Shown here: positions 1 to 64,000 of the stretch, piece by piece
How the letters are laid out: each line of letters begins with the position of its first letter
How positions within the stretch are numbered: the first letter of the stretch is position 1
Source of the DNA: Brachyhypopomus gauderio
Lineage: Eukaryota; Chordata; Actinopteri; Gymnotiformes; Hypopomidae
Length of the DNA: 64,000 bases
Assembly: GCF_052324685.1 (NCBI RefSeq)
Contig: NW_027507068.1
Location: 94,284 to 158,283, forward strand
Reading direction: 5' to 3'
Program-made: the position numbers and the translations under genes
The notes under the pieces: model-generated
What the model saw: the letters and a program-made list of their open reading frames with translations, nothing else
Database searches by the model: none
Told to the model about the DNA's origin: nothing

Positions 1-294
1 GTCTAAGCTTTGTTATGTTAAACCGAATACAGGGGACAACCCCAAAACTTGGTTGTTTTGCTGTGGTGCATAACTAACCCTAACCACGAGTTCAGGTGGT
101 TCACCTCTTTCCTTGAATTGTCCAAGAATTTAAAAGGAGGTGGATCACGTTTTCTGTAACTTGGCTAGAGTACAGGTGGCTCCTGACACTTCAAGTTTGG
201 GATGGACAAGAATGGGATATGGAGGCAGTTATGATTTTATAATAATTTATAAAATTTAATATATAATTTATATAAGCTTCTGCACGTCGATGGT
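1..294. other. Spacer with telomere-like motif, no gene seen
   Basis: I see no coding exon here. It holds an AACCCTAACC telomere-like motif around 76-85 (C-rich strand) and an AT-rich stretch at 230-280. The same sequence opens every unit. Confidence 0.5.
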
Positions 295-655
295 GGGGCA
301 GGGGTAGAGTCTTGGACCCCCACCCCAAAGTTGCTCCATCGGGTTAGGGTTTATATTTTTAAAAAGTCTTACACTAGTTTTTCACTATTGTCAAAGTGGT
401 ATGAATGGGTTTCAATGGGCGGGGCTCCTTGACTATTGCGCCCCCTGGTGGAGCTCCAACTCGGGGGTATATCTAGGGCCCTGGGGGGGGGGGGGGGGGT
501 AGGATGACGAGGGTTTGCTCTGCGGGGGTATGGTGCACCCCCTTGGGGCAGGGGTAGAGTCTGGGACCCCCACCCTAAAGTATCCATCTCAGGTTAGGGT
601 CCATATTATCAAGGGGTTTTACACTAGTGTCAAAGTGGTATCAATAAGATTCAAT
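295..655 (+). repeat. Diverged direct duplication flanking a G17 tract
   Basis: Block 295-416 and block 545-655 are diverged copies 250 bp apart. Both start ggggcaggggtagagtct, pass through cccccaccc and a ggttagggt motif, and end with acactag, tcaaagtggtat and ttcaat. Between them lies a run of 17 G (483-499) with G-quadruplex potential. The second block ends about 40 bp before the first exon of gene A. Copies in units 2-5 start at 14098, 27905, 41708 and 55513. Confidence 0.8.
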
Positions 656-699
656 TACTTTTATATTAGTCTGGTTAGTAAAATATTCTTTTTCAGGAT

Positions 700-830
700 A
701 TGGCACCTACACAAAGTGCGTGTCCGATATGTGCAGTTATTTACTGCAACTTATCACAGCACCTCCGGGTGTGTCACAAGGTGACAAATAAAGATGAAAT
801 GACGCTACTGCTGCAGCTCTCCAGTGGGAG
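700..830 (+). CDS. Gene A exon 1: first zinc finger
   Basis: Begins at an ATG four bases after a tttcag acceptor, so an upstream non-coding exon is possible. It encodes a CX2C-X9-HX4H finger (CPIC ... QHLRVCH), shorter between Cys and His pairs than a classical C2H2 finger. The exon ends in SSG plus two bases at a consensus GTAAGT donor (831). Gene B has a finger of the same spacing. Confidence 0.65.
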
Positions 831-1083
831 GTAAGTGAATAATTAGCATGTTAGCATGTTATTAGTGTGTTATTAGCATGTTAGTATTGTATTAGCATGT
901 TAGTGGGTTAGCAAGGTATTAGCATGCTAGCATATTGTTAGCATATTAGCATGTTGTTAGCATGTTACCATGTTAGCAATTAGCATGTAACTAATGTAAT
1001 TAGCATGCAATAAACATGCATTGAGCTAATAATGCTTATGTAATTAGCATGTTTTGCATCTTTTTGTGTAAAATTTTTTGCAG
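831..1083 (+). repeat. Gene A intron 1 with TAGCAT repeats
   Basis: Consensus GTAAGT donor and ttttttgcag acceptor. The intron holds 12 TAGCAT motifs between about 843 and 1052, mostly as ATTAGCATG or TTAGCATG, irregularly spaced. Gene B has no intron at this position although the flanking protein sequence is homologous. Copies lie at 14634-14886, 28441-28693, 42244-42496 and 56049-56301. Confidence 0.8.
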
Positions 1084-1180
1084 AGTGAAAGGCATTTTCG
1101 ATTGCAAGGTGCCGGACTGCAACTCCTCACACATCAAGCGCTTGGATAAGCACTACAATAAAATGCACCAGGATGTGTTG
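1084..1180 (+). CDS. Gene A exon 2: second zinc finger
   Basis: Reads in frame from exon 1 across the splice (SGR then VKGIFDC). It encodes CX4C-X10-HX4H: Cys-Lys-Val-Pro-Asp-Cys, then His-Tyr-Asn-Lys-Met-His. Gene B carries the matching finger CLPGC with RHLKSH. The exon ends at a GTATGT donor. Confidence 0.65.
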
Positions 1181-1270
1181 GTATGTTTAAAACCATCTGT
1201 TGTGTAGGACTGCATATTAGCTTATTAATATACGCATATTGCAATTTTTTCCCTTGTGTTTATTTTTTAG

Positions 1271-1838
1271 ATTGGGGACCTTGCCAAATTTACAAAGTTG
1301 TCGAAGGAGGAGTACATTTTAAGAAGCCTGGCCTCATTAAGGGCGAATGTTCCTAGGCCCCCGCTTGTTTCAACGCTGGATGGGGGTTACAGCCCACTTC
1401 CAGCATATTTATTACAAGGGTCTTTCACTGACATGTCCAGTGAATTGGACGAGGCCCCGGTCCCTTTTGAGCCAGAGCACATCGGTGAACCAGAGGCATG
1501 CTCCACCCCAGTTGCTGCGACATCCGTCCCTGGGCCCTCCACCTCTGTTGCTGTACACTCCACGGCAGACCCTGCGCCTTCCACCTCAGTGCCTAGGCCC
1601 TCATCCACCACCAAATGTGATGCTCGCTCATCCTGTAAGTTATCAAATCTGGAGGTACAAAGGTTAAAGAAGGCACTTGCGGAAGCTAGCCCCGGAGAAA
1701 AGTGTCAGAGGCCAAGCTGCAGGGCAAACTTTGAAAGGTTGGTGGACCTGGAGAAAGCCTTCAGGAATACACAGTCCCCCATACGGTCCAAACACAGCCT
1801 CAGCTCTCCGATTTCGAAAGAAATCCACCCTAACATCA
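1271..1838 (+). CDS. Gene A exon 3: Pro/Ser/Thr-rich linker
   Basis: Entered in frame from exon 2 through a ttttttag acceptor. It is about 189 codons. The first third (SKEEYILRSLASLR) is charged and probably helical. The middle is low complexity with repeated P-S-T-S-V; the end is basic. A GTAAGT inside the exon near 1635 could act as an alternative donor. The end joins exon 4 in phase (ATCA/GG), giving ...NIRRIVKEF. Confidence 0.6.
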
Positions 1839-1920
1839 GTAAGTAGTGTCATAAAGGTTGAGAGTTTGACCAAATTTTTTATGTATGATTCACTAATTAT
1901 GCTTAATATGTCTTCCCTAG

Positions 1921-2096
1921 GGCGCATTGTTAAGGAATTTACAATTGTAAATTCTGGTGCAAACCTGGAGGGGCGAAAAAAGGAGAACGCCATCTCGGCG
2001 GAAAATCACATTTTCCGTTTTGTCAACTTTAGTATGCGTGACATGCCAGAAAAGAAGGGGACATTCTCTTTCTTGCGAAACGGGGATAATTTTGGA
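1921..2096 (+). CDS. Gene A exon 4
   Basis: About 58 codons in frame with exon 3, ending SFLRNGDNFG at a GTAAGT donor. Content is basic then mixed with no motif I recognise. It closes in phase 0, while the next exon needs a two-base carry-over. This is the first apparent frame break in the gene. Confidence 0.55.
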
Positions 2097-2128
2097 GTAA
2101 GTAACGCATGTCATAGTGAAAGTTAACA

Positions 2129-2324
2129 TGCATACGAATGAGCAAATGTCTGCATATTAATAAGCTAATATCTGCATACTAATGAGGTGATATCAGCATA
2201 CTAATGAGCGAATACCCGCATATTGATGCGGCAATATCCGCATATTAATAAGCTAATATCCGCATACTAATGAGGAAATATCCGCATACTAAATAACTAA
2301 TACCCGCATATTAATGGACTAATG
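2129..2324 (+). repeat. 22-bp minisatellite in gene A intron 4
   Basis: Eight consecutive 21-22-bp repeats from 2150 to 2324, plus a degenerate copy at 2129-2149, all close to ccgcatactaatgagg followed by a short AT-rich end. Variants differ at a few sites (gcatattaat, gcatactaat). Similar gcatattaatgag motifs appear in intron 5 (2598-2705). Copies lie at 15932-16127, 29739-29934, 43542-43737 and 57347-57542. Confidence 0.85.
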
Positions 2325-2373
2325 CATAACAATGAGGAATTTTGCAAATATAACAAATTTGTTGTATTTGCAG

Positions 2374-2597
2374 ATACATGACTCACCTGAAGGGGAAGGG
2401 GCTGGCGGTCACCACTGTCAGAAATATCTTCCTTACCCTTCGCAAGTTCATTAAATATTTACATTGCCTTCCTATAATGGATGCAAGGATTACAAAAAAT
2501 GACATAGCTTGGTTGAACTTAGAAGTAAGCAAGCGACTCACAGGCCTGAAAAAAGAAGTAACAGTTCACCGACAAAAAGTGAAGAAACGCCTCAGCA
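2374..2597 (+). CDS. Gene A exon 5: core-binding-like segment
   Basis: After a tttgcag acceptor the plausible frame reads YMTHLKGKGLAVTTVRNIF, then LRKFIKYL. This pattern resembles the SAM-like DNA-binding domain of tyrosine recombinases (helix, then short turn, then repeated hydrophobic and basic residues). The frame is not the one delivered by exon 4; the delivered frame stops after about 26 codons. The exon ends at a GTAAGT donor. Confidence 0.55.
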
Positions 2598-2705
2598 GTA
2601 AGTGTAGAATAGCTCCATTAATGATGTGCATATTAATGAGGTGGTCTATGCATATTCATGCGTTGATATGCGCATATTAATGAGCCAGTGCATAATGTGT
2701 TTCAG

Positions 2706-2938
2706 AAAACAAAATCAGCAAAGAAGAAATCAGGTCCTTTCGAAAAAATGCCAGGAAGCTGATTCCTCTAAAACTGGGTAAGTCATTTGTTTGTGCATGC
2801 TAATGTATTTTGCTAATGTAACAATAATGCTAACGTTATGAATTTTGTGTCAATTTAGACCGTCTTGAGAAATACCCGAATACCATGACAGCGGCCCAAT
2901 TCATAGGCCTGCTATCAGGTTATCTTATCCTGAGTTAG
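2706..2938 (+). CDS. Gene A exons 6 and 7, ending before the missing catalytic segment
   Basis: Exon 6 (2706-2777) continues exon 5 in frame (KNKISKEEIRSFRKNARK). Exon 7 (2859-2938) continues in frame as MTAAQFIGLLSGYLILS and then hits TAG. By position MTAAQFIGLLSGYL aligns with LQRSFYGYVTAYL of gene B. In gene B this is followed at once by SSIYGHRTGVYQ with the first catalytic Arg; that part is absent here. Confidence 0.55.
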
Positions 2939-3200
2939 GGGTAGGGTTCATATCATGAAAGTGGCATTTTTCCATAGACATATGATGAAGATGCCTGATA
3001 TTATATACATGTCCCTGACCCTAACCTTTTCCCATAGGTTTTAGCATGGACGTGTCCATAATATATTATCAAAGTGTCTTGAATTAGGGGGCAGTGTTGA
3101 GCAATTTTCTTGGACGTTTTGCTAATATGCCTTAGTTTTTTCCTGATGCCAACTGTATGATACGATTATGTTTTTTCCCTAGGGTTAGGGTTAGGGTCAC
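2939..3200 (+). other. Foreign segment replacing catalytic box I/Lys exons, edged by TTAGGG-like tracts
   Basis: The segment begins beside gttaggggtagggtt (2934-2948) and ends in GGGTTAGGGTTAGGGT (3182-3197). An inverted-sense gaccctaacc lies near 3017-3026. No homology to gene B exons is visible inside it. The 3' tract follows a ccctag that could act as an acceptor for the next exon. Copies of the terminal tract lie at 16985-17000, 30792-30807, 44595-44610 and 58400-58415. Confidence 0.6.
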
Positions 3201-3410
3201 GCTTAAGTTTGCGTGACCAGACAAATATACCTGGATGAATCGGTTCATTACCCTCGCGAAGGATTTGCCTGGGGGTGGATCACCGTTCTTCTTCAACAGG
3301 AATGGAGGGCAGTGCAAAAAAACTATTAGTCCATTTCAGGATGGAGTGGACACGCTTGGGTTTTGGAGGATGCCAGTTTTAAGGCTTTCAGGACAGCAAT
3401 GGTGTGCCAC
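3201..3410 (+). CDS. Gene A exon 8: catalytic box II region, frameshifted
   Basis: The first part reads YTWMNRFITLAKDLPGG and FFFNRNGGQC, matching YGWLRAYVQIRKGLTGG and FLF of gene B. After A7 (3316-3322) the homologous frame switches: DASFKAFRTAMVCH matches KPKFTDLRSSIATH of gene B, placing the box II Arg at 3390-3392. A TGA upstream of YTW shows that the 5' edge is also damaged. The GTAAGT donor at 3411 has the same phase as in gene B. Confidence 0.55.
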
Positions 3411-3521
3411 GTAAGTATTATCCATATGTAATTACCATGGTATGAATATGTAATGAGGATGTTACGCCTATGTAATGAGCATATTATGCATATGTAATTT
3501 GCATGTTTTTCCCATTTTCAG

Positions 3522-3902
3522 ATCAAAAACATGCCTCCTGAACAAAAAAGAAAAATACAACGTGCCATGTGCCACTCAGATGTGGTGAGCTCTAAATTCT
3601 ACGTGCCTCTTAGCACAGTGGCAGAGGCTGTTGAGATAAGAGAGCTCCAGTCACAAGCCCTAGAAGAGAGCCCAGCAATGGGCGAGAGGCCAGAGCCTGC
3701 CAGGGAGAGCCCATCATCCTCCAGTCAGGTTGTGGCCAAAAAACGGTCAGCAAAGAGAAAAATTCGGTTCATTGACAGTAGTGAGGAGGAGGAGGATAAA
3801 ATACAGGAATATAATCCAAGAAACTACTCTCCCAAATCTATAAACTTTTCACATCATGACACCATTTCACTACCAATAGACAAATGGACTTCAGACCTTT
3901 AG
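3522..3902 (+). CDS. Gene A exon 9: catalytic His/Tyr and acidic tail
   Basis: Reads IKNMPPEQKRKIQRAMCH, then SDVVSSKFYVPL. His (3573-3575) and Tyr (3600-3602) are 9 residues apart, the spacing of the tyrosine-recombinase His/nucleophile pair. A Ser/Pro-rich stretch, a basic patch (KKRSAKRKIRF) and SSEEEED follow. The last 20 or so residues (LPIDKWTSDL) look LINE-derived because the same frame continues past the stop into LINE ORF2 sequence. Confidence 0.6.
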   Translation: MKNMPPEQKRKIQRAMCHSDVVSSKFYVPLSTVAEAVEIRELQSQALEESPAMGERPEPARESPSSSSQVVAKKRSAKRKIRFIDSSEEEEDKIQEYNPRNYSPKSINFSHHDTISLPIDKWTSDL

Positions 3903-4278
3903 GCTCAAACCTTTAAAATATCATCAAATTCTAACATACAGCTAATTCAATATAAAATATTACACAGAACACACATCACTATCGAGAAAATGCATCGGAT
4001 GGGCTTCACTGACTCCAACACTTGTACACACTGCCCCATGGTAACAGACAATCATCTTCACGCATTCTGGAACTGCCCCCCCTCTGTTTTGGTCGGAGGT
4101 CTTGGGAGAGCTGTCCAAGATCCTCCGCATCCCAATTTCTCCCACCTTAGCTCTGCTTGGTGACCTTTCCTCTCTACCAATGCCTAAACATCTGCAAACA
4201 TTCATCCTCATTTCTATAACAGTGGCTAAAAAGATTATTTTACTTAACTGGAAAGACAGAACATTATCAATAATATAG
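3834..4278 (+). mobile_element. LINE ORF2 C-terminal fragment (unit 1)
   Basis: One frame reads LIQYKILHRTHIT, MHRMGF and a cysteine/histidine knuckle CTHC-X7-H-X4-C, typical of the ORF2 C-terminus of L1/Tx1-like LINEs. A shifted frame then gives VLGELSKILRIPISP, LALLGDL and KKIILLNWKDR, also typical of these tails, ending at TAG 4276-4278. The fragment lacks reverse transcriptase and endonuclease. It abuts gene A upstream and Tc1 downstream. The clade assignment is from memory of family signatures. Confidence 0.75.
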
Positions 4279-5402
4279 TGCTGCATCAAGGCACCTCAGT
4301 GGGAAGTCTGTGGGAAGGAAAAAGTGTGGCAGAAAACGCTGCACGAGAGGAGGTGAGCGGACCCTGAGGAACATTGTGGAGAAGGGCAGATTCCAGACCT
4401 TGGGGGACTGCGGAAGCAGTGGACTGAGTCTGGAGTAGAAACATCCAGAGCCACCGTGCACAGGCGTGTGCAGGAAATGGGCTACAGGTGCCGCATTCTC
4501 CAGGTCAAGCCACTTTTGAACCAGAAACAGCGCCAGAATCGCCTGGCCTGGGCTACAGAGAAGCAGAACTGCAAATTTTGCATGTCATTTGGAAATCAAG
4601 GTGCCAGAGTCTGGAGGAAGACTGGGGAGAAGGAAATGCCAAAATGCCTGAAGTCCAGTGTCAAGTACCCACAGTCAGTGATGGTCTGGGGTGCCATGTC
4701 AGCTGCTGGTGTTGATCCACTGTTTTATCAAGGGCAGGGTCAATGCAGCTAGCTATGAGGAGATTTTGGAGCGCTTCATGCTTCCTTCTGCTGAAAAGCT
4801 TTATGAAGATGAAGATTTCATTTTTCAGCACGACCTGGCACATGCTCCCAGTGCCAAAACTATTGGTAAATGGTTAACTGACCATGGTATTACTGTGCTC
4901 AATTGGCCTGCCAACTCTCCTGACCTGAACCCCATAAAGAATCTGTGGGATATTGTGAAGAGAAAGCGGAGAGATGCAAGACCCAACACTCTAGATGAGC
5001 TTAAAGCCGCTATCTAAGCATCCTGGGTCTCCATAACACCTCAGCAGTGCCACAGGCTGATTGCCTCCATGCCACGCCGCATTGACGCAGTCATTTCTGC
5101 AAAAGGATTCCCAAACAAGTATTGAGTGCATAACTGAACATAATTATTTGAAGGTTGACTTTTTTGTATTAAAAACACTTTTCTTTTATTAGTCGGATGA
5201 AATTTGCTAATTTTTTTTGGTTGGGATTTTTGTTTTTTTTTTTACTTTTTTGCCAAAATCATCAATATTAAACCAATAAAAGGCTTGAACTACTTCAGTT
5301 GTGTGTAATGAATCTAAAACATAAGTCTAATATTTATCAGTACATTACATAAAATAATGAACTATCACAATATGCTAATTTTTTTTTAGAAGGACCTGTA
5401 TA
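4279..5402 (+). mobile_element. Tc1/mariner element, 5'-truncated, inactive (unit 1)
   Basis: Encodes pieces of a Tc1 transposase: ATVHRRVQEMGYRCR (second helix-turn-helix), then PQSVMVWGAM, then FQHDLAHAPSAKT and SPDLNPIKNLWD. The second catalytic Asp is present (HDLAHAP). The third catalytic position, 35 residues on, is Lys (NPIKN) where the family has Glu. The region between WATEKQN and KFCMSFG is shorter than in family members, removing the first Asp. A frameshift near 4730 and a TAA near 5015 break the frame. The 3' end keeps the terminal agaaggacctgta at a TA; the 5' inverted repeat is missing. Confidence 0.9.
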
Positions 5403-6223
5403 ATATTTATAATATTTCTGAGATTATTTTGTGGCATTTCCTGTCTATGTAGCAGTGCAAATTAATATATGTAAATATAATATATATAAATATAATATAT
5501 ATATATATATATTTCATAAAAGCCAAATCGCAGAAATAACATACATACAATGGCTATATTTGATTGTCTAAATATCTAGATACGGATAGAATATATATAT
5601 CATTTGTACTGATCGATTTTGTTTTTTACCTAATTTTAGATTACACTTGGACAGTATAAAAACTTCTAAATTTTAACCCAGAGACTGACTGACTATTCAA
5701 CCATTCATACATCTATTCATCCATCAGATATAAAGATATGGAAGTACAAGAGTATCGGTATGCGTGTCATTAGCACATTTTGTCATTAGTGTATTTATTA
5801 CTGGGTGGTGTGTGTGTGTGTAAAAGTATTGCAGCAGCGGTTTTATTACCCGTGTTATATCTGTAAATCGTGCATATGCTCACACTAACATGATGTGCAA
5901 GTATGTTACATTACAAAAATATAGGTACACAGATTGACTGGTTTGTAGCGAGGTGGATTCAAAATTTGTTTACTCTGCAGCACGATTCTGTGAATTTGCC
6001 ATCGCACTACACGTACCGCAAATGCATTGCAGCAGCACGTACGCCTACTACAAATACGTTTATTCTTTAGCGCGAAGATTAATTTCAAATCTTTAACGTG
6101 ACTCAATCCAAAGGATTCATTCCTATTCAGCATAAGAATAATTACCTTCACGCTATAAAGAAAGATAGATTCATGGGTTGTAACTTTTGAATTGCTTCTT
6201 GAAGCTGTGTCAAAAGTGCTATA
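5403..6223. other. AT-rich spacer with microsatellites
   Basis: No exon recognised. It contains an AT-rich microsatellite (about 5466-5514) and a short GT run (about 5808-5822). Open frames here are short and have no family features. Confidence 0.5.
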
Positions 6224-6228
6224 CAGAT

Positions 6229-6571
6229 TGTCACGGTGACAGCTCCGGACCCTTCCCTGTGGGCGTGCTGCTATGTTGTTTGCGTGTTATGTCCATGTTT
6301 GTTCTTCCGTGGGCGTGGGTCATCTGTGAGCGTGTTCGTGATATCACCTGTACCTTGTCTCGAGGTCACGTGGGTCTGTGTAAATTACCTATTTAATGTG
6401 CGTTTGCGCAGTGTCTTGTGCTCGTCTTTGTCTAAAGTTCATGCCTGTGTAAGCTTCCGCGTCAGCGTGCTTGCACCGTCTGTGCTGGGCTTTGTTTTTG
6501 TGTATTAAACGTTTTATGTGCATCGCAAGACGCTCGTCGTGTCTCCTCCTTCCTCCCGCATGCCAGCGTCA
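6229..6571 (+). mobile_element. Solo LTR (unit 1)
   Basis: A 343-bp element begins TGTCACGG and ends GCGTCA. It is bounded by the 5-bp direct repeat CAGAT at 6224-6228 and 6572-6576. TG...CA ends with a 5-bp target duplication are the hallmark of an LTR left after recombination. A TATA-like tatttaatg and an ATTAAA near the 3' end suggest + orientation. No internal retroelement region is present. Short open frames inside are not genes. Confidence 0.75.
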
Positions 6572-6573
6572 CA

Positions 6574-6630
6574 GATGAGCTGGCCAAGCTGGTTTTCCTT
6601 GGAAAGGACAGTGGGGGTCAGCGCTTCAAA
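6574..6630 (+). pseudogene. Exon-like scrap interrupted by the solo LTR
   Basis: Nineteen codons (DELAKLVFLGKDSGGQRFK) end at a GTAAGC donor directly after the LTR and its target duplication. Removing the LTR joins this to LKLCQKCYT in frame, while the neighbouring frame reads LLLEAVSKVLY, so a frame break is likely here too. I do not recognise the gene. A distant resemblance to DUF4806-type segments is a weak guess. Confidence 0.3.
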
Positions 6631-6639
6631 GTAAGCATA

Positions 6640-7169
6640 AAATACGTATGAAACACATATAAAATGGGCTAGTCATTGTCTGGTTTGCCTTGCAAAAATC
6701 CTCATACTTTTTGCCATATTATTGCTTGACCTGCTGCCTCAGTGCTCATACTATTTTATTATTTACAACATTCCTTGTTAATTGTTAGAATTAGTACCTA
6801 TTATATATTTTTATACATTTTGGGATTTTGTCATGTAAAAAATCATAAAATCTATATTTTTTCCGCCGATCAAACTCCGCAGACAACCGGTGAAAAAGTG
6901 AAGACCCCCAAATTATTTTTCCCCATTAATATCTTATAAAAACCCATGAAAGAGTGAATTCGCAAAAGCTGAAGCGCGAAGTGGCACGGGATCACTGTAA
7001 CAATACAAAAAATAAAGTATGAACTAACCTACAACAGAGTGCAAAATAAATATTAAATTAAGAGCAACATTAAGATAATAACTACATTCAGAAGAAAATA
7101 TCAACTTAATTGTGGATTCAAAAAGAAAATGTGAGTGAGTGACCGTGCAAACTTGAATCACGTCCTTAG
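6640..7169. other. AT-rich spacer, nothing recognised
   Basis: No exon, inverted repeat or tandem repeat stands out. It includes position 7115, one of the two substitutions seen between units. Confidence 0.4.
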
Positions 7170-7457
7170 CAACAGTTTTCTGGGTGACAGTACGTTGAAC
7201 GAATCAGAATGAACGAGAGCCCTCAGTTCAGTGAACGAATCACTGAGCATGCGCTGTTCCCTCGCAATGGATGTCTTCGCGGGTGATTCAGTGATTCATG
7301 GACCACACAGCAGTTCCTCAGCCAGCCTGCACGGTCGCTGCTGAGCTCAACTACTGAACTGAAAAAGGAACAAGCAGCTGAGGAAGTGATTCAATTCAGT
7401 TTGTTCACTCAAATGATTCCTTCATTTGAAGAATTGTTCACGAATGACACAACACTA
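7170..7457. repeat. Probable interspersed repeat with gaacgaatca/gttcac motifs
   Basis: The segment has repeated gaacgaatca and gtgattca motifs and ends ttgttcacgaatgacacaa; the reverse complement of that end resembles termini of fish DNA transposons. Boundaries and family are uncertain, and no target duplication was found. Confidence 0.35.
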
Positions 7458-7869
7458 CTCAGAGTGCTATTAAGTTAGGTAGGGGGAGTGCCTTTGGTAG
7501 AAGCTTTGCTGTCTGCTTAACTTTGGCAAAGATGAGGTGGCAGTCTGCCATAGGTGTGCAACCCCATGATTGCCAAAGCAGTAGAAGCTTGGTATCCTCC
7601 TGAAAATTGTACGGAAGCTCTCCACTGTCTTGGACTTCAACCCAAGGCCACCCGGGGAGTTGCGTAATGCACGTGACATCCTTGGCCCTTGGTGTCAATC
7701 ACCTGGCAACGGGTGGTTGGGGCACAGGCTCTGGAGGCCCTATTCGGGGTTTCTATGACCTAGCTCCAGTAGCATGCTGGAGTATGCCCTCCTCATTTGG
7801 GGGCCCACAAGCTGCCTGGAAACCTGGCGGTGTTAACAGATGGCATGCTTGTGGTTTCTGTATGTCTAT
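7458..7869. other. GC-richer segment of unknown origin
   Basis: Overlapping open frames exist on both strands (about 60-95 codons), none with motifs or splice context I recognise. It may be a repeat fragment. It ends at the hAT-like element. Confidence 0.35.
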
Positions 7870-8812
7870 CAGGGTGTCTGCACATTTTTAAATCTCAAAT
7901 TCAATGACTTTTAAGACCTTTTTAATACCTCTCACAAAAAATAAATAATACCAGGGTTGCCAACTTTTCAAGATCGCTTGGAGTGAGATTTGAACCTGGA
8001 GGGGGTGGCGAGTGTAAATTGTTGGGGGGGGTGGCGACCGTAAGTTGTTGACGGGGGTGCACGACCTCGCGAAGCGACAGCACGCGGGGAGCTCGCGCAG
8101 GGCCGCACAGTAATTGCCACCGCGATTACGTCATTGTCAGTACGCGGAACCTCATGTATAAACCAAGCTTGATGCGGCTAAGGGATTACGGCACATGCAG
8201 CGCCGTGCGCAGTGCCCTAGTGCCTGTACATTTACATTGTAATGGTCCAATGAAGGTCATTTAAAAACCAGGACATTTCCTCACTTTTTTTTTTTCCAAA
8301 ACCGGGACAAGACGTGAAATACGTCCCGGGAAATACGGACGTTTGGTCGCCCTACACAGTAGACAAATCATTTTTGGCACTTACAGCTAAACTGCAAGAT
8401 ACATCGCGCCTCATACGAATCACTGGAAGGTTTCAGCTAGCCACAATATTTTTCATCCTCCAGCCACTTCACTGAATGGACATTTACCCATGTCTGCATC
8501 GGAGCCTTGTATTGTTGTTCCCGCCGCAGGCCTCAAATAAGAAAAGCAGCTTGCTGGCAGCTAAAGCATCGTCTGATGTTTCCACCTGTTAGGTGACGTA
8601 CTACTGCCATTAGGCGGAGTATACGGCCGTTGCGGAAATGATAATTATTGTGGGATATAGATTGGTAAAATAAAACAGAAAAACTGAGCAACACACTTAT
8701 TTAATGTCTCCCCCCCTAAAATTCCAGACATTTTAAGACATTTTTAGACCTTGAATATGTAAAACTAAATTTAAGACATTTTAAGACTTTTTAAGGACCC
8801 GCGGGTACCCTG
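7870..8812. mobile_element. Non-autonomous hAT-like element, outer (unit 1)
   Basis: The element begins CAGGGTGTCTGC and ends GCGGGTACCCTG. Both termini share CAGGGT, then subterminal taagac-rich sequence in opposite orientation (acttttaagacct near the 5' end; attttaagactttttaagg near the 3' end). GTCTAT flanks both ends directly (7864-7869, 8813-8818). hAT elements normally make 8-bp duplications, so this 6-bp match is imperfect support. No transposase is present. A second element is nested inside. Confidence 0.65.
7952..8355. mobile_element. Nested DNA-transposon-like repeat, inner (unit 1)
   Basis: It begins CAGGGTTGCCAAC and ends gtttggtcgccctac, whose reverse complement GTAGGGCGACCAAAC mirrors the start imperfectly. 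Both ends are familiar in fish repeats. It is GC-rich and CpG-rich compared with the AT-rich outer element. The outer element resumes after it. The exact right boundary is uncertain by a few bases. Confidence 0.5.
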
Positions 8813-8889
8813 GTCTATGTCTATTGTATGTATGTCTGTCTATATCTGTTTGAGTATGACTATTGACATGTTTCCTTTCTCTTTTTCAG

Positions 8890-9358
8890 ATATTTCACCA
8901 TGGAAGCCTGTCTTCTCTGCTATAAAGGCTTCGCCAATTTAAGCCAGCACCTCAGATTAAGTCATAATGTTAGAAATATCATGGAGCGGTCCCTCTTGCT
9001 CAAACTAGTGTCAGGGAGGGTAGATATTAGAAAAGAAAAATGCTGCCTACCAGGCTGTGGTCAGTCCACATCTAGATTGGACAGACACCTGAAGTCACAC
9101 AGGGAGCCGTCAAGCACCCGTAGAGCAGTCATTATACAGGAGGTCAAAAGAAATGTCGTGCTCAGACAAGTTGCCCTCGTGTCCGATTTAGACCTGAGGG
9201 AGAAAGAGGAGGAAGTGACCAGACTGGGTCATGTGGCAGAGGATGCCCCATGCTCTGAGGAGGAGGAGGAGGAGGAGGAGGCGGCGGCGGGGGCAGAATG
9301 CTCCAACTGCAACACTAAAAAAAACAGAAATCAAAAACCTGAAAGATGTTGGCTGTAA
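8890..9358 (+). CDS. Gene B exon 1: both zinc fingers and acidic linker
   Basis: ATG at 8900, ten bases after a ctttttcag acceptor. Finger 1 is CX2C-X9-HX4H (CLLC ... QHLRLSH). Finger 2 is CX4C-X9-HX3H (CCLPGC ... RHLKSH). Gene A has an intron between them, gene B does not. The exon ends in a run of eight Glu encoded by GAG repeats (9257-9280), then Ala, and a stop at 9356-9358. No consensus donor is obvious before the stop, so the 3' border is uncertain. Confidence 0.6.
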
Positions 9359-9448
9359 CAACAGAGCTCCAGCTGCTGAGGCGCAAAAAACCACCTTTTG
9401 CACAGGCGCCTCAAAAAGAAGTCTGTGCAGGCACACAGAGGGTTAAAG

Positions 9449-9459
9449 AGGGTTAGGGT
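9449..9459 (+). repeat. Telomere-like motif after gene B exon 1
   Basis: AGGGTTAGGGT lies in the stretch where the exon 1 reading frame is lost, preceded by a similar gagggttaaag. It is one of several GGTTAGGGT motifs in each unit. Confidence 0.5.
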
Positions 9460-9569
9460 GACGGCCCAAACCAAGCATAGTGTAAGCTGTCATAGAGCAT
9501 TTAAAGTTAACGTGACTGCTCTGGTGTGTATAAAGTATAATGTATTTTTCTTACAATCTGAACCTTAAG

Positions 9570-9939
9570 AAAAAGCAGCTGTGCAGGAGGCAGAGGCAGG
9601 GGCGGAGCAAGAGCAGGAGCTGGAGCAGCCTGCCCCCCCAAGAACCTCAATTTCCTGATCATGTGCCTCAGCTCAGTAAGTGCATTCAGGTGTGCTTTGG
9701 CTGAATTTTTTAAAGTACGTTTCCTTTGGTGGAAAATAAGTAATTCCTCATATCTCTTACGCTTTTAGATGAACTGCTGGAAGACTACCAGCACCACCAA
9801 GAGGGGTCTGACCCTTCATACAGACTACAAAATAATGTCAAGAGTAAGATATATCGCATAAAGCGGTTTATTGCTTACATGGCTGTGGGCCACAGCCACC
9901 TCCAGGAGTTCACCTTCTTGGACAACGTCACAAGGATTA
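9570..9939 (+). CDS. Gene B exons 2 and 3: linker and helical segment
   Basis: Exon 2 (9570-9675) follows a cttaag acceptor and ends at GTAAGT. One frame is Glu-rich and stops after TSIS; another frame reads QEPQFPDHVPQL and joins exon 3 in phase, with a C7 tract between them. Exon 3 (9769-9939) reads ELLEDYQHHQEG, then IYRIKRFIAYMAVG, similar to LRKFIKYL of gene A, and ends at GTGAGT. The next predicted exon stops after NGSKA. Confidence 0.5.
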
Positions 9940-10042
9940 GTGAGTATGGGACTATTCTTTACTCTAAAATTTTGTTTTAATGTTTAGATGTTTTGTGACT
10001 CATATGTACGTTTTCATGTTTTGCAGATGGGTCAAAAGCCTA

Positions 10043-10400
10043 ATGGGGAGAAGGTGGTGGCTAGCACACTATAGCCCATAAATTGGGCTACATTTTTAAT
10101 ACTTATAAGACACGCCACCCCCCACCTGCCGCCTGAAGCCCGTTTCCCTGATCAATATAACTAGGGAAATAAAGGGCATCATAAAAAACAAAGGCGATCC
10201 GTGGTAATACATGAAATTTAAGTAAAGGAGTGCAAAGATGGACACGCCATCTCCAAAGAGACGCTCCTGCAGTGTCGGGTAAAAGCCAAGCAGCAGATCC
10301 CTGAAATATTGAGTGAGTCCTGCATCATACCTCACTTTAATAACATTTTTTCTGCTGCACTTTACATCAGTCGATGTGTCTCATTCTTGTGTTTTTATTT
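10043..10400. other. Foreign segment between gene B exons
   Basis: This stretch has no counterpart to gene A exon 6 (IRSFRKNARK). It begins near a small perfect hairpin (TAGCCCA at 10072-10078, TGGGCTA at 10084-10090). Its minus strand holds an open frame (10096-10335) reading LTQYFRDLLLGFYPTLQERL, which I cannot assign. It could be an exon of another element or chance. Confidence 0.4.
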
Positions 10401-10410
10401 GTCAACACAG

Positions 10411-10580
10411 AGACCCTGGAGACCAAGCGATCTATAAAGCTTCAACGGTCATTTTACGGGTATGTAACGGCTTACCTGTCGTCTATATACGGCCACCGGA
10501 CTGGGGTCTACCAGAACCTGCAGGTGGAGGAAGTGATGAGAGCCAAACACAGTCCAGAGTTGGACGTGTACCTCATCAAT
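10411..10580 (+). CDS. Gene B catalytic exon: box I Arg
   Basis: Opens after a caacacag acceptor and reads FYGYVTAYLSSIYGHRTGVY, then NLQVEEV. GHRTGVxxxL matches the box I pattern R-x-G-E/V-x-x-x-L of tyrosine recombinases, with Arg at 10497-10499. It ends in phase 0 at GTGAGC. Confidence 0.7.
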
Positions 10581-10678
10581 GTGAGCGCACGTTCAGTTCA
10601 TAACATTGTGTTTTATACATACAGCATGGCAAAATGTGTCATTTCTTGTGTGTTTTGTCCTTTTGTCTTTCTAAACAG

Positions 10679-10899
10679 GTGGAGTCTCATAAAACAAATG
10701 AGACCTTTGGTGTGGCCCAGCTCCTCCTCACTGGGGAGGAGTACGGATGGCTTCGGGCTTATGTGCAAATTAGAAAAGGGCTGACTGGGGGCAAAATATC
10801 TAAATTTCTATTCTCTATTTCAACCCCAAATACATGGAGCAAATGAAGCTCCCAGGCAAACCCAAGTTCACAGATTTAAGAAGCTCCATTGCCACCCAT
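10679..10899 (+). CDS. Gene B catalytic exon: Lys and box II Arg, frameshifted
   Basis: It starts VESHKTNETFGVAQLLL, with Lys at 10691-10693 at the place of the beta-hairpin Lys. After KFLFS the original frame ends at TGA (10844-10846). A neighbouring frame carries MKLPGKPKFTDLRSSIATH with box II Arg (10879-10881) and joins the next exon in phase 0 at GTAAGT. A single small indel near 10815-10825 would account for this. Confidence 0.65.
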
Positions 10900-10982
10900 G
10901 TAAGTGTTTTTTTATAACAGAGGTGACTTGTCACTAACAATTATGTATTTTCCCAGTGGTCTGATTTTGTTTCCCTTCACAG

Positions 10983-11171
10983 GCAAGAAACGAACTGGAC
11001 CCTAAACAAAGGGAAATGATGTCACACTTTATGTGCCACAATACGGCCACCGCAAATAAGTTTTACGCCCTCAATTTAAATCCAGCCTGGTCAAACCTCC
11101 TCAGAGCTACCAGAAGCCCCAGCTTCTACAAACAAGAGAAAGAACAAAAGAAAACACCTGCGACCTTCTAA
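10983..11171 (+). CDS. Gene B catalytic exon: His and Tyr nucleophile
   Basis: Opens after ccttcacag and reads LDPKQREMMSHFMCH, then NTATANKFYALNLNP. His to Tyr is 9 residues (11037-11039, 11064-11066). The frame ends TPATF with a stop at 11169-11171. A neighbouring frame carries on as KRLALESSEEEMEVPF, matching the KRKIRFIDSSEEEED tail of gene A, so another small frame change is likely. Confidence 0.65.
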   Translation, partial: ARNELDPKQREMMSHFMCHNTATANKFYALNLNPAWSNLLRATRSPSFYKQEKEQKKTPATF

Positions 11172-11254
11172 AAGACTTGCGCTGGAGTCATCCGAGGAAG
11201 AAATGGAAGTTCCTTTTCAAGAAAGTGGTACTTCCTTTGAAGAGATATGCACTC

Positions 11255-11256
<2 letters not shown>

Positions 11257-11296
<40 letters not shown>
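11257..11296 (+). repeat. (CA)20 microsatellite (unit 1)
   Basis: Perfect dinucleotide run between the catalytic exon and the acidic tail exon of gene B. It is the only length-variable site I could find between units. Confidence 0.97.
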
Positions 11297-11301
<5 letters not shown>

Positions 11302-11332
11302 ATGTGCATGTATGTATTTGTGTTTTTTTCAG

Positions 11333-11485
11333 GACATTGAGGAGGATGAGGAGCAGGGGGACAAAGAAAAGAGCACATCACAATGTAAGACTTACAAGCT
11401 CACCAAGGCTTGTTTTGAGCAGACTTTCGCCACTCAAATTGAGAAAAGCATCCCCCAAAAGAATTGGAATACTTCATATGATTAA
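11333..11485 (+). CDS. Gene B acidic tail exon
   Basis: Opens after a ttttttcag acceptor with DIEEDEEQGDKEKSTSQ and ends NWNTSYD before TAA. The acidic content parallels the SSEEEED tail of gene A. If the preceding GTAAAATG (11297) is not used as donor, the CA tract would be read as a His-Thr run. Confidence 0.45.
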   Translation, partial: DIEEDEEQGDKEKSTSQCKTYKLTKACFEQTFATQIEKSIPQKNWNTSYD

Positions 11486-11648
11486 TCAAAGGGACAAAAA
11501 TGTAAGAACCCACAAAGCTGTTAAACGGTTATATAAAAAAGTGTTAATGTAGTGTTAAGTAGTATTTGAACTTGTTCATGTTTGTTTGTTTTAGCTTTTT
11601 AATGATAGTGTTGTGTTTATAGAGTTCAATTTTTCTAGTGTATATATA
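11486..11648. other. AT-rich 3' flank of gene B
   Basis: No gene recognised; possibly the 3' untranslated region of gene B. Confidence 0.35.
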
Positions 11649-11838
11649 TTTAAATTAGTGCTGTCAATTACAGGTGCCGCGATTAAAAGTACTCACCAGG
11701 ATTTAGCTCAAGCTTGCTAGATTTTCTAATTAGCAATCCAGGTAAAATTAGTGGAATCAACACAATCCAGGAAGCCTGAGCAAAATCCTGGTGAGGACTT
11801 TTAATTGCAGCACCTGGAATTGACAGCACTAATTTAAA
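11649..11838. mobile_element. 190-bp foldback/MITE-like inverted repeat (unit 1)
   Basis: Begins TTTAAATTAGTGCTGTCAAT and ends ATTGACAGCACTAATTTAAA, which are perfect reverse complements over 20 bp. Arms of about 55 bp match with few differences (caccaggattt and aaatcctggtg), and weaker symmetry runs to the centre. The whole element could fold on itself. No target duplication is clear, since the TTAA-rich termini blur the edges. Confidence 0.8.
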
Positions 11839-12393
11839 TTGTTCTTGTTTCTACCGTCTTATCATATCCATAGTGTTCTATTTTGCTAGTATGTATACAT
11901 TTAAATTGTTCTTGTTATTTTAATTTTGCATATTCAGTGTTTGTTCAACATATTTTAATCATGCTTTTTCATAATTCCATTTGTATTTTAAATTTTTAAT
12001 AAGATATTTTGTTTCACAATATGTTATATGTTGTTCCTTCTCCTTAAACCTTAATTTAAACCTCCTTTAGTTAAACCTCTTTAATTAAACATAAAATAAA
12101 ACAAAATCAAATCACAAAACATCCCACTTGCAATCTATTTGACTGATTGCAATAGATTGGAAGTGGGACGTAGGAAAATAAATATAATTAATAATATTAT
12201 ATAATATAATAATAATAAATATATTTTATGCTATGTAACCTTTAGTGTCACGCACCGTTATTATAATAAACTTAGGACTACGCCACCGTCAACTAGAGGA
12301 AAACCAATCAGTAACGTTTCACCCGCGCTATATTACTGCTGGCGAAAATAAAATTGTTAAAACTGCAGAGGCTGAGATGCAAATCATTTATTG
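11839..12393. other. AT-rich spacer with a 17-bp-arm hairpin
   Basis: The only structure is a hairpin at 12123-12167: arms CCCACTTGCAATCTATT and AATAGATTGGAAGTGGG pair at 16 of 17 positions around an 11-base loop. No gene seen. Hairpin copies lie at 25930-25974, 39733-39777 and 53538-53582. Confidence 0.6.
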
Positions 12394-12970
12394 TGTCAGA
12401 ATGGCGGATTTAGGAGACTAAATCCCCTGTGGATTTTTTATGGTAGTGGACCCAAACGCCTTGTCCATGCAGTAAGCAATATTACAAGCGTGAGAAACCA
12501 AAACCAAGTCGCGCTGAATATTCAGAGAAGATGACGAGGGAGAACTGAAAGTAATCGCGGAAATACTCAATGTGTGTAACAGGAGAGAACAGAAAGCAAT
12601 CACGGCAATAACTGACGTGGAAGACACAGGAGAACAGAAATAGTCACGGAATGAAAACCAAAACCAAACAGATAGGAAGAAAGACAGCAGGAGGAAAACT
12701 TGAGAGAGGCCAGGGAGCGGCGCAGGAGGTAAGTACTCGAAGTGACAGTATAACAAACAAAAAATCTTAAACAAGAAAGAGGCCGGGTGGCGAGACACCT
12801 TGTAGAGACAACAGAGAAAAGGGCTGAAGGTTGGCCATCCTTATAAACCCAGGACAACAGGTGCAGGCCATCACCGCTGATTAGCCTGAGGTCTGGCTCT
12901 TGGGCTCCTCCTGGTGGCGACTGGAGGACCCGCCCTGGGGCCAGCCCTGACAGAGCCCCCCCTCTAGGCC
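12394..12970 (-). mobile_element. 3' LTR with polypurine tract, minus strand (unit 1)
   Basis: Read on the minus strand, a purine tract (agaggggggg, then ctc; complement of 12953-12965) precedes TGTCAGGGCTGG at 12952. The LTR runs to GCCATTCTGACA at 12394. Its ends TGTCAG and CTGACA are inverted repeats. A TATA-like tttataagg lies inside. LTR length is 559 bp. The internal retroelement region is lost: the otophysan repeat starts at 12975. The 126- and 162-codon minus-strand open frames in this span are LTR sequence, not genes. Confidence 0.6.
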
Positions 12971-12974
12971 CGAG

Positions 12975-13136
12975 ACATTTACATTTACGGCATTTAGCAG
13001 ACGCTCTTATCCAGAGCGACTTACAAACTGCTTTGCTTCTGATCACAGAATACATCCTAGGAAATAGTACAGATAGGCCAGAATTCAAGACACCATTGAG
13101 TCAGACTACTACTAAACTACAGGAGTCAGTATCATT
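12975..13136. repeat. Otophysan-type interspersed repeat (unit 1)
   Basis: Begins acatttacatttacggc and continues tttagcagacgctcttatcc, then agagcgacttaca. I recognise this as a very common repeat of otophysan fish genomes. It is split by the hAT MITE and probably resumes after 13397, but its right boundary is not clear. Confidence 0.7.
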
Positions 13137-13144
13137 ACCTAGTG

Positions 13145-13388
13145 GAGTGGTTCCCAAACTTTTTCTGCCGTGACCCCCTTTAGTAGATAAGAATATTTTT
13201 ATTCTCCACTGCCACCTATCGTTTCGGAGAACACTGCAGTGAAGCTCGCGCAAGTAAACGCTTCGTGCAGGGTCGCGCGATGTGGGCGGAGTCACGCGCT
13301 ACGGTCACTCGCGAAAGTATAAACCAGGCTTTACTTCCAAGCTCCGCGCCCAACCTAGGGGGCGCGCCCCCCACTTTGGGAACCACTG
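13145..13388. mobile_element. 244-bp hAT MITE with 8-bp target duplication (unit 1)
   Basis: Begins GAGTGGTTCCCAAACTTTTT and ends CACTTTGGGAACCACTG, giving terminal inverted repeats of the CAGTGGTTCCCAAA type. ACCTAGTG is directly repeated on both sides (13137-13144, 13389-13396), the 8-bp duplication expected for hAT transposition. No coding capacity. Confidence 0.88.
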
Positions 13389-13396
13389 ACCTAGTG

Positions 13397-13803
13397 TTTG
13401 CAAGTTAGGCATTTGCCAAGAAGCACAAATAACCATAAACAGATTGTTTGCAGAGACCCCGCAAACAATCTCCTTGCCTTGTTTGAATAAGACAAAGGAA
13501 GATTCCCAGGCTTCTACCATAAGTAGCAATTAAAAATAAATGTTAGTACTCCGTGTCAGTCACATCCAGTCTACTGTTGCTCCTCTCCTGATCAGAACAC
13601 CAATCATACACATCTGTTATTATTCTTAACCAATTGTGTTAAGACATGTTCTTTATTCTGTATTTAACTACATGCATTATCATTACACTGGAACTCTTTC
13701 CTGACACCTGGCCAGCACTGGATCACTGAGGGTAGAACAAAATTCTAATCCTGTTTATGAACCCTTATGAACAGTCTAGAGATGATTCCATTAAGACATG
13801 GGG
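13397..13803. other. Spacer to the next unit with a short perfect hairpin
   Basis: Contains AGATTGTTTGC (13441-13451) and GCAAACAATCT (13461-13471), perfect 11-bp arms with a 9-base loop. The rest may be the continuation of the otophysan repeat and ordinary spacer. No gene seen. Confidence 0.5.
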
Positions 13804-14502
13804 GTCTAAGCTTTGTTATGTTAAACCGAATACAGGGGACAACCCCAAAACTTGGTTGTTTTGCTGTGGTGCATAACTAACCCTAACCACGAGTTCAGGT
13901 GGTTCACCTCTTTCCTTGAATTGTCCAAGAATTTAAAAGGAGGTGGATCACGTTTTCTGTAACTTGGCTAGAGTACAGGTGGCTCCTGACACTTCAAGTT
14001 TGGGATGGACAAGAATGGGATATGGAGGCAGTTATGATTTTATAATAATTTATAAAATTTAATATATAATTTATATAAGCTTCTGCACGTCGATGGTGGG
14101 GCAGGGGTAGAGTCTTGGACCCCCACCCCAAAGTTGCTCCATCGGGTTAGGGTTTATATTTTTAAAAAGTCTTACACTAGTTTTTCACTATTGTCAAAGT
14201 GGTATGAATGGGTTTCAATGGGCGGGGCTCCTTGACTATTGCGCCCCCTGGTGGAGCTCCAACTCGGGGGTATATCTAGGGCCCTGGGGGGGGGGGGGGG
14301 GGTAGGATGACGAGGGTTTGCTCTGCGGGGGTATGGTGCACCCCCTTGGGGCAGGGGTAGAGTCTGGGACCCCCACCCTAAAGTATCCATCTCAGGTTAG
14401 GGTCCATATTATCAAGGGGTTTTACACTAGTGTCAAAGTGGTATCAATAAGATTCAATTACTTTTATATTAGTCTGGTTAGTAAAATATTCTTTTTCAGG
14501 AT

Positions 14503-17500
14503 ATGGCACCTACACAAAGTGCGTGTCCGATATGTGCAGTTATTTACTGCAACTTATCACAGCACCTCCGGGTGTGTCACAAGGTGACAAATAAAGATGA
14601 AATGACGCTACTGCTGCAGCTCTCCAGTGGGAGGTAAGTGAATAATTAGCATGTTAGCATGTTATTAGTGTGTTATTAGCATGTTAGTATTGTATTAGCA
14701 TGTTAGTGGGTTAGCAAGGTATTAGCATGCTAGCATATTGTTAGCATATTAGCATGTTGTTAGCATGTTACCATGTTAGCAATTAGCATGTAACTAATGT
14801 AATTAGCATGCAATAAACATGCATTGAGCTAATAATGCTTATGTAATTAGCATGTTTTGCATCTTTTTGTGTAAAATTTTTTGCAGAGTGAAAGGCATTT
14901 TCGATTGCAAGGTGCCGGACTGCAACTCCTCACACATCAAGCGCTTGGATAAGCACTACAATAAAATGCACCAGGATGTGTTGGTATGTTTAAAACCATC
15001 TGTTGTGTAGGACTGCATATTAGCTTATTAATATACGCATATTGCAATTTTTTCCCTTGTGTTTATTTTTTAGATTGGGGACCTTGCCAAATTTACAAAG
15101 TTGTCGAAGGAGGAGTACATTTTAAGAAGCCTGGCCTCATTAAGGGCGAATGTTCCTAGGCCCCCGCTTGTTTCAACGCTGGATGGGGGTTACAGCCCAC
15201 TTCCAGCATATTTATTACAAGGGTCTTTCACTGACATGTCCAGTGAATTGGACGAGGCCCCGGTCCCTTTTGAGCCAGAGCACATCGGTGAACCAGAGGC
15301 ATGCTCCACCCCAGTTGCTGCGACATCCGTCCCTGGGCCCTCCACCTCTGTTGCTGTACACTCCACGGCAGACCCTGCGCCTTCCACCTCAGTGCCTAGG
15401 CCCTCATCCACCACCAAATGTGATGCTCGCTCATCCTGTAAGTTATCAAATCTGGAGGTACAAAGGTTAAAGAAGGCACTTGCGGAAGCTAGCCCCGGAG
15501 AAAAGTGTCAGAGGCCAAGCTGCAGGGCAAACTTTGAAAGGTTGGTGGACCTGGAGAAAGCCTTCAGGAATACACAGTCCCCCATACGGTCCAAACACAG
15601 CCTCAGCTCTCCGATTTCGAAAGAAATCCACCCTAACATCAGTAAGTAGTGTCATAAAGGTTGAGAGTTTGACCAAATTTTTTATGTATGATTCACTAAT
15701 TATGCTTAATATGTCTTCCCTAGGGCGCATTGTTAAGGAATTTACAATTGTAAATTCTGGTGCAAACCTGGAGGGGCGAAAAAAGGAGAACGCCATCTCG
15801 GCGGAAAATCACATTTTCCGTTTTGTCAACTTTAGTATGCGTGACATGCCAGAAAAGAAGGGGACATTCTCTTTCTTGCGAAACGGGGATAATTTTGGAG
15901 TAAGTAACGCATGTCATAGTGAAAGTTAACATGCATACGAATGAGCAAATGTCTGCATATTAATAAGCTAATATCTGCATACTAATGAGGTGATATCAGC
16001 ATACTAATGAGCGAATACCCGCATATTGATGCGGCAATATCCGCATATTAATAAGCTAATATCCGCATACTAATGAGGAAATATCCGCATACTAAATAAC
16101 TAATACCCGCATATTAATGGACTAATGCATAACAATGAGGAATTTTGCAAATATAACAAATTTGTTGTATTTGCAGATACATGACTCACCTGAAGGGGAA
16201 GGGGCTGGCGGTCACCACTGTCAGAAATATCTTCCTTACCCTTCGCAAGTTCATTAAATATTTACATTGCCTTCCTATAATGGATGCAAGGATTACAAAA
16301 AATGACATAGCTTGGTTGAACTTAGAAGTAAGCAAGCGACTCACAGGCCTGAAAAAAGAAGTAACAGTTCACCGACAAAAAGTGAAGAAACGCCTCAGCA
16401 GTAAGTGTAGAATAGCTCCATTAATGATGTGCATATTAATGAGGTGGTCTATGCATATTCATGCGTTGATATGCGCATATTAATGAGCCAGTGCATAATG
16501 TGTTTCAGAAAACAAAATCAGCAAAGAAGAAATCAGGTCCTTTCGAAAAAATGCCAGGAAGCTGATTCCTCTAAAACTGGGTAAGTCATTTGTTTGTGCA
16601 TGCTAATGTATTTTGCTAATGTAACAATAATGCTAACGTTATGAATTTTGTGTCAATTTAGACCGTCTTGAGAAATACCCGAATACCATGACAGCGGCCC
16701 AATTCATAGGCCTGCTATCAGGTTATCTTATCCTGAGTTAGGGGTAGGGTTCATATCATGAAAGTGGCATTTTTCCATAGACATATGATGAAGATGCCTG
16801 ATATTATATACATGTCCCTGACCCTAACCTTTTCCCATAGGTTTTAGCATGGACGTGTCCATAATATATTATCAAAGTGTCTTGAATTAGGGGGCAGTGT
16901 TGAGCAATTTTCTTGGACGTTTTGCTAATATGCCTTAGTTTTTTCCTGATGCCAACTGTATGATACGATTATGTTTTTTCCCTAGGGTTAGGGTTAGGGT
17001 CACGCTTAAGTTTGCGTGACCAGACAAATATACCTGGATGAATCGGTTCATTACCCTCGCGAAGGATTTGCCTGGGGGTGGATCACCGTTCTTCTTCAAC
17101 AGGAATGGAGGGCAGTGCAAAAAAACTATTAGTCCATTTCAGGATGGAGTGGACACGCTTGGGTTTTGGAGGATGCCAGTTTTAAGGCTTTCAGGACAGC
17201 AATGGTGTGCCACGTAAGTATTATCCATATGTAATTACCATGGTATGAATATGTAATGAGGATGTTACGCCTATGTAATGAGCATATTATGCATATGTAA
17301 TTTGCATGTTTTTCCCATTTTCAGATCAAAAACATGCCTCCTGAACAAAAAAGAAAAATACAACGTGCCATGTGCCACTCAGATGTGGTGAGCTCTAAAT
17401 TCTACGTGCCTCTTAGCACAGTGGCAGAGGCTGTTGAGATAAGAGAGCTCCAGTCACAAGCCCTAGAAGAGAGCCCAGCAATGGGCGAGAGGCCAGAGCC

Positions 17501-17705
17501 TGCCAGGGAGAGCCCATCATCCTCCAGTCAGGTTGTGGCCAAAAAACGGTCAGCAAAGAGAAAAATTCGGTTCATTGACAGTAGTGAGGAGGAGGAGGAT
17601 AAAATACAGGAATATAATCCAAGAAACTACTCTCCCAAATCTATAAACTTTTCACATCATGACACCATTTCACTACCAATAGACAAATGGACTTCAGACC
17701 TTTAG
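14503..17705 (+). pseudogene. Gene A, unit 2
   Basis: Same exons and same lesions as in unit 1 at offset 13803. Translations of the open parts are identical. Catalytic His is at 17376-17378 and Tyr at 17403-17405. Confidence 0.68.
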
Positions 17706-18081
17706 GCTCAAACCTTTAAAATATCATCAAATTCTAACATACAGCTAATTCAATATAAAATATTACACAGAACACACATCACTATCGAGAAAATGCATCG
17801 GATGGGCTTCACTGACTCCAACACTTGTACACACTGCCCCATGGTAACAGACAATCATCTTCACGCATTCTGGAACTGCCCCCCCTCTGTTTTGGTCGGA
17901 GGTCTTGGGAGAGCTGTCCAAGATCCTCCGCATCCCAATTTCTCCCACCTTAGCTCTGCTTGGTGACCTTTCCTCTCTACCAATGCCTAAACATCTGCAA
18001 ACATTCATCCTCATTTCTATAACAGTGGCTAAAAAGATTATTTTACTTAACTGGAAAGACAGAACATTATCAATAATATAG
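17637..18081 (+). mobile_element. LINE ORF2 fragment, unit 2
   Basis: Copy of the 3834-4278 fragment, with the same frameshift and the same overlap with the end of gene A. Confidence 0.75.
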
Positions 18082-19205
18082 TGCTGCATCAAGGCACCTC
18101 AGTGGGAAGTCTGTGGGAAGGAAAAAGTGTGGCAGAAAACGCTGCACGAGAGGAGGTGAGCGGACCCTGAGGAACATTGTGGAGAAGGGCAGATTCCAGA
18201 CCTTGGGGGACTGCGGAAGCAGTGGACTGAGTCTGGAGTAGAAACATCCAGAGCCACCGTGCACAGGCGTGTGCAGGAAATGGGCTACAGGTGCCGCATT
18301 CTCCAGGTCAAGCCACTTTTGAACCAGAAACAGCGCCAGAATCGCCTGGCCTGGGCTACAGAGAAGCAGAACTGCAAATTTTGCATGTCATTTGGAAATC
18401 AAGGTGCCAGAGTCTGGAGGAAGACTGGGGAGAAGGAAATGCCAAAATGCCTGAAGTCCAGTGTCAAGTACCCACAGTCAGTGATGGTCTGGGGTGCCAT
18501 GTCAGCTGCTGGTGTTGATCCACTGTTTTATCAAGGGCAGGGTCAATGCAGCTAGCTATGAGGAGATTTTGGAGCGCTTCATGCTTCCTTCTGCTGAAAA
18601 GCTTTATGAAGATGAAGATTTCATTTTTCAGCACGACCTGGCACATGCTCCCAGTGCCAAAACTATTGGTAAATGGTTAACTGACCATGGTATTACTGTG
18701 CTCAATTGGCCTGCCAACTCTCCTGACCTGAACCCCATAAAGAATCTGTGGGATATTGTGAAGAGAAAGCGGAGAGATGCAAGACCCAACACTCTAGATG
18801 AGCTTAAAGCCGCTATCTAAGCATCCTGGGTCTCCATAACACCTCAGCAGTGCCACAGGCTGATTGCCTCCATGCCACGCCGCATTGACGCAGTCATTTC
18901 TGCAAAAGGATTCCCAAACAAGTATTGAGTGCATAACTGAACATAATTATTTGAAGGTTGACTTTTTTGTATTAAAAACACTTTTCTTTTATTAGTCGGA
19001 TGAAATTTGCTAATTTTTTTTGGTTGGGATTTTTGTTTTTTTTTTTACTTTTTTGCCAAAATCATCAATATTAAACCAATAAAAGGCTTGAACTACTTCA
19101 GTTGTGTGTAATGAATCTAAAACATAAGTCTAATATTTATCAGTACATTACATAAAATAATGAACTATCACAATATGCTAATTTTTTTTTAGAAGGACCT
19201 GTATA
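18082..19205 (+). mobile_element. Tc1/mariner remnant, unit 2
   Basis: Copy of the 4279-5402 remnant, with the same Lys at the third catalytic position and the same truncation. Confidence 0.9.
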
Positions 19206-20031
19206 ATATTTATAATATTTCTGAGATTATTTTGTGGCATTTCCTGTCTATGTAGCAGTGCAAATTAATATATGTAAATATAATATATATAAATATAATA
19301 TATATATATATATATTTCATAAAAGCCAAATCGCAGAAATAACATACATACAATGGCTATATTTGATTGTCTAAATATCTAGATACGGATAGAATATATA
19401 TATCATTTGTACTGATCGATTTTGTTTTTTACCTAATTTTAGATTACACTTGGACAGTATAAAAACTTCTAAATTTTAACCCAGAGACTGACTGACTATT
19501 CAACCATTCATACATCTATTCATCCATCAGATATAAAGATATGGAAGTACAAGAGTATCGGTATGCGTGTCATTAGCACATTTTGTCATTAGTGTATTTA
19601 TTACTGGGTGGTGTGTGTGTGTGTAAAAGTATTGCAGCAGCGGTTTTATTACCCGTGTTATATCTGTAAATCGTGCATATGCTCACACTAACATGATGTG
19701 CAAGTATGTTACATTACAAAAATATAGGTACACAGATTGACTGGTTTGTAGCGAGGTGGATTCAAAATTTGTTTACTCTGCAGCACGATTCTGTGAATTT
19801 GCCATCGCACTACACGTACCGCAAATGCATTGCAGCAGCACGTACGCCTACTACAAATACGTTTATTCTTTAGCGCGAAGATTAATTTCAAATCTTTAAC
19901 GTGACTCAATCCAAAGGATTCATTCCTATTCAGCATAAGAATAATTACCTTCACGCTATAAAGAAAGATAGATTCATGGGTTGTAACTTTTGAATTGCTT
20001 CTTGAAGCTGTGTCAAAAGTGCTATACAGAT

Positions 20032-20374
20032 TGTCACGGTGACAGCTCCGGACCCTTCCCTGTGGGCGTGCTGCTATGTTGTTTGCGTGTTATGTCCATG
20101 TTTGTTCTTCCGTGGGCGTGGGTCATCTGTGAGCGTGTTCGTGATATCACCTGTACCTTGTCTCGAGGTCACGTGGGTCTGTGTAAATTACCTATTTAAT
20201 GTGCGTTTGCGCAGTGTCTTGTGCTCGTCTTTGTCTAAAGTTCATGCCTGTGTAAGCTTCCGCGTCAGCGTGCTTGCACCGTCTGTGCTGGGCTTTGTTT
20301 TTGTGTATTAAACGTTTTATGTGCATCGCAAGACGCTCGTCGTGTCTCCTCCTTCCTCCCGCATGCCAGCGTCA
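20032..20374 (+). mobile_element. Solo LTR, unit 2
   Basis: Copy of the 6229-6571 LTR with the CAGAT duplication on both sides. Confidence 0.75.
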
Positions 20375-21672
20375 CAGATGAGCTGGCCAAGCTGGTTTTC
20401 CTTGGAAAGGACAGTGGGGGTCAGCGCTTCAAAGTAAGCATAAAATACGTATGAAACACATATAAAATGGGCTAGTCATTGTCTGGTTTGCCTTGCAAAA
20501 ATCCTCATACTTTTTGCCATATTATTGCTTGACCTGCTGCCTCAGTGCTCATACTATTTTATTATTTACAACATTCCTTGTTAATTGTTAGAATTAGTAC
20601 CTATTATATATTTTTATACATTTTGGGATTTTGTCATGTAAAAAATCATAAAATCTATATTTTTTCCGCCGATCAAACTCCGCAGACAACCGGTGAAAAA
20701 GTGAAGACCCCCAAATTATTTTTCCCCATTAATATCTTATAAAAACCCATGAAAGAGTGAATTCGCAAAAGCTGAAGCGCGAAGTGGCACGGGATCACTG
20801 TAACAATACAAAAAATAAAGTATGAACTAACCTACAACAGAGTGCAAAATAAATATTAAATTAAGAGCAACATTAAGATAATAACTACATTCAGAAGAAA
20901 ATATCAACTTAATTGTGCATTCAAAAAGAAAATGTGAGTGAGTGACCATGCAAACTTGAATCACGTCCTTAGCAACAGTTTTCTGGGTGACAGTACGTTG
21001 AACGAATCAGAATGAACGAGAGCCCTCAGTTCAGTGAACGAATCACTGAGCATGCGCTGTTCCCTCGCAATGGATGTCTTCGCGGGTGATTCAGTGATTC
21101 ATGGACCACACAGCAGTTCCTCAGCCAGCCTGCACGGTCGCTGCTGAGCTCAACTACTGAACTGAAAAAGGAACAAGCAGCTGAGGAAGTGATTCAATTC
21201 AGTTTGTTCACTCAAATGATTCCTTCATTTGAAGAATTGTTCACGAATGACACAACACTACTCAGAGTGCTATTAAGTTAGGTAGGGGGAGTGCCTTTGG
21301 TAGAAGCTTTGCTGTCTGCTTAACTTTGGCAAAGATGAGGTGGCAGTCTGCCATAGGTGTGCAACCCCATGATTGCCAAAGCAGTAGAAGCTTGGTATCC
21401 TCCTGAAAATTGTACGGAAGCTCTCCACTGTCTTGGACTTCAACCCAAGGCCACCCGGGGAGTTGCGTAATGCACGTGACATCCTTGGCCCTTGGTGTCA
21501 ATCACCTGGCAACGGGTGGTTGGGGCACAGGCTCTGGAGGCCCTATTCGGGGTTTCTATGACCTAGCTCCAGTAGCATGCTGGAGTATGCCCTCCTCATT
21601 TGGGGGCCCACAAGCTGCCTGGAAACCTGGCGGTGTTAACAGATGGCATGCTTGTGGTTTCTGTATGTCTAT

Positions 21673-22615
21673 CAGGGTGTCTGCACATTTTTAAATCTCA
21701 AATTCAATGACTTTTAAGACCTTTTTAATACCTCTCACAAAAAATAAATAATACCAGGGTTGCCAACTTTTCAAGATCGCTTGGAGTGAGATTTGAACCT
21801 GGAGGGGGTGGCGAGTGTAAATTGTTGGGGGGGGTGGCGACCGTAAGTTGTTGACGGGGGTGCACGACCTCGCGAAGCGACAGCACGCGGGGAGCTCGCG
21901 CAGGGCCGCACAGTAATTGCCACCGCGATTACGTCATTGTCAGTACGCGGAACCTCATGTATAAACCAAGCTTGATGCGGCTAAGGGATTACGGCACATG
22001 CAGCGCCGTGCGCAGTGCCCTAGTGCCTGTACATTTACATTGTAATGGTCCAATGAAGGTCATTTAAAAACCAGGACATTTCCTCACTTTTTTTTTTTCC
22101 AAAACCGGGACAAGACGTGAAATACGTCCCGGGAAATACGGACGTTTGGTCGCCCTACACAGTAGACAAATCATTTTTGGCACTTACAGCTAAACTGCAA
22201 GATACATCGCGCCTCATACGAATCACTGGAAGGTTTCAGCTAGCCACAATATTTTTCATCCTCCAGCCACTTCACTGAATGGACATTTACCCATGTCTGC
22301 ATCGGAGCCTTGTATTGTTGTTCCCGCCGCAGGCCTCAAATAAGAAAAGCAGCTTGCTGGCAGCTAAAGCATCGTCTGATGTTTCCACCTGTTAGGTGAC
22401 GTACTACTGCCATTAGGCGGAGTATACGGCCGTTGCGGAAATGATAATTATTGTGGGATATAGATTGGTAAAATAAAACAGAAAAACTGAGCAACACACT
22501 TATTTAATGTCTCCCCCCCTAAAATTCCAGACATTTTAAGACATTTTTAGACCTTGAATATGTAAAACTAAATTTAAGACATTTTAAGACTTTTTAAGGA
22601 CCCGCGGGTACCCTG
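21673..22615. mobile_element. hAT-like element with nested repeat, unit 2
   Basis: Copy of 7870-8812; the inner element is at 21755-22158. Confidence 0.65.
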
Positions 22616-22692
22616 GTCTATGTCTATTGTATGTATGTCTGTCTATATCTGTTTGAGTATGACTATTGACATGTTTCCTTTCTCTTTTTCAG

Positions 22693-25057
22693 ATATTTCA
22701 CCATGGAAGCCTGTCTTCTCTGCTATAAAGGCTTCGCCAATTTAAGCCAGCACCTCAGATTAAGTCATAATGTTAGAAATATCATGGAGCGGTCCCTCTT
22801 GCTCAAACTAGTGTCAGGGAGGGTAGATATTAGAAAAGAAAAATGCTGCCTACCAGGCTGTGGTCAGTCCACATCTAGATTGGACAGACACCTGAAGTCA
22901 CACAGGGAGCCGTCAAGCACCCGTAGAGCAGTCATTATACAGGAGGTCAAAAGAAATGTCGTGCTCAGACAAGTTGCCCTCGTGTCCGATTTAGACCTGA
23001 GGGAGAAAGAGGAGGAAGTGACCAGACTGGGTCATGTGGCAGAGGATGCCCCATGCTCTGAGGAGGAGGAGGAGGAGGAGGAGGCGGCGGCGGGGGCAGA
23101 ATGCTCCAACTGCAACACTAAAAAAAACAGAAATCAAAAACCTGAAAGATGTTGGCTGTAACAACAGAGCTCCAGCTGCTGAGGCGCAAAAAACCACCTT
23201 TTGCACAGGCGCCTCAAAAAGAAGTCTGTGCAGGCACACAGAGGGTTAAAGAGGGTTAGGGTGACGGCCCAAACCAAGCATAGTGTAAGCTGTCATAGAG
23301 CATTTAAAGTTAACGTGACTGCTCTGGTGTGTATAAAGTATAATGTATTTTTCTTACAATCTGAACCTTAAGAAAAAGCAGCTGTGCAGGAGGCAGAGGC
23401 AGGGGCGGAGCAAGAGCAGGAGCTGGAGCAGCCTGCCCCCCCAAGAACCTCAATTTCCTGATCATGTGCCTCAGCTCAGTAAGTGCATTCAGGTGTGCTT
23501 TGGCTGAATTTTTTAAAGTACGTTTCCTTTGGTGGAAAATAAGTAATTCCTCATATCTCTTACGCTTTTAGATGAACTGCTGGAAGACTACCAGCACCAC
23601 CAAGAGGGGTCTGACCCTTCATACAGACTACAAAATAATGTCAAGAGTAAGATATATCGCATAAAGCGGTTTATTGCTTACATGGCTGTGGGCCACAGCC
23701 ACCTCCAGGAGTTCACCTTCTTGGACAACGTCACAAGGATTAGTGAGTATGGGACTATTCTTTACTCTAAAATTTTGTTTTAATGTTTAGATGTTTTGTG
23801 ACTCATATGTACGTTTTCATGTTTTGCAGATGGGTCAAAAGCCTAATGGGGAGAAGGTGGTGGCTAGCACACTATAGCCCATAAATTGGGCTACATTTTT
23901 AATACTTATAAGACACGCCACCCCCCACCTGCCGCCTGAAGCCCGTTTCCCTGATCAATATAACTAGGGAAATAAAGGGCATCATAAAAAACAAAGGCGA
24001 TCCGTGGTAATACATGAAATTTAAGTAAAGGAGTGCAAAGATGGACACGCCATCTCCAAAGAGACGCTCCTGCAGTGTCGGGTAAAAGCCAAGCAGCAGA
24101 TCCCTGAAATATTGAGTGAGTCCTGCATCATACCTCACTTTAATAACATTTTTTCTGCTGCACTTTACATCAGTCGATGTGTCTCATTCTTGTGTTTTTA
24201 TTTGTCAACACAGAGACCCTGGAGACCAAGCGATCTATAAAGCTTCAACGGTCATTTTACGGGTATGTAACGGCTTACCTGTCGTCTATATACGGCCACC
24301 GGACTGGGGTCTACCAGAACCTGCAGGTGGAGGAAGTGATGAGAGCCAAACACAGTCCAGAGTTGGACGTGTACCTCATCAATGTGAGCGCACGTTCAGT
24401 TCATAACATTGTGTTTTATACATACAGCATGGCAAAATGTGTCATTTCTTGTGTGTTTTGTCCTTTTGTCTTTCTAAACAGGTGGAGTCTCATAAAACAA
24501 ATGAGACCTTTGGTGTGGCCCAGCTCCTCCTCACTGGGGAGGAGTACGGATGGCTTCGGGCTTATGTGCAAATTAGAAAAGGGCTGACTGGGGGCAAAAT
24601 ATCTAAATTTCTATTCTCTATTTCAACCCCAAATACATGGAGCAAATGAAGCTCCCAGGCAAACCCAAGTTCACAGATTTAAGAAGCTCCATTGCCACCC
24701 ATGTAAGTGTTTTTTTATAACAGAGGTGACTTGTCACTAACAATTATGTATTTTCCCAGTGGTCTGATTTTGTTTCCCTTCACAGGCAAGAAACGAACTG
24801 GACCCTAAACAAAGGGAAATGATGTCACACTTTATGTGCCACAATACGGCCACCGCAAATAAGTTTTACGCCCTCAATTTAAATCCAGCCTGGTCAAACC
24901 TCCTCAGAGCTACCAGAAGCCCCAGCTTCTACAAACAAGAGAAAGAACAAAAGAAAACACCTGCGACCTTCTAAAAGACTTGCGCTGGAGTCATCCGAGG
25001 AAGAAATGGAAGTTCCTTTTCAAGAAAGTGGTACTTCCTTTGAAGAGATATGCACTC

Positions 25058-25108
<51 letters not shown>

Positions 25109-25292
25109 ATGTGCATGTATGTATTTGTGTTTTTTTCAGGACATTGAGGAGGATGAGGAGCAGGGGGACAAAGAAAAGAGCACATCACAATGTAAGACTT
25201 ACAAGCTCACCAAGGCTTGTTTTGAGCAGACTTTCGCCACTCAAATTGAGAAAAGCATCCCCCAAAAGAATTGGAATACTTCATATGATTAA
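22693..25292 (+). pseudogene. Gene B, unit 2
   Basis: Same exons and lesions as unit 1. It is 4 bp longer because of (CA)22, which changes the frame of any read-through of that tract. Confidence 0.68.
25060..25103 (+). repeat. (CA)22 microsatellite, unit 2
   Basis: Longest allele of the gene B CA tract in the window. Confidence 0.97.
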
Positions 25293-25455
25293 TCAAAGGG
25301 ACAAAAATGTAAGAACCCACAAAGCTGTTAAACGGTTATATAAAAAAGTGTTAATGTAGTGTTAAGTAGTATTTGAACTTGTTCATGTTTGTTTGTTTTA
25401 GCTTTTTAATGATAGTGTTGTGTTTATAGAGTTCAATTTTTCTAGTGTATATATA

Positions 25456-25645
25456 TTTAAATTAGTGCTGTCAATTACAGGTGCCGCGATTAAAAGTACT
25501 CACCAGGATTTAGCTCAAGCTTGCTAGATTTTCTAATTAGCAATCCAGGTAAAATTAGTGGAATCAACACAATCCAGGAAGCCTGAGCAAAATCCTGGTG
25601 AGGACTTTTAATTGCAGCACCTGGAATTGACAGCACTAATTTAAA
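25456..25645. mobile_element. Foldback element, unit 2
   Basis: Copy of 11649-11838. Confidence 0.8.
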
Positions 25646-26200
25646 TTGTTCTTGTTTCTACCGTCTTATCATATCCATAGTGTTCTATTTTGCTAGTATG
25701 TATACATTTAAATTGTTCTTGTTATTTTAATTTTGCATATTCAGTGTTTGTTCAACATATTTTAATCATGCTTTTTCATAATTCCATTTGTATTTTAAAT
25801 TTTTAATAAGATATTTTGTTTCACAATATGTTATATGTTGTTCCTTCTCCTTAAACCTTAATTTAAACCTCCTTTAGTTAAACCTCTTTAATTAAACATA
25901 AAATAAAACAAAATCAAATCACAAAACATCCCACTTGCAATCTATTTGACTGATTGCAATAGATTGGAAGTGGGACGTAGGAAAATAAATATAATTAATA
26001 ATATTATATAATATAATAATAATAAATATATTTTATGCTATGTAACCTTTAGTGTCACGCACCGTTATTATAATAAACTTAGGACTACGCCACCGTCAAC
26101 TAGAGGAAAACCAATCAGTAACGTTTCACCCGCGCTATATTACTGCTGGCGAAAATAAAATTGTTAAAACTGCAGAGGCTGAGATGCAAATCATTTATTG

Positions 26201-26777
26201 TGTCAGAATGGCGGATTTAGGAGACTAAATCCCCTGTGGATTTTTTATGGTAGTGGACCCAAACGCCTTGTCCATGCAGTAAGCAATATTACAAGCGTGA
26301 GAAACCAAAACCAAGTCGCGCTGAATATTCAGAGAAGATGACGAGGGAGAACTGAAAGTAATCGCGGAAATACTCAATGTGTGTAACAGGAGAGAACAGA
26401 AAGCAATCACGGCAATAACTGACGTGGAAGACACAGGAGAACAGAAATAGTCACGGAATGAAAACCAAAACCAAACAGATAGGAAGAAAGACAGCAGGAG
26501 GAAAACTTGAGAGAGGCCAGGGAGCGGCGCAGGAGGTAAGTACTCGAAGTGACAGTATAACAAACAAAAAATCTTAAACAAGAAAGAGGCCGGGTGGCGA
26601 GACACCTTGTAGAGACAACAGAGAAAAGGGCTGAAGGTTGGCCATCCTTATAAACCCAGGACAACAGGTGCAGGCCATCACCGCTGATTAGCCTGAGGTC
26701 TGGCTCTTGGGCTCCTCCTGGTGGCGACTGGAGGACCCGCCCTGGGGCCAGCCCTGACAGAGCCCCCCCTCTAGGCC
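26201..26777 (-). mobile_element. 3' LTR with polypurine tract, unit 2
   Basis: Copy of 12394-12970; LTR proper 26201-26759. Confidence 0.6.
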
Positions 26778-26781
26778 CGAG

Positions 26782-26943
26782 ACATTTACATTTACGGCAT
26801 TTAGCAGACGCTCTTATCCAGAGCGACTTACAAACTGCTTTGCTTCTGATCACAGAATACATCCTAGGAAATAGTACAGATAGGCCAGAATTCAAGACAC
26901 CATTGAGTCAGACTACTACTAAACTACAGGAGTCAGTATCATT
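26782..26943. repeat. Otophysan-type repeat, unit 2
   Basis: Copy of 12975-13136, interrupted by the MITE that follows. Confidence 0.7.
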
Positions 26944-26951
26944 ACCTAGTG

Positions 26952-27195
26952 GAGTGGTTCCCAAACTTTTTCTGCCGTGACCCCCTTTAGTAGATAAGAA
27001 TATTTTTATTCTCCACTGCCACCTATCGTTTCGGAGAACACTGCAGTGAAGCTCGCGCAAGTAAACGCTTCGTGCAGGGTCGCGCGATGTGGGCGGAGTC
27101 ACGCGCTACGGTCACTCGCGAAAGTATAAACCAGGCTTTACTTCCAAGCTCCGCGCCCAACCTAGGGGGCGCGCCCCCCACTTTGGGAACCACTG
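26952..27195. mobile_element. hAT MITE, unit 2
   Basis: Copy of 13145-13388 with ACCTAGTG on both sides. Confidence 0.88.
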
Positions 27196-28309
27196 ACCTA
27201 GTGTTTGCAAGTTAGGCATTTGCCAAGAAGCACAAATAACCATAAACAGATTGTTTGCAGAGACCCCGCAAACAATCTCCTTGCCTTGTTTGAATAAGAC
27301 AAAGGAAGATTCCCAGGCTTCTACCATAAGTAGCAATTAAAAATAAATGTTAGTACTCCGTGTCAGTCACATCCAGTCTACTGTTGCTCCTCTCCTGATC
27401 AGAACACCAATCATACACATCTGTTATTATTCTTAACCAATTGTGTTAAGACATGTTCTTTATTCTGTATTTAACTACATGCATTATCATTACACTGGAA
27501 CTCTTTCCTGACACCTGGCCAGCACTGGATCACTGAGGGTAGAACAAAATTCTAATCCTGTTTATGAACCCTTATGAACAGTCTAGAGATGATTCCATTA
27601 AGACATGGGGGTCTAAGCTTTGTTATGTTAAACCGAATACAGGGGACAACCCCAAAACTTGGTTGTTTTGCTGTGGTGCATAACTAACCCTAACCACGAG
27701 TTCAGGTGGTTCACCTCTTTCCTTGAATTGTCCAAGAATTTAAAAGGAGGTGGATCACGTTTTCTGTAACTTGGCTAGAGTACAGGTGGCTCCTGACACT
27801 TCAAGTTTGGGATGGACAAGAATGGGATATGGAGGCAGTTATGATTTTATAATAATTTATAAAATTTAATATATAATTTATATAAGCTTCTGCACGTCGA
27901 TGGTGGGGCAGGGGTAGAGTCTTGGACCCCCACCCCAAAGTTGCTCCATCGGGTTAGGGTTTATATTTTTAAAAAGTCTTACACTAGTTTTTCACTATTG
28001 TCAAAGTGGTATGAATGGGTTTCAATGGGCGGGGCTCCTTGACTATTGCGCCCCCTGGTGGAGCTCCAACTCGGGGGTATATCTAGGGCCCTGGGGGGGG
28101 GGGGGGGGGTAGGATGACGAGGGTTTGCTCTGCGGGGGTATGGTGCACCCCCTTGGGGCAGGGGTAGAGTCTGGGACCCCCACCCTAAAGTATCCATCTC
28201 AGGTTAGGGTCCATATTATCAAGGGGTTTTACACTAGTGTCAAAGTGGTATCAATAAGATTCAATTACTTTTATATTAGTCTGGTTAGTAAAATATTCTT
28301 TTTCAGGAT

Positions 28310-31300
28310 ATGGCACCTACACAAAGTGCGTGTCCGATATGTGCAGTTATTTACTGCAACTTATCACAGCACCTCCGGGTGTGTCACAAGGTGACAAATA
28401 AAGATGAAATGACGCTACTGCTGCAGCTCTCCAGTGGGAGGTAAGTGAATAATTAGCATGTTAGCATGTTATTAGTGTGTTATTAGCATGTTAGTATTGT
28501 ATTAGCATGTTAGTGGGTTAGCAAGGTATTAGCATGCTAGCATATTGTTAGCATATTAGCATGTTGTTAGCATGTTACCATGTTAGCAATTAGCATGTAA
28601 CTAATGTAATTAGCATGCAATAAACATGCATTGAGCTAATAATGCTTATGTAATTAGCATGTTTTGCATCTTTTTGTGTAAAATTTTTTGCAGAGTGAAA
28701 GGCATTTTCGATTGCAAGGTGCCGGACTGCAACTCCTCACACATCAAGCGCTTGGATAAGCACTACAATAAAATGCACCAGGATGTGTTGGTATGTTTAA
28801 AACCATCTGTTGTGTAGGACTGCATATTAGCTTATTAATATACGCATATTGCAATTTTTTCCCTTGTGTTTATTTTTTAGATTGGGGACCTTGCCAAATT
28901 TACAAAGTTGTCGAAGGAGGAGTACATTTTAAGAAGCCTGGCCTCATTAAGGGCGAATGTTCCTAGGCCCCCGCTTGTTTCAACGCTGGATGGGGGTTAC
29001 AGCCCACTTCCAGCATATTTATTACAAGGGTCTTTCACTGACATGTCCAGTGAATTGGACGAGGCCCCGGTCCCTTTTGAGCCAGAGCACATCGGTGAAC
29101 CAGAGGCATGCTCCACCCCAGTTGCTGCGACATCCGTCCCTGGGCCCTCCACCTCTGTTGCTGTACACTCCACGGCAGACCCTGCGCCTTCCACCTCAGT
29201 GCCTAGGCCCTCATCCACCACCAAATGTGATGCTCGCTCATCCTGTAAGTTATCAAATCTGGAGGTACAAAGGTTAAAGAAGGCACTTGCGGAAGCTAGC
29301 CCCGGAGAAAAGTGTCAGAGGCCAAGCTGCAGGGCAAACTTTGAAAGGTTGGTGGACCTGGAGAAAGCCTTCAGGAATACACAGTCCCCCATACGGTCCA
29401 AACACAGCCTCAGCTCTCCGATTTCGAAAGAAATCCACCCTAACATCAGTAAGTAGTGTCATAAAGGTTGAGAGTTTGACCAAATTTTTTATGTATGATT
29501 CACTAATTATGCTTAATATGTCTTCCCTAGGGCGCATTGTTAAGGAATTTACAATTGTAAATTCTGGTGCAAACCTGGAGGGGCGAAAAAAGGAGAACGC
29601 CATCTCGGCGGAAAATCACATTTTCCGTTTTGTCAACTTTAGTATGCGTGACATGCCAGAAAAGAAGGGGACATTCTCTTTCTTGCGAAACGGGGATAAT
29701 TTTGGAGTAAGTAACGCATGTCATAGTGAAAGTTAACATGCATACGAATGAGCAAATGTCTGCATATTAATAAGCTAATATCTGCATACTAATGAGGTGA
29801 TATCAGCATACTAATGAGCGAATACCCGCATATTGATGCGGCAATATCCGCATATTAATAAGCTAATATCCGCATACTAATGAGGAAATATCCGCATACT
29901 AAATAACTAATACCCGCATATTAATGGACTAATGCATAACAATGAGGAATTTTGCAAATATAACAAATTTGTTGTATTTGCAGATACATGACTCACCTGA
30001 AGGGGAAGGGGCTGGCGGTCACCACTGTCAGAAATATCTTCCTTACCCTTCGCAAGTTCATTAAATATTTACATTGCCTTCCTATAATGGATGCAAGGAT
30101 TACAAAAAATGACATAGCTTGGTTGAACTTAGAAGTAAGCAAGCGACTCACAGGCCTGAAAAAAGAAGTAACAGTTCACCGACAAAAAGTGAAGAAACGC
30201 CTCAGCAGTAAGTGTAGAATAGCTCCATTAATGATGTGCATATTAATGAGGTGGTCTATGCATATTCATGCGTTGATATGCGCATATTAATGAGCCAGTG
30301 CATAATGTGTTTCAGAAAACAAAATCAGCAAAGAAGAAATCAGGTCCTTTCGAAAAAATGCCAGGAAGCTGATTCCTCTAAAACTGGGTAAGTCATTTGT
30401 TTGTGCATGCTAATGTATTTTGCTAATGTAACAATAATGCTAACGTTATGAATTTTGTGTCAATTTAGACCGTCTTGAGAAATACCCGAATACCATGACA
30501 GCGGCCCAATTCATAGGCCTGCTATCAGGTTATCTTATCCTGAGTTAGGGGTAGGGTTCATATCATGAAAGTGGCATTTTTCCATAGACATATGATGAAG
30601 ATGCCTGATATTATATACATGTCCCTGACCCTAACCTTTTCCCATAGGTTTTAGCATGGACGTGTCCATAATATATTATCAAAGTGTCTTGAATTAGGGG
30701 GCAGTGTTGAGCAATTTTCTTGGACGTTTTGCTAATATGCCTTAGTTTTTTCCTGATGCCAACTGTATGATACGATTATGTTTTTTCCCTAGGGTTAGGG
30801 TTAGGGTCACGCTTAAGTTTGCGTGACCAGACAAATATACCTGGATGAATCGGTTCATTACCCTCGCGAAGGATTTGCCTGGGGGTGGATCACCGTTCTT
30901 CTTCAACAGGAATGGAGGGCAGTGCAAAAAAACTATTAGTCCATTTCAGGATGGAGTGGACACGCTTGGGTTTTGGAGGATGCCAGTTTTAAGGCTTTCA
31001 GGACAGCAATGGTGTGCCACGTAAGTATTATCCATATGTAATTACCATGGTATGAATATGTAATGAGGATGTTACGCCTATGTAATGAGCATATTATGCA
31101 TATGTAATTTGCATGTTTTTCCCATTTTCAGATCAAAAACATGCCTCCTGAACAAAAAAGAAAAATACAACGTGCCATGTGCCACTCAGATGTGGTGAGC
31201 TCTAAATTCTACGTGCCTCTTAGCACAGTGGCAGAGGCTGTTGAGATAAGAGAGCTCCAGTCACAAGCCCTAGAAGAGAGCCCAGCAATGGGCGAGAGGC

Positions 31301-31512
31301 CAGAGCCTGCCAGGGAGAGCCCATCATCCTCCAGTCAGGTTGTGGCCAAAAAACGGTCAGCAAAGAGAAAAATTCGGTTCATTGACAGTAGTGAGGAGGA
31401 GGAGGATAAAATACAGGAATATAATCCAAGAAACTACTCTCCCAAATCTATAAACTTTTCACATCATGACACCATTTCACTACCAATAGACAAATGGACT
31501 TCAGACCTTTAG
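28310..31512 (+). pseudogene. Gene A, unit 3
   Basis: Same exons and lesions as unit 1 at offset 27610. Catalytic His is at 31183-31185 and Tyr at 31210-31212. Confidence 0.68.
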
Positions 31513-31888
31513 GCTCAAACCTTTAAAATATCATCAAATTCTAACATACAGCTAATTCAATATAAAATATTACACAGAACACACATCACTATCGAGAAAA
31601 TGCATCGGATGGGCTTCACTGACTCCAACACTTGTACACACTGCCCCATGGTAACAGACAATCATCTTCACGCATTCTGGAACTGCCCCCCCTCTGTTTT
31701 GGTCGGAGGTCTTGGGAGAGCTGTCCAAGATCCTCCGCATCCCAATTTCTCCCACCTTAGCTCTGCTTGGTGACCTTTCCTCTCTACCAATGCCTAAACA
31801 TCTGCAAACATTCATCCTCATTTCTATAACAGTGGCTAAAAAGATTATTTTACTTAACTGGAAAGACAGAACATTATCAATAATATAG
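31444..31888 (+). mobile_element. LINE ORF2 fragment, unit 3
   Basis: Copy of 3834-4278. Confidence 0.75.
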
Positions 31889-33012
31889 TGCTGCATCAAG
31901 GCACCTCAGTGGGAAGTCTGTGGGAAGGAAAAAGTGTGGCAGAAAACGCTGCACGAGAGGAGGTGAGCGGACCCTGAGGAACATTGTGGAGAAGGGCAGA
32001 TTCCAGACCTTGGGGGACTGCGGAAGCAGTGGACTGAGTCTGGAGTAGAAACATCCAGAGCCACCGTGCACAGGCGTGTGCAGGAAATGGGCTACAGGTG
32101 CCGCATTCTCCAGGTCAAGCCACTTTTGAACCAGAAACAGCGCCAGAATCGCCTGGCCTGGGCTACAGAGAAGCAGAACTGCAAATTTTGCATGTCATTT
32201 GGAAATCAAGGTGCCAGAGTCTGGAGGAAGACTGGGGAGAAGGAAATGCCAAAATGCCTGAAGTCCAGTGTCAAGTACCCACAGTCAGTGATGGTCTGGG
32301 GTGCCATGTCAGCTGCTGGTGTTGATCCACTGTTTTATCAAGGGCAGGGTCAATGCAGCTAGCTATGAGGAGATTTTGGAGCGCTTCATGCTTCCTTCTG
32401 CTGAAAAGCTTTATGAAGATGAAGATTTCATTTTTCAGCACGACCTGGCACATGCTCCCAGTGCCAAAACTATTGGTAAATGGTTAACTGACCATGGTAT
32501 TACTGTGCTCAATTGGCCTGCCAACTCTCCTGACCTGAACCCCATAAAGAATCTGTGGGATATTGTGAAGAGAAAGCGGAGAGATGCAAGACCCAACACT
32601 CTAGATGAGCTTAAAGCCGCTATCTAAGCATCCTGGGTCTCCATAACACCTCAGCAGTGCCACAGGCTGATTGCCTCCATGCCACGCCGCATTGACGCAG
32701 TCATTTCTGCAAAAGGATTCCCAAACAAGTATTGAGTGCATAACTGAACATAATTATTTGAAGGTTGACTTTTTTGTATTAAAAACACTTTTCTTTTATT
32801 AGTCGGATGAAATTTGCTAATTTTTTTTGGTTGGGATTTTTGTTTTTTTTTTTACTTTTTTGCCAAAATCATCAATATTAAACCAATAAAAGGCTTGAAC
32901 TACTTCAGTTGTGTGTAATGAATCTAAAACATAAGTCTAATATTTATCAGTACATTACATAAAATAATGAACTATCACAATATGCTAATTTTTTTTTAGA
33001 AGGACCTGTATA
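31889..33012 (+). mobile_element. Tc1/mariner remnant, unit 3
   Basis: Copy of 4279-5402. Confidence 0.9.
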
Positions 33013-33838
33013 ATATTTATAATATTTCTGAGATTATTTTGTGGCATTTCCTGTCTATGTAGCAGTGCAAATTAATATATGTAAATATAATATATATAAA
33101 TATAATATATATATATATATATTTCATAAAAGCCAAATCGCAGAAATAACATACATACAATGGCTATATTTGATTGTCTAAATATCTAGATACGGATAGA
33201 ATATATATATCATTTGTACTGATCGATTTTGTTTTTTACCTAATTTTAGATTACACTTGGACAGTATAAAAACTTCTAAATTTTAACCCAGAGACTGACT
33301 GACTATTCAACCATTCATACATCTATTCATCCATCAGATATAAAGATATGGAAGTACAAGAGTATCGGTATGCGTGTCATTAGCACATTTTGTCATTAGT
33401 GTATTTATTACTGGGTGGTGTGTGTGTGTGTAAAAGTATTGCAGCAGCGGTTTTATTACCCGTGTTATATCTGTAAATCGTGCATATGCTCACACTAACA
33501 TGATGTGCAAGTATGTTACATTACAAAAATATAGGTACACAGATTGACTGGTTTGTAGCGAGGTGGATTCAAAATTTGTTTACTCTGCAGCACGATTCTG
33601 TGAATTTGCCATCGCACTACACGTACCGCAAATGCATTGCAGCAGCACGTACGCCTACTACAAATACGTTTATTCTTTAGCGCGAAGATTAATTTCAAAT
33701 CTTTAACGTGACTCAATCCAAAGGATTCATTCCTATTCAGCATAAGAATAATTACCTTCACGCTATAAAGAAAGATAGATTCATGGGTTGTAACTTTTGA
33801 ATTGCTTCTTGAAGCTGTGTCAAAAGTGCTATACAGAT

Positions 33839-34181
33839 TGTCACGGTGACAGCTCCGGACCCTTCCCTGTGGGCGTGCTGCTATGTTGTTTGCGTGTTAT
33901 GTCCATGTTTGTTCTTCCGTGGGCGTGGGTCATCTGTGAGCGTGTTCGTGATATCACCTGTACCTTGTCTCGAGGTCACGTGGGTCTGTGTAAATTACCT
34001 ATTTAATGTGCGTTTGCGCAGTGTCTTGTGCTCGTCTTTGTCTAAAGTTCATGCCTGTGTAAGCTTCCGCGTCAGCGTGCTTGCACCGTCTGTGCTGGGC
34101 TTTGTTTTTGTGTATTAAACGTTTTATGTGCATCGCAAGACGCTCGTCGTGTCTCCTCCTTCCTCCCGCATGCCAGCGTCA
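33839..34181 (+). mobile_element. Solo LTR, unit 3
   Basis: Copy of 6229-6571 with the CAGAT duplication. Confidence 0.75.
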
Positions 34182-35479
34182 CAGATGAGCTGGCCAAGCT
34201 GGTTTTCCTTGGAAAGGACAGTGGGGGTCAGCGCTTCAAAGTAAGCATAAAATACGTATGAAACACATATAAAATGGGCTAGTCATTGTCTGGTTTGCCT
34301 TGCAAAAATCCTCATACTTTTTGCCATATTATTGCTTGACCTGCTGCCTCAGTGCTCATACTATTTTATTATTTACAACATTCCTTGTTAATTGTTAGAA
34401 TTAGTACCTATTATATATTTTTATACATTTTGGGATTTTGTCATGTAAAAAATCATAAAATCTATATTTTTTCCGCCGATCAAACTCCGCAGACAACCGG
34501 TGAAAAAGTGAAGACCCCCAAATTATTTTTCCCCATTAATATCTTATAAAAACCCATGAAAGAGTGAATTCGCAAAAGCTGAAGCGCGAAGTGGCACGGG
34601 ATCACTGTAACAATACAAAAAATAAAGTATGAACTAACCTACAACAGAGTGCAAAATAAATATTAAATTAAGAGCAACATTAAGATAATAACTACATTCA
34701 GAAGAAAATATCAACTTAATTGTGCATTCAAAAAGAAAATGTGAGTGAGTGACCGTGCAAACTTGAATCACGTCCTTAGCAACAGTTTTCTGGGTGACAG
34801 TACGTTGAACGAATCAGAATGAACGAGAGCCCTCAGTTCAGTGAACGAATCACTGAGCATGCGCTGTTCCCTCGCAATGGATGTCTTCGCGGGTGATTCA
34901 GTGATTCATGGACCACACAGCAGTTCCTCAGCCAGCCTGCACGGTCGCTGCTGAGCTCAACTACTGAACTGAAAAAGGAACAAGCAGCTGAGGAAGTGAT
35001 TCAATTCAGTTTGTTCACTCAAATGATTCCTTCATTTGAAGAATTGTTCACGAATGACACAACACTACTCAGAGTGCTATTAAGTTAGGTAGGGGGAGTG
35101 CCTTTGGTAGAAGCTTTGCTGTCTGCTTAACTTTGGCAAAGATGAGGTGGCAGTCTGCCATAGGTGTGCAACCCCATGATTGCCAAAGCAGTAGAAGCTT
35201 GGTATCCTCCTGAAAATTGTACGGAAGCTCTCCACTGTCTTGGACTTCAACCCAAGGCCACCCGGGGAGTTGCGTAATGCACGTGACATCCTTGGCCCTT
35301 GGTGTCAATCACCTGGCAACGGGTGGTTGGGGCACAGGCTCTGGAGGCCCTATTCGGGGTTTCTATGACCTAGCTCCAGTAGCATGCTGGAGTATGCCCT
35401 CCTCATTTGGGGGCCCACAAGCTGCCTGGAAACCTGGCGGTGTTAACAGATGGCATGCTTGTGGTTTCTGTATGTCTAT

Positions 35480-36422
35480 CAGGGTGTCTGCACATTTTTA
35501 AATCTCAAATTCAATGACTTTTAAGACCTTTTTAATACCTCTCACAAAAAATAAATAATACCAGGGTTGCCAACTTTTCAAGATCGCTTGGAGTGAGATT
35601 TGAACCTGGAGGGGGTGGCGAGTGTAAATTGTTGGGGGGGGTGGCGACCGTAAGTTGTTGACGGGGGTGCACGACCTCGCGAAGCGACAGCACGCGGGGA
35701 GCTCGCGCAGGGCCGCACAGTAATTGCCACCGCGATTACGTCATTGTCAGTACGCGGAACCTCATGTATAAACCAAGCTTGATGCGGCTAAGGGATTACG
35801 GCACATGCAGCGCCGTGCGCAGTGCCCTAGTGCCTGTACATTTACATTGTAATGGTCCAATGAAGGTCATTTAAAAACCAGGACATTTCCTCACTTTTTT
35901 TTTTTCCAAAACCGGGACAAGACGTGAAATACGTCCCGGGAAATACGGACGTTTGGTCGCCCTACACAGTAGACAAATCATTTTTGGCACTTACAGCTAA
36001 ACTGCAAGATACATCGCGCCTCATACGAATCACTGGAAGGTTTCAGCTAGCCACAATATTTTTCATCCTCCAGCCACTTCACTGAATGGACATTTACCCA
36101 TGTCTGCATCGGAGCCTTGTATTGTTGTTCCCGCCGCAGGCCTCAAATAAGAAAAGCAGCTTGCTGGCAGCTAAAGCATCGTCTGATGTTTCCACCTGTT
36201 AGGTGACGTACTACTGCCATTAGGCGGAGTATACGGCCGTTGCGGAAATGATAATTATTGTGGGATATAGATTGGTAAAATAAAACAGAAAAACTGAGCA
36301 ACACACTTATTTAATGTCTCCCCCCCTAAAATTCCAGACATTTTAAGACATTTTTAGACCTTGAATATGTAAAACTAAATTTAAGACATTTTAAGACTTT
36401 TTAAGGACCCGCGGGTACCCTG
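35480..36422. mobile_element. hAT-like element with nested repeat, unit 3
   Basis: Copy of 7870-8812; the inner element is at 35562-35965. Confidence 0.65.
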
Positions 36423-36499
36423 GTCTATGTCTATTGTATGTATGTCTGTCTATATCTGTTTGAGTATGACTATTGACATGTTTCCTTTCTCTTTTTCAG

Positions 36500-38864
36500 A
36501 TATTTCACCATGGAAGCCTGTCTTCTCTGCTATAAAGGCTTCGCCAATTTAAGCCAGCACCTCAGATTAAGTCATAATGTTAGAAATATCATGGAGCGGT
36601 CCCTCTTGCTCAAACTAGTGTCAGGGAGGGTAGATATTAGAAAAGAAAAATGCTGCCTACCAGGCTGTGGTCAGTCCACATCTAGATTGGACAGACACCT
36701 GAAGTCACACAGGGAGCCGTCAAGCACCCGTAGAGCAGTCATTATACAGGAGGTCAAAAGAAATGTCGTGCTCAGACAAGTTGCCCTCGTGTCCGATTTA
36801 GACCTGAGGGAGAAAGAGGAGGAAGTGACCAGACTGGGTCATGTGGCAGAGGATGCCCCATGCTCTGAGGAGGAGGAGGAGGAGGAGGAGGCGGCGGCGG
36901 GGGCAGAATGCTCCAACTGCAACACTAAAAAAAACAGAAATCAAAAACCTGAAAGATGTTGGCTGTAACAACAGAGCTCCAGCTGCTGAGGCGCAAAAAA
37001 CCACCTTTTGCACAGGCGCCTCAAAAAGAAGTCTGTGCAGGCACACAGAGGGTTAAAGAGGGTTAGGGTGACGGCCCAAACCAAGCATAGTGTAAGCTGT
37101 CATAGAGCATTTAAAGTTAACGTGACTGCTCTGGTGTGTATAAAGTATAATGTATTTTTCTTACAATCTGAACCTTAAGAAAAAGCAGCTGTGCAGGAGG
37201 CAGAGGCAGGGGCGGAGCAAGAGCAGGAGCTGGAGCAGCCTGCCCCCCCAAGAACCTCAATTTCCTGATCATGTGCCTCAGCTCAGTAAGTGCATTCAGG
37301 TGTGCTTTGGCTGAATTTTTTAAAGTACGTTTCCTTTGGTGGAAAATAAGTAATTCCTCATATCTCTTACGCTTTTAGATGAACTGCTGGAAGACTACCA
37401 GCACCACCAAGAGGGGTCTGACCCTTCATACAGACTACAAAATAATGTCAAGAGTAAGATATATCGCATAAAGCGGTTTATTGCTTACATGGCTGTGGGC
37501 CACAGCCACCTCCAGGAGTTCACCTTCTTGGACAACGTCACAAGGATTAGTGAGTATGGGACTATTCTTTACTCTAAAATTTTGTTTTAATGTTTAGATG
37601 TTTTGTGACTCATATGTACGTTTTCATGTTTTGCAGATGGGTCAAAAGCCTAATGGGGAGAAGGTGGTGGCTAGCACACTATAGCCCATAAATTGGGCTA
37701 CATTTTTAATACTTATAAGACACGCCACCCCCCACCTGCCGCCTGAAGCCCGTTTCCCTGATCAATATAACTAGGGAAATAAAGGGCATCATAAAAAACA
37801 AAGGCGATCCGTGGTAATACATGAAATTTAAGTAAAGGAGTGCAAAGATGGACACGCCATCTCCAAAGAGACGCTCCTGCAGTGTCGGGTAAAAGCCAAG
37901 CAGCAGATCCCTGAAATATTGAGTGAGTCCTGCATCATACCTCACTTTAATAACATTTTTTCTGCTGCACTTTACATCAGTCGATGTGTCTCATTCTTGT
38001 GTTTTTATTTGTCAACACAGAGACCCTGGAGACCAAGCGATCTATAAAGCTTCAACGGTCATTTTACGGGTATGTAACGGCTTACCTGTCGTCTATATAC
38101 GGCCACCGGACTGGGGTCTACCAGAACCTGCAGGTGGAGGAAGTGATGAGAGCCAAACACAGTCCAGAGTTGGACGTGTACCTCATCAATGTGAGCGCAC
38201 GTTCAGTTCATAACATTGTGTTTTATACATACAGCATGGCAAAATGTGTCATTTCTTGTGTGTTTTGTCCTTTTGTCTTTCTAAACAGGTGGAGTCTCAT
38301 AAAACAAATGAGACCTTTGGTGTGGCCCAGCTCCTCCTCACTGGGGAGGAGTACGGATGGCTTCGGGCTTATGTGCAAATTAGAAAAGGGCTGACTGGGG
38401 GCAAAATATCTAAATTTCTATTCTCTATTTCAACCCCAAATACATGGAGCAAATGAAGCTCCCAGGCAAACCCAAGTTCACAGATTTAAGAAGCTCCATT
38501 GCCACCCATGTAAGTGTTTTTTTATAACAGAGGTGACTTGTCACTAACAATTATGTATTTTCCCAGTGGTCTGATTTTGTTTCCCTTCACAGGCAAGAAA
38601 CGAACTGGACCCTAAACAAAGGGAAATGATGTCACACTTTATGTGCCACAATACGGCCACCGCAAATAAGTTTTACGCCCTCAATTTAAATCCAGCCTGG
38701 TCAAACCTCCTCAGAGCTACCAGAAGCCCCAGCTTCTACAAACAAGAGAAAGAACAAAAGAAAACACCTGCGACCTTCTAAAAGACTTGCGCTGGAGTCA
38801 TCCGAGGAAGAAATGGAAGTTCCTTTTCAAGAAAGTGGTACTTCCTTTGAAGAGATATGCACTC

Positions 38865-38911
<47 letters not shown>

Positions 38912-39095
38912 ATGTGCATGTATGTATTTGTGTTTTTTTCAGGACATTGAGGAGGATGAGGAGCAGGGGGACAAAGAAAAGAGCACATCACAATGTAAGA
39001 CTTACAAGCTCACCAAGGCTTGTTTTGAGCAGACTTTCGCCACTCAAATTGAGAAAAGCATCCCCCAAAAGAATTGGAATACTTCATATGATTAA
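36500..39095 (+). pseudogene. Gene B, unit 3
   Basis: Same length, exons and lesions as unit 1. Confidence 0.68.
38867..38906 (+). repeat. (CA)20 microsatellite, unit 3
   Basis: Same allele as unit 1 although unit 2 between them differs. Confidence 0.97.
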
Positions 39096-39258
39096 TCAAA
39101 GGGACAAAAATGTAAGAACCCACAAAGCTGTTAAACGGTTATATAAAAAAGTGTTAATGTAGTGTTAAGTAGTATTTGAACTTGTTCATGTTTGTTTGTT
39201 TTAGCTTTTTAATGATAGTGTTGTGTTTATAGAGTTCAATTTTTCTAGTGTATATATA

Positions 39259-39448
39259 TTTAAATTAGTGCTGTCAATTACAGGTGCCGCGATTAAAAGT
39301 ACTCACCAGGATTTAGCTCAAGCTTGCTAGATTTTCTAATTAGCAATCCAGGTAAAATTAGTGGAATCAACACAATCCAGGAAGCCTGAGCAAAATCCTG
39401 GTGAGGACTTTTAATTGCAGCACCTGGAATTGACAGCACTAATTTAAA
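39259..39448. mobile_element. Foldback element, unit 3
   Basis: Copy of 11649-11838. Confidence 0.8.
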
Positions 39449-40003
39449 TTGTTCTTGTTTCTACCGTCTTATCATATCCATAGTGTTCTATTTTGCTAGT
39501 ATGTATACATTTAAATTGTTCTTGTTATTTTAATTTTGCATATTCAGTGTTTGTTCAACATATTTTAATCATGCTTTTTCATAATTCCATTTGTATTTTA
39601 AATTTTTAATAAGATATTTTGTTTCACAATATGTTATATGTTGTTCCTTCTCCTTAAACCTTAATTTAAACCTCCTTTAGTTAAACCTCTTTAATTAAAC
39701 ATAAAATAAAACAAAATCAAATCACAAAACATCCCACTTGCAATCTATTTGACTGATTGCAATAGATTGGAAGTGGGACGTAGGAAAATAAATATAATTA
39801 ATAATATTATATAATATAATAATAATAAATATATTTTATGCTATGTAACCTTTAGTGTCACGCACCGTTATTATAATAAACTTAGGACTACGCCACCGTC
39901 AACTAGAGGAAAACCAATCAGTAACGTTTCACCCGCGCTATATTACTGCTGGCGAAAATAAAATTGTTAAAACTGCAGAGGCTGAGATGCAAATCATTTA
40001 TTG

Positions 40004-40580
40004 TGTCAGAATGGCGGATTTAGGAGACTAAATCCCCTGTGGATTTTTTATGGTAGTGGACCCAAACGCCTTGTCCATGCAGTAAGCAATATTACAAGCG
40101 TGAGAAACCAAAACCAAGTCGCGCTGAATATTCAGAGAAGATGACGAGGGAGAACTGAAAGTAATCGCGGAAATACTCAATGTGTGTAACAGGAGAGAAC
40201 AGAAAGCAATCACGGCAATAACTGACGTGGAAGACACAGGAGAACAGAAATAGTCACGGAATGAAAACCAAAACCAAACAGATAGGAAGAAAGACAGCAG
40301 GAGGAAAACTTGAGAGAGGCCAGGGAGCGGCGCAGGAGGTAAGTACTCGAAGTGACAGTATAACAAACAAAAAATCTTAAACAAGAAAGAGGCCGGGTGG
40401 CGAGACACCTTGTAGAGACAACAGAGAAAAGGGCTGAAGGTTGGCCATCCTTATAAACCCAGGACAACAGGTGCAGGCCATCACCGCTGATTAGCCTGAG
40501 GTCTGGCTCTTGGGCTCCTCCTGGTGGCGACTGGAGGACCCGCCCTGGGGCCAGCCCTGACAGAGCCCCCCCTCTAGGCC
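40004..40580 (-). mobile_element. 3' LTR with polypurine tract, unit 3
   Basis: Copy of 12394-12970; LTR proper 40004-40562. Confidence 0.6.
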
Positions 40581-40584
40581 CGAG

Positions 40585-40746
40585 ACATTTACATTTACGG
40601 CATTTAGCAGACGCTCTTATCCAGAGCGACTTACAAACTGCTTTGCTTCTGATCACAGAATACATCCTAGGAAATAGTACAGATAGGCCAGAATTCAAGA
40701 CACCATTGAGTCAGACTACTACTAAACTACAGGAGTCAGTATCATT
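40585..40746. repeat. Otophysan-type repeat, unit 3
   Basis: Copy of 12975-13136. Confidence 0.7.
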
Positions 40747-40754
40747 ACCTAGTG

Positions 40755-40998
40755 GAGTGGTTCCCAAACTTTTTCTGCCGTGACCCCCTTTAGTAGATAA
40801 GAATATTTTTATTCTCCACTGCCACCTATCGTTTCGGAGAACACTGCAGTGAAGCTCGCGCAAGTAAACGCTTCGTGCAGGGTCGCGCGATGTGGGCGGA
40901 GTCACGCGCTACGGTCACTCGCGAAAGTATAAACCAGGCTTTACTTCCAAGCTCCGCGCCCAACCTAGGGGGCGCGCCCCCCACTTTGGGAACCACTG
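40755..40998. mobile_element. hAT MITE, unit 3
   Basis: Copy of 13145-13388. Confidence 0.88.
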
Positions 40999-42112
40999 AC
41001 CTAGTGTTTGCAAGTTAGGCATTTGCCAAGAAGCACAAATAACCATAAACAGATTGTTTGCAGAGACCCCGCAAACAATCTCCTTGCCTTGTTTGAATAA
41101 GACAAAGGAAGATTCCCAGGCTTCTACCATAAGTAGCAATTAAAAATAAATGTTAGTACTCCGTGTCAGTCACATCCAGTCTACTGTTGCTCCTCTCCTG
41201 ATCAGAACACCAATCATACACATCTGTTATTATTCTTAACCAATTGTGTTAAGACATGTTCTTTATTCTGTATTTAACTACATGCATTATCATTACACTG
41301 GAACTCTTTCCTGACACCTGGCCAGCACTGGATCACTGAGGGTAGAACAAAATTCTAATCCTGTTTATGAACCCTTATGAACAGTCTAGAGATGATTCCA
41401 TTAAGACATGGGGGTCTAAGCTTTGTTATGTTAAACCGAATACAGGGGACAACCCCAAAACTTGGTTGTTTTGCTGTGGTGCATAACTAACCCTAACCAC
41501 GAGTTCAGGTGGTTCACCTCTTTCCTTGAATTGTCCAAGAATTTAAAAGGAGGTGGATCACGTTTTCTGTAACTTGGCTAGAGTACAGGTGGCTCCTGAC
41601 ACTTCAAGTTTGGGATGGACAAGAATGGGATATGGAGGCAGTTATGATTTTATAATAATTTATAAAATTTAATATATAATTTATATAAGCTTCTGCACGT
41701 CGATGGTGGGGCAGGGGTAGAGTCTTGGACCCCCACCCCAAAGTTGCTCCATCGGGTTAGGGTTTATATTTTTAAAAAGTCTTACACTAGTTTTTCACTA
41801 TTGTCAAAGTGGTATGAATGGGTTTCAATGGGCGGGGCTCCTTGACTATTGCGCCCCCTGGTGGAGCTCCAACTCGGGGGTATATCTAGGGCCCTGGGGG
41901 GGGGGGGGGGGGTAGGATGACGAGGGTTTGCTCTGCGGGGGTATGGTGCACCCCCTTGGGGCAGGGGTAGAGTCTGGGACCCCCACCCTAAAGTATCCAT
42001 CTCAGGTTAGGGTCCATATTATCAAGGGGTTTTACACTAGTGTCAAAGTGGTATCAATAAGATTCAATTACTTTTATATTAGTCTGGTTAGTAAAATATT
42101 CTTTTTCAGGAT

Positions 42113-45100
42113 ATGGCACCTACACAAAGTGCGTGTCCGATATGTGCAGTTATTTACTGCAACTTATCACAGCACCTCCGGGTGTGTCACAAGGTGACAA
42201 ATAAAGATGAAATGACGCTACTGCTGCAGCTCTCCAGTGGGAGGTAAGTGAATAATTAGCATGTTAGCATGTTATTAGTGTGTTATTAGCATGTTAGTAT
42301 TGTATTAGCATGTTAGTGGGTTAGCAAGGTATTAGCATGCTAGCATATTGTTAGCATATTAGCATGTTGTTAGCATGTTACCATGTTAGCAATTAGCATG
42401 TAACTAATGTAATTAGCATGCAATAAACATGCATTGAGCTAATAATGCTTATGTAATTAGCATGTTTTGCATCTTTTTGTGTAAAATTTTTTGCAGAGTG
42501 AAAGGCATTTTCGATTGCAAGGTGCCGGACTGCAACTCCTCACACATCAAGCGCTTGGATAAGCACTACAATAAAATGCACCAGGATGTGTTGGTATGTT
42601 TAAAACCATCTGTTGTGTAGGACTGCATATTAGCTTATTAATATACGCATATTGCAATTTTTTCCCTTGTGTTTATTTTTTAGATTGGGGACCTTGCCAA
42701 ATTTACAAAGTTGTCGAAGGAGGAGTACATTTTAAGAAGCCTGGCCTCATTAAGGGCGAATGTTCCTAGGCCCCCGCTTGTTTCAACGCTGGATGGGGGT
42801 TACAGCCCACTTCCAGCATATTTATTACAAGGGTCTTTCACTGACATGTCCAGTGAATTGGACGAGGCCCCGGTCCCTTTTGAGCCAGAGCACATCGGTG
42901 AACCAGAGGCATGCTCCACCCCAGTTGCTGCGACATCCGTCCCTGGGCCCTCCACCTCTGTTGCTGTACACTCCACGGCAGACCCTGCGCCTTCCACCTC
43001 AGTGCCTAGGCCCTCATCCACCACCAAATGTGATGCTCGCTCATCCTGTAAGTTATCAAATCTGGAGGTACAAAGGTTAAAGAAGGCACTTGCGGAAGCT
43101 AGCCCCGGAGAAAAGTGTCAGAGGCCAAGCTGCAGGGCAAACTTTGAAAGGTTGGTGGACCTGGAGAAAGCCTTCAGGAATACACAGTCCCCCATACGGT
43201 CCAAACACAGCCTCAGCTCTCCGATTTCGAAAGAAATCCACCCTAACATCAGTAAGTAGTGTCATAAAGGTTGAGAGTTTGACCAAATTTTTTATGTATG
43301 ATTCACTAATTATGCTTAATATGTCTTCCCTAGGGCGCATTGTTAAGGAATTTACAATTGTAAATTCTGGTGCAAACCTGGAGGGGCGAAAAAAGGAGAA
43401 CGCCATCTCGGCGGAAAATCACATTTTCCGTTTTGTCAACTTTAGTATGCGTGACATGCCAGAAAAGAAGGGGACATTCTCTTTCTTGCGAAACGGGGAT
43501 AATTTTGGAGTAAGTAACGCATGTCATAGTGAAAGTTAACATGCATACGAATGAGCAAATGTCTGCATATTAATAAGCTAATATCTGCATACTAATGAGG
43601 TGATATCAGCATACTAATGAGCGAATACCCGCATATTGATGCGGCAATATCCGCATATTAATAAGCTAATATCCGCATACTAATGAGGAAATATCCGCAT
43701 ACTAAATAACTAATACCCGCATATTAATGGACTAATGCATAACAATGAGGAATTTTGCAAATATAACAAATTTGTTGTATTTGCAGATACATGACTCACC
43801 TGAAGGGGAAGGGGCTGGCGGTCACCACTGTCAGAAATATCTTCCTTACCCTTCGCAAGTTCATTAAATATTTACATTGCCTTCCTATAATGGATGCAAG
43901 GATTACAAAAAATGACATAGCTTGGTTGAACTTAGAAGTAAGCAAGCGACTCACAGGCCTGAAAAAAGAAGTAACAGTTCACCGACAAAAAGTGAAGAAA
44001 CGCCTCAGCAGTAAGTGTAGAATAGCTCCATTAATGATGTGCATATTAATGAGGTGGTCTATGCATATTCATGCGTTGATATGCGCATATTAATGAGCCA
44101 GTGCATAATGTGTTTCAGAAAACAAAATCAGCAAAGAAGAAATCAGGTCCTTTCGAAAAAATGCCAGGAAGCTGATTCCTCTAAAACTGGGTAAGTCATT
44201 TGTTTGTGCATGCTAATGTATTTTGCTAATGTAACAATAATGCTAACGTTATGAATTTTGTGTCAATTTAGACCGTCTTGAGAAATACCCGAATACCATG
44301 ACAGCGGCCCAATTCATAGGCCTGCTATCAGGTTATCTTATCCTGAGTTAGGGGTAGGGTTCATATCATGAAAGTGGCATTTTTCCATAGACATATGATG
44401 AAGATGCCTGATATTATATACATGTCCCTGACCCTAACCTTTTCCCATAGGTTTTAGCATGGACGTGTCCATAATATATTATCAAAGTGTCTTGAATTAG
44501 GGGGCAGTGTTGAGCAATTTTCTTGGACGTTTTGCTAATATGCCTTAGTTTTTTCCTGATGCCAACTGTATGATACGATTATGTTTTTTCCCTAGGGTTA
44601 GGGTTAGGGTCACGCTTAAGTTTGCGTGACCAGACAAATATACCTGGATGAATCGGTTCATTACCCTCGCGAAGGATTTGCCTGGGGGTGGATCACCGTT
44701 CTTCTTCAACAGGAATGGAGGGCAGTGCAAAAAAACTATTAGTCCATTTCAGGATGGAGTGGACACGCTTGGGTTTTGGAGGATGCCAGTTTTAAGGCTT
44801 TCAGGACAGCAATGGTGTGCCACGTAAGTATTATCCATATGTAATTACCATGGTATGAATATGTAATGAGGATGTTACGCCTATGTAATGAGCATATTAT
44901 GCATATGTAATTTGCATGTTTTTCCCATTTTCAGATCAAAAACATGCCTCCTGAACAAAAAAGAAAAATACAACGTGCCATGTGCCACTCAGATGTGGTG
45001 AGCTCTAAATTCTACGTGCCTCTTAGCACAGTGGCAGAGGCTGTTGAGATAAGAGAGCTCCAGTCACAAGCCCTAGAAGAGAGCCCAGCAATGGGCGAGA

Positions 45101-45315
45101 GGCCAGAGCCTGCCAGGGAGAGCCCATCATCCTCCAGTCAGGTTGTGGCCAAAAAACGGTCAGCAAAGAGAAAAATTCGGTTCATTGACAGTAGTGAGGA
45201 GGAGGAGGATAAAATACAGGAATATAATCCAAGAAACTACTCTCCCAAATCTATAAACTTTTCACATCATGACACCATTTCACTACCAATAGACAAATGG
45301 ACTTCAGACCTTTAG
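42113..45315 (+). pseudogene. Gene A, unit 4
   Basis: Same exons and lesions as unit 1 at offset 41413. Catalytic His is at 44986-44988 and Tyr at 45013-45015. Confidence 0.68.
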
Positions 45316-45691
45316 GCTCAAACCTTTAAAATATCATCAAATTCTAACATACAGCTAATTCAATATAAAATATTACACAGAACACACATCACTATCGAGA
45401 AAATGCATCGGATGGGCTTCACTGACTCCAACACTTGTACACACTGCCCCATGGTAACAGACAATCATCTTCACGCATTCTGGAACTGCCCCCCCTCTGT
45501 TTTGGTCGGAGGTCTTGGGAGAGCTGTCCAAGATCCTCCGCATCCCAATTTCTCCCACCTTAGCTCTGCTTGGTGACCTTTCCTCTCTACCAATGCCTAA
45601 ACATCTGCAAACATTCATCCTCATTTCTATAACAGTGGCTAAAAAGATTATTTTACTTAACTGGAAAGACAGAACATTATCAATAATATAG
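45247..45691 (+). mobile_element. LINE ORF2 fragment, unit 4
   Basis: Copy of 3834-4278. Confidence 0.75.
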
Positions 45692-46815
45692 TGCTGCATC
45701 AAGGCACCTCAGTGGGAAGTCTGTGGGAAGGAAAAAGTGTGGCAGAAAACGCTGCACGAGAGGAGGTGAGCGGACCCTGAGGAACATTGTGGAGAAGGGC
45801 AGATTCCAGACCTTGGGGGACTGCGGAAGCAGTGGACTGAGTCTGGAGTAGAAACATCCAGAGCCACCGTGCACAGGCGTGTGCAGGAAATGGGCTACAG
45901 GTGCCGCATTCTCCAGGTCAAGCCACTTTTGAACCAGAAACAGCGCCAGAATCGCCTGGCCTGGGCTACAGAGAAGCAGAACTGCAAATTTTGCATGTCA
46001 TTTGGAAATCAAGGTGCCAGAGTCTGGAGGAAGACTGGGGAGAAGGAAATGCCAAAATGCCTGAAGTCCAGTGTCAAGTACCCACAGTCAGTGATGGTCT
46101 GGGGTGCCATGTCAGCTGCTGGTGTTGATCCACTGTTTTATCAAGGGCAGGGTCAATGCAGCTAGCTATGAGGAGATTTTGGAGCGCTTCATGCTTCCTT
46201 CTGCTGAAAAGCTTTATGAAGATGAAGATTTCATTTTTCAGCACGACCTGGCACATGCTCCCAGTGCCAAAACTATTGGTAAATGGTTAACTGACCATGG
46301 TATTACTGTGCTCAATTGGCCTGCCAACTCTCCTGACCTGAACCCCATAAAGAATCTGTGGGATATTGTGAAGAGAAAGCGGAGAGATGCAAGACCCAAC
46401 ACTCTAGATGAGCTTAAAGCCGCTATCTAAGCATCCTGGGTCTCCATAACACCTCAGCAGTGCCACAGGCTGATTGCCTCCATGCCACGCCGCATTGACG
46501 CAGTCATTTCTGCAAAAGGATTCCCAAACAAGTATTGAGTGCATAACTGAACATAATTATTTGAAGGTTGACTTTTTTGTATTAAAAACACTTTTCTTTT
46601 ATTAGTCGGATGAAATTTGCTAATTTTTTTTGGTTGGGATTTTTGTTTTTTTTTTTACTTTTTTGCCAAAATCATCAATATTAAACCAATAAAAGGCTTG
46701 AACTACTTCAGTTGTGTGTAATGAATCTAAAACATAAGTCTAATATTTATCAGTACATTACATAAAATAATGAACTATCACAATATGCTAATTTTTTTTT
46801 AGAAGGACCTGTATA
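45692..46815 (+). mobile_element. Tc1/mariner remnant, unit 4
   Basis: Copy of 4279-5402. Confidence 0.9.
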
Positions 46816-47641
46816 ATATTTATAATATTTCTGAGATTATTTTGTGGCATTTCCTGTCTATGTAGCAGTGCAAATTAATATATGTAAATATAATATATAT
46901 AAATATAATATATATATATATATATTTCATAAAAGCCAAATCGCAGAAATAACATACATACAATGGCTATATTTGATTGTCTAAATATCTAGATACGGAT
47001 AGAATATATATATCATTTGTACTGATCGATTTTGTTTTTTACCTAATTTTAGATTACACTTGGACAGTATAAAAACTTCTAAATTTTAACCCAGAGACTG
47101 ACTGACTATTCAACCATTCATACATCTATTCATCCATCAGATATAAAGATATGGAAGTACAAGAGTATCGGTATGCGTGTCATTAGCACATTTTGTCATT
47201 AGTGTATTTATTACTGGGTGGTGTGTGTGTGTGTAAAAGTATTGCAGCAGCGGTTTTATTACCCGTGTTATATCTGTAAATCGTGCATATGCTCACACTA
47301 ACATGATGTGCAAGTATGTTACATTACAAAAATATAGGTACACAGATTGACTGGTTTGTAGCGAGGTGGATTCAAAATTTGTTTACTCTGCAGCACGATT
47401 CTGTGAATTTGCCATCGCACTACACGTACCGCAAATGCATTGCAGCAGCACGTACGCCTACTACAAATACGTTTATTCTTTAGCGCGAAGATTAATTTCA
47501 AATCTTTAACGTGACTCAATCCAAAGGATTCATTCCTATTCAGCATAAGAATAATTACCTTCACGCTATAAAGAAAGATAGATTCATGGGTTGTAACTTT
47601 TGAATTGCTTCTTGAAGCTGTGTCAAAAGTGCTATACAGAT

Positions 47642-47984
47642 TGTCACGGTGACAGCTCCGGACCCTTCCCTGTGGGCGTGCTGCTATGTTGTTTGCGTGT
47701 TATGTCCATGTTTGTTCTTCCGTGGGCGTGGGTCATCTGTGAGCGTGTTCGTGATATCACCTGTACCTTGTCTCGAGGTCACGTGGGTCTGTGTAAATTA
47801 CCTATTTAATGTGCGTTTGCGCAGTGTCTTGTGCTCGTCTTTGTCTAAAGTTCATGCCTGTGTAAGCTTCCGCGTCAGCGTGCTTGCACCGTCTGTGCTG
47901 GGCTTTGTTTTTGTGTATTAAACGTTTTATGTGCATCGCAAGACGCTCGTCGTGTCTCCTCCTTCCTCCCGCATGCCAGCGTCA
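47642..47984 (+). mobile_element. Solo LTR, unit 4
   Basis: Copy of 6229-6571. Confidence 0.75.
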
Positions 47985-49282
47985 CAGATGAGCTGGCCAA
48001 GCTGGTTTTCCTTGGAAAGGACAGTGGGGGTCAGCGCTTCAAAGTAAGCATAAAATACGTATGAAACACATATAAAATGGGCTAGTCATTGTCTGGTTTG
48101 CCTTGCAAAAATCCTCATACTTTTTGCCATATTATTGCTTGACCTGCTGCCTCAGTGCTCATACTATTTTATTATTTACAACATTCCTTGTTAATTGTTA
48201 GAATTAGTACCTATTATATATTTTTATACATTTTGGGATTTTGTCATGTAAAAAATCATAAAATCTATATTTTTTCCGCCGATCAAACTCCGCAGACAAC
48301 CGGTGAAAAAGTGAAGACCCCCAAATTATTTTTCCCCATTAATATCTTATAAAAACCCATGAAAGAGTGAATTCGCAAAAGCTGAAGCGCGAAGTGGCAC
48401 GGGATCACTGTAACAATACAAAAAATAAAGTATGAACTAACCTACAACAGAGTGCAAAATAAATATTAAATTAAGAGCAACATTAAGATAATAACTACAT
48501 TCAGAAGAAAATATCAACTTAATTGTGCATTCAAAAAGAAAATGTGAGTGAGTGACCGTGCAAACTTGAATCACGTCCTTAGCAACAGTTTTCTGGGTGA
48601 CAGTACGTTGAACGAATCAGAATGAACGAGAGCCCTCAGTTCAGTGAACGAATCACTGAGCATGCGCTGTTCCCTCGCAATGGATGTCTTCGCGGGTGAT
48701 TCAGTGATTCATGGACCACACAGCAGTTCCTCAGCCAGCCTGCACGGTCGCTGCTGAGCTCAACTACTGAACTGAAAAAGGAACAAGCAGCTGAGGAAGT
48801 GATTCAATTCAGTTTGTTCACTCAAATGATTCCTTCATTTGAAGAATTGTTCACGAATGACACAACACTACTCAGAGTGCTATTAAGTTAGGTAGGGGGA
48901 GTGCCTTTGGTAGAAGCTTTGCTGTCTGCTTAACTTTGGCAAAGATGAGGTGGCAGTCTGCCATAGGTGTGCAACCCCATGATTGCCAAAGCAGTAGAAG
49001 CTTGGTATCCTCCTGAAAATTGTACGGAAGCTCTCCACTGTCTTGGACTTCAACCCAAGGCCACCCGGGGAGTTGCGTAATGCACGTGACATCCTTGGCC
49101 CTTGGTGTCAATCACCTGGCAACGGGTGGTTGGGGCACAGGCTCTGGAGGCCCTATTCGGGGTTTCTATGACCTAGCTCCAGTAGCATGCTGGAGTATGC
49201 CCTCCTCATTTGGGGGCCCACAAGCTGCCTGGAAACCTGGCGGTGTTAACAGATGGCATGCTTGTGGTTTCTGTATGTCTAT

Positions 49283-50225
49283 CAGGGTGTCTGCACATTT
49301 TTAAATCTCAAATTCAATGACTTTTAAGACCTTTTTAATACCTCTCACAAAAAATAAATAATACCAGGGTTGCCAACTTTTCAAGATCGCTTGGAGTGAG
49401 ATTTGAACCTGGAGGGGGTGGCGAGTGTAAATTGTTGGGGGGGGTGGCGACCGTAAGTTGTTGACGGGGGTGCACGACCTCGCGAAGCGACAGCACGCGG
49501 GGAGCTCGCGCAGGGCCGCACAGTAATTGCCACCGCGATTACGTCATTGTCAGTACGCGGAACCTCATGTATAAACCAAGCTTGATGCGGCTAAGGGATT
49601 ACGGCACATGCAGCGCCGTGCGCAGTGCCCTAGTGCCTGTACATTTACATTGTAATGGTCCAATGAAGGTCATTTAAAAACCAGGACATTTCCTCACTTT
49701 TTTTTTTTCCAAAACCGGGACAAGACGTGAAATACGTCCCGGGAAATACGGACGTTTGGTCGCCCTACACAGTAGACAAATCATTTTTGGCACTTACAGC
49801 TAAACTGCAAGATACATCGCGCCTCATACGAATCACTGGAAGGTTTCAGCTAGCCACAATATTTTTCATCCTCCAGCCACTTCACTGAATGGACATTTAC
49901 CCATGTCTGCATCGGAGCCTTGTATTGTTGTTCCCGCCGCAGGCCTCAAATAAGAAAAGCAGCTTGCTGGCAGCTAAAGCATCGTCTGATGTTTCCACCT
50001 GTTAGGTGACGTACTACTGCCATTAGGCGGAGTATACGGCCGTTGCGGAAATGATAATTATTGTGGGATATAGATTGGTAAAATAAAACAGAAAAACTGA
50101 GCAACACACTTATTTAATGTCTCCCCCCCTAAAATTCCAGACATTTTAAGACATTTTTAGACCTTGAATATGTAAAACTAAATTTAAGACATTTTAAGAC
50201 TTTTTAAGGACCCGCGGGTACCCTG
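49283..50225. mobile_element. hAT-like element with nested repeat, unit 4
   Basis: Copy of 7870-8812; the inner element is at 49365-49768. Confidence 0.65.
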
Positions 50226-50302
50226 GTCTATGTCTATTGTATGTATGTCTGTCTATATCTGTTTGAGTATGACTATTGACATGTTTCCTTTCTCTTTTTC
50301 AG

Positions 50303-52667
50303 ATATTTCACCATGGAAGCCTGTCTTCTCTGCTATAAAGGCTTCGCCAATTTAAGCCAGCACCTCAGATTAAGTCATAATGTTAGAAATATCATGGAGC
50401 GGTCCCTCTTGCTCAAACTAGTGTCAGGGAGGGTAGATATTAGAAAAGAAAAATGCTGCCTACCAGGCTGTGGTCAGTCCACATCTAGATTGGACAGACA
50501 CCTGAAGTCACACAGGGAGCCGTCAAGCACCCGTAGAGCAGTCATTATACAGGAGGTCAAAAGAAATGTCGTGCTCAGACAAGTTGCCCTCGTGTCCGAT
50601 TTAGACCTGAGGGAGAAAGAGGAGGAAGTGACCAGACTGGGTCATGTGGCAGAGGATGCCCCATGCTCTGAGGAGGAGGAGGAGGAGGAGGAGGCGGCGG
50701 CGGGGGCAGAATGCTCCAACTGCAACACTAAAAAAAACAGAAATCAAAAACCTGAAAGATGTTGGCTGTAACAACAGAGCTCCAGCTGCTGAGGCGCAAA
50801 AAACCACCTTTTGCACAGGCGCCTCAAAAAGAAGTCTGTGCAGGCACACAGAGGGTTAAAGAGGGTTAGGGTGACGGCCCAAACCAAGCATAGTGTAAGC
50901 TGTCATAGAGCATTTAAAGTTAACGTGACTGCTCTGGTGTGTATAAAGTATAATGTATTTTTCTTACAATCTGAACCTTAAGAAAAAGCAGCTGTGCAGG
51001 AGGCAGAGGCAGGGGCGGAGCAAGAGCAGGAGCTGGAGCAGCCTGCCCCCCCAAGAACCTCAATTTCCTGATCATGTGCCTCAGCTCAGTAAGTGCATTC
51101 AGGTGTGCTTTGGCTGAATTTTTTAAAGTACGTTTCCTTTGGTGGAAAATAAGTAATTCCTCATATCTCTTACGCTTTTAGATGAACTGCTGGAAGACTA
51201 CCAGCACCACCAAGAGGGGTCTGACCCTTCATACAGACTACAAAATAATGTCAAGAGTAAGATATATCGCATAAAGCGGTTTATTGCTTACATGGCTGTG
51301 GGCCACAGCCACCTCCAGGAGTTCACCTTCTTGGACAACGTCACAAGGATTAGTGAGTATGGGACTATTCTTTACTCTAAAATTTTGTTTTAATGTTTAG
51401 ATGTTTTGTGACTCATATGTACGTTTTCATGTTTTGCAGATGGGTCAAAAGCCTAATGGGGAGAAGGTGGTGGCTAGCACACTATAGCCCATAAATTGGG
51501 CTACATTTTTAATACTTATAAGACACGCCACCCCCCACCTGCCGCCTGAAGCCCGTTTCCCTGATCAATATAACTAGGGAAATAAAGGGCATCATAAAAA
51601 ACAAAGGCGATCCGTGGTAATACATGAAATTTAAGTAAAGGAGTGCAAAGATGGACACGCCATCTCCAAAGAGACGCTCCTGCAGTGTCGGGTAAAAGCC
51701 AAGCAGCAGATCCCTGAAATATTGAGTGAGTCCTGCATCATACCTCACTTTAATAACATTTTTTCTGCTGCACTTTACATCAGTCGATGTGTCTCATTCT
51801 TGTGTTTTTATTTGTCAACACAGAGACCCTGGAGACCAAGCGATCTATAAAGCTTCAACGGTCATTTTACGGGTATGTAACGGCTTACCTGTCGTCTATA
51901 TACGGCCACCGGACTGGGGTCTACCAGAACCTGCAGGTGGAGGAAGTGATGAGAGCCAAACACAGTCCAGAGTTGGACGTGTACCTCATCAATGTGAGCG
52001 CACGTTCAGTTCATAACATTGTGTTTTATACATACAGCATGGCAAAATGTGTCATTTCTTGTGTGTTTTGTCCTTTTGTCTTTCTAAACAGGTGGAGTCT
52101 CATAAAACAAATGAGACCTTTGGTGTGGCCCAGCTCCTCCTCACTGGGGAGGAGTACGGATGGCTTCGGGCTTATGTGCAAATTAGAAAAGGGCTGACTG
52201 GGGGCAAAATATCTAAATTTCTATTCTCTATTTCAACCCCAAATACATGGAGCAAATGAAGCTCCCAGGCAAACCCAAGTTCACAGATTTAAGAAGCTCC
52301 ATTGCCACCCATGTAAGTGTTTTTTTATAACAGAGGTGACTTGTCACTAACAATTATGTATTTTCCCAGTGGTCTGATTTTGTTTCCCTTCACAGGCAAG
52401 AAACGAACTGGACCCTAAACAAAGGGAAATGATGTCACACTTTATGTGCCACAATACGGCCACCGCAAATAAGTTTTACGCCCTCAATTTAAATCCAGCC
52501 TGGTCAAACCTCCTCAGAGCTACCAGAAGCCCCAGCTTCTACAAACAAGAGAAAGAACAAAAGAAAACACCTGCGACCTTCTAAAAGACTTGCGCTGGAG
52601 TCATCCGAGGAAGAAATGGAAGTTCCTTTTCAAGAAAGTGGTACTTCCTTTGAAGAGATATGCACTC

Positions 52668-52716
<49 letters not shown>

Positions 52717-52900
52717 ATGTGCATGTATGTATTTGTGTTTTTTTCAGGACATTGAGGAGGATGAGGAGCAGGGGGACAAAGAAAAGAGCACATCACAATG
52801 TAAGACTTACAAGCTCACCAAGGCTTGTTTTGAGCAGACTTTCGCCACTCAAATTGAGAAAAGCATCCCCCAAAAGAATTGGAATACTTCATATGATTAA
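50303..52900 (+). pseudogene. Gene B, unit 4
   Basis: Same exons and lesions as unit 1, 2 bp longer through (CA)21. Confidence 0.68.
52670..52711 (+). repeat. (CA)21 microsatellite, unit 4
   Basis: Third allele of the CA tract. Confidence 0.97.
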
Positions 52901-53063
52901 TCAAAGGGACAAAAATGTAAGAACCCACAAAGCTGTTAAACGGTTATATAAAAAAGTGTTAATGTAGTGTTAAGTAGTATTTGAACTTGTTCATGTTTGT
53001 TTGTTTTAGCTTTTTAATGATAGTGTTGTGTTTATAGAGTTCAATTTTTCTAGTGTATATATA

Positions 53064-53253
53064 TTTAAATTAGTGCTGTCAATTACAGGTGCCGCGATTA
53101 AAAGTACTCACCAGGATTTAGCTCAAGCTTGCTAGATTTTCTAATTAGCAATCCAGGTAAAATTAGTGGAATCAACACAATCCAGGAAGCCTGAGCAAAA
53201 TCCTGGTGAGGACTTTTAATTGCAGCACCTGGAATTGACAGCACTAATTTAAA
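53064..53253. mobile_element. Foldback element, unit 4
   Basis: Copy of 11649-11838. Confidence 0.8.
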
Positions 53254-53808
53254 TTGTTCTTGTTTCTACCGTCTTATCATATCCATAGTGTTCTATTTTG
53301 CTAGTATGTATACATTTAAATTGTTCTTGTTATTTTAATTTTGCATATTCAGTGTTTGTTCAACATATTTTAATCATGCTTTTTCATAATTCCATTTGTA
53401 TTTTAAATTTTTAATAAGATATTTTGTTTCACAATATGTTATATGTTGTTCCTTCTCCTTAAACCTTAATTTAAACCTCCTTTAGTTAAACCTCTTTAAT
53501 TAAACATAAAATAAAACAAAATCAAATCACAAAACATCCCACTTGCAATCTATTTGACTGATTGCAATAGATTGGAAGTGGGACGTAGGAAAATAAATAT
53601 AATTAATAATATTATATAATATAATAATAATAAATATATTTTATGCTATGTAACCTTTAGTGTCACGCACCGTTATTATAATAAACTTAGGACTACGCCA
53701 CCGTCAACTAGAGGAAAACCAATCAGTAACGTTTCACCCGCGCTATATTACTGCTGGCGAAAATAAAATTGTTAAAACTGCAGAGGCTGAGATGCAAATC
53801 ATTTATTG

Positions 53809-54385
53809 TGTCAGAATGGCGGATTTAGGAGACTAAATCCCCTGTGGATTTTTTATGGTAGTGGACCCAAACGCCTTGTCCATGCAGTAAGCAATATTAC
53901 AAGCGTGAGAAACCAAAACCAAGTCGCGCTGAATATTCAGAGAAGATGACGAGGGAGAACTGAAAGTAATCGCGGAAATACTCAATGTGTGTAACAGGAG
54001 AGAACAGAAAGCAATCACGGCAATAACTGACGTGGAAGACACAGGAGAACAGAAATAGTCACGGAATGAAAACCAAAACCAAACAGATAGGAAGAAAGAC
54101 AGCAGGAGGAAAACTTGAGAGAGGCCAGGGAGCGGCGCAGGAGGTAAGTACTCGAAGTGACAGTATAACAAACAAAAAATCTTAAACAAGAAAGAGGCCG
54201 GGTGGCGAGACACCTTGTAGAGACAACAGAGAAAAGGGCTGAAGGTTGGCCATCCTTATAAACCCAGGACAACAGGTGCAGGCCATCACCGCTGATTAGC
54301 CTGAGGTCTGGCTCTTGGGCTCCTCCTGGTGGCGACTGGAGGACCCGCCCTGGGGCCAGCCCTGACAGAGCCCCCCCTCTAGGCC
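53809..54385 (-). mobile_element. 3' LTR with polypurine tract, unit 4
   Basis: Copy of 12394-12970; LTR proper 53809-54367. Confidence 0.6.
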
Positions 54386-54389
54386 CGAG

Positions 54390-54551
54390 ACATTTACATT
54401 TACGGCATTTAGCAGACGCTCTTATCCAGAGCGACTTACAAACTGCTTTGCTTCTGATCACAGAATACATCCTAGGAAATAGTACAGATAGGCCAGAATT
54501 CAAGACACCATTGAGTCAGACTACTACTAAACTACAGGAGTCAGTATCATT
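54390..54551. repeat. Otophysan-type repeat, unit 4
   Basis: Copy of 12975-13136. Confidence 0.7.
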
Positions 54552-54559
54552 ACCTAGTG

Positions 54560-54803
54560 GAGTGGTTCCCAAACTTTTTCTGCCGTGACCCCCTTTAGTA
54601 GATAAGAATATTTTTATTCTCCACTGCCACCTATCGTTTCGGAGAACACTGCAGTGAAGCTCGCGCAAGTAAACGCTTCGTGCAGGGTCGCGCGATGTGG
54701 GCGGAGTCACGCGCTACGGTCACTCGCGAAAGTATAAACCAGGCTTTACTTCCAAGCTCCGCGCCCAACCTAGGGGGCGCGCCCCCCACTTTGGGAACCA
54801 CTG
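54560..54803. mobile_element. hAT MITE, unit 4
   Basis: Copy of 13145-13388. Confidence 0.88.
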
Positions 54804-55917
54804 ACCTAGTGTTTGCAAGTTAGGCATTTGCCAAGAAGCACAAATAACCATAAACAGATTGTTTGCAGAGACCCCGCAAACAATCTCCTTGCCTTGTTTG
54901 AATAAGACAAAGGAAGATTCCCAGGCTTCTACCATAAGTAGCAATTAAAAATAAATGTTAGTACTCCGTGTCAGTCACATCCAGTCTACTGTTGCTCCTC
55001 TCCTGATCAGAACACCAATCATACACATCTGTTATTATTCTTAACCAATTGTGTTAAGACATGTTCTTTATTCTGTATTTAACTACATGCATTATCATTA
55101 CACTGGAACTCTTTCCTGACACCTGGCCAGCACTGGATCACTGAGGGTAGAACAAAATTCTAATCCTGTTTATGAACCCTTATGAACAGTCTAGAGATGA
55201 TTCCATTAAGACATGGGGGTCTAAGCTTTGTTATGTTAAACCGAATACAGGGGACAACCCCAAAACTTGGTTGTTTTGCTGTGGTGCATAACTAACCCTA
55301 ACCACGAGTTCAGGTGGTTCACCTCTTTCCTTGAATTGTCCAAGAATTTAAAAGGAGGTGGATCACGTTTTCTGTAACTTGGCTAGAGTACAGGTGGCTC
55401 CTGACACTTCAAGTTTGGGATGGACAAGAATGGGATATGGAGGCAGTTATGATTTTATAATAATTTATAAAATTTAATATATAATTTATATAAGCTTCTG
55501 CACGTCGATGGTGGGGCAGGGGTAGAGTCTTGGACCCCCACCCCAAAGTTGCTCCATCGGGTTAGGGTTTATATTTTTAAAAAGTCTTACACTAGTTTTT
55601 CACTATTGTCAAAGTGGTATGAATGGGTTTCAATGGGCGGGGCTCCTTGACTATTGCGCCCCCTGGTGGAGCTCCAACTCGGGGGTATATCTAGGGCCCT
55701 GGGGGGGGGGGGGGGGGTAGGATGACGAGGGTTTGCTCTGCGGGGGTATGGTGCACCCCCTTGGGGCAGGGGTAGAGTCTGGGACCCCCACCCTAAAGTA
55801 TCCATCTCAGGTTAGGGTCCATATTATCAAGGGGTTTTACACTAGTGTCAAAGTGGTATCAATAAGATTCAATTACTTTTATATTAGTCTGGTTAGTAAA
55901 ATATTCTTTTTCAGGAT

Positions 55918-58900
55918 ATGGCACCTACACAAAGTGCGTGTCCGATATGTGCAGTTATTTACTGCAACTTATCACAGCACCTCCGGGTGTGTCACAAGGT
56001 GACAAATAAAGATGAAATGACGCTACTGCTGCAGCTCTCCAGTGGGAGGTAAGTGAATAATTAGCATGTTAGCATGTTATTAGTGTGTTATTAGCATGTT
56101 AGTATTGTATTAGCATGTTAGTGGGTTAGCAAGGTATTAGCATGCTAGCATATTGTTAGCATATTAGCATGTTGTTAGCATGTTACCATGTTAGCAATTA
56201 GCATGTAACTAATGTAATTAGCATGCAATAAACATGCATTGAGCTAATAATGCTTATGTAATTAGCATGTTTTGCATCTTTTTGTGTAAAATTTTTTGCA
56301 GAGTGAAAGGCATTTTCGATTGCAAGGTGCCGGACTGCAACTCCTCACACATCAAGCGCTTGGATAAGCACTACAATAAAATGCACCAGGATGTGTTGGT
56401 ATGTTTAAAACCATCTGTTGTGTAGGACTGCATATTAGCTTATTAATATACGCATATTGCAATTTTTTCCCTTGTGTTTATTTTTTAGATTGGGGACCTT
56501 GCCAAATTTACAAAGTTGTCGAAGGAGGAGTACATTTTAAGAAGCCTGGCCTCATTAAGGGCGAATGTTCCTAGGCCCCCGCTTGTTTCAACGCTGGATG
56601 GGGGTTACAGCCCACTTCCAGCATATTTATTACAAGGGTCTTTCACTGACATGTCCAGTGAATTGGACGAGGCCCCGGTCCCTTTTGAGCCAGAGCACAT
56701 CGGTGAACCAGAGGCATGCTCCACCCCAGTTGCTGCGACATCCGTCCCTGGGCCCTCCACCTCTGTTGCTGTACACTCCACGGCAGACCCTGCGCCTTCC
56801 ACCTCAGTGCCTAGGCCCTCATCCACCACCAAATGTGATGCTCGCTCATCCTGTAAGTTATCAAATCTGGAGGTACAAAGGTTAAAGAAGGCACTTGCGG
56901 AAGCTAGCCCCGGAGAAAAGTGTCAGAGGCCAAGCTGCAGGGCAAACTTTGAAAGGTTGGTGGACCTGGAGAAAGCCTTCAGGAATACACAGTCCCCCAT
57001 ACGGTCCAAACACAGCCTCAGCTCTCCGATTTCGAAAGAAATCCACCCTAACATCAGTAAGTAGTGTCATAAAGGTTGAGAGTTTGACCAAATTTTTTAT
57101 GTATGATTCACTAATTATGCTTAATATGTCTTCCCTAGGGCGCATTGTTAAGGAATTTACAATTGTAAATTCTGGTGCAAACCTGGAGGGGCGAAAAAAG
57201 GAGAACGCCATCTCGGCGGAAAATCACATTTTCCGTTTTGTCAACTTTAGTATGCGTGACATGCCAGAAAAGAAGGGGACATTCTCTTTCTTGCGAAACG
57301 GGGATAATTTTGGAGTAAGTAACGCATGTCATAGTGAAAGTTAACATGCATACGAATGAGCAAATGTCTGCATATTAATAAGCTAATATCTGCATACTAA
57401 TGAGGTGATATCAGCATACTAATGAGCGAATACCCGCATATTGATGCGGCAATATCCGCATATTAATAAGCTAATATCCGCATACTAATGAGGAAATATC
57501 CGCATACTAAATAACTAATACCCGCATATTAATGGACTAATGCATAACAATGAGGAATTTTGCAAATATAACAAATTTGTTGTATTTGCAGATACATGAC
57601 TCACCTGAAGGGGAAGGGGCTGGCGGTCACCACTGTCAGAAATATCTTCCTTACCCTTCGCAAGTTCATTAAATATTTACATTGCCTTCCTATAATGGAT
57701 GCAAGGATTACAAAAAATGACATAGCTTGGTTGAACTTAGAAGTAAGCAAGCGACTCACAGGCCTGAAAAAAGAAGTAACAGTTCACCGACAAAAAGTGA
57801 AGAAACGCCTCAGCAGTAAGTGTAGAATAGCTCCATTAATGATGTGCATATTAATGAGGTGGTCTATGCATATTCATGCGTTGATATGCGCATATTAATG
57901 AGCCAGTGCATAATGTGTTTCAGAAAACAAAATCAGCAAAGAAGAAATCAGGTCCTTTCGAAAAAATGCCAGGAAGCTGATTCCTCTAAAACTGGGTAAG
58001 TCATTTGTTTGTGCATGCTAATGTATTTTGCTAATGTAACAATAATGCTAACGTTATGAATTTTGTGTCAATTTAGACCGTCTTGAGAAATACCCGAATA
58101 CCATGACAGCGGCCCAATTCATAGGCCTGCTATCAGGTTATCTTATCCTGAGTTAGGGGTAGGGTTCATATCATGAAAGTGGCATTTTTCCATAGACATA
58201 TGATGAAGATGCCTGATATTATATACATGTCCCTGACCCTAACCTTTTCCCATAGGTTTTAGCATGGACGTGTCCATAATATATTATCAAAGTGTCTTGA
58301 ATTAGGGGGCAGTGTTGAGCAATTTTCTTGGACGTTTTGCTAATATGCCTTAGTTTTTTCCTGATGCCAACTGTATGATACGATTATGTTTTTTCCCTAG
58401 GGTTAGGGTTAGGGTCACGCTTAAGTTTGCGTGACCAGACAAATATACCTGGATGAATCGGTTCATTACCCTCGCGAAGGATTTGCCTGGGGGTGGATCA
58501 CCGTTCTTCTTCAACAGGAATGGAGGGCAGTGCAAAAAAACTATTAGTCCATTTCAGGATGGAGTGGACACGCTTGGGTTTTGGAGGATGCCAGTTTTAA
58601 GGCTTTCAGGACAGCAATGGTGTGCCACGTAAGTATTATCCATATGTAATTACCATGGTATGAATATGTAATGAGGATGTTACGCCTATGTAATGAGCAT
58701 ATTATGCATATGTAATTTGCATGTTTTTCCCATTTTCAGATCAAAAACATGCCTCCTGAACAAAAAAGAAAAATACAACGTGCCATGTGCCACTCAGATG
58801 TGGTGAGCTCTAAATTCTACGTGCCTCTTAGCACAGTGGCAGAGGCTGTTGAGATAAGAGAGCTCCAGTCACAAGCCCTAGAAGAGAGCCCAGCAATGGG

Positions 58901-59120
58901 CGAGAGGCCAGAGCCTGCCAGGGAGAGCCCATCATCCTCCAGTCAGGTTGTGGCCAAAAAACGGTCAGCAAAGAGAAAAATTCGGTTCATTGACAGTAGT
59001 GAGGAGGAGGAGGATAAAATACAGGAATATAATCCAAGAAACTACTCTCCCAAATCTATAAACTTTTCACATCATGACACCATTTCACTACCAATAGACA
59101 AATGGACTTCAGACCTTTAG
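55918..59120 (+). pseudogene. Gene A, unit 5
   Basis: Same exons and lesions as unit 1 at offset 55218. Catalytic His is at 58791-58793 and Tyr at 58818-58820. Confidence 0.68.
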
Positions 59121-59496
59121 GCTCAAACCTTTAAAATATCATCAAATTCTAACATACAGCTAATTCAATATAAAATATTACACAGAACACACATCACTAT
59201 CGAGAAAATGCATCGGATGGGCTTCACTGACTCCAACACTTGTACACACTGCCCCATGGTAACAGACAATCATCTTCACGCATTCTGGAACTGCCCCCCC
59301 TCTGTTTTGGTCGGAGGTCTTGGGAGAGCTGTCCAAGATCCTCCGCATCCCAATTTCTCCCACCTTAGCTCTGCTTGGTGACCTTTCCTCTCTACCAATG
59401 CCTAAACATCTGCAAACATTCATCCTCATTTCTATAACAGTGGCTAAAAAGATTATTTTACTTAACTGGAAAGACAGAACATTATCAATAATATAG
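59052..59496 (+). mobile_element. LINE ORF2 fragment, unit 5
   Basis: Copy of 3834-4278. Confidence 0.75.
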
Positions 59497-60620
59497 TGCT
59501 GCATCAAGGCACCTCAGTGGGAAGTCTGTGGGAAGGAAAAAGTGTGGCAGAAAACGCTGCACGAGAGGAGGTGAGCGGACCCTGAGGAACATTGTGGAGA
59601 AGGGCAGATTCCAGACCTTGGGGGACTGCGGAAGCAGTGGACTGAGTCTGGAGTAGAAACATCCAGAGCCACCGTGCACAGGCGTGTGCAGGAAATGGGC
59701 TACAGGTGCCGCATTCTCCAGGTCAAGCCACTTTTGAACCAGAAACAGCGCCAGAATCGCCTGGCCTGGGCTACAGAGAAGCAGAACTGCAAATTTTGCA
59801 TGTCATTTGGAAATCAAGGTGCCAGAGTCTGGAGGAAGACTGGGGAGAAGGAAATGCCAAAATGCCTGAAGTCCAGTGTCAAGTACCCACAGTCAGTGAT
59901 GGTCTGGGGTGCCATGTCAGCTGCTGGTGTTGATCCACTGTTTTATCAAGGGCAGGGTCAATGCAGCTAGCTATGAGGAGATTTTGGAGCGCTTCATGCT
60001 TCCTTCTGCTGAAAAGCTTTATGAAGATGAAGATTTCATTTTTCAGCACGACCTGGCACATGCTCCCAGTGCCAAAACTATTGGTAAATGGTTAACTGAC
60101 CATGGTATTACTGTGCTCAATTGGCCTGCCAACTCTCCTGACCTGAACCCCATAAAGAATCTGTGGGATATTGTGAAGAGAAAGCGGAGAGATGCAAGAC
60201 CCAACACTCTAGATGAGCTTAAAGCCGCTATCTAAGCATCCTGGGTCTCCATAACACCTCAGCAGTGCCACAGGCTGATTGCCTCCATGCCACGCCGCAT
60301 TGACGCAGTCATTTCTGCAAAAGGATTCCCAAACAAGTATTGAGTGCATAACTGAACATAATTATTTGAAGGTTGACTTTTTTGTATTAAAAACACTTTT
60401 CTTTTATTAGTCGGATGAAATTTGCTAATTTTTTTTGGTTGGGATTTTTGTTTTTTTTTTTACTTTTTTGCCAAAATCATCAATATTAAACCAATAAAAG
60501 GCTTGAACTACTTCAGTTGTGTGTAATGAATCTAAAACATAAGTCTAATATTTATCAGTACATTACATAAAATAATGAACTATCACAATATGCTAATTTT
60601 TTTTTAGAAGGACCTGTATA
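59497..60620 (+). mobile_element. Tc1/mariner remnant, unit 5
   Basis: Copy of 4279-5402. Confidence 0.9.
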
Positions 60621-61446
60621 ATATTTATAATATTTCTGAGATTATTTTGTGGCATTTCCTGTCTATGTAGCAGTGCAAATTAATATATGTAAATATAATA
60701 TATATAAATATAATATATATATATATATATTTCATAAAAGCCAAATCGCAGAAATAACATACATACAATGGCTATATTTGATTGTCTAAATATCTAGATA
60801 CGGATAGAATATATATATCATTTGTACTGATCGATTTTGTTTTTTACCTAATTTTAGATTACACTTGGACAGTATAAAAACTTCTAAATTTTAACCCAGA
60901 GACTGACTGACTATTCAACCATTCATACATCTATTCATCCATCAGATATAAAGATATGGAAGTACAAGAGTATCGGTATGCGTGTCATTAGCACATTTTG
61001 TCATTAGTGTATTTATTACTGGGTGGTGTGTGTGTGTGTAAAAGTATTGCAGCAGCGGTTTTATTACCCGTGTTATATCTGTAAATCGTGCATATGCTCA
61101 CACTAACATGATGTGCAAGTATGTTACATTACAAAAATATAGGTACACAGATTGACTGGTTTGTAGCGAGGTGGATTCAAAATTTGTTTACTCTGCAGCA
61201 CGATTCTGTGAATTTGCCATCGCACTACACGTACCGCAAATGCATTGCAGCAGCACGTACGCCTACTACAAATACGTTTATTCTTTAGCGCGAAGATTAA
61301 TTTCAAATCTTTAACGTGACTCAATCCAAAGGATTCATTCCTATTCAGCATAAGAATAATTACCTTCACGCTATAAAGAAAGATAGATTCATGGGTTGTA
61401 ACTTTTGAATTGCTTCTTGAAGCTGTGTCAAAAGTGCTATACAGAT

Positions 61447-61789
61447 TGTCACGGTGACAGCTCCGGACCCTTCCCTGTGGGCGTGCTGCTATGTTGTTTG
61501 CGTGTTATGTCCATGTTTGTTCTTCCGTGGGCGTGGGTCATCTGTGAGCGTGTTCGTGATATCACCTGTACCTTGTCTCGAGGTCACGTGGGTCTGTGTA
61601 AATTACCTATTTAATGTGCGTTTGCGCAGTGTCTTGTGCTCGTCTTTGTCTAAAGTTCATGCCTGTGTAAGCTTCCGCGTCAGCGTGCTTGCACCGTCTG
61701 TGCTGGGCTTTGTTTTTGTGTATTAAACGTTTTATGTGCATCGCAAGACGCTCGTCGTGTCTCCTCCTTCCTCCCGCATGCCAGCGTCA
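61447..61789 (+). mobile_element. Solo LTR, unit 5
   Basis: Copy of 6229-6571. Confidence 0.75.
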
Positions 61790-63087
61790 CAGATGAGCTG
61801 GCCAAGCTGGTTTTCCTTGGAAAGGACAGTGGGGGTCAGCGCTTCAAAGTAAGCATAAAATACGTATGAAACACATATAAAATGGGCTAGTCATTGTCTG
61901 GTTTGCCTTGCAAAAATCCTCATACTTTTTGCCATATTATTGCTTGACCTGCTGCCTCAGTGCTCATACTATTTTATTATTTACAACATTCCTTGTTAAT
62001 TGTTAGAATTAGTACCTATTATATATTTTTATACATTTTGGGATTTTGTCATGTAAAAAATCATAAAATCTATATTTTTTCCGCCGATCAAACTCCGCAG
62101 ACAACCGGTGAAAAAGTGAAGACCCCCAAATTATTTTTCCCCATTAATATCTTATAAAAACCCATGAAAGAGTGAATTCGCAAAAGCTGAAGCGCGAAGT
62201 GGCACGGGATCACTGTAACAATACAAAAAATAAAGTATGAACTAACCTACAACAGAGTGCAAAATAAATATTAAATTAAGAGCAACATTAAGATAATAAC
62301 TACATTCAGAAGAAAATATCAACTTAATTGTGCATTCAAAAAGAAAATGTGAGTGAGTGACCGTGCAAACTTGAATCACGTCCTTAGCAACAGTTTTCTG
62401 GGTGACAGTACGTTGAACGAATCAGAATGAACGAGAGCCCTCAGTTCAGTGAACGAATCACTGAGCATGCGCTGTTCCCTCGCAATGGATGTCTTCGCGG
62501 GTGATTCAGTGATTCATGGACCACACAGCAGTTCCTCAGCCAGCCTGCACGGTCGCTGCTGAGCTCAACTACTGAACTGAAAAAGGAACAAGCAGCTGAG
62601 GAAGTGATTCAATTCAGTTTGTTCACTCAAATGATTCCTTCATTTGAAGAATTGTTCACGAATGACACAACACTACTCAGAGTGCTATTAAGTTAGGTAG
62701 GGGGAGTGCCTTTGGTAGAAGCTTTGCTGTCTGCTTAACTTTGGCAAAGATGAGGTGGCAGTCTGCCATAGGTGTGCAACCCCATGATTGCCAAAGCAGT
62801 AGAAGCTTGGTATCCTCCTGAAAATTGTACGGAAGCTCTCCACTGTCTTGGACTTCAACCCAAGGCCACCCGGGGAGTTGCGTAATGCACGTGACATCCT
62901 TGGCCCTTGGTGTCAATCACCTGGCAACGGGTGGTTGGGGCACAGGCTCTGGAGGCCCTATTCGGGGTTTCTATGACCTAGCTCCAGTAGCATGCTGGAG
63001 TATGCCCTCCTCATTTGGGGGCCCACAAGCTGCCTGGAAACCTGGCGGTGTTAACAGATGGCATGCTTGTGGTTTCTGTATGTCTAT

Positions 63088-64000
63088 CAGGGTGTCTGCA
63101 CATTTTTAAATCTCAAATTCAATGACTTTTAAGACCTTTTTAATACCTCTCACAAAAAATAAATAATACCAGGGTTGCCAACTTTTCAAGATCGCTTGGA
63201 GTGAGATTTGAACCTGGAGGGGGTGGCGAGTGTAAATTGTTGGGGGGGGTGGCGACCGTAAGTTGTTGACGGGGGTGCACGACCTCGCGAAGCGACAGCA
63301 CGCGGGGAGCTCGCGCAGGGCCGCACAGTAATTGCCACCGCGATTACGTCATTGTCAGTACGCGGAACCTCATGTATAAACCAAGCTTGATGCGGCTAAG
63401 GGATTACGGCACATGCAGCGCCGTGCGCAGTGCCCTAGTGCCTGTACATTTACATTGTAATGGTCCAATGAAGGTCATTTAAAAACCAGGACATTTCCTC
63501 ACTTTTTTTTTTTCCAAAACCGGGACAAGACGTGAAATACGTCCCGGGAAATACGGACGTTTGGTCGCCCTACACAGTAGACAAATCATTTTTGGCACTT
63601 ACAGCTAAACTGCAAGATACATCGCGCCTCATACGAATCACTGGAAGGTTTCAGCTAGCCACAATATTTTTCATCCTCCAGCCACTTCACTGAATGGACA
63701 TTTACCCATGTCTGCATCGGAGCCTTGTATTGTTGTTCCCGCCGCAGGCCTCAAATAAGAAAAGCAGCTTGCTGGCAGCTAAAGCATCGTCTGATGTTTC
63801 CACCTGTTAGGTGACGTACTACTGCCATTAGGCGGAGTATACGGCCGTTGCGGAAATGATAATTATTGTGGGATATAGATTGGTAAAATAAAACAGAAAA
63901 ACTGAGCAACACACTTATTTAATGTCTCCCCCCCTAAAATTCCAGACATTTTAAGACATTTTTAGACCTTGAATATGTAAAACTAAATTTAAGACATTTT
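63088..64000. mobile_element. hAT-like element, unit 5, cut by window end
   Basis: Copy of 7870-8782; the inner element is at 63170-63573 and the right terminus lies beyond the window. Confidence 0.65.

Follow-up and report, generated by a model that had tools for sequence, protein, structure and literature searches.

The first steps of a macrosatellite are rarely visible, because homogenisation erases them and assemblies lose the edges of the array. The closest described systems are human. TSPY lies in a 20.4-kb gene-bearing tandem unit, present in tens of copies on the Y; as presented in PMC3924835, the reference assembles only the edges of this array, and changes in copy number are ascribed to unequal sister-chromatid exchange. 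For the human macrosatellites TAF11-Like, SST1, PRR20, and ZAV, copy-number variation and expression have both been measured (PMC3018141).

The Brachyhypopomus gauderio array described here is like TSPY in having a gene-bearing tandem unit of kilobase size, and unlike it in that its loci are broken, TSPY being protein-coding and Y-linked (PMC3924835). It shares with TAF11-Like, SST1, PRR20, and ZAV, some of which carry gene names, the form of a large tandem array, and differs from them, as they are presented in PMC3018141, in that the founder junction and the mosaic can be read directly. The best reading is a real, recent macrosatellite, ordinary in kind. What is unusual is that the first junction, the source genes, and the edges are all readable, and together with them a conversion tract, within one array; this joint record makes the form of the first duplication, and the use of array edges as a record of age, testable by reads and in related species. 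Among the matches listed for literature on fish macrosatellites, tandem arrays, and this gene family, the array is not described, which is weak evidence of absence.

The window (the whole 64,000-bp stretch analysed, C224:94284-158283) is the last 64 kb, at the 3′ end, of a contig of 158,283 bp, here C224. From 1 to 64000 it consists of 4.64 head-to-tail units on the + strand, starting at 1, 13804, 27611, 41414, and 55219 (the phase is arbitrary) and measuring in order 13803, 13807, 13803, and 13805 bp, with the fifth cut at its position 8782. Among 25-mers occurring 2-19 times in the window, successive recurrence distances are 13803, 13805, and 13807 only, apart from 25 at 27610. These distances and the alignment of the five pieces bear out the first-pass annotation, which had reported at least 4.6 copies with periods of 13803-13807 and almost no substitutions between them: the alignment has two in the whole window, at unit positions 7115 (copy 1) and 7145 (copy 2), plus length changes in a CA microsatellite (11257..11296, +; 20, 22, 20, and 21 copies in successive units), the sole source of unit-length differences within the window. 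Positions below are those of the unit unless a contig is named.

On its + strand every unit carries two gene-like loci, at about 1084-3899 and 8890-11485 (loci 1 and 2). It also contains old, decayed transposons, as had been noticed at first reading: a Tc1-type transposase pseudogene (4357..5017, +; Pfam HTH_Tnp_Tc3_2, 7.1e-10, and DDE_3, 5.9e-12), a LINE fragment (3903..4275, +; zf-RVT at 2.6e-4, below the Pfam cut-off, in 3903-4160, the remainder recognised by eye), and a UnaL2 LINE 3′ element (12984..13037, -; 69.7 bits in Rfam, against a gathering score of 55). UnaL2 is an element of eel and other fish genomes. In the one unit searched it is the sole Rfam match at gathering score; weaker matches all fall below theirs and there is no tRNA, so that rRNA, tRNA, and snRNA genes are absent from the unit and a ribosomal or other RNA-gene array is ruled out. 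Unit DNA had no match to phages by megablast. For Pfam, the unit was scanned in 20 of its 70 stop-to-stop frames measuring 60 residues or more, whole or in part, and in the joined exons.

Aligned over 96 columns, loci 1 and 2 are 28% identical (E 5e-12) and, judged from sequence, are broken paralogues of one multi-exon family. Locus 1 (1084..3899, +) is found in all five window units, with inferred exons at about 1084-1180, 1271-1838, 1921-2096, 2374-2597, 2706-2777, 2859-2918, 3221-3410, and 3522-3899 (+); it has one frameshift and one missing exon. Locus 2 (8890..11485, +) is found in four of the five, the fifth being cut before it, with inferred exons at about 8890-9358, 9769-9939, 10027-10312 (decayed), 10411-10580, 10679-10899, 10983-11257, and 11333-11485 (+); in its first exon a premature stop is accompanied by a shift of frame, and the locus has further frameshifts. 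Most of the inferred exons in both loci have AG/GT borders. A relative on contig C359 has a 328-residue open frame that continues through the corresponding exons and the intervening introns; it refutes an earlier reading of 10066-10214 as an insertion, this being a decayed exon. The unit is expected to yield no intact gene product. Of the two gene-like loci per unit first proposed, both are thus present, as broken paralogues; the count left out a piece of a third member of the family, discussed below.

A profile of this family, compared with four phage integrases (two of them cut at the end), gave an E-value of 2.2e-4, a probability of 45%, and a score of 36.8. In the alignment the G-R, K, L/I-R, H, and Y blocks line up, with T at the first catalytic H; lambda R212, K235, and R311 are invariant among the four integrases. 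With the family shuffled, none of 100 controls reached 36.8 (maximum 21.4); with the integrases shuffled, one of 100 did (an outlier at 135.6), and reversed integrases scored 18.1. The locus proteins had no Pfam match over the cut-off (the best were DUF1104, E 0.016, and Phage_int_SAM_5, E 0.14, the latter with one exon) and no significant match in the PDB. The family is accordingly labelled here “tyrosine-recombinase-like, not proven.” Cryptons and Crypton-derived genes encode tyrosine-recombinase-type proteins that in animals are often decayed or domesticated (PMC3212892); unlike them, as that paper presents them, the family here is intron-rich and forms local clusters, the two being set side by side by description only. 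Searches with locus-2 exon 1 in viral contigs, and with exon 4 in bacterial and archaeal genomes and plasmids, found no relatives. An identification with the fish genes that commonly carry a KMT5A-like annotation was dropped: the pieces scanned had no SET domain, and no literature was found linking “kmt5a” with “tyrosine recombinase.”

Self-alignment of the window and its flanks, proposed at the outset as a check, upholds the array, and in the 796.5-Mb assembly (840 contigs) it continues on C826 (23.5 kb), C724 (32.7 kb), and the first 68,465 bp of the 16.2-Mb C19, in uniform orientation. With 72.0 kb on C224, 23.5 on C826, 32.7 on C724, and 68.5 on C19, the assembled total is 196.7 kb: many head-to-tail units of 13.8 kb, on four contigs, as expected of a macrosatellite. 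Locus-2 exon 4 occurs in at least 15 copies in the array (among at least 27 matches genome-wide), locus-2 exon 1 in at least 15, one of them partial (at least 28), and locus-1 exon d in at least 14 (at least 23). The anchored contigs C224 and C19 carry 10 of the 15 assembled locus-2 copies.

Not all of these copies need be distinct. Over 11,355 bp, window unit 1 and the second unit of C826 do not differ, and the CA repeats on C826 (22, then 20 copies) have the lengths found in the first two units of C224. C826 may therefore represent the alternative haplotype of the C224 start, and need not lie after C224. Removing C826 would leave 13 copies, and 10, those on the anchored contigs, if C724 is a haplotype as well, as it could be. 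The true copy number is at least 10 and probably 13-15. Since the contigs end inside the array, that all of it forms one continuous locus is something we infer. Single-base indels and small insertions cluster at C19:1-12349 and C724:1-4726, which suggests poorly polished contig ends in an error-prone long-read assembly; polishing could also have wiped out real differences between copies.

Both edges of the array sit on contigs with non-array flanks, in like orientation. A 6-bp microhomology, GGGGCA (295..300, +), is common to the unit, the left edge (C224:68062), and the right edge, where the array ends at C19:68465, or unit position 300; in the window it recurs at 14098, 27905, 41708, and 55513. 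Across this point the sequence is GATGGT-GGGGCA-GGGGTAGAG in the unit, CCCCTC-GGGGCA-GGGGTAGAG at the left edge, and GATGGT-GGGGCA-TGTAAGTGG at the right edge. The unit thus joins right-edge sequence to left-edge sequence at the common GGGGCA, which is the mark of a tandem duplication; by our own arithmetic, the chance of six or more shared bases at the junction is 0.1-0.2%. The junction coincides with the first base of a stretch (295..655, +) that is part of a satellite of about 240 bp, recurring in arrays on C37, C212, C92, C48, C247, and C30.

The left edge keeps a longer arrangement, of about 26.5 kb (C224:68062-94577), the chimeric unit being about half of this. Unit 295-3124 is found at C224:68062-70876 (95%) and unit 2934-4589 at C224:81930-83604 (95.9%), with unit 2198-2931 at 79% and smaller pieces in between; C224:83604-86267 then replaces unit 4590-5792 with other sequence, by eye a LINE with reverse-transcriptase words, and unit-like sequence at 99.9% begins at C224:86267 (unit 5793). 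Searched by tblastn with the exons, this flank contains, all on the + strand, gene A (C224:68473-70671), gene B, which is interrupted (C224:71857-82796), and locus 2. A remnant of exon g of a third, older family gene, “gene C,” lies in the unit at 85..156 (+; E 1.3e-5, in a search of a few kb), and a likely remnant of its exon h just outside the array at C19:68557 (weak: 18 residues, E 0.002, also in a few-kb search). From these matches, the right breakpoint probably cut gene C between exons g and h; because it falls between the two remnants, the right flank looks like the unduplicated continuation.

Compared with its sources in 50-bp steps, locus 1 is a chimera, of gene A to about 2940 and of gene B after about 2950. 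It is nearly always identical to A over 601-2350, A-like over 2701-2900 (199/200), and 96-100% like B after 2951. Between the two A-like parts lies a tract (2351..2700, +) that matches a paralogue on C92 at 345 of 350 positions and gene A at 304 of 341; C92 is also close to locus 1 over 2101-2350, as is A, and over its two long aligned pieces this paralogue has 83-85% identity. The tract is read as a putative ectopic gene conversion with a C92-like paralogue, and either direction would fit.

For comparison among units, 17 whole or partial copies were aligned, leaving out the last 3.5 kb of C826. Setting aside the two units at the right edge, the remaining 15 copies vary at 9 substitution columns, some of them beside contig ends; the 28 pairs among the eight complete interior copies average 1.43 substitutions, or 1.0e-4 per site. 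With the junction and mosaic still readable, this gives good support to the original proposal that the mosaic was assembled once and recently amplified or homogenised. At a mutation rate of 1e-8 per site and generation, the interior divergence corresponds to roughly 5,000 generations, although the divergence may appear too low as a result of polishing. At the right edge, the final two units of C19 are 30-32 substitutions from the complete other copies and have three insertions in common, at 6745 (about 255 bp), 9165 (about 30 bp), and 9888 (about 20 bp); their substitutions are patchy, mostly at 6-8 and 9-10 kb, as conversion leaves them. Near-identical interior units with diverged edge copies are the pattern of concerted evolution in a macrosatellite. 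The G-run at 8023 comes in two lengths: all eight informative copies on C224 and C826 have the short form, and six of seven on C724 and C19 a long form, with one extra base; run length is the least reliable kind of variant, and as sorted here by contig it implies that exchange is commoner between near copies. The variant 7115 G is present twice, and may reflect either exchange between units or, if C826 is an alternative haplotype, two haplotypes of one unit.

It is likely that the macrosatellite was born from a cluster of paralogous tyrosine-recombinase-like genes, by a history of four steps. The starting point would be a same-strand cluster of the locus-1-type genes A and B, locus 2, and gene C, as preserved in the flanks. 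A segment beginning just upstream of gene A and ending within gene C would then have been tandemly duplicated at GGGGCA, leaving the junction described above, presumably through microhomology end joining or else template switching. One copy of this segment, of about 26.5 kb, would next have been shortened to the 13.8-kb chimeric unit through A-B recombination and through conversion with the C92-like paralogue, in an order and direction that we infer. Finally, unequal crossing-over and conversion, to which the pattern of variation points, would have raised the copies to at least 10, probably 13-15, homogenised the interior, and left odd copies at both edges.

The near identity of the interior copies would also be explained by a single burst, in which one event, instead of successive unequal crossing-over, copied and inserted a 13.8-kb circle or re-replication intermediate. 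This appears improbable: the left edge has the longer arrangement and the right edge two diverged units, and the variant 7145 A, together with a CA length of 22, is carried by a single unit on each of C224 and C19, as exchange would give. An assembly artefact, in which the assembler looped through the repeat and so multiplied a small number of real copies, would account for contigs that break inside the array and for contig-end indels as imperfect polishing. It is unlikely, in our judgement to the point that it can practically be discounted, given two anchored edges, copy-specific variants (shared as well as private), CA lengths across the array of 16-22, the spread over four contigs, and a second array on C6, in a 34.5-Mb record; the array is real.

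Another account gives the family itself an active part: its own tyrosine recombinase, or a relative elsewhere, would have built the array site-specifically at the junction satellite. The alignment with tyrosine recombinases, the position of the junction at the first base of the satellite, and the occurrence of two arrays in one family are in its favor, but the other breakpoint is not in satellite, the shared bases are only six, and both loci in the unit are broken, and we find it scarcely credible. A broader form, that a vertebrate recombinase-derived family repeatedly forms arrays, at least two members having separately become macrosatellites, with recombinase activity or a target-like 5′ satellite seeding the first duplication, seems very improbable. 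Birth from the gene cluster, by duplication at GGGGCA and later exchange, is preferred to these.

The C6 array is a second case from the same gene family. Relatives of locus 2 occur there in at least 10 copies, at C6:28737585-28812445, spaced 8111-8140 bp apart. Within a 9-kb piece of it the sequence recurs at a distance of 8118 bp (99.9% over 882 bp), and sequence taken from the far end of the array matches this piece at 99.4-99.8%. The piece is 73% like locus 2 of the window over 2.4 kb and 89% like unit 7458-7869; the rest of the piece has no match to the unit, two short pieces excepted.

As possible settings for the array, the first-pass annotation had named B chromosomes, sex chromosomes, and the neighborhood of centromeres. 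None has gained support: the array is anchored to the 16.2-Mb record, and on C6 and C212 telomeric repeats occur close to sequences related to its parts. Six contig ends other than that of C212 were inspected for the satellite: three (C37, C30, and C247) are non-telomeric, and three (C92, C48, and C384) read N. Other repeats occupy the far ends of C224 and C19, that of C224 having TTAGGG 23 times within longer monomers, which is not telomere. On C6, among the matches listed, a run of N is followed at 28696993 by telomeric repeats, which start 8 kb from a locus-1-type gene and about 40-115 kb from the array. C212 ends in pure TTAGGG, and the satellite of unit 295-655 is found 8.7 kb from this end. 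A subtelomeric location is thus suggested for the recombinase-like family.

Tandem amplification of this gene family is not confined to the window. On contig C6 of the same assembly there is another tandem array (C6:28737585-28812445; pieces L030 and L038), with 10 near-identical copies of a unit of ~8.1 kb; the gene in this unit is a relative of locus 2. Telomeric repeats start on the same contig at C6:28696993 (L045), immediately past a run of Ns and inside a 34.5-Mb record: either a chromosome end has been joined wrongly here, or this is an interstitial telomere.

The ~240-bp satellite at window 295-655 occurs in two settings: on the 5′ side of locus-1-type genes, and in arrays of its own, similarly spaced, on C37, C212, C92, C48, C247, and C30. 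The C30 copies are ~13 kb away from a 5.8S ribosomal RNA gene at the contig end (L049 1-110; Rfam, 87.7 bits), where a ribosomal DNA array probably begins. By eye, the end of C19 (L037) and the start of C247 (L052) share one satellite, a candidate centromeric repeat.

The inverted-repeat element at window 11648-11839 (76-nt arms, 89% identical) looks like a small non-autonomous transposon; a partial copy (97%) is present in the right flank, beyond the array's end on C19 (L019 1942-2119).
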